Below, in pieces: positions 1 through 64,000 of a DNA stretch of 64,000 nucleotides; position 1 is the first letter of the stretch; the number at the start of each line of letters is the position of its first letter. The notes below the pieces were generated by a model that saw nothing but the letters and a program-made list of their open reading frames with translations, was not told the origin of the DNA and made no database searches. Made by a program: the position numbers and the translations under genes. This DNA comes from Sipunculus nudus (lineage: Eukaryota > Annelida > Sipuncula > Golfingiida > Sipunculidae): the NCBI GenBank assembly GCA_026874595.1, contig CM049313.1, forward strand, positions 35,615,159 through 35,679,158, written 5' to 3'.

Positions 1-960
1 AGTCCTACACTATTTTCTCGAAATTGTTTTTTCATTTTTTGAATATGTCCGCTAGGTGGCCCTGCACACGACCCTCAAACACATATCATTACACTGGCCA
101 TATCTCTAAAACCCAAAGCCTCAATTACATAAACTGTAGCTTATTTTCTTCCTCTGAGTGTTCTTCATAACCTGATAATGTCATCTGGTCTCAATCTTGT
201 GTCACTTTGTCAGTGTGTCTGTCTGTTTGTCAGTTGTCCTCAAATCGGCCTGCTTGCTGGTTCTTGCGTCTCAAATATAGCATTCTACGGGCAACAGTTT
301 TGCAGGAATCCTTTTAAAACTGGTACGTCTTATGAGTTACACTAATATCTCGAAAGTTATTGTTCATTTTCCAGATATGACCACTAGGGGGCGCTGCACT
401 TTAACCTCCCAAACATATCATGTTTTGGCCATATCTCAAAAACTATAAACCTTCCCTACATAAACTGTCGCTCATTTTGCTCCTCTTTACCTTCGACACA
501 CTTGCCTGGTAATCTGTTATCACAGCTGTGTCAGAATGTCTGTCTGTTCGTCTTCTGTTGTCAGCTTTGTCTGCTTGCTTGTTGTTTTGTCTGATATGTC
601 ATTCTACAGGCCACATTCTCAGCAAACGCTCAGACGGTTATTCTAATGATAGAAAACTGACAATATAGTCTGTCTGTCCGTCTGTCTGTCATTTCAACTT
701 CCCGCAAGTGCTCGACCTCTGGTCGTCCAGTCTGTTTGTTTGTCTGTTTTTTTAATGTTAGCAACATTTCTCAAAAAGTTATAAATGGATTTTAATGAAA
801 TTTTCAGGATAGCTCAGCAGTAATACAAGGAACAAATAATTAAATTGTGGGGGTGATTCGTATCACCATCTGGATCAAGGAAATTTTTGCTGAACAAATG
901 CTGCATTTCTGACAATGATATATGGGGGTAATGAGCTGTCATGGTGGAGGCCTGCGCTCT
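1..960. repeat. Tandem repeat, unit about 320 bp
   Basis: About three diverged units carry the shared blocks ATATCTCGAAA, TATGTCCGCTAGGTGGC (or TATGACCACTAGGGGGC) and runs of GTCTGTCTG. The array ends with a GGAGGCCTGCGCTCTCTTAG block near 946. It sits in the VPS34 intron after exon 12. Bases 961-1621 hold nothing recognised. Confidence 0.65.
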
Positions 961-1621
961 CTTAGTGCTGTTCTTGTTTATAATTGTTTTATAATTATGA
1001 ATTTAAAGGGATAGGCAATCATACAGCTTCACAGGGCATAATTATCTGGCAGGACAAAAGGACACAGAGGTAACTAATTTTTCCATAGAAATGTTCCTCC
1101 AGAATTTTACCATTTATTTTTTATATATTTATTAAGCAATTGTTTGTAAAAGAAAGATGAAAAGGCAGAAAGATCTGAAAAAAATAATAAATATGCTATA
1201 TACTTGTATATTCAGTAAATAGAGGTTGTAGAATGGTATATTTATGTATGTTCTATGTTTTACACATATTAGTTCATAAAAAGTTACTCTGAATTTTATA
1301 TTCATTAAAAAGAAAGCTGGTTTCAATATAAGTTGAATACAGTAAGAAAAGCTCATATAATGGATAAAACATGTCTAGAGGAATCTTGTGTGCAAAATAA
1401 ACAATTTGTTTACATACTTAAAGTTTCAAGCTACATATATTAATCATAACATATAAGGTCCATATTCATGAAAATGAGAGAACTAATGTAAACTTGATTA
1501 CAAAACATTTTCCACAAATGTTGAAATTGATTATTTCTTTTAATTTCTAAAATCTGATTTGTTTTTCTATCTAGTCAGATTTAAATATCTTGACAAAGAG
1601 GGAGTAAAAATTCAATCCTAC

Positions 1622-24104
<22,483 letters not shown>

Positions 24105-24330
24105 CTGTCAAGGTTTACGGAATCAACCGGAATTAGGCTGACAGATATATTTTGTTCCCTTTCGGTTTTCTCCTGATTTGACAGGCGGATTCTTCTGTGT
24201 ACATCGGAAGTGACGTCTTTTCTACCTTCTCACACGAGAGTATAGTCTCAAATTTAGTCGCACGGTGGCGCTCCGCGACTCTTGGCGGGACTTCTGCCTT
24301 CGTTCAGTTTGAGTTACCAGTATTTTAAGT
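24105..24330 (-). promoter_or_regulatory. Probable VPS34 5' UTR and promoter region
   Basis: These bases lie directly upstream of the start codon and are richer in CpG than the surrounding introns, with CGCACGGTGGCGCTCCGCGA near 24258. No convincing TATA box is visible. The call rests on position and composition only. Confidence 0.4.
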
Positions 24331-25329
24331 CCTTTAATTATTACTTTATGAAATGGTATAATGGTATAATAACGCTTTATGAAATGCTAGGCGTAAATAT
24401 AGGAAATGAGAACTCCACTCCCCTTTAGTACACACTTGGCATGGTTCCCAACAGTTCCAGACCGAAAATTGGTAGCCCAGAGGAGTTGCGCCAGAACGGT
24501 TCATTAGCGGCACCACCATCACTTTTAATATAGACGAGATTACAAGATCAAGGTGTTTTGGAATGCAATTTAGAGTTATTTCAAAAAATTTATATCCTTA
24601 TTCTTAAAAACTTGTGTGATTTAATAGTCATTTCATATCACTGAAGGGCCGTTCGAATCATTTGTGCCGTCAAGGACAAACATCTACAGATGGCAAATCC
24701 CACAAACAGTTCTAACTTGTCAGTGTTTACAAATAATTTTGTAATTTTGTGAACTTAACGAAATATAAACTCCTGTATTGTTGAACTCTCAAGTATTTTA
24801 TAACAAGTGATTACGTTTGTTTTCGGACTGAAGTTTAGACTAGGAGGGTACTTGTGCAGTCACAAGTGGAATCCCATGAAACTTTAAGTGCTCCTCGGGA
24901 AAGGGTCAACAAAGAATCGATTAGATTTTGGTGTGGGTCAGGCTCATGATCTAGATCCAGGAAGGATTTCCAGGAATATTTTACAAATGTGCAGTCACAT
25001 TTGCACGAATAAACCAGGGAATATGGGGCATACAAATGAAGGCAAACACAATCCATCCCCGTGCGGAACACAATTGGTCTGCCCGTCTGTTCAGGCCTGT
25101 CCAGTGGTTATCTGCAACGCGGCTTGTGTAACGTTACACCGGCCAGTTTCAAAGCATGAACTTCAGCACCGGGATTACATTGGCGTAGATTTGCATTCCA
25201 TGAAATGCAGATTTCTAGTATAATAAGATGAAAACAAACACAATCATGTTAACTTTTAATTAACTGTTTTGCACGTTTCAGTAACTCTACTCATGTACAT
25301 GTATATCTAGTAATCCTGGTACATAAAAT
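24331..25329. other. Intergenic, nothing recognised
   Basis: An open frame of 111 codons at 24888-25223 has no recognisable domain or family similarity and was not called. Confidence 0.4.
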
Positions 25330-26197
25330 AAAAAAATGCAAGGCCCTCTTTTACTCTACTTATATTGACAAAATTTAGGATTGCAGAAACTCGCTTGTAT
25401 TTTCTGTATTCCGTTTTGTTCATCTGGCTTTGGTTCAAATCACTCATATCTTTGCAGAAGTTGGACTGAAATTTCATATGTATATATATCTTGGGTAGCT
25501 TTCTCGATTTTATGACAGATGGCGCCACCTACATTTATGTTTACGCTGCAGACATCCATGCCAATATACCAGGAATGGTTAGACGTAACAGCCTGAAATG
25601 TTGCATGCGTATAGATCTCACATAGATCTTTGCCATACACAACTGGTGGCGGCACATGCAACCATTTTTTGCATTGCGTCCTCCTGTTTGTCTGCCGTGG
25701 GATAAAATCACTCCTATCTCAGCAGTAGTTTAATTGACTCATCTACCTTTGTGGCAGGTGGTGCCACCTACATACACATTTCGGCTGTAGACATCCATGC
25801 TAATATCTCCGGACTGGTTTGACGTACCGGTCTGAAATTTTGCATGAGTATAGATCTTACATAGCTTTACAGCTTATACAAATTTGGTGGCCCAACGTGC
25901 AAACATTTTTCACGGTGTCCATCTGTTCGTCTGCCTAGGGTAAAAATCACTCATATCTCAGGAGTGGTATGAATTATCCACCTGAAATTTTGTATATTAA
26001 TACATCTTTAAAAGCTTTCTCTTTCAAACATCAAGTGGCGCCACGTACAGTCATGTATACATGGCAGACATCCATGCTAATATGCAACACATCTCACTCT
26101 ATTCCCCTTTGCCACTCAATCCATGCCTTTTTTTTACATGTCCCACTCTGATTTCGGCGGAAAAACGTAGTCGCTTGTCGACTACCCGTATTCTAGT
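25330..26197 (-). mobile_element. Tandem-array element, family 5, minus strand, 3' truncated
   Basis: About three units of about 240-290 bp carry TGGCGCCAC-type palindromes. Read on the minus strand, the 5' end starts ACTAG at 26197, followed by GTAGTCG and CGACTAC as a perfect 7-bp inverted repeat and then CCGCCGAAATCAGAGT. The same 5' block occurs at 40776 on the plus strand. Confidence 0.65.
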
Positions 26198-26786
26198 TTT
26201 AAATGGTCCATTCGTTTGTAAAAGTACTCAAAGTAAAACATTTAGCTTACACTGACGCGTGTATAACAGATTAGCCATGGAAACATGACTCGCAGTCTTT
26301 TCAAGGTGTTGAAGGACTAAATCATATAAATCGACGTTTGGACAGCCACCTGCCGTTAATACCAAAAAACATACATGTACTAAAACAGGTACACCATCCA
26401 ATGTGAAAACCGACGGGAGTTTTGGTCCGTATCATTAGGCCAGGTGACAGACAGGCAAGGCCGGTCATAATCCGCAACTGAACGGAAAATAACATAGAGT
26501 TCAGATAAAATAGCGAGCCTTCATCTGCGCCACTGTACCTGAGAAAATTTAGTTATTCCTCCTGGCGAACTTCATTTCCAGTGAGAGAGCGATCCCTTGA
26601 TATGTGAATATCAGGGCACCAAACTATTGCTCAAGGAAAAGGCGAAACTTGCTCATGACGAAAGCTAAAAGCGACTCTTTATTGTTCTTAATAAAAGAGT
26701 TCTAGACAGGGCCAAACTGTCTATATGGGGGTAAACGCGGTGCACAGGCTTTCGGTACGGAGTGGACGTGGTTGCTGTTGTTTACT
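26198..26786. other. Intergenic, nothing recognised
   Basis: No gene or repeat boundary was recognised between the minus-strand array element and the LINE tail. Confidence 0.4.
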
Positions 26787-29700
26787 TACATTATTTATTT
26801 ATTTACATTATGTTTATACAGGGAAAACCAATCAGTTTAAATTAAACTGGTCTTACTTGGTGCCCTGTATCAGTACATATAAAACATACAATGACTAAAT
26901 TATCAATACAATGCATAAAATAATACCATGACTAAAAATATAAACATGAACATATGGACTCAAATCATAAAAGCATATTAAGAGAGTTAAGAAAGTATAT
27001 CAATATATACATCTATAGACAGAAAGACTAAACAAAAATATCACATTAGATCAGTATATATATATACATGCAAATATGCGAGGCATACGAACCAATAATA
27101 TTACAATAATCTCTAGCATTTATGGACCTGATCATTGTTAGATTCAGTTAAATACGTATGAAATTAATTTACAGTTATTGTATGATCTATGAAATGATAG
27201 AAGAATGAGTGCTACATGTATAAAACGCAAATTTATGCAAATATAACATGTGTCATATAGAACATACAGTTGCTAAAATTTCCAATTTGAGTCGTCTCTT
27301 AAAAGATGCACAAGTTATGGCTGACTTAGATTCATTTGATAAAATATTCCATATTTTTGGCCCCATATATAGTAAAGATTTTTTCAGGTAGTTTGTTCTA
27401 GGTTTAGGAACGACTAAATCATTGCTCACAGCAGGTCGGGTTTGATGATTGTGAGCTTCATTGACAAAGTGAAAATTATTCTCTTGTAAACCAGGAGCTA
27501 TTGAACAAACACATTTATACATAAGTACTGCAACAGAATACATTTAGCGTTGACGTATATTCAACCAACCCAGTTCATTTACTATGGTTATAGAATCAAC
27601 ATTTCTGTCATAGTTTTTGGATATAATGCGGGCAGCTCTGTTTTGTATTTTCTGTACCGTATCATTGGTAGACAATAATGAACAACCCCAAATGCTTAGG
27701 GCATAGTCAATATGAGGCTGAATTATAGTTGCATAAACCTTAGTAAGAGATTGCATAGACAGATAGCGTGATATTCGGTAAAGAACTCCTATCTTTTGAG
27801 ATAGTTTTTTGGATAGAGAGTGAACATGTGGTTTCCAGGATAAATTAGCATCTATTATAACGCCAAGTAGATTAATCTTATTAGAACAAAGTAATGTTGT
27901 ATCTAAAATTAATATCTTGAGTTTGTGATCAGCAATTCTATGAAGATTTCCAAGTAGCATAACATTAGATTTATTATAATTCAGAGTAAGCAGGTTTTCG
28001 TCGTACCAGGTGGTCACTTGATTTACTACTCGCTGTAATTTAATCTCAGCTTCTACAACATTTTTACCATGGCAATATACAGTGACATCATCAGCGTACA
28101 TTACAATACCATCAGTATTTAGCACATTTGGAAGATCATTTATATATATCAAAAATAGAATTGGGCCGAGAACCGTACCCTGAGGAACACCTACATTAAC
28201 AACAGCAGCATTGGATAGATTGTTATTGTATTTTACGATCTGTAGGCGATCATGGAGGTAAGATTGAAACCAGGCAACTGTTTTCTTATCAAAACCAAAA
28301 ACGAACAACTTTTCCAATAATCTTTTATGATTTATGGTATCAAATCCTTTGGTTAGGTCGAAAAAACAAGCAGTGGTAACTTTACCCTGATCCATAGTTT
28401 TATATACGTCATTTGAAAATTTACTAAGAGCCGTTACAGTAGATTTTCCAGGCAGATATGCGTGCTGACTTTCTGAAATAGTATTGCTATTTATGATAAA
28501 CCTGATTAGTTGCCTTTGTACAGCTTTTTCAAATAGTTTCGCAACGTGAGGTATTATTGATATCTTATTTGCTTTATCGCCTTTTCCTTTATATACTGGA
28601 GTAATTCGAGCTGTTTTCCAGTCAAGCGGGTACGTGGCGTTATATAGTGATAGATTAAATAGATAACATAACATAGGACTAATGAGCTGCGAAGCCATTT
28701 GGAGTAATGTGATGTCCATATCGATTATATCCAGAGTGTGTTTAGGTGGAAGTGCAAGTAAATCTTTCTGTATATCCTGCGATAGTAATATAGAAAATTT
28801 GAAACGGGACTCTGTAATATTCAACGACCGAACTGGGCGGGTTTCGGATGCCTTAAAATTTACCGCTAATATATCACCTATGGTACTGAAATACTCATTA
28901 AACTCTTCACATGATATATCGCAATCTCCAGGTTTAGCTGATGAGGAACCAGGTAATACTTTTTTAAGAGCGCTCCACATACCTTTGGTATTATTATAGT
29001 TATTATCGATGTTATGTCTGAAATAAGCAGTTTTCGTCGATCTTATAAGCGTAGTTACCATGTTTCTCATTCTTCTATACTTAAAGAAGAGAATGTGAGA
29101 TTTGTGTTTTACAGCGCATCTGTGTAATCTGTCTCTGAGCTTTATCATGCTACGGATTTGCGGTGTCATCCAAGGGTTATCTCTATGTTTTACCCTACGA
29201 GACCATATGGGCGCATGTTTATTACAGATATTTAGGAACTCAGTTTTCCAGCTGTTCCATGCAACTTCGATATTAGATTCATAGAATACGTTCTGTAGTA
29301 TAACAGATGAGGCGATATCATTTCGGTAATTCTCTAGATTAAATTTGCTAAAGTTTCTAGATTTTATTGTTATGACATTTCTATTAATATTTTTAAATGA
29401 TAGTACTGTGTAAACTAAATAGTGGTCACTCAAAGAGATTGGTAACACATCCGTAGTTATATGTCTCTCGGGAATGTTCGAGAAGACTAAATCTATCACT
29501 GTTGATGAGGTTACAGTTTCTCTGGTTGGAGACTTCACTAACTGCTTAAGTTGGAAATTGCATAGCCACTGGTCAAAGACACTTGTCAAAGTTCCTGTTT
29601 TACTTACATCGATATTAAAATCTCCAAGAATGACTACTGGTACATGGTATTTTAGCGATTCCTCAATAAGATCAGTGATTTTACTTAATAAGCATGTATC

Positions 29701-29900
29701 AGAAGATGGTGGTCTATATATTGAAGCAACAATAATATTGCGTTCAGCATACTTTACCTTTACAAAGATAGCTTCAGTATTGACTGATTGTAATTCATCA
29801 CATAAAACCGGATTCAAAGTATCATCAACATACAAGGCGACCCCCCCTCCGTGGCGATCTCGTGTTCTGCTGTCTCGTCCGATTTCGCTTCTTGGACCCG
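26787..29900 (-). mobile_element. CR1/L2-type non-LTR retrotransposon, 5' truncated
   Basis: It contains a partial endonuclease, a reverse transcriptase, a C-terminal tail and a 3' UTR ending in a TAAATAAATAAAT run near 26790-26812. The endonuclease N-terminus is missing. Base composition and frames above about 29900 no longer match a LINE. Confidence 0.85.
27253..29900 (-). pseudogene. LINE endonuclease-reverse transcriptase polyprotein, broken
   Basis: The frame runs through 27544-30000 and, after one TAA at 27544-27546, continues in the same frame to 27253. Counting from its first Met at 30000, GDFN at about 126-129 and SDH at about 191-193 are the remaining endonuclease motifs. FDLTKGFD (547-554), GVPQGT (604-609) and YADD (635-638) are the reverse transcriptase motifs. 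After the stop, VLMYKCVCSIAPG and MGPKIWNIL are typical CR1/L2 C-terminal blocks. Small deletions around 420-480 have removed the usual NYRPIS block. The element would copy its own RNA at a nicked genomic site. As it stands it is defective because of the missing 5' end, the nonsense codon and the deletions. The exact clade is uncertain. Confidence 0.88.
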
Positions 29901-31320
29901 GTGCGCGGCGTTCTGGAGCTAACCTGGACGGCGTCTTGGATGGGTAAGAGACCAAATTACTGGAAACAAACTTTTTCTCTTCTTTCGTCGTTGGTGACAA
30001 AGCCGGCGAGGGCCCTTACAGGGCTATATATACGTGGTCGGCTCGTGCCTGACTCCACTTTTCCTGACCTGGAAAAGGCGAAACGTCAAGCAGGGACCTA
30101 GCCCTTAAGAATGAACTCCTCAATTGCTTTTTTTCAGTGACTGACGCATTGTGGAGTCCATAGATTGCACCTGCAGTTAACTGTGATTATAACACTCCAT
30201 ACACAACTGTGAGATTTAACATATATCCATTGATTATTGTTCTGTACATCTATGTGTATTGTATATTTGACCACTAGAAAACATTACTGTTCTCTTCTCA
30301 GCCCTATTTTGCACCAAGCAAGTTAAAATATGAACATAATAGTACACAGGCCTAAAGCCTTATACAGGACTGCCACCAAATGCAAAATGTCTACCGGGGC
30401 TGTTAATCCTTCAATTCTCTCTGGACAAATACTATCAGTTGTTGATGTTACAGGTGCTTCATGCTTTCCAGAATGGTTATTTTTTATTACAGGCCTTCTG
30501 ACATACAACATTATGTGAACATTGGTTTGCTAAAACCATAGGAAATATTTTTATTTAATTTTCTTTCTAAGAGTAACATATCGTATCGTGCTATAACCCC
30601 AGTTAGTCCTTTGGTGGGCCGGCGACGCAACAGAAACCTGAAACCTGTTGCGTTGACGTCGGCGGCTAGCAGGGACCCTAACTACCTTGTTTAATGCGTG
30701 GTCACATTGGGGTTCGCTTGTTCAACCTTAACGTACGTCACTGTCAGTATCGCCTCGTCCAAATGGCTCAGGCGTAGATACACTTCGTGGCTGGAGTTGC
30801 TTGTCAGTTCTAGCGGCTGCAGTGTTGCGATTCATTTAATTAATCATTAATTAAACATTTGATGCAGTCATGATCGGATCCTTATACTGAATAGGAAAGA
30901 GACGTGAAGACATTCAACCGTCACCGAACTAATGAAGGACGTAGATTAATTAAAGTCAAAGCATGCATAGGCAGAATTTCAGAGAAAGTGAATAACAGAT
31001 GGCGAGAAGTGCTTGAAGGGTGGCGGGAATGTAGGAGTCTCTAGTTCCTATTCAGAACCCGAGGTTTTATGTATGAAAAGAATTCCTTAGGCCAAAGCAC
31101 TGGAAGTTGCTTCTCGGGCTTTTATTAGAAATAAGTGTGATTTTATTTAAATTTTCGATAATTATTTTATCTTGAAAAAAAAAATGTTAGAGAATGTGGA
31201 GCTCAAAATCGACTAATTTCTTCAGAAAATCAAACTTTTTTTATGATGAAAAGATTCATGTGCACGGTGCCTGGAAACATTTTTTTTTTCTCTCTGGCCT
31301 TCGTGAAAAATTATGTAATT
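29901..31320. other. Intergenic, unassigned
   Basis: This may include older repeat sequence near 30000-30110. No gene was recognised. Confidence 0.4.
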
Positions 31321-31323
31321 AAG

Positions 31324-31690
31324 TAGAGCGTGATGGCGTAATGGTTAGGGCGCGGGACCTGTGACCGAAGGGTTGTGGGTTCGCGTCTCGTTCAGATCGC
31401 CTTCTTCGCCGAGACTCCTGGCCAAAGTCTTTACCACAAGAGTGCGCTCTCCCGACCAAGGAGTGGTTGGGTACTGGTCATGGGTGGCAGGCAAATGTAG
31501 AACAGATAACCTTCTGGCGCCTGTAATGGCTGCTTGGGTTGTATGCTCCCTAGGGAGCCGAGAAAAGCAACATGAATGAACCGGCTACAAAGACCAGGAA
31601 GGCAAGGTGTTAAAAGTCGGCTGAGACTGCGATAATAGAAGACTATTACAGCGGTAATAGAAGACTATAAACCCTTTACCTTTACCCCTG
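31324..31690 (+). mobile_element. tRNA-derived SINE
   Basis: The head reads GATGGCGTAATGGTTAGGGC (A box) and GGGTTCGCGTCTCG (B-box variant) about 45 bp apart. A body of about 250 bp follows, with a tail of repeated AATAGAAGACTAT units ending ACCCTTTACCTTTACC. The head, body and simple tail are the usual SINE layout. Confidence 0.65.
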
Positions 31691-32820
31691 TACCTTTAAT
31701 CCTCATCTTTGTCACTCGGTGAAACTATTACATGTACAGGAGTATATGTAGCGACAGCCTGCCACCCAATTTTAATCAACTGAAGAAGCTGAGATGGCAG
31801 TACAAACTTTAGGGTTCGGATCAATTCTAGTACAAGTACTATGTGCACGCCATTTCTAACAGAACTTTTTTCATTTTCATCTGCTTGTCGAAATGTCATT
31901 TCCCCCCAGGTAAGACAAAAGTGACATCATTCACTGTGGAAAAGAATAATATATATTACATTCACAGTTGACTTTCGTGTATTCATGCAGCATTTATTAA
32001 TAATGAGGCTGGTTTTACTCGGAAAGTTTGTCCCTCTGTCAGACAGCGGAAACTGCAATAGCCGATCCTGCTTCATACTCTAGTGGGGTAAAAACCACAA
32101 CTGTTGTGTAACAATTTTTTCTTCATTATTTAGCAAATAAAACACGACCATATATAAGCCTCTGATGAAATACTACCACGCAGCAAATATAAAGATCCGA
32201 CACTTGGAACGGGTGTTCTATTATGACTTGTATAATGACTCGCAGGCCCCTATCAGTTCATTCTAAAAAGGCCTGAATGTCATGTTATCATGGCTACAGT
32301 GTATGACACATATACAGCAAAACACAAAGTATGGTTTTCAAAACGGTGAGGCACAAAACGAAAACGACTCATTTTTGTTTAAAAGACCCGTTTTTATTGC
32401 GACATACAAACCAATAATGTACACTGCTGTATGTAGCACCACCTTGTGGTGACTAGAAGTATAAAGCAAAATTTAACAGTGATTAATTTACTTTCCGTGA
32501 GTGTTTTAAAGGGTGGAAGTAAATTGTTCTAGTGTCATTCCAATGAATTGCTGACATGTGAGACACAAACAAAGAAATTGAATACATGAGAAATTGTTGA
32601 TTGCCATGATTCCCGGGAAGAATGAAAATTCTCATTTTTTCCGGGAAGACATGGAATTCTCATTCCTCCAGGGAAGATTATGGATCATCCCAGATTCTCA
32701 TTCTTCCCTCAACATACATAATAAAGAATATGTTTCCTCTCTTTAGGGACAAGAAAGTGTACTGAAATGGAGACTGGAATTCCTTTGTAGCTGCCCACAA
32801 AAATCTAGCAGAATGGTTAA
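31691..32820. other. Intergenic, nothing recognised
   Basis: A short imperfect repeat of CCGGGAAGA/ATTCTCATT lies at 32610-32705. Nothing else was recognised. Confidence 0.45.
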
Positions 32821-34019
32821 ACAAGTGATCCATGGGTCATGACGCTCAGCTGACTGGGAAGAGATTTGCAAAAGGAAATTTTATCATCTGAATGGTAGTA
32901 TATAACCATTCAACTGAAGCATCAAACAGATTAACCAACAGGCTGAGATTGTGTCTGTATTAATATATCTCATAAATAGAGAAAAAATGAGTAAACTTTA
33001 AAAAAAATACAGGTGGCTCCACCAGTCTGCAGAAACTAATAAAAACACTTAATGGTCAATATCCATGCAAAGAAGCATGGTGGTCTCTGGATTAGTTGTT
33101 CATATACTTCAGCTTTTGTATCAAATTTTCCATTATTCTGAGGGATACTTTGGAGTCCTATAGCTTGAAGGATATGGGTAACAGAGACCTAATTTCAGGT
33201 TTCCTTGCATGACAAGAATGAAGATTCTAGGTCCAGTTGTTACAATTTGTACCCTGTTGACAGATAACCACATCTTTAAGGGTCTCAAAAATAGAGAAAA
33301 TAATTCGTAAAAATTTGAAAAAAATAGAGGTTGCACACCAAGTCTGCTAAAACTGATGGAACATGTCATGATCAATATGTATGCCAAAAATCATGAGCAT
33401 CAGTGTTGTAGTTATTGAGATACTGGAGTTTTTGTATCAAATTTTTCATTATTCTGGGGGGTAATTTGGAGCAATACAGCTTAATGGATATGGGTAACAG
33501 AGACCTAATTTCAGGTTTCCATGGGGATTTTTCATGGGTCTCCCTGTGTGTAAAGAATGAAGATTCTAGGTCCAGTTGTTATGATTTGTGCCATGATAAC
33601 AGATGTTCATATCTTTAAATGTCTCAAAAATAGAGAAAAAAATTCGTAAAAAATGGAAAAATAAAGGTGGCACCACCAGTCTGCAGAAACTGATGAAACA
33701 TCTCATGATCAATATGTATGCCAAAAATCATGTCCATCAGTGATGTAGTTAATAAGATATTGAAGTTTTTGTATGAAATTTTTCACTATTCTGGGGGGTA
33801 CTTTGGGGCCCCATAGCTCAAAGGATATGGGTAACAGAGACCTAATTCCAGGTTTCCAAGGAGATTTTTTCATGGACCTCTCTGAATGTAAAGAAAGAAG
33901 ATTCCAGGTCCAGTGGTTATGATTTGTGCCTTGTTAACGGACAGACGGCCGGATGGCCGGACGGACGACGGACAAAGAGTGATCGCTATAGCTCAGATGA
34001 CTTACAGTCAGCTGAGCTA
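32821..34019 (+). mobile_element. Complete tandem-array hairpin element, family 1 (copy A)
   Basis: The 5' end is ACAAGTGATCCATGGGTCAT, followed by GCTCAGCTGACT. Three and a half units of 315-340 bp follow, marked by GGATATGGGTAACAGAGACC near 33172, 33487 and 33825. Then comes a CGGA-rich tract at 33938-33975. The 3' hairpin at 33989-34019 has stem TAGCTCAGATGACT and loop TAC. Its descending arm AGTCAGCTGAGC is the exact inverse complement of the 5' GCTCAGCTGACT. There is no coding. It is probably a non-autonomous Helentron-like element. Confidence 0.75.
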
Positions 34020-37000
34020 AAATTTATGAAAAAGTAGAAGTAGAACTTTTTGTACAAGGCTGACAATGACTAGCAAAAAATTTTGTACAGCAACAGTAAA
34101 TGAAGGTATTTGAACACACAGTGTACTCAGCCTGTAATCAGTCTTTAAAAAGCACATGTATCAGTGATGCAGTAACGCTACTCAGGAAGGCTCAAGGCAT
34201 ATTATTTACCACAAAACTGACGAGTGTATATTCATTCAAATACAAAATAATTTCACAATACATTACAAGATTATTTAGAAAAAATATAATCCCATAAGTA
34301 GTGATGCTGTTTACAATAATATGTGGAAACTTCTCCTTCAAGACACCTCCTTATCAGAGACACCTCTCCATTACAGACACATCAGGTTATAAGGTACAAG
34401 TAAGGGTTTGGAGGTATGTAGCTTTTGTACTACTGGAACCTCTCCAACCTGGAAGCTGCCATGTCCTTAACTGGAAGCGTCCATTCTAGTTTAATTCACA
34501 CACAAAAAAAAATAATACTGAATTCATGTCACATGTAAATTTTAGATATTGATGATCTGCCTTCTTAAAGCATTAGTAGTGATGGTGATGCTGAAAATGA
34601 CTTCATTACTGTAATCTGCAGCAATGTTTATGACTAAATACCCTTTAAAACATGAGATATTAGCAACCACATATAATACTGTATGTATAAAAATAGTATG
34701 TACCTGCTTTCCAAACAGCCAGGGGGGGGAGGGGCAATGAAAATGTATCCCACATCAAGTAGTCAATGTCTAGATTGCTTTGTACTCAATAACAAGTGTA
34801 CACCACAGAAGGACAAGTGCACCTAGTTGTGTTCAGGTCCAGAGAACACGCACTACAGGCTTTGTTAAATTAAACAAGTTAAATTAAACTGACTCTGACA
34901 GGGACCTTTCCTTTAAGGAATAGGTATGGTCTTTTTATATTGATAAAATGGACCCAAGCACTTAGTGTCAGCTATTGCCAACAGATGTCACCAGCAAGAT
35001 GATAAAAACGTCTACTGCATTGTTAAATGTAATGTTAATTATCTACAGCTGCCAACCACAGGAGGCATAGATTCTTAGTGATCTAATGAGACATAGTATG
35101 AACACTAGAATATTATGCTTAGGTTAATATATACCTACAAATCAATATTACAGGGCTGATTAACCATATTTAAGTAACTATTAGTGTCCAGGTGAGTCTC
35201 TGGAAAAAATATGCATTGTAATACTAATATATCTATCTGCTTGGAGTTAACCCCAACATTTCATCAATAAACCTAACAATACACTGATAAACAAAAGTAT
35301 ACATAAAAATAAAAATAAATTTAACAGATCTAAAATCATAAATACAAAATAAAATTACAAAACATGCAACTAAAGAGTAAAACTTGCATGACTATAGGCA
35401 AAACATGACTGATTTATTAATAATTCTGCAGTCACTGAAACAAGCCACAATATATTTACAGTATAAGCGCAGAATGTTTATACACAAAATATTCAGTGGC
35501 AATGATGTAGATAATAATAATGCTGACTGTATACATGTGATCCCTGAAAATCCTATAAGCAACTTCCCTATACTAATAATCAAATAGGGCAAATTATACA
35601 GTACAACTTTTGAGACTGGTCAACATTTAAATCAGAGGCAATCAGACTTTGGTTCAAATGCAAATGCATTCACATTTGCATGTAATTAAAGACACTGGCA
35701 ACAAGAGAGGTAATTGACCTAACCACCACAGCCCTTATGCTCCACCCCTTTGACCTAATAATGCAAATGAGCCCCACGGTCGCTCCTGTTACAAGACAAA
35801 AGTAACATCACAAAGGTCCGTCATGCATGATGTCATATCGACTGACATCACCAGCTGGAATGGCACTTATATCCTTGTTCTTTGGTGATGAATATATAAC
35901 AATCCTTGTGACCTTTTATACTGTCTCCTTTGCATAAAAAAATATCCTGGAAAAACATTTGGACACAGGTACTGATACAAACTTTAAGTGTTTCTGTTGT
36001 TTTTGTTGATGATGAACTGTGACCATGGTTTTTGGAATGGAATAAAAAATGTGACTTTTTACCATGACAACAGTAACCTGATTGGTTGATTTCAACTGTT
36101 CCACTTATGATCATTAATTTAATGAATATGCCATGAATATCATGGATATTTAATGGTCAGGTCAATTTCCTGCGATTTTATGATGGTGCCTTTAAATGTT
36201 CATTTCACAAAATTGCTTTGATTTTGTCAACACTGCAAGAAAGGGACATCTTACTCTTACACCCTGTCCCAAAGAGCTTTAATATAAGTACAGACAGAAA
36301 AGTAAAAAGTAATGATGTAAGTCTCAAAGCAACACACTTTTACATAAAGCTATCATTTCCTACACCAGTGAAAATGCCATCTTTAGCTACATTTCTGCTG
36401 CTTTAAATGGTGTGCATAGGACCTCAAAATCTTCAGCAAAACATCAAATCAAAACATAAAATCTAACCTGCAGATAACAAAGATCACACACTAACCAACA
36501 CTCTGTGAAGACCTACTTGAAAATTTAGGCAAACATCACCTATATGTCTATTATACATACATTATTAATGTGTAAATAATGAGTAATTACAAAATGCTGC
36601 AGTTTTTACACAGGAACCTTTCACTTTAGCATGTAATGAGCTGGTACTAAAAGATTAGTAAGTTTATTTGAACCATTCACAGTAACATTATGCATATACA
36701 TTAAACACTGAAAGTAATGAAACTTATGAAGACAGGACACAGAGATCATTAGAAATAGAATGTAAGCTTTATCTTGAAGTTGAGACCAGAATAGAGACTG
36801 AGACCATTTTTATTTTGAAACCAAGATCAAAGACCAGAACCTCAGAGACCAAAGTCAAGACCCTAAAAATTCATCTTGAGACCCTGTATTGAGACCTTAA
36901 TCACTGATCAGAACCTGTCATTTACGTACCTAGGTCATCATCAAAAATGATATCCAACAAGCTAATTTAAGTACACATTATGAGATTTATTTAAATCTTT

Positions 37001-38188
37001 CTGCAGCAGGAAATTCACCAAAACATGCAAAGCAAAGATCACCAATGCTGACTAGCTTAGCTTATAAGAGTGTCTTCTTCTATTAATAATGGTGAGTTTC
37101 TGTGGATTTCTAAGCCAAGATAGTGCCTTGAACAAGTATCATTTGAGGCAACACTTCCTGCACACCGTTTTCCACACAAGCCTGAAGCCTTACTGTTTTT
37201 GAGTGTTCATTTAATACAGCCGAACACAGTTAAACCTTCATCATTCTCCACCTGTTCACTTGAAAATTTTAATAACCATAACCTACTTTTGATGTCCAAA
37301 TAGATTGTCAAATTTATTTATACATGCATCATTCTCAATACCAATATCTGCTAATCACGTGTTGTACTGTTCAGGAGTGATATCTGAACTTAATTATGTC
37401 CTTGTCCATCTCTTGTGATACTGAATTCATAATTATCACCAACAGTACTTTTAAGTATACCCCCACTTCACTTTTTTATTATCCTTTTCATGAACTGGTA
37501 CCCTTTTGGGTGAAATGGGTAACATATTTTGGATTGAAGCACTCCATAGATATTCCTCAACTTGGACTTGAGTACTTGTTACGGAAACAACATTAACCAA
37601 TGTAGCATTTAAAATATTTTTAAACAAAACCTGATTTTAAACATCTCATTGTGACCAATTTAATGCATGTGTACAAGAAGGTATATTTCACATTTCAGCT
37701 TGTACTGTTATTCTACTTTAAATGTGCAGGAATACATTATTTATACTGGTAACAAAAAATTAGATTTGCAAATATTATAAATATCTACATGATTTAAACG
37801 CATAAATGTTTCAAAATGCTGACCTTCACAAATACCAACTTCAGGCTCCAATATCTGGTCGAAATTACTCAGATTCAGGTATTAGCGTACCTCCATTATC
37901 TGCCACACTCACCTCCAGCCAATAATTCTGATGGTCCTCATGCTGACAATAGAGTGAGGTTGTACTTTATACTACATATATAAGGGACTTACATTTCAGA
38001 GGCACCATCTTGGATCTTGGGATAAATCTTCAAAAATACACCCAATGTTACCTACAGTATATAATCATTACCTACACATACATGTCATAATAATCATCTG
38101 CAGAGCATTAATAAATAAATTTACCTACAGTGAGAAGTGAACATTTTGAAATGATTATTGTACAGATCACCATTTTGCTGGTTGTGTT
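34020..38188. other. Intergenic, including the likely 3' UTR of the CUB/LDLa gene
   Basis: No gene was recognised. Read on the minus strand, an AATAAA lies at 37313-37318, about 870 bases past the stop codon, and could serve as a polyadenylation signal. This was not established. Confidence 0.4.
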
Positions 38189-38313
38189 TCACACGGTTGT
38201 AACAATACGCCTCATCTGCCTGCAGTCTTCTTTGGATTCCTCATTCTCTGTGGGACTTTTCTCGTCTGAATTATCCTCAAATTCTCGAAACTTGTAAGGA
38301 GGTGGAGACTCTC
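38189..38313 (-). CDS. CUB/LDLa gene, terminal exon F
   Basis: The acceptor is TATTTTCCAG|G. The reading frame ESPPPYKFREFEDNSDEKSP continues to ...RRIVTTV and stops at TGA (38191-38189). The entering phase matches both donors of exon E. The acidic tail carries a second PPPY motif. Confidence 0.82.
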
Positions 38314-41300
38314 CTGGAAAATATTCAAATAAATATTTAATAAATGTTTTAATCATAAAATAATTACCTCCTTTATTAGTGCAATTTATAATTTAATTTC
38401 TGCATTATTGTACCCCATCATTTCAATCACCTCAGAGTAGCGGTTTTTATTTCTGATATTTCTTTCAAATCAATATAGTTTGGAAATAACTAGGGACCCA
38501 TGGGTCTTGACCCTCAGCTGCATTTGTCTATAAGGAGATATGTTGATGAGGTTTTCCAAAATATTGGTCCTGTGATCAGTTTGAAGCCAACCTGTCTACC
38601 CAAACTGGAGTTATCATCCATAAACTAATTTGTGAATGGATGGGCCCTGTGACCTTAACCTTTGGGCCCTGTTACCTTAACCTTTGGCCTTGTGACCCCA
38701 AAATCAAAAGGAAACTTCCCCTATTGGCAGGTGCACCACATGTCGATGATGGAAGGATTGAGATGAAAGGTCTGACTTAAAATGCATCCACAATCTTTCT
38801 AAAGTAGAGGGTCCTGTGACCTTGACCTTTATATCTCATGACCCAGAATCAACAGTTCTTACTTTAGTGGTGGGCCATATATAAGTCAAGTTTGAAACCA
38901 ATATTTCAAACCTAACTCTTGTTATCATCTGGAAACTAATATGTGGATAGATGGCCCCATGACCTTGTCATTTGACCTTGTGACCCCAAAAATCCATAAG
39001 TTACTTCCACTATTGGCAGGTGAGCAACATCTAGAAGATAGAAGGTTTGGGACAGAAAGTTTGGCTAAAAATACATCAACAAGCTTTTGAAAGAAGTGGG
39101 TCCTGTGACCTTGACCTTTGGCATTATGGCCCCAAAATCAAAAGGGTTCTTACATTATTGGTGGGTCATATATAAGTCAAAATTGAAACCAATATGTCAA
39201 TCAAAACTGGAGTTATCATCCAGAAACAAATATGTGGACAGATGGGCCCCTGTGACCATCACCTTTGACCTTGTGACCCCAAAATCAATCAGGTTCTTCC
39301 CCTATTGGCAGCTCAGCTATATGTGCAAGATGGAAGATTTGGGATGAAAAGTTTGGCTTTAAATGCATCCACAATCTATCATAATAGGTAGGTGCTGTGA
39401 CCTTGACCTTTGACCTCATGACCCGAAAAAACTGAACAGAACCTTCCCCTGTTGGCAGGTTAGCAATATCTTGAAGATGGAAGGTTTGCCATTAAAAAAA
39501 TCCATATGCATTCTTTTTGTAGAAATGAGTCTTGTGACCTTGACCTTTGACCATTGGACCCCAAAATCGATACGGTTCTAATTTAAGTGGTGAGTCATAT
39601 ATAAATTAAGTTTGAAACCAGTATGTCAAACTAAACTTGAGTTATCATCTGGAAACTAATTTGTGAACAGATGGCCCCTGTGACCTTGACCTTTGACCAT
39701 GTGACCCCAAATTCATTTATGCTCTCCCCATACTGGCAAGTCAGCTAAATGTGCAAAATGGAAAGTTTAGGATGAAAAGCTTGGCTTAAAATGCAGCCAT
39801 AATTTTTTTTTTTTAATAAGTGAGTCCTGTAACCTTGACCTTTGACCTCATGACCCCAAAATCATATAGGTTCTTGCTTTAGTGGTGGGCCATACGTAAG
39901 GCGTAAAAAAAAAAAATTCTTTGTTTCCGGTTACCCGACCGACCCTAGATTTACTGTGCGACCCATAAATTTTTATTTGGATTCTGATTGCAAAACCAGT
40001 AAAAGTCGAGGTTTGCGCGTGGAATTTTTAGGTGAAGTACCACTTAATGTCGACAACTTTAATCTGTCATACTGATACAAATTACGATGTTCTGAGATCG
40101 TCACTGACAGTTCAAATATACCCGCGAAAACGGCGTGTGGACGATCATATTCATAAGTGGGTTCGTCAGCTTAGAACGTAGTTCTGCGCAACTTTTTTTA
40201 ATTTATAGGAAGCAGATAAATATCAAAAGTGTTCCACTGGAAAAATAAGCAGCTTCTTTCAAGCTATGAACGTGGCCTCCTCAGCGAATGTCTGATAGCC
40301 GTGACCCGTCTGAGAACTGATTCGAGATCGTTCAAATTTGCCCTAAGCCCCGTAAATTTGCATCTTCCATAAAGCCTTATTAATGGCCCGCTTGTATGCA
40401 CGGTCGCGAGTCGGCAATATTCGGAAGTGAGTGCCATCTTTGGCTATGCAAATGAGTTGAAATGAACCAATGACATGATGTTTCGTCACTGCATGTAACC
40501 GTGGTTACCTATTCGGGTATTTGTATAATATAATATTACAAAAGCTCAGCAACTGTAAGAGGGGAAAGCATTAATTTTCTATCATGCAGGGGAAGTAACA
40601 GTAAGAAGCTGATGAAAATGACCTTGATATGGAAACCTAAACTGCTGATTTACTGCTGACTGTAAGTATTATTTAGACTTTGGACAAGTAACAAGTCCTA
40701 TTTTGTCCAAACATTGCTTACTGATGGTATTAAAGGTGTAAATGAAGAGCACTTCAATGTGATAATCTAATGCAAACCAGAATACAGGTAGTTGACAAGT
40801 GACAATGTGTATCCGCCAAAATCAGAGTAGGACGGGTGAAGTGAGGCATGGATTGAGTGGCAAGGGGAAATAGAGTTAGATGTGTTACATATTAGCAAGA
40901 ATGTCTGCCACATAAACATGATTGTAGGTGGTGCCACCTGTAATTTGACTGAGAAACTATCCAAGATGTATACACATGCAAAATTTCAGGTGGAAAAGTC
41001 AAACCACTGCCGAGAGATGAGTGATTTTATCAAACAGCAGTTGGACGCTGTGCAAAAATGGTTGCAGGTGGCGCCACCAGTTTCTTGTATAATAAAGAGC
41101 TATGTGAGATCCAAACACATGCAAAACATCAGGAAGATATGTCAAACCAGTCCAGAGATATAAGCATGGATGTCTGCAGCATGAACCTGAATGTAGGTGG
41201 CGCAACCTGTCATATAAAATCAAGAAAGCTATCCAGGATGTATAGGCATGCCAAATTTCAGGTGTATAAGTCAAACCACTGCTGAGATATGAGTGATTTT

Positions 41301-44300
41301 AACCCAAGTGAAACTACCAGATGAACGCTGTGCAAAAATAATTGCAGGTGGCGCCACCAGTTTCTTGTATTATAAAGAGCTATGTGAGATCTAAACACAT
41401 GAAAATTTTCAGAAAGATACGTCAAACCAGTCCGGACATATAAGCATGGATGTCTGCAGTGTGAACTTGAATGAAGGTTGCGCCAACTGTCATAAATTCA
41501 AGAAAGCCATCCAGGATGTATACAAATGCAAAATTTCAGGTGAATAAGTCAAACCACTGCCGAGATAGGAGTGATTTTAGCCCAGGTCAAACGCAGAGGT
41601 GGACCCTGTGCAAAACTAGATGTGTCGGAACGACACGAATGCCCCCGCCTTGGGCAAATTAGAAACATTTGTAAAATTTTGAAAAATTTTTAAGTTCAGG
41701 AGGTGTTGTATGGTCAAAAGTAGGTCAACAAGGGCAAAATGCAAACTCGATCTGTAACGGGTAATTATCAAGCAACACACCAAAAATCATGCCAGTATAT
41801 GCAGGCATTGTGAAAAAAAGTCCATACACGTGCAACAACAGGGTGGTATCTGCAGGCATTGAGTAAAAAAAGTCAGTACATATGCATTTGTTATGAAAAT
41901 TTATATTTTTCATGAAACTTTCTATGTTCAGGAGCAGTCAAATGGTCAAAAGTAGGTCAACTGAGACAAAACAAGAACTCGATCTGTAACTGGTCATTAT
42001 CTGCCTACACACCAAAAATCAGGCCCTTATCTGCAGGCACTGCGAAAAAAAAGTCCATACATGTGCATTTTTTTATAAAATTTTCATGTTAGAGCACCGT
42101 CAAACGGTAAAAAATAGGTCAACTGGGACATAACGTGAACTTGATCTGTAACTGTTCATTATCTGCCCACACACCAAAAATCAGGCCAATATCTGCAGGT
42201 ATTGCGAAAAAAGTCTGTACAAGTGTATTTGTCATGAAAATTTATATGTTACATGAAATTTTCTATGTTCAGGAGCCGTAAACAGTCAAAAGTAGGTCAA
42301 CTGGGAAGAAATGTGAACTCCATATGTAACTGGTCAATATCTGTCGACACGTAAAAAATCAGGCCAATATCTGCAGGCATTGCGAAAAAAGTCCGTACAT
42401 GTGTATTTGTCATGAAATTTCATATTTTTCATGAAATTTTTTATGTTCAGGAGCTGTAAAACAGTCAAAAGTAGGTCAACCGGGACGAAACGCGAACTCG
42501 ATCTGTAACTGGTCTATATCTACCAACACACCAAACATCAGGCCAATATCTGTAGGCATTGCGAAAAAAAGTCCATACATGTGTATCTGTCATGAATATT
42601 TATATTTTTCATGAAATTTTCTAAGTTTAGGAGCCGTAAAACGGTCAAAAGTAGGTCAACCGGGACAAAACGCGAACTGGATCTGTAACTGGTCTATATC
42701 TGTCCACACACTAAACATCAGGCCAATATCTGCAGGCATTGCGAAAAAAAAGTCCGTACATGTGTATTTGTCATGAAATTTCATATTTTTCATGATATTT
42801 TCTATGTTCAGGAGCCTTAAAAAGGTCAAAAGTAGGTCAACCGTGATGAAATGCGAACTTGATCTGTAACTGGTCTATATCTGCCCACACACCAAAAATC
42901 AGGCCAATATCTGCAGGCATTGCGAAAAAAAGTCTGTACAACTGTTTGATTTCGGAAGGACGGACATGGGTAAAACTATATGCCCCGGCCACTTTGTGGC
43001 AGGGGCATAAAAAGGGCACAGGTGGCGCCACAAGTTTCTTGTATGATAAAGAGCTATGCGACATCTTATTACATGCAAATTTTCAGGAAAATATGTCAAA
43101 CCAGTCCGGAGATACAAGCATGGATGTCTACAGCGTGAACGTCAATGTAGTTGGTGCCACCTGTCATAAAATCAAGAAAGCTACCGAGGATGTATATGCA
43201 TGCACATGAATTAGTCAAACCAATGCAGAGATATAAGTGATTTTAACCCAAGGCAGACGAACAGATGGACACTGTGCAAACATGGTTGCAGATGGCACCA
43301 CCATTTTTTGTGTGTTATAAAGCTTTCCAAGGGCTACATTTGTACAAAATTATTTTCCTGATTGGTCAAACGAGTCCAAAGATATGTTGGTTAATGTGTC
43401 AAACAGACTGGACAGTGGAAAGGTCAAAGGTCAACGCCGATTGGTTAGGCACCAGTTCACATGTGACCTGATAATTGGAGTAAGTTTTGGAAAAATCAGT
43501 CTAGTAGTCTCAGAGGAGTTCTCCGGAAACAAATGTGGCAGCAGCGGCTGAACGGGGCCAAAAACATAGTATTTACAAAACTTTGTTGTGGCGGATACAA
43601 ATACTTGTTCAGTGTTTTGAACAATAAGAAGAGAAATTACAGTGGAACCCCGCCTTGCGACCACCCCACAATTGCGACCACCCGTCAATTACGACCATTT
43701 TGCTTGGTCCAGAATTTTTTTTAGTTTATTTATGTTTAAAAATGACTCAAAATTACGACCACCCCTGAATTCAGAATTACGACCAGATTTCCTGGCCCCA
43801 GTGCTAATGCGACCCCGCTAATGCGACCACCGCCGAGTGGTACTGAAACAACAATTGTCACGAGTCAATGGCTGCGTCTTGTCACAGGCGCCTTAACGAA
43901 AGATCAAAGCGGGTAACAAGGTTTCTTAACCCGAGTGTTAATCTGGTCCCGCATATCTTCCCGACTCGGTGTCTTCGCTGAGACTCGTTGAGGTATTGGT
44001 TATAGTTCAAAGAGGGTAACCATCGGCCTGATTACTAAATGAGTAATAAGTAATAAGTGTGGGGTTGCGGGCTTAATATTTCAACTCATCACATATTGTT
44101 CGATCCTCATTGGTAAAATTAACGACCTAGTTAATCCTAAATGTGTTCATACCTTATTGACACTTGAGTATTGAGCAGTCAGTAAAATGTATAAATAAAG
44201 CTTGCATGGGGGAAAATCTCTCACATTAACTTGCGTTTTCTGATAGATCGTTGTCGGTTTATTTCTCTACTGATTAAGTTTGCATTTTACTTGCTTGCTG

Positions 44301-47300
44301 TTAGGCAACCATGCCTCTGAAAGACTCTCCTTGAGGGATAAAGTGGCGTTAATCAAGGCGGCAAACACCACGCGCAGTCAGCACCAAATGGCTCAGCAGT
44401 TTAGCGTCAGGAAAACTCGAGTGCACGCAATATATACTCAAGCGGAATGCTAAATATATGACAGCCATGTATTATGTTCAACATGCATTCAGTAGGTTGT
44501 AATCGTATTGCCTTAGTGTTATTATTTGTTAATCATCAGTCACTACTTATGTGGACATGTATATTAATTTTTATCATGAAAAAATATGTTCAGCTACACA
44601 CACAAAAAATTCATAATAAGGGTCCTCCGCTAAGTAAATAATGTTGTTATAATTCACAATAAAGATATGCAATAGATAAACTCTGATACACATTAAATAT
44701 TATACACATTATATGCGACCACGGTAAGAGTTTCACAAATACGACCACCCCCAAATTACGACCACTGCTCAGTCCCCAGGGTGGTCGTAATTGTGGGGTT
44801 CCACTGTACTTTCATAGTGTCTAACATTCTCGTGTATGTTGGTGTATAATACTTACTTGAAGAATAAGGCGGAGACATCATGGGACATATGTAGTCTGTA
44901 CAGCCTATTGATGGTGGTGTATAATACTTACTTGGAGAATATGGAGGAGGCATCATCATTGGACGTATGTAGTCTGTACAGTCTATTGATGGTGGTGGGT
45001 CATCACACTGTGTCATCTGGTCTTGTACCTCTGCTCTCAACATTCTACCATTCTCACGTAGCTCCCTGATTCGCTCTGTGTAAAGAGAAATAGTGATGTT
45101 TAAATGATAATTAATTCAAGACAAAGTCACATGCACATTGAGTCAAAGGTTTCTGCACTGTGTCCTGTAGTCATTTGATCCTTCCAATATTTTTTTTTCT
45201 TTATTTTCACTCACCACATTTATGTGTAATTCTGGTTTACTAAGGATGAAGCATTTTAACAGGTAAAAATAAAGGTTATTTTTCATAGATTATACATTTT
45301 AACTAATTAAAATAACTAATGCAGGGGTAGTCGACCAGACGGCCGAAACCCAGAATGCCGAAACCCAGAATACCAAACCCAAAATGCTGAAGCCCATCTT
45401 GCCAAAAAAGAAAATAAATAATAGGATATAATGTGATTAATGCCCAGTAAAGTGACAAGTATGCTGTCTGTTAAGGTACTTGAACAAAATTTGATACCAT
45501 CCTCCAATATTTTTAAATAATTTACCGTAATTTATTCGGCATATCGGCAGCGGCACTACTATAATGTCGGCAAAACAACCCGGTTCCGCTAAATGTCCCT
45601 GGCTTTAGTAAACCCTCATTTTGCAGGTATAGTCAGACTAACTGATTTTCATGAAGAAAGTTATATCTTGTGTCACATTTATGCTTCTTTATGAATTATT
45701 TTTTCCTAATTTACACATCGTTCAACTGCATATTAGCCAAGATGACGGCGGTTGCGTGGGGAACTCAAGGCAGCGTGGATAAACATCCACACTTTCATAG
45801 CAATACACCACTTTGTGTACACAATTAAATGTGCACTTTAATCATTGTAACCCTGGTGGTACAATTCAAAACCTAAAATGTAGCATAGCCAAGAATAAAA
45901 GAAAATACAGAAAATTATAACATTCATCTAGTTAATGCACCATCTGGGGGGGGGGAGTGCAGGGCAGAGTGGAAGCCTGCTAGTAGTGGCCAAGCTGGGC
46001 CAGCAAGCTGCCTGGGGTGGGTTACATAATGCAAGTGAAGGCTGTGTTACTAGGTGGGCTAGATGTAAACAACACTTGACATGGTGTATGAAAACTTGAA
46101 TAAAAGCTACTCTTTTCAATCAATTCCTTTGAAATTTCAGATTTTAAAAGATTAAATCCTTATGTATATATGCTGTGAAAATTAAATCAACAGTGCTTAC
46201 TGAGAAAAAATGTGCCATTGCCAAAGTTGGACAAAATTTAAGGTATTGATTTTTTATTTATGCTAATAACTTGAAAAATTTGCAAAATTCAGATCTAATT
46301 TTGGGTAAACCATTGAATCTTGATTAAATAAAGTTATATTCCTGAAAAAAGTCTCCAGCTTCAGCAATTCTCATGTTAGGTGAGTAAATATATTTTCTGA
46401 TTTTTAAAAAATTGCATTATATTTAGACCCATAACTTCAAAATTATACCTAATACTGACCTAATTTTTGGTATGTTCATAGAAAATGTATGGAAGAATAT
46501 GAATACTAAATATGATCAAAAACAGATCAGTGGTTTTGACATTAGGCAGCCTTGAATTGTTACAATGGCTTTTTTATGAAAAACGGAGGTTTTTCCTTAA
46601 TATCTCGAAGGAACGAAGTCCTAATGACCCAATTTTCGGTATGGTAGGAGATTTTGGGGACATCTAATGGTATGCAAAATTTTGGATACATAGGTCCAAC
46701 GGTTTTAAAATGTGCCCTGTTAACGGCCGGACGGCCGGACGGATGGACGGACGGACAAAGGACAAAGGACCACGACTATAGCTCAGATGACTTACAGTCA
46801 GCTGAGCTAAAAATGCATTTCTCCTGGTCAGACATAAGAGTGAAATAAAAGATCTTATCAAGGAAATTTTCAAAATTACCTTATTCAATCACTCCCAAGG
46901 CCTTGAGGGAACATTAAAAAATTCAGAGATTTTTAAGGTTTCGGGAGTCCTGTTTCATTGAATGACAGTTCGCCGTATGTCATTGCTTCTTACCTTGTCT
47001 GATATGTTGAAGGATTCTACGTCGCTGTCGTACTCGGCTGCCTTTGAGAGCAATCAGCGCAAGAGTCAGGATAGCTAGGAGGGGTAGTGTCCATGACAAC
47101 CAATACTTATATAATGCACAGTGGCCCCCAAATACCCCAATACAGGACAGGCTCTCCTTCAGACCAGGGGCTGCAAGTCGAACATAACTGTTTACATACA
47201 CAAGTATACAAATGTCCAGTTTAACCTTGATCTCTTGTCTATAGCAGGACCAACAGTATTTTCAGGCTTATTGATGGTGGCAGATGTTAAAGGAGGCTGC

Positions 47301-50300
47301 CTGGATACAAGTGGTCCATGTGTCATAATGCTTAGCTGACAAGCATGACCATTTATTGCCTAAATTCACAATGGTTATTGACACTTCTGAACAGTACTTT
47401 AGTCAGGTATATAAGAACTTGCAAGATGAATGATTACAGTTACATCATTTCTGCAGAGCCAAGATAGGTTCAGGTTGAGCCCAGCAAACTGAGTTTACCT
47501 GTAGTCAGTTATGTAATTTCTAGGGCTATTACAATGAATTGAATAGTCAATGCATTGAATTGCAAGTCCTCTATTAAACTGTAATAAATTATTAATCTCT
47601 GGATCAATTTATTTTGATTATTATTTTTTTTGCATATACCATCCCAAAGACCTCTGTGAGCGCTCAAATTTGACTGAGCAGTCTGAGATGTTGAAACTAT
47701 TTATCTTGTATGAATCCTAAATCTACTTTAAAAGTTCACTGGTGGACCACTCAACTTATTAATGGGGGCAACAAACAGATGGAGAGCTACATTTTTCTCT
47801 GTATTATCTGAAATATACTGACATCAATTTGGGTTAAAATGCTTCTTATAGTGGGTGGGTTAAGTGCATAAAATAGGCTGTTGACTTCAAGTCATGATGC
47901 AGAGGTCCCCTTTGGCATAGAAGTGCCTTAGGGTCATAGGAATAAATTTATCCAAAGACACAAGTTAGATCTCCCTTAGTATGTGAAATATATGCAAATT
48001 ATTCAAAATGGCCGCCAAAAATATTCCAAGCCTCATATGCTTGCTTTTGTTACAGCTATAATGACAAATTTTGTGTCAAAATATACATTTTTGTGGTCAA
48101 GGAATCCAATGAAATAGGTTTAAAGATTGAGAAAACAATCGTTTTCTAGTTACCATGAAAATTTGTTGTAAAACAGACACATTTCATTAAATATCATTGT
48201 TTTTCTTCCATCATGGTAACCTTAGACACTTCTTATTTATGTGCTTGGCATTGGGAGGTATTATACAGTTTGATCAGACCCTCTAGACTCGTCTCACTAA
48301 ACACAATCCTCAATCGACATACATAGAGCATAAAACCACAGCAAATTTAATGCATTAACCAGAGAATTACTGGTATGTGGCAATTACTTAATCTGAGTTT
48401 AGGCAGTACAATAAGGCTATATGGTTAGCACAGATATACGGTTTTTTCTTTATTTAAAAATACCCGGGTGAAACATATACCCACATTCTTGGCCTTGCAT
48501 CAATATTTCCACACATGGTTCAATAAGTCGACACACATCGCTCTTTATAAAACCAGCAAAATACATAAGGGCTTGGTTGCGGTTTTTATATACTGTCAGT
48601 CCATGTAATACATTAATTTGGTATTATGGCATAAAATAAGCTTTCTTGACAGTACAGCATGCATAGGATATATACAAAACCAGAGTACCAGTACACACAG
48701 ATAAGGGAAGACATTCCTGTAGCATAACACAATAAAGTTGCCAATTGTGGTTCCTTCCCAGAATCTAACATTTTGATTCGACAGAATATATTGCTTGAAA
48801 CACACCTTATCTATCTCATGATCTATCACATGAAGGCCAAGCCGTAAAAGTATATGATCAATGCTGAAAGCACAAAAACCATCAGTCATTGACATTCTTG
48901 GTCTTTATGCTTCACCCATTAGTTCAGGGTTTTATAGGGAAATATCCTGACAACTTTGTTCACATTTCTATTTTTACAAGTAATATCAGGGAACTGAAGG
49001 AATTAGATGTCTTATATTTTAGTTGTGGATGAAATGATTGTTGAAGTAATGATAGCAATGTTAACTGTTCAGGATGTGGTGCAGGTTATAACAATGAATC
49101 CAGTATTGTTCACAAATACTGCAATAATGCCACTTATTATCAGCATGTAATGACGTAAAAATAAAAACTTGCAACCTAAGTATAAGTACAGCAGGAAGAA
49201 GATATGATAAGTCCGTCTAACAGGCTTCAACCTCTAACTTCCATGCTATATGACCTTTTGCATCAGTCAAAACAGAAAAGCAGAAAGTGTTGAATGTGAT
49301 GTCTAAATGTAATTCATTATAGTTTAGAATTTAATAAATTGTAACTTTAATACTTTACATGGATTGTGCAGATTGTTATAATAACGTATGCTAGGCACTC
49401 CCCATGGTAGAGATGGCCTAAGTCTATAGAGCCAGAGGACCCGGAGAAACTACTGACCTGGAAAGGGTCAATATCACCTATTCTCATAGCTGTCCTGGGA
49501 ATTGAACCTGGGTATAGCCAGCACAGAGATCAAAGTCTATTACCACTCGACTACTATGTTCCATGTTCTCAGTGATTAGCTCTTTTTTTAAAACATTGCG
49601 TCCAAAGACATTTCTTTCCATTTCCTAAAATCATCCATAATCCTCGGGCAAAAGGATCACACATGTACTCCCTCAGGATCCAGTCACCTCCTGGTCCACA
49701 TGTTCCTGGTGTTCAATGTCCATGGGGAAGTAAATAATTTTCATTTCAGTAAGACCCAAATTGAAGAAACATGATAGTGTCCTTCGTCATATAAAAGAGA
49801 TAAAGACACTAATTTACTTATATCATGCAATGAAAATACATGTTAAACCTGGCAATGCACAAGTCGTGGTAATGCATAAGTGAGAATAATATGTCATTTA
49901 ACCTTAACAATACTCCGAACAGACCTAGCAAATTAAGTTATCGGTACCTGGGAGCCCAAAGTTAGGTAGTCTCTGATGAACTTATTTAGCAACTCCTATT
50001 CAGTCATGTGGCACCAGCAGCCTCCGTTCCTCTGTATAACCTTTCCAGGCAAGGGAGACGTTGATAAACATCATCAACGCCTGTCATGTTACTTGTCTCT
50101 GACCTCTTCATCAAATTATCTAACATTTCCAATCAAACAAATACTCTGTTGTCTTTTTTTTCAGAAAAACTAAATCTTGCTAATAAGTTAAATAAAATGT
50201 GCATGTTATACCTTTAAAGTTGGTCACAACTAACCTGAAAAAGGGGCTCAAATTGCTTTGACGTCAGCAAGACATACCATTTGGCTTCAGAAGTATACAC

Positions 50301-53300
50301 ACATTCTCAAATGCAGTTCGACTAGGTCTGCAAACAAGCGATGTTTGGCCAAGTTTATCAACTTGTGACTGCCGTGTAACAACTCTGATAGTAGTACTGC
50401 CTTTTTGTGCATAAGGAACTTTTACTGAAGTCATTCATGCAATGGACTTCACTATCCAGAATGCTAGATTCTGTGAAATATGTGCTTCCAATTTTATCAA
50501 ATGCACATCTTAAAAAGATTATGTGATGGTTATATCGCACAAGACCTGAAAGTTGTACATTGAAGCTCAAGCAGACGATAATCTTTTGTTAGCAATACCT
50601 CTGTGTACTCCGTCTGTGACAGAATGAAACCTGTGTAAGCCGTGCAATACATATGGTTTTATGGGGGTATTAACCTGATATTGTATTCCAGAACATGGCA
50701 GTAAATTCGGAAACTTACTGAGGCAAGACTATGGAAGTGTGTTCTTATGTTCAATTAAATTTAACCTTATCATAATTATAAGCATGATTATATATTATTC
50801 AAATAGCATAAAGCTTAATTATTTCTCCACATAATACAAAAAATGTTAATCACTTTGTAGTGGTTTTATGCTCTGTATGCAGTGAATCACACACATCGGG
50901 TACATATATACACTGCTATTTAAATGCTCCCCTGTCTTCATCAATATCATAAACAAGAACTTATAAAGAAATACAATACAATAACAATAAAAAATGTCAA
51001 AAGTTTTTCATGATGATACTTAAATTTATTGGCATTTGCATACTGTCCCCATAATTTCAAGGTAGGATCAATACTATTACTTCATTACTTCAACAATCAA
51101 TTCATCCACAATAAAACATAACACATCGAATTCTTTCAGTTACCTGACGTTACTTGTAAAAAATAGAAATACGAACACAGTTTTCAGGATATGTGTATTT
51201 CCCTATAAAACCCTATAACTAACTGGTGAAGCATAAAAACCAAGAGTGTTAATGACTGATGGCTTTTTTGCTTTTGGCATTGATCATGTACTATCAAGGG
51301 TTGGCCATCATGAGATAGATAAGATGTGTTTCAAACAAAATATTCTGTTGAATCAAATGTTAAATAATGGGCAGAAACTACAGTTGGCAACTTTATTGAG
51401 TTCTGTTACAGGAATGTCTTCCCATTCCTGTGTGTACTGGTACTCTGGTTTTTGCCAAGTAAATCCCATGCGTGTTGTGCGGCCGAGAAGGGTCAGTTTA
51501 TGCCTTATTACCTAGATAATGTATTAAATGAAATAACAGTACATGCAGAAAAACCCGAATCCAGGCCTTGTGTATTTTTGCTGGTAACAGAGCATCGTGT
51601 ATGGGTTTATTGATCTGTGTGTGTATATATTGACGCAAGACCAAGAATGTGGGTATTTCATTGGGTGATTCTTAAAAAAAAGAACAAACTTTACATCTGT
51701 GCTTGTAATACCATGGTCTTGCTGTACTGCCTGAACTCAGATTAAGTAAGTGCCACATACCAGTAATTATCTAGTTAATGCATTAAATTTGCTGTGGTTT
51801 TATGCTCTATGTATGTCAATTGAGGATTGTGTTCAGTGAGACGTGTCTACAGGGTCTATTCAAACTGTTTAATACCTCCCAGTGCTAAGCACATAGATAA
51901 GAAGTGTCTTCGTTTAGCATGATGGAAGAAAATCATCGATATTTTATGAAATGTGTCCGTTTTACCCTAGATTTTTATGGTAAGGAGAAAACTATTGTTT
52001 TCCCAATCTGGGAACCTATTTCATTGGATTCCTTGACAACAAAAATGTCTCTTTTGACAGAAAATTTGTCATTATAGCTGTAACAGAAGCAAGCATATGG
52101 GGGTTGGAGTATTTTCGGCGGCCATTTTGAATAATTTGCATATATTTCACATACTAAGGGAGATCTAACTTGTGTCTTTGGATAAATTTATTCCTATGAC
52201 CCTAAGGTACTTTTATGACAAAGGGGCATCATGACTTGAAGTCAAAAGTCACTTAACCCACCTACTATTAGGGCCCTCACAATTCACAGGCCTCATAATT
52301 TCATTTAGTTAAAGTGAGCAGAATATGTTTAACTCCTTCTGACTTCAGTAAAAAGGTGTTCTCAAACCAACAAGTATGCCTATCCTTGTATAGTTAATAT
52401 TAAGTTAGTGGGTTGACAAAACAATCAAGACAAGTCATAATGCAATCAATGACTATTTATGAGCCACAAAAGTCATCTGACTACCAAAGTGTGTTACATT
52501 TTGTCTTAGTGTGCTAAACTGTGTGGCTAACATGGCTCAGGGCCCTTTTACCAATACTGGAAGATTCCTTTGTATATCCTTATAAAAACATAGACGGCAG
52601 GGAATGACAGGGATAATAATAAGTACACTTCAGCACTATGCAGTTACATCACATCAAATGTTACCATGACAACACCAGCACTTGGCAGTTACATCACATC
52701 AAATGTTACCATGACAACACCATATGAAAAAGCTTGATTTTAGTCTAGAGAGCCCAACTTTAAATATATGACACAAACAGGACTGCTTCTTAAAAATGAC
52801 ATACCTACAGTTGAGAATTAGGAATACTGACACTTACATATTTTATGTATACGGATAGAAGAACAGTTTCTAATCTCATCAGAGTGGTCCACACAATGTG
52901 ATACATTATCACAATGCAGATCCATGCTGATAAACACACCGTCATCACAGCGGAAGTACTCCTTCTGGTTAGTGTGGCTGAGGTGTGAAGCTGCAGAGAT
53001 GAGGATACATCCAGGTGAAGAAAGTATCAACTATAGGCAGGTCAAGTTTAAAGGGGAAACGCACTAGGGCAGATGTACAAGGTGAAGGGAAATTAAATGC
53101 AAGCATAGACTCCAGTTGCTTGTAAATCTGAAACTCATAATCAATCCCTGTTACATAACCTATAAGAAGATAGAAACAATACTCAAAGTTAGCATGAACC
53201 GAATCCAAGCTGGTCACACTGTCATTAATAAGGAAATAAATGTAAGCTGCTTTCCAAAATCAACCATTTTTTAACTCTATCAACCTACTAACTGTATGTG

Positions 53301-56300
53301 AAAAATATACTCTTTTATTCTTTTAGCATAAAAAATTATAAATTTAACAAGGCCTTAAGGCATAATGTGGACTTGTGCAATGGGATATTCATCAGGCATA
53401 ATGCTTCCAAGCATGTGTTACATGTAAATGTACAATGCAAGTACTAAAAATTTTGAACCTGAGTAAAAGCCCCAATTACACAAATGTCACCAGTCTTGTG
53501 TACGATAAAGCCATTGAAGATGTATGGACATGAAAAATTTCAGACGGCTACTTGAGCTATGTGCACAGTTGCATAAAACAATTGTAGGTGGCAACTATCC
53601 AAGATGCATCGACATACATAATTTCAGGCTGATATGTCAAACCACTCCTGAGAAATAAGCAGGAGCATACATTATAAAGATGATTGAAAGTGGCACCACC
53701 AGTCTCCTATACGATGAAGCTATCTGAGATGTATACATATGCCCAATTTCAGGCTGATATATCAGCAAGTACACACACTGTGCAAAAGTCATTGTAAGTA
53801 GCAACACCAGTCTTGTGTATGAGAAAGCCATCAAAGTTGGAAGGACAAGTCAAAATGTCAGGCCAGTACACCAAACTTCTCTTGAGTCAGGTGCAATGGG
53901 CTGACCAAGCTTAGCTGAGGAAGGCAGGTGCCCCAAGTCAAGCAAAGCTAAATCCTGAGTGAACTCTGCACCTGGCTGCATTGAGTGAACTCTTGACCTG
54001 TTGCATAATCTGATACATTTGGCAATCTGCCAAAACTATAAAAAGATCCAGACTGACCTTTGGCCTGTTGCCAAATCTGAAATAGTTAGTAGTCTACCAA
54101 GTTAATTATAGCTACAGACACAATCTTCATTGGTAAATCTCTTTAAACATATTGAAAGATTCTGGTTACAAAGCTGATTTTTCAAGCTGACACATTAGTC
54201 CTTTTTTTATCAAAATGTTAAGAATAACTAGATGCGGTCAGACAATGGTCCTCAGAGGGCCCCGCATTTCTGCTGGTGCTGGACTAGTTTACATATGGGT
54301 GAAAAATTAAGTTAAATTTGAAAAATATCTTATACAACTGAAAGAACCATACCCTAGGTCAAATCTTGTGAAAAATTAAACAATTCAGCTTGGCAGTTTC
54401 ATCATAATACTTTTTTAAGCTACAAGAGGCTAAAATTATGAAGTTTTTGCCCATAAAAACAGGTCAATGCAGGTGGTGCCACAAAAAACTTTCATATGAC
54501 CAACATTTGCACAAAACTTGGTACGTTAATATGCTAATCTGATATAATGACTAAGTTCAAGTTCCTGAAAAAGACACAACTACTGAAACCCAAACCATTT
54601 GAATAAATTTGAGAGAGCACATCTCTAGGATCATTTCTGTGAAATATTGAACAATTTAGCAGAACGATTTAAGAGAAGAAGATTTTAAAGCTATTTCCCT
54701 GTAAAATGTAAGTTAATGCAGGTGGTGCCACACACACCTCAACCCACAGCATTTGATTTGTGATAGATTTTTGCAAAACATTTGGGGATGCTGGTTCCTG
54801 CTATTCCTGAGAAATAATGGGTTAATGTACAGAAGACCGATGATACCCCAACAAAAAAGTTGTGATGCAAATGGTGCCACTAGTTCTGCAATTTCAATTA
54901 TGACTTATATTACCAACATTTGCATAATATTTCGTGATGATAGCTCCAGCTCTTTCTGAAACTGCTCTTTTAGTATGTGTTTTTGGTAAATGAATAAGTT
55001 CAATTTCCAGTTACTTGGCCAAAAAAAACCAAACAGAAACCATTTGAACAAACTTGAGAAAGATTGTTTCTGTGATTATTTTTGTGAAATACTGCTTAAT
55101 TTGGCATAATGGTTTCAAAGAAGATTTTTAAAGGTTGTTTTTAAGCTTTCCCCCTCTAAAATCTAAGTCTATGCAGATTTAAAAAAATAAGCTCTATCCG
55201 GTAGAATTAGCCATGTGCCTGATTCTTCCATAAAATTTGGTGCTGCTAGCTTTGATGTTTTTTGATGTAGAATCGGTTAATGTGTAGTGGATGCAGTATG
55301 GCATAAAGACTACACTGTATCATCGCATAAGCTTAGAGGTTCCCTAATAATTCTGTGCAAATGTTTACATGTGCACATCCAGCCCTTTCAGATAAAAGAA
55401 ACTTGATCAAAATCTGTCAATGAATAAAGGAGAAGATTTTTTGGTGAGCTGTGGATGGACACCAGCGTCCATCCAGCCAGACAGATGAACAGTTCCTGCA
55501 TTGCCATAGCATGATCTCATCAAGCCTTCGGTTGGATTATCTAAAACCATCTTTAAGACTTTAACAGTCTGATAGATAAGCACACATCCAAAAAATTACC
55601 TTTCTCTCTCAAGAGTTTTTAGTATAAACTGGTGTTTAGTTAAGATAATATTTTAGATTGTGGAAAACAAGAGATATTGAAGAACAACTTTGGGAGTGTT
55701 TCTCAGGCAAAAACCACCTCAACAGTTTGTGAAAAATACGGTAATCTTGACATCTTACGAAGGTTATTTCTGAATGCTGTGACAGTGAACTGGAATCCTC
55801 GGTTTTGTCCTGTTGGTTTGTATGTCACCCACTGGATAAGGAGGTCACGTGCTTCTCCCAGGTTTGGTGCCATTATCACGCTACTGTGAGAGCTCTGATG
55901 GCCGAGTAAATACTCGAGGGGACCGCAGTATGAATGCACCAACTGAAAATAAACAGAACGTCAATCAGAGTGAGACCAGTACATGAGATAAAGGTAACAT
56001 GATATAAAAGTTAAAACAATCAGGAACAACACATTTAATAATACTAAAATGATCATTACCAGAAAATGTCATAACTGTAGGATATAACAGTATAATGATT
56101 AACAATATGATATAACAGTACAATATAACAGTTTGTTTATGGAAAACATGATGTAACAGTAGGAAACAATGCATGATATAACACTTCAGTTGTTATGACC
56201 AGAGCATGATATAACAATAGGTTATAACAGTATGATGATAAAAAAACATATACATGATATAATACTAACAGAATAAAGATCAGGGACACTGCATAATAAA

Positions 56301-56727
56301 ACACTCAATTGTATGATCAAAAAAAGATACTGATAAAAACTATGAAAAAACAGTATGACTGCATGGTCAGAACATGATATAAAGAGTTAACAGAGAGTTA
56401 ACACTATACGGATCATGATCAGAATATGATCTTACAGTGGGATGATTATGAACAAAAGTGTATAATTGATAATATAACAACTTAAGGGAACAAAGAGTGA
56501 CCAATAAGGACTGAATTTAACTTCTAAGGTAAACAGAGACATCATACTTCCAAATCAAAATTTACATAATTTTAATGTGGTTTGCTTACCTGTGACCCAC
56601 AGCGCCGTTTATAGTTGCGGTGCCTCAGTTCCATCTGACAAATAGTCAGGTGATCACGACAGGGGGTCTCCCGCTTAATATCTAAGTAGTCAAACCTCAG
56701 CTGCCACTGAGCGTATCTATCAAATGG
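38189..56727 (-). CDS. CUB/LDLa single-pass membrane protein with PPxY tail (3' part, 6 exons)
   Basis: The exons are 56590-56727, 55759-55942, 52838-52990, 46994-47170, 44857-45075 (or 44932-45075) and 38189-38313. Phases close at every GT/AG border, giving 331 residues (306 in the short form) up to a TGA. In order: residues 1-107 are the C-terminal half or more of a CUB domain, ending NRGFQFTVTAFR. One LDL-receptor class A repeat follows, with YFRCDDG, CDNVSHCVDHSDEIRNC and the calcium-site acidic residues. A transmembrane helix of about 22 residues is followed by the basic stop-transfer RVRQRRR. The cytoplasmic tail has two PPPY motifs, known ligands of NEDD4-type WW domains. The signal peptide and start of the CUB domain were not found. 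The order recalls LDLRAD2/NETO-like receptors, but the ortholog is not recognised. A role as an endocytic or accessory receptor is inference. Confidence 0.85.
38489..39900 (+). mobile_element. Tandem-array element, family 1 variant, 3' truncated
   Basis: It starts ACTAGGGACCCATGGGTC, containing the 12-bp palindrome GACCCATGGGTC, then CCTCAGCTGC. The body has units of about 290 bp with TGACCTTGACCTTTG blocks, for example at 38818, 39105 and 39399. It stops near 39900 with no 3' hairpin. Confidence 0.65.
39906..40775. other. Unassigned intron segment, possible repeat edge
   Basis: It begins with an A13 run and a GGTTACCCGACCGACC block. No coding or complete element was recognised. Confidence 0.4.
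40776..43599 (+). mobile_element. Tandem-array hairpin element, family 5, with a nested family 2 insertion
   Basis: The 5' end is ACCAGAATACAGGTAGTTGA. The subterminal GTATCCGCC at 40809-40817 is the exact inverse complement of GGCGGATAC at 43590-43598. Units of about 280 bp contain GGTGGCGCCACC at 41067 and 41347. The 3' end has the ACTTTGT hairpin tip at 43579-43585. A family 2 element (41615-43008) sits inside it. Confidence 0.7.
41615..43008 (+). mobile_element. Family 2 tandem-array hairpin element, unit about 178 bp
   Basis: It starts ACTAGATGTGTCGGAACGAC, with TGTCG/CGACA as an inverted repeat, then ATGCCCCCGCC at 41639-41649. Seven units follow, marked by TAGGTCAAC near 41722, 41953, 42115, 42293, 42472, 42652 and 42833. 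The 3' hairpin at 42980-43008 has stem ATGCCCCGGCCAC, loop TTT and GTGGCAGGGGCAT. There is no coding. Confidence 0.75.
43640..44806 (+). mobile_element. pogo/Tigger-like DNA transposon, internally deleted
   Basis: The ends are CAGTGGAACCCCGCC at 43640 and GGGGTTCCACTG at 44806, flanked by TA on both sides. Inner subterminal copies of the GCGACCACC/ACGACCACC motif fill both ends. At 1167 bp it is too short for a full transposase. Confidence 0.85.
44313..44453 (+). pseudogene. Transposase N-terminal helix-turn-helix remnant (CENP-B/pogo type)
   Basis: The frame reads ASERLSLRDKVALIKAANTT and then RSQHQMAQQFSVRKTRVHAI before a TAA at 44451-44453. This matches the LTLxEKxxLI...xxxAxxFxV...I layout of the CENP-B N-terminal DNA-binding domain of Tigger and pogo transposases. 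The DDE catalytic domain is absent. Confidence 0.7.
44841..44997. repeat. 75-bp tandem duplication inside exon E, with its splice donor
   Basis: GGTGTATAATACTTACTTG occurs at 44841 and 44916. Each copy then runs through the same CTDYI and PPY codons. One copy has a 3-base length difference in the Met run. Confidence 0.92.
44857..45075 (-). CDS. CUB/LDLa gene, exon E (cytoplasmic tail, two possible donors)
   Basis: The acceptor is TTACACAG|A. Two consensus GTAAGT donors, at 44931 and 44856 on the minus strand, give exons of 144 or 219 nt in the same phase. The second part is a tandem copy of the first. The residues include IDCTDYIRPMMMPPPYS and IGCTDYICPMMSPPYS. Confidence 0.8.
45340..45400. 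repeat. Short degenerate tandem repeat
   Basis: GCCGAAACCCAGAAT and two diverged copies are seen. The rest of 45076-46229 shows a G10 tract at 45946-45955 and nothing else recognised. Confidence 0.5.
46230..46809 (+). mobile_element. Family 1 element, 3' part (copy C)
   Basis: The CGGACGG-rich tract at 46724-46757 is followed by the hairpin at 46779-46809, identical over 31 bases to that of copy A. The 5' limit is uncertain. Confidence 0.65.
46994..47170 (-). CDS. CUB/LDLa gene, exon D (transmembrane)
   Basis: The acceptor is CTTGCAG|C and the donor CAAG|GTAAGA. The exon encodes two extracellular Cys residues, the membrane span WLSWTLPLLAILTLALIALK and the basic RVRQRRRILQHIRQ. Confidence 0.87.
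47307..47430 (+). mobile_element. Family 1 element, 5' end fragment
   Basis: It starts ACAAGTGGTCCATGTGTCAT, a decayed version of the family 1 start, followed by GCTTAGCTGAC and CAAGCATGACC as at 59053. The body is not traceable. Confidence 0.45.
47521..47850. repeat. Dispersed repeat, inverted relative of 18641-18985
   Basis: Blocks such as GGAGAGCTACATTTTTCTCT and the Leu/Ile-like AT-rich edge match the VPS34 intron 3 repeat in reverse complement. It directly abuts the left arm of the giant inverted repeat. Confidence 0.45.
47848..52268. repeat. 4.4-kb imperfect inverted repeat in an intron of the CUB/LDLa gene
   Basis: The left arm spans 47848 to about 49070 and the right arm about 51050 to 52268. 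Outer ends are TAGTGGGTGGGTTAAGTG against CACTTAACCCACCTACTA. Inner blocks include GAAGTAATGATAGCAATG against a counterpart near 51070. The arms are diverged but collinear throughout. The 2-kb spacer holds a SINE. No transposase or other coding was seen in either arm. Confidence 0.8.
49390..49562 (-). mobile_element. tRNA-derived SINE head
   Basis: On the minus strand, TAGTCGAGTGGTAATAGAC (A box) and GGTTCAATTCCC (B box) lie about 50 bp apart. A non-tRNA body with CCGGGTCCTCTGGC follows. It sits in the spacer of the large inverted repeat. Confidence 0.5.
52624..52722. repeat. 49-bp direct tandem duplication
   Basis: GCAGTTACATCACATCAAAT followed by GTTACCATGACAACACCA occurs twice in a row upstream of the exon C donor. 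Confidence 0.85.
52838..52990 (-). CDS. CUB/LDLa gene, exon C (LDLa repeat)
   Basis: The acceptor is CTCTGCAG|C and the donor ATAT|GTAAGT. The exon encodes KEYFRCDDGVFISMDLHC followed by DNVSHCVDHSDEIRNC, an LDLa module with its acidic calcium-binding end. Phase is 1 on both sides. Confidence 0.88.
53345..54226 (+). repeat. Dispersed segment, duplicated at 57048-58140
   Basis: Shared blocks include AACAAGGCCT, GCAAGTACTAAA, GTGAACTCTTGACCTGTTGC and CCAGACTGACC in the same order. It includes family 5-like GGTGGCACC units. Confidence 0.7.
54227..55530 (+). mobile_element. Tandem-array element, family 4
   Basis: The start is ACTAGATGCGGTCAGACA, with ATGCGG and CCGCAT forming an inverted repeat. 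Units of about 240 bp follow with CAGGTGGTGCCAC blocks. Near the 3' side, GGATGGAC and GTCCATCC form a perfect hairpin at 55453-55474. No subterminal match between the two ends was found, so the 3' limit is uncertain. Confidence 0.5.
55759..55942 (-). CDS. CUB/LDLa gene, exon B (CUB end)
   Basis: The acceptor is TTTTCAG|T and the donor CTTC|GTAAGA. The exon encodes VHSYCGPLEYLLG and ends TGQNRGFQFTVTAFRNNL. The RGF closing motif is typical of CUB domains. It ends in phase 1. Confidence 0.85.
55985..56440. repeat. Degenerate minisatellite of ATGATATAACA
   Basis: Many irregular copies of ATGATATAACAGTA and close variants lie in the intron between exons B and A. Confidence 0.75.
56590..56727 (-). 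CDS. CUB/LDLa gene, exon A (CUB domain)
   Basis: Acceptor TTTCAG|C and donor CAG|GTAAGC bound 46 codons, including WQLRFDYLDIKRETPCRDHL and YKRRCGSQ. This is the FxYLDI...C.DxL.I...CG pattern of CUB domains. It is the first exon visible in the window. Confidence 0.85.
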
Positions 56728-57047
56728 CTGAAACATGTACATTCAAGACAATTTACAATTAATGAAATCATGCAATACTTATATGATACAGACAATCAGA
56801 CATTTAAGCATAATCCAAAACAGAAAATATATTTAAAGAAAAATATTATGACATATAGATATGCATGTGCCAGTTAAACAAATAAGCTAATTTTAAAATC
56901 ATGGTATTTTTCTCGTAGCAATACCTATGAAGCATCAACACCATCTTATGTTCATTTTATGAAATCAATCATTTCAACAGTCATGCATATACTGCAGGTT
57001 TGTTCTGTATATCCTTACAAAGTACAAGATTCCTCTCTTTATCATTA

Positions 57048-58800
57048 TAACAAGGCCTACAGGCCTAATGCGAACCTGTGCATTGGGAAATACACCAGGT
57101 ATAATGCTTCAATGCTGGACAATTACTTTTCATGTATATGAACTATGCAAGTACTAAACATTTTGAATAAGAAACAATTACACAAACATCACTGCTGAAA
57201 TTCTGGCAAAGGTGCACACAACACTAAAAAGATTGTAGCTGGTACAACCAGTCTTGTATACAACGAAGCTATCAGAGATATATACATAAGCCCAATTTCA
57301 GACTGATATATCAAACCCCTCCTGAGAAAAACGTGTGCAAAGGTCATGGTAGGTGGCGACACCTGTCTTGTGAGCGAGAAAGCCATCAGAGACACATAGA
57401 CAGGTCAAAATATTAGGCCAATTCATCAAACTTACCTTGAGTCTGATGCATGGGGCTGATCAGGCTTCGGTGAGAAAGGCTGTTGCCCCGAGTGAACTGT
57501 GACAAATTGCTTGCTCAGACTACTGCACTGAGTGAACTCATGACCTGCACCTGGCTAGACTGAGTTAACTTTTGACCTATACCTGGCTGCACTGAGTGAA
57601 CCCTTGACCTGTTGCATAATCTGACGCAGTTGGCAGTCTGCCAAAGCTTTAAACAGAATGCAGCTACTGCACTGAGTAAACTCCTGACCCATACCTGGCT
57701 GCACTGAGTGAACTCTTGACCTGTTGCCTAATCTGATACAGTTGGCAGTCTGCCAAAGCTATAAATAGATCCAGACTGACCTCTAGCCTGTTGCCAAATC
57801 TGAAATAGTAGCCACACCATTGCAAAAGCTCATGCAGGGGCCCTGCCCTGAGGGGCTTGACATCCATGAAGTGATCACATGGTGCCCATGAGGTGTTCAC
57901 ATGTCACCAATGAGGTGATCACATTCCATTTGCTTGGCTGCACTGACTGAACTCTTGACCTATATCTGGCTGCACTGAATGAACTCTTGATCTGTTCCCA
58001 AATCTGAAACAGTTGGCTATTTAAAGATACAGATTCAATCTTGGCCTGTTGGTATATCTGTTTACACATACTGAAAGACTTTGGTTAAAATTTCTTTTTT
58101 CAAGCCGACATATTCATAAACTTTTTATCAAAATATCTAGAATAATAAAAGATGCAGTACTTTCATTGTTAAAGGTCCAATAGTTCTGCCAAAAATCATT
58201 CTAGTAAACTTGAACAAAGGCCACCTAAGAATAATGTTTGTGCAATGTTACAGAAGATATAATTGAAATAATAATTTTGTAGAAGAACACTATTGCAGTC
58301 CTCAGTTTGAAAAAGACATAATAATGGCCATAAGACCAACTTAAGCTTTTCATAACTCAACCAAAAATCAACAAACTCAGTATATTCTGATATGATTGAA
58401 AGAACCATGTCCTAGGATAATTCTTTTGAAAAATTGAACAATTCAACTTGACAGTTTCATCATTAAGCTGAAAGAGGCTAAAATTATGAGTTTTTTTGCC
58501 CATAAAAAACAGGTCTATGTAGGTGGCACCACTAAATCTACAACTTCAAATATGAGTCATGTGACCAACATTTGCACAATACCTGGTAATGCTAGCTTCT
58601 GTCATTTCTGAGAGTACTATGTCAGTATGCTTACTTGGCCGAATGACGGTACAAATTTGTGTAACTCCACTAAAATTCATCAAATGCAAACCATTTGAAC
58701 AAACTTTAGAGGGCTTGCCTCTGGGATCATTTATGTAAAATATTTAACAATTTGGCTGGACCATCTACAAGAAGATGACTTTTAAAATATTGTCAGCTTT
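57048..58800 (+). repeat. Second copy of the 53345-54900 segment
   Basis: It is collinear with 53345-54226 and then with the inner part of family 4, for example AAAGAACCAT, GAGGCTAAAATTATGA and GCCCATAAAAA. Divergence is moderate. No clean ACTAG start remains at the equivalent point near 58140. Confidence 0.65.
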
Positions 58801-58835
58801 TTCCTTACAAAATCTAAGTAAATGCAGATAGCAAA

Positions 58836-59052
58836 ACAAGTGACCCATGGGTCATGACGCTCAGCTTACTGGGAAGAGATTTGCAAAAGGAAATTTTATC
58901 ATCTGAATGGAAGTATATAAACATTCAACTGAAGCATCAAACAGATTAACCAACAGGCTGAGATTGTGTCTGTATTAATATATCTCAAAAATAGAGAAAA
59001 AATGCGTAAACTTTTAAAAAATACAGGTGGCTCCACCAGTCTGCAGAAACTA
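58836..59052 (+). mobile_element. Family 1 element copy B, 5' piece
   Basis: It is nearly identical to 32821-33036 of copy A, starting ACAAGTGACCCATGGGTCAT and ending CTGCAGAAACTA. It is interrupted by the next element and resumes at 63649. Confidence 0.85.
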
Positions 59053-62000
59053 ACAAGTGACCCATGGGTCATGACGCTCAGCTGCCAAGCATGACCTGCG
59101 ACATCATGGGCTGCGATTCAAAACTAGTAAAATTGTTGCAGAACCTATATGCCAATTTTGTTTAAACTTTCTACATTGCCATAAATTCTTATCATATATG
59201 TCTGGTTAAAACATAGTGAACTAGATATTTCTTGGCACTGCAGGTGCCAGAGTATCCCCAGACATAGTAGGCCCCCCCCCCCTTTAAGAATAGGCCCCCA
59301 TTTTTAGCAGCATATACTGACACTTGGCAAGCAATTATTGTTTCTTCCATCTATCAATCCACAATCTTTTTGAAGATGTTGGTCCTGTGACCTTGACCTT
59401 TGACCCAAAAATCAATTGGGGTCTTGCTTTTTCAATGAGACATATATAAGTCAAGTTTGAAATCTATACATCAATAAAAGCAGGAATTATCATCCAGAAA
59501 CTAATTTTTGGACAGATGGCTCCTGTGGCCTTGACCTTTGACCTTGTGACCCCAAAATTGATATTGATCATCCACTTTTATATATAAATCAATAAAGGTC
59601 TAGATTTATTGATGGGCCATATATAAGTCAGGTTTAAAATCCATATATTAATCCAAGCTTGAATTATCATCTCAGGAACTAATTTTTGGACAGATGGCTC
59701 CTGTGACTTTCACCTTTGACCTTGTGACCTCACAATTGACAGGCGTCTTCCTTTATTGGCAGGGGAACTGTATGTGCAAGATGAAATGTCTGAGATGAAA
59801 TGTTTGGCTGAAAATGCATCCACACCTTTTTGAAGATGTGTCCTGTGACCTTGACCTTTGACCTCATGATCCCAAAATCAATTCGGGTCTTGCTTTTCCA
59901 ATGGGACATATACAAGTCAAGTTTGAAATCCATACATCAATAAAAGCAGGCATTATCATCCAGAAACTAATTTTTGGACAGATGGCTCCTGTGACCTTCA
60001 CCTTTGACCTTGTGACCTCAAAATTGATAGGGGTCTTCCACTCTTGGCAGATGAACTTTATGTGCAAGATGAAAGATCTGAGATGAATTGTTTGGCTGAA
60101 AATGCATCCATAATCTTTTTAAAGATGTGTCCTGTGACCTTGACCTTTGACCTCATGACCCCAAATCAATTCGGATCTTGCTTTTCCAATGGGTCATATA
60201 CACGTCAAGTTTGAAATCCATACATCAATAAAAGCAGGAATTATTATCCAGAAACTAATTTTTGGACAGATGGCTCCTGTGACCTTCACCTTTGACCTTG
60301 TGACCTCAAAATTGATAGGGGTCTTCCACTCTTGGCAGATGAACTTTATGTGCAAGATGAAAGATCTGAGATGAATTGTTTGGCTGAAAATGCATCCACA
60401 ATCTTTTTAAAGATGTGTCCTGGGACCTTTGACCTCATGACCCCAAAACCAATTGGAGTCTTGCTTTTTCAATGGGACATATATAAGTCAAGTTTGAAAT
60501 CAATACATCAATAAAAGCAGGAATTATCATCCAGAAACTAATTTTTTTTACATATAGCTCCTGTGGCCTTAACCTTTGTTCCTGTGACCCCAAAATTGAT
60601 ATGGATCATCCACTATTGGCAAGTGAGCTATATATTCAAGATGGAAGACCTTGAAAGTTTGGCTTAAAATGCATCCACAATATCTTGTAAGATGCAAGTC
60701 CAGTGACCTTGACCTTAGACCTCATGACCCTAGAACCTATAGGGTTCTTACTTTAGTAGTGGGCCATACATAAGTCACGTTTGAAATCCATATGGCTATC
60801 AACACTGGAGATATCATAAGAGGTGTGTGATTTTCACCAAATATGGACACATTAAAGGTCAAGGCCACTCTAATGGTAAAGGTCATGACCCAAATGTAAA
60901 CAGACCTCACCCCATAGCCCATCTCTCTACATGTGCATAATATGAAAGAAATCTGTCCATTAGTTTTTGACTTATAATGCTTACAGTACTGTCAAGTGGC
61001 AATTATGGGGGTATTAAAAGGCGTAAAAACAAGAAAAGGATAATAGGTGGCGCCACCAGTTTCCGGTATATCACAAGGCTATCCAAGATCTTCGGTCACC
61101 TTAATTTTTAGACCAGTCCATGCAAGCTTACTTGAGATATTTAAGATTTTGTGTTATTTTCAGCAATAATGGACCTATTCAAGGTCAAGGTCATTCTCCT
61201 AGCATAGGTCATGACCCCATTTTAAATAGGCTTCGTCCCCTTACCTATATCTATACAAATGTAAAGTTTGAAAAAAATCAGTGAAATATTTTTTTAGTTA
61301 TCCCACTCACAAGGTTCTTCTGCGGCAGCGGCGGGACCGTCATGAAACCATAGTGTCCCGACTTTGTCTGGGGATACAATGATGGTCTGAGGCAAATTGT
61401 ATGGTTGTTGAGCTATCAGGTACTAATCCCACAGCTTGCTCGATACCTGTCAGTCTCAAAAAGAATACCACACAGGCCACATTTAAGATCAAAATATAGC
61501 AAAAGATCAAGGAAATCCATGCAAGAATTATTGTGAAACAGGTGCTTCCATATTAATTTTTATTCAATACAAGCCAACTGTACTGAGCTTTCATAAATGA
61601 TGGTCATCTTTATTAAGAAATCTTTGACCCAATGCAAGATAACATTAATATACATCCCACTGCATTCACTTTAATAGTTCTTGAGATAATATGTTCTAAA
61701 GGAATTTAAAGATGGCTTCCTGGTGGCCATATTGGATTTCTGACAGGTTGGAAATTGAACATCAAACATCCTCTAAAAGGGACCAAACATCATAAAAAAA
61801 TCACAGAAACTGCCCTGGCAAAAGGATTTCTAAAATGGCTACCTGGCAGACATAATGGTTTTCTGACAAGTCTGACATTTGATATCACACATCCTCCAAT
61901 AAGACACTAAACTTGTAGCAATTGCTTCAAAGAATGTAACAGTTATGAATGTCCAAAACAATTCAAAAGGCATGATCAGGTTGGAGAGCTCTCATATCAG

Positions 62001-63648
62001 ATTTATGAACATGCAAATGTAAAAAGTGCAAGTCCAATTTGTTTTAATTATCAGCTTGCTATTCAATGGGGTCAGCAGGGTAGGTAAACTGCAAAACCTA
62101 AAAGAAAAGAAATGCAGAAAGCATCACTAAGAGTCTTGTAATCAAATAAAGCCATCCTAAATCCAGGTAAAGACCCACATATTATCAGAACAAACACTTG
62201 CTGGTATATCTGATGATTTTTATAATAATATTCAGATATCTAGAAAACTAAGTTTATTGCTATGATTCCATGATATAAACTGCAAAATGTTCCCATCATT
62301 TTATAAATCAGTAGCTAAACCTTAACACTTAACTCTCATAGTCTTAACGCCTGGCTTAAGCATTCCGGCAACAGTGTTTTTGTTATGCACTAATGATATA
62401 TCCTTATCACTCCATGAGCTGATAAAAAAGGGAGTCATATATCACAAGTGTCACTGACAATTATGGGCACATAGTGAGATGTACCAGTTGTGAGTGCCAT
62501 GGTTATATATACAAGAAAACAAGAAAAATAGAGATGGTCTACAAAATAAGTTATTGTGAACATCCCTGACCTATGACCTTGGCCTTTTGCCCACATATCA
62601 ACTGGATTCTTTCTAAATGATGGGTAACTACTTACCACTTACATCTGGCTGGGTGTAATTACTTGGCAACCAATGAGTGAATAACTTAGACCTGCAACCT
62701 TTAACCTCCTGACCAGCTGACCTCAAAATCAATTAGTTATTTCTTCATGCAAAAAGACCCATAAATATGAAGTTTGAATCAAATTCAGTGATGCATAGAT
62801 GTGGCATATGTGAAAGACTGAAGGTTTGGGTTGAACAGTTTCACTTGAAATATGTTCACAAGCATTTAGAACAATATTGTGACCTTGACCTTTGACCTTT
62901 TGAACTCAACATCAATAGGCTTCTTCTCCTATTGGTAGGCAAGCCATATATGACAGATGGAAAGTATAGATTGAAAAGTTTGCCTTAAAATGACTCCACA
63001 CAAGAAGAGGGTGCTGTGAACTTCTCCTTTGACCTCAAAATCAACAGGTCTTTTCCCCTGTTGGCAGAGAAGCAATATCAGTGCTGAAAGGTTTGGAATG
63101 AAAGGTCTAGCTTGAAATGTGTCCACAACCTTCTCAAAGAAGTGGATCCTGTGACCCTGACCTTTGACCTTGTGACCTCAACATATATAGGATTCTTCTC
63201 CCACTTAGTAGGTGAGCTATATGTGAAAGATCAAAGAATTGGGATGAAAGGTTTGGCTTAAAATGCATCCTGAGGCTTTTTTCGAAGAAGTTGGTTCTGT
63301 GACCTTGACCTTTGACCTTTTGACCTCAAAATAATTATGGTTCTTCCCCTGTTGGTAGGTGAGCTGTATGTGAAAGATGGAAGGTTTGGGATGAAATTTT
63401 TGGCTAAAAGAATTATTTCTGGGGGGTGCAAACACACCCCATAACTTCGAGAATATAGGTCGCAGTGACCTAATTTCAGGTTTGTAAGGAGATCTTTTTA
63501 GAACTTCTAAGACCGCATAGGGTTCATGGCCCTAGCCCCTACGGTTACGATTTGTGCCCTGCTAACGGCCGGACGGCCGGCCGGACGGAAGGATGCCGGA
63601 CAAAGACCCATCGCTATAGCCCAGCATGACTGAAAGTCAGCTGAGCTA
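59053..63648 (+). mobile_element. Family 1 element inserted into copy B, 4.6 kb
   Basis: It starts ACAAGTGACCCATGGGTCAT. It ends with a CGGCCGGACGG tract and the hairpin at 63617-63648, whose arm AGTCAGCTGAGC is complementary to the family 1 start. Inside are a family 3 element (59220-61378), unique-looking sequence with no coding (61379-62860) and units with TGACCTTGACCTTTGACCT at 62880-63320. Confidence 0.8.
59220..61378 (+). mobile_element. Family 3 tandem-array hairpin element
   Basis: The start is ACTAGATATTTC, followed by TGGCAC/GTGCCA as an inverted repeat at 59233-59249. GTATCCCCAGAC at 59252-59263 is the exact inverse complement of GTCTGGGGATAC at 61366-61377. The hairpin tip is GACTTTGTC. 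The body has units of about 288 bp. Neighbouring units at 59900 and 60188 are almost identical. A C13 run lies at 59270-59282. Confidence 0.75.
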
Positions 63649-64000
63649 ATAAAAACATTTAATGTTCAATATCCATGCAAAGAAGCATGGTGGTCTCTGG
63701 ATTAGTTGTTCAGATACTTCAGCTTTTGTATCAAATTTTCCATTATTCTGAGGGATACTTTGGAGTCCTATAGCTTGAACGATATGGGTAACAGAGACCT
63801 AATTTTAGGTTTCCATAGACACTTTTCATGGGCCTTCTTGCATGACAAGAATGAAGATTCTAGGTCCAGTTGTTACAATTTGTACCCTGTTGACAGATAA
63901 ACACATCTTTAAAGGTCTCAAAAATAGAGAAAATAATTCTTAAAAATTTGAAAAAAATAGAGGTGGCACACCTAGTCTGCTAAAACTGATGGAACATGTC
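63649..64000 (+). mobile_element. Family 1 element copy B, 3' continuation (runs off the window)
   Basis: It matches 33037-33400 of copy A, starting ATAAAAACA. It carries about 24 bases near 63810-63835 that copy A lacks, and continues past base 64000. Confidence 0.85.

Follow-up and report, generated by a model that had tools for sequence, protein, structure and literature searches.

Four HINE families on a common Helentron plan in Sipunculus nudus, two of them with autonomous partners

The window analysed here is a stretch of 64,000 nucleotides from Sipunculus nudus (contig CM049313.1, positions 35,615,159 to 35,679,158). Located within it are copies of four element families, designated 1, 2, 3 and 5, which are assigned below to the non-autonomous Helentrons (HINEs). 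Listed here are the copies and their parts, with slashes marking points of insertion and with subTIR and IR denoting the subterminal and the neighboring inverted repeats, respectively.

32821-34019, minus strand: family 1 HINE, complete; 5' end at 34019 (TAGCTCAGCTGACTG...), 337-bp array, 3' end at 32821 (...GTCATGACCCATGGATCACTTGT)
34005-34017, minus strand: family 1 5' subTIR, CAGTCAGCTGAGC on the plus strand; next inward is the IR (...TCATCTGAGC)
32844-32856, minus strand: family 1 3' subTIR, GCTCAGCTGACTG on the plus strand; between this repeat and 32821 are a TGACCCATGGxTCA palindrome and CTTGT
58836-64000, minus strand: second family 1 copy, extending beyond the window and split by the composite at 59053-63648; 96% identity over 188 nt
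59053-63648, minus strand: composite with family 1 ends, inside the second family 1 copy; holds arrays of TGACCT, and a family 3 copy is nested in it
46779-46807, minus strand: further family 1 5' module (subTIR and IR)
38489-38519, minus strand: variant family-1-like 3' end, CAGCTGAGGGTCAAGACCCATGGGTCCCTAGT/T
41615-43009, minus strand: family 2 HINE; 5' TATGCCCCTGCCACAAAGTGGCCGGGGCAT at 43009, 180-bp array, 3' ...CGTGTCGTTCCGACACATCTAGT at 41615
59220-61378, minus strand: family 3 HINE; 5' TGTATCCCCAGAC at 61378, 3' ...GTCTGGGGATACTCTGGCACCTGCAGTGCCAAGAAATATCTAGT at 59220
40776-43599, minus strand: family 5 HINE, containing family 2; 5' TGTATCCGCC at 43599, 3' ...CCTGTATTCTGGT at 40776
26157-26197, plus strand (opposite orientation): second copy of family 5; 3' end GTAGTCGCTTGTCGACTACCCGTATTCTAGT/T, with its array at 25509-25965

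As can be seen, the copies are nested: family 2 lies within family 5, and family 3 within the 4.6-kb composite, which itself interrupts the family 1 copy starting at 58836. The coordinates assigned to the four families by an earlier, sequence-only reading proved to be exact or one base off (family 2 ends at 43009, not 43008). The orientation that it gave them was inverted. It had taken ACWAG as the 5' end and the hairpin end as the 3' end; judged against the coding copies described below, the assignment is the other way round, with the 5' end at the "hairpin" and the 3' end, made up of a palindrome and CTWGT, at ACWAG. For family 5, ACWAG holds for the genome-wide end, CTAGT, but not for the window copy, which ends in ACCAG.

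In the corrected orientation, the 5' starts of these families are TA or TG and the 3' ends are CTWGT. The paired repeats that had been called exact in families 1, 3 and 5 were confirmed over 13, 13 and 11 bases, respectively, subTIRs of Helentrons and HINEs being about 11-15 bp in length, and a comparison by eye agrees with the 10 of 11 matches claimed for family 2. The paired ends are GTATCCCCAGAC and GTCTGGGGATAC in family 3 and TGTATCCGCC and ...CCGTATTCTAGT in family 5. An IR complementary to the 5' subTIR was located by eye in family 1 (GCTCAGCTGACT..AGTCATCTGAGC), in family 2 (ATGCCCCTGCC..GGCCGGGGCAT), in family 5 (GTATCCGC(C)AAAAC..GTTTTGCGGATAC in the copy at L030) and, in imperfect form only, in family 3. 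Also by eye, the 5' module is followed by a microsatellite, namely GTCC or GTCY in family 1, CCGTCATT in family 2 and GCCGCC in family 5 copies. Tandem arrays are present inside all four families, as had been noted from the sequence. A palindrome lies near the 3' end in the window copies of families 1, 2 and 3; that of family 5, GTAGTCG-CTTGT-CGACTAC, is found in the copy ending at 26197, and the 40776 and L030 copies have it in eroded form.

Within the window alone, ACWAG followed by an inverted repeat is no commoner than in draws of shuffled pentamers. With the repeat placed at most 60 bases beyond ACWAG and its inverse complement 300-6000 bases further, there are 139 matches at a repeat length of 10 and 22 at a length of 12, versus 53-235 and 10-51, respectively, in 20 draws that include some pentamers drawn twice or more. 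The plan nevertheless stands above chance because the family ends recur thousands of times in the genome and mark exact insertion boundaries. Indeed, the ends were found at 1,863 to 10,452 places versus 0 to 3 for reversed control patterns. The family 1 5' end pattern occurs at 8,138 places (control, 0), the family 3 end at 3,646 with up to two mismatches, and the family 5 end, CTAGT, at 10,452 with up to one mismatch.

The palindrome of family 1 has been kept through two-sided change. Its A-T form occurs at 8,177 places and its G-C form at 1,402, versus 126 and 96 for the one-sided forms and 0 for the reversed controls, these counts being of places rather than of independent events, such that descent from two founder lineages could explain much of the difference.

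Insertion between two Ts (T/T) without target duplication fits the empty sites of families 1, 3 and 5. The empty site of the composite at 59053-63648, taken from an uninterrupted copy near 33036, reads TTTTTAT/TAGTTTCTG, with the cut ambiguous over TTAG. The family 5 site is that of another copy, in the C9 element, where the C17 copy reads AACAGTAAT/TAATGTT; at the family 1 and family 5 sites the cut can be placed only to within 2-4 bases. For family 3, a paralogous empty site (L024, near 1419) reads CCATCAAT/TCACTG, whereas a second one (L069) has the junction CAAG/TCA instead of CAAT/TCA, which counts against the T/T target. Array units suggest that family 2 likewise inserts at T/T without duplication. 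Target-site duplications, which the sequence-only reading had named as evidence against itself, are absent from the empty sites seen. Among the first 100 matches listed for each family, a T adjoins the 3' end in 93, 95, 98 and 96 (families 1, 2, 3 and 5, respectively). A T also precedes the family 1 5' end in 98 of the first 100 matches listed, the flanks of which are not all independent: they comprise 72 distinct sequences, and internal second 5' modules are among them.

Long copies that carry the same ends and a Rep-helicase gene, the search for which had been proposed with the original claim, were found for families 1 and 2. Those of family 1 with both ends are C17:35625478-35640362, C5:42907357-42923484 and C9:52343451-52359726 (14.9-16.3 kb), and those of family 2 are C5:20300943-20313328 (12.4 kb) and C3:41766494-41778498 (12.0 kb). 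The C17 copy and the family 2 C5 copy were read from end to end; the other three were covered except for the middle 4-5 kb, and their Rep is known from genome-wide Rep matches. Both of the fully read copies encode a Helentron-type Rep, a PIF1 helicase and a C-terminal endonuclease, with the family's own array upstream of the gene. The domain matches for family 1 are Helitron_like_N (3.4e-27), PIF1 (5e-23) and Exo_endo_phos_2 (1.2e-5), the last of which, at 25.5 bits, falls under Pfam's 27.4 and lies in a C-terminus that is frameshifted in the C17 gene. Those for family 2 are PIF1 (2e-26), Helitron_like_N (3.1e-14) and Exo_endo_phos_2 (1e-6, 29.0 bits), in a gene split over several frames. Given such defects, the partner copies need not be active. 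Motif 2 reads FYRVEFQQRGSPHIH and FYRIEFQQRGSPHAH in the two partners, with a serine between the glycine and the proline, a Helentron mark according to PMC4067079. The flanks of different partner copies show no junction-to-junction match, and three short matches lie elsewhere in them. Upstream of the genes on C17 and C5 lies a 5' end resembling that of family 5. It was rejected as the 5' terminus of these elements and assigned to a nested copy, because homology continues upstream of it.

The window copies match these partners at both ends. In the family 1 copy, the 5' module and array (about 1,020 nt) are 81% identical to the start of the C9 copy, and the last 35 nt match the end of the C17 copy at 94% identity. 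The family 2 copy agrees with the C5 copy at each of 36 nt surrounding the 3' end, and its 5' module and array are 96.7% and 85% identical, respectively, to those of the autonomous copy. For each of families 1 and 2 there is thus a separate autonomous partner, which shares the family's array and both of its ends.

Each HINE keeps three parts: a 5' terminal module (T, 5' subTIR, IR and microsatellite), a tandem array, and a 3' module that consists of the 3' subTIR, the palindrome and CTWGT. In families 1 and 2 these parts correspond to the two extremities of a full-length parent, its start and roughly its final 35 nt, and the intervening Rep-helicase-endonuclease gene has been lost. The Rep of the matching Helentron lineage may nick at the ends, the pairing of Rep and end being itself presumptive, and one strand may be rolled off by rolling-circle chemistry up to a stop point marked by the palindrome before CTWGT. 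The strand would then be joined between two target Ts without target duplication.

The arrays probably came down to the HINEs from the parent and did not travel in the other direction. The reverse, namely that host satellite DNA supplied the HINE arrays, which then passed by recombination into autonomous elements, seems unlikely but keeps some weight. Filler capture is the favored model for insect Helitrons as discussed in PMC7492417, and the C17, C5 and C9 elements hold nested family 5 copies with their own arrays, so that insertion does bring arrays into autonomous elements. Against such a history, the family's own array lies directly behind the 5' module, in the same place and orientation, in the C17, C5 and C9 copies of family 1 and in the C5 and C3 copies of family 2. 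Inheritance from the parent can be extended, tentatively and at somewhat less than even odds, to a fuller account. The arrays would have belonged to the Helentron from the outset and have a function there, at their place between the parent's 5' terminus and its Rep gene, and a HINE would arise by a one-step join of the 5' part and the last 35 nt of its parent. Far-diverged Rep lineages would keep a minimal end code, T...palindrome-CTWGT, and since this code is common to the lineages while the subTIRs differ, the subTIR would serve as a lineage-specific recognition tag.

The sequence-only reading had supposed one Rep-helicase for all of the families. The ends of families 1 and 2 reside on two lineages whose Rep-helicases are only 36% identical, and the supposition is therefore unsupported. 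Inspected on their 3' sides were 44 Rep loci (2 + 16 + 12 + 10 + 4, from 143 matches), of which 18 have an identified end (5 of the family 1 form, 11 of the GGCCCATGGGCC form and 2 of family 2) and 26 do not; nested HINE ends beside the gene, as at L019, L026, L051 and L069, were left out of the count. All 16 family-1-type ends follow a family-1-type C-terminus (64-100% identity), both family 2 ends follow a family-2-type C-terminus, and no crossing between the two lineages occurs among the 18 loci. None of the 44 loci provides a Rep-bearing partner for family 3 or family 5; most of the 3' pieces are 2.5-4.5 kb long, and ends farther off would thus be missed. A clade with an OTU-Rep-helicase-endonuclease arrangement (OTU by eye) was considered as a partner. 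Four of its loci, L011, L014, L015 and L025, were followed for 9.5 kb on the 3' side, where the sequence is internally repetitive and lacks the ends of all four families. L066 was rejected as a family 5 partner, the array there being in the opposite orientation. That a single Rep-helicase lineage moves all four families by reading the shared T...CTWGT frame and any hairpin is improbable. In its favor, the four families have a T start, a CTWGT-type end and a T/T target in common, and no separate partner for families 3 and 5 was found at these loci, but each partner carries its own family's array behind the 5' module, and the two sets of ends do not cross.

The four window families are best regarded, with a probability of roughly 0.93, as HINEs that keep a 5' module, a tandem array and a 3' module. 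The Helentron/HINE plan had been recognized from the sequence, and the elements bear its marks, namely T/T insertion with no duplication of the target, subTIRs, a 5' IR, a palindrome near the 3' end and a microsatellite. Canonical Helitrons are marked by an A/T target, a 5' TC and a 3' CTRR. The elements here resemble them in the Rep-helicase, the 3' hairpin and the lack of target duplication, and differ in the T/T target, the TA or TG start, the CTWGT end, the subTIRs, the endonuclease domain and the RGSPH motif, such that membership in that group is very improbable. Paired inverted repeats at both ends would also suit MITEs or fold-back DNA transposons, which have terminal inverted repeats flanked by target duplications and are moved by a cut-and-paste transposase, and Pearl was first filed under this type and later re-filed as a non-autonomous Helentron (PMC7492417), but here the repeats are subterminal, the empty sites lack target duplications and the ends are common to Rep-helicase elements, which leaves such an origin with almost no probability.

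As HINEs, these families belong to a kind already known from DINE-1, Pearl and Cg_HINE. With the DINE-1 elements, HINEs and Helentrons of flies, mosquito and mite described in PMC4067079 they share the subTIR, the IR, the 3' stem-loop, a TT target with T-runs and a partner with Rep, PIF1, endonuclease and the RGSPH motif; they differ in occurring in other animals and in their long tandem arrays. The Culex HINEs of that account are more than 95% identical to their partner, whereas the values here are 81% for family 1, lower than in Culex and a point against the present reading, and 85-97% for family 2. Pearl, in bivalves, has conserved ends that enclose a short array with a repeat unit of about 160 bp, a likeness drawn from its description in PMC7492417. 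The same source describes, for the Pacific oyster, 11 Cg_HINE elements built on one plan, several with unrelated bodies. Compared by description, they have a 5' subTIR (11-12 bp) with an IR and a GTCC or GTCY microsatellite, central repeats averaging 140-180 bp, a 3' subTIR with a palindrome, and an oligo-T target without duplication, all as seen here. HINEs of the Pacific oyster were judged likely inactive remnants in PMC7992393, which reports no autonomous copy, and in PMC7492417 no HINE could be linked to any of the 10 autonomous Helentrons known, whereas two families have partners here. HINEs with satellite-like arrays are abundant in the oyster and in other genomes, and in oysters the partner enzyme and the source of the arrays are open questions. 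With two partners that match in both ends and arrays, the moving enzyme and the array source become directly testable within one genome.

The four non-coding tandem-array families in the window (family 1, 32821-34019; family 2, 41615-43009; family 3, 59220-61378; family 5, 40776-43599) are HINEs, or non-autonomous Helentrons, accompanied by their Helentrons, the partners being those of families 1 and 2. All four families, with their paired motifs and internal arrays, are present where the sequence-only reading had placed them. In the window alone the end plan is not above chance, with 139 cases (ACWAG, a 10-mer within 60 bases, and its inverse complement 300-6000 bases on; both strands) against 53-235 in 20 shuffled-pentamer draws, some of them repeated. 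The motifs recur across the 1.43 Gb genome that was searched (the window being C8:35615159-35679158), however, and it is there that the plan shows. The family-1 end motif was found at 9,257 places (≤1 mismatch), the family-1 3' and 5' ends at 5,775 and 8,138, the family-2 3' end at 1,863, and the family-3 end at 3,646 (≤2 mismatches), with a control count of 0 for each. The family-5 end occurs at 10,452 places (≤1 mismatch; control 3). The palindrome GGTGGCGCCACC is repeated in the family-5 array units and inside family 3 (window 41060-41080, 61044-61060 and others), with variants also in family 1. It may be a functional site common to the families.

The orientation of the elements was provided by the sequence 3' of the gene at 16 Rep-helicase loci. 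At three loci of one Rep clade (L020, L022 and L026) the element ends in GTCAGCTGAGCATCATGACCCATGGGTCACTTGT/T, the slash marking the boundary, ∼1 kb past the gene. Apart from single bases, this is the reverse complement of the family-1 end previously called 5'. Because these gene-bearing elements finish in it, the ACWAG end is 3' in the coding orientation, which is used throughout here, and the opposite end is 5', the reverse of the earlier assignment. Upstream of three family-1-clade genes lies the 5' end, T-run/AGCTCAGCTGACTGAAAGTCA..., followed by the family-1 array. The 3' sides of two loci from another Rep lineage (L056 and L023) end in CCAGCGGGGGCATTCGTGTCGTTCCGACACATCTAGT/T, which matches window 41613-41648 at 36/36 nt, and upstream are the family-2 array and an element start, T-run/ATGCCCCCGCCACAAAGTGGCCGGGGCATATAG. 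The earlier reading had proposed a search for long copies with the same ends encoding a Rep-helicase; such copies exist for families 1 and 2 and bear out its Helentron/HINE identification.

Autonomous elements (C, contig of the same genome)
C17:35625478-35640362, family 1, 14.9 kb, both ends, read end to end
C5:42907357-42923484, family 1, 16.1 kb, both ends, all but a ∼5 kb middle read, Rep from genome-wide matches
C9:52343451-52359726, family 1, 16.3 kb, both ends, all but a ∼5 kb middle read, Rep from genome-wide matches
C5:20300943-20313328, family 2, 12.4 kb, read end to end
C3:41766494-41778498, family 2, 12.0 kb, all but the middle 3.8 kb read, Rep from genome-wide matches

The left flanks of the three family-1 elements have nothing in common, and the right flanks share two stretches, not at both junctions. 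The C17 copy carries a 2,342-aa open frame with Herpes_teg_N, DUF6570, Helitron_like_N and PIF1 above the Pfam cut-offs. An Exo_endo_phos_2 match at its C-terminus, where the frame is shifted, falls slightly under the cut-off (25.5 versus 27.4 bits). Rep motif 2 reads FYRVEFQQRGSPHIH. Over its 5' module and array, the window family-1 element is 81% identical to the initial 1.07 kb of the C9 copy; its last 35 nt are 94% identical to the C17 element. The N-terminus of the family-1 Helentron protein (L027:2-1375, minus strand) has a match to the tegument cysteine-protease family of herpesviruses (PF04843, 2.7e-13), whereas other Helentrons have an OTU in its place. Family-1 5' ends are often paired ∼520 bp apart (C1:940325/939806, 1383546/1384067 and 7015715/7016236, among the matches listed), with flanks AAGTGTTTT in 8/100 and TTCAATTTT in 14/100 of those listed. 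A second 5' module is present within the array of the autonomous copies, and these are duplicated termini within one element.

The two family-2 elements are 97-99% identical over most compared stretches, with unrelated flanks at the junctions. Window family 2 resembles the C5 copy in its 5' module (96.7%) and array (85%). The C5 element contains DUF6570, Helitron_like_N, PIF1 and Exo_endo_phos_2 domains, with Rep motif 2 as FYRIEFQQRGSPHAH; its coding part is broken into several open frames.

The outer pair of the family-1 3' palindrome is A-T at 8,177 places and G-C at 1,402, with one-sided forms at 126 and 96; reversed controls gave 0 throughout. This two-sided change would back conserved pairing, as support rather than proof because the places are not independent events. 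The G-C form belongs to a sister lineage of autonomous elements (L024, L047, L048, L052, L053, L057, L067, L068, L071, L072 and L075), some members of which have more changes in or beside the stem. In L024 the base following the end is A instead of T. Three family-1-type 3' palindromes at an exact 760-bp spacing (C3:48771375, 48772135 and 48772895) may represent short elements arrayed head to tail.

The partner search covered the 3' sides of 44 Rep loci, taken from 143 match rows. An end was identified at 18 (5 of the family-1 form, 11 of its G-C form and 2 of family 2) and none at the other 26; no family-3 or family-5 end was assignable to a Rep gene on these 3' sides. Ends and protein lineages were compared for 42 loci, the other two having no end. 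Each of the 16 family-1-type ends lies behind a C-terminus nearest the family-1 protein (64-100% identity); the two family-2 ends lie behind one nearest the family-2 protein. The suggestion that one Rep-helicase serves all families is unsupported, as family-1 and family-2 ends lie on separate Rep lineages that are 36% identical. A third Rep clade, in which an OTU-like stretch was recognised by eye, shares 31% identity with the family-1 and 39% with the family-2 Rep-helicase. Three Rep loci ∼30 kb apart with equal score and frame length (C7:48525832, 48556035 and 48587672) are perhaps a local segmental duplication.

Natural empty sites define the element boundaries to within a few bases.

Insertions and their empty sites
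59053-63648, family-1-ended composite, 4.6 kb, in a family-1 copy: TTTTTAT/TAGTTTCTG, from the uninterrupted copy near 33036
Family-5 copy inside the C9 autonomous element: AACAGTAAT/TAATGTT, unoccupied in the C17 copy
Family 3 inside the composite: paralogous site in L024, CCATCAAT/TCACTG
Family 2 inside family 5: CCCTTTT/TTTGCACAG, inferred from other array units

No target duplication is seen at these sites of families 1, 2 (inferred site), 3 and 5, or at a more diverged second family-3 site in L069 (CAAG/TCA). A T/T target is compatible with every empty site except that in L069. Among the matches listed (the first 100 places per end, a non-random sample), a T directly follows the 3' end in 93, 95, 98 and 96 of 100 for families 1, 2, 3 and 5, respectively. 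T precedes the family-1 5' end in 98/100 of those listed, with at least four Ts in 83/100; 72 of these 100 flanks are distinct, and some are second 5' modules within one element. The flank TCACTATGT is common to 5/100 listed family-3 places, the window's own included, which suggests that the family-1-ended composite and the family 3 inside it moved together.

Other features of the window
27547-30015, minus strand, 823-aa open frame encoding a reverse transcriptase domain (RVT_1, 1.2e-34) and an endonuclease domain, a probable non-LTR retrotransposon
47907-48420 and 51713-52226, the two 514-nt arms of a large inverted repeat, 3.3 kb apart with 90% complementarity, enclosing two more arm pairs

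In both partners the family's own array lies directly behind the 5' module, upstream of the gene. The simplest origin of the family-1 and family-2 HINEs would therefore be internal loss of all the sequence that separates the array from the parent's last 35 nt. This view may be too simple, however, since the C17, C5 and C9 elements also contain nested family-5 copies with other arrays.

PMC4067079 sets out what defines Helentrons and HINEs and describes partners from mite, mosquito and flies. A published partner in molluscs was not found, including in the accessible parts of PMC8268682, PMC11136912 and PMC12628747; most subscription journals and Repbase lie outside this coverage, and absence is unproven. 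According to PMC7992393, no autonomous copy was seen in the oyster. In PMC7492417, 11 oyster HINEs have the same anatomy as the families here, 10 autonomous oyster Helentrons could not be related to HINEs, and capture was weighed against an intrinsic origin of the arrays. To this known kind, the present analysis adds autonomous partners for two families and a probable origin for their arrays.
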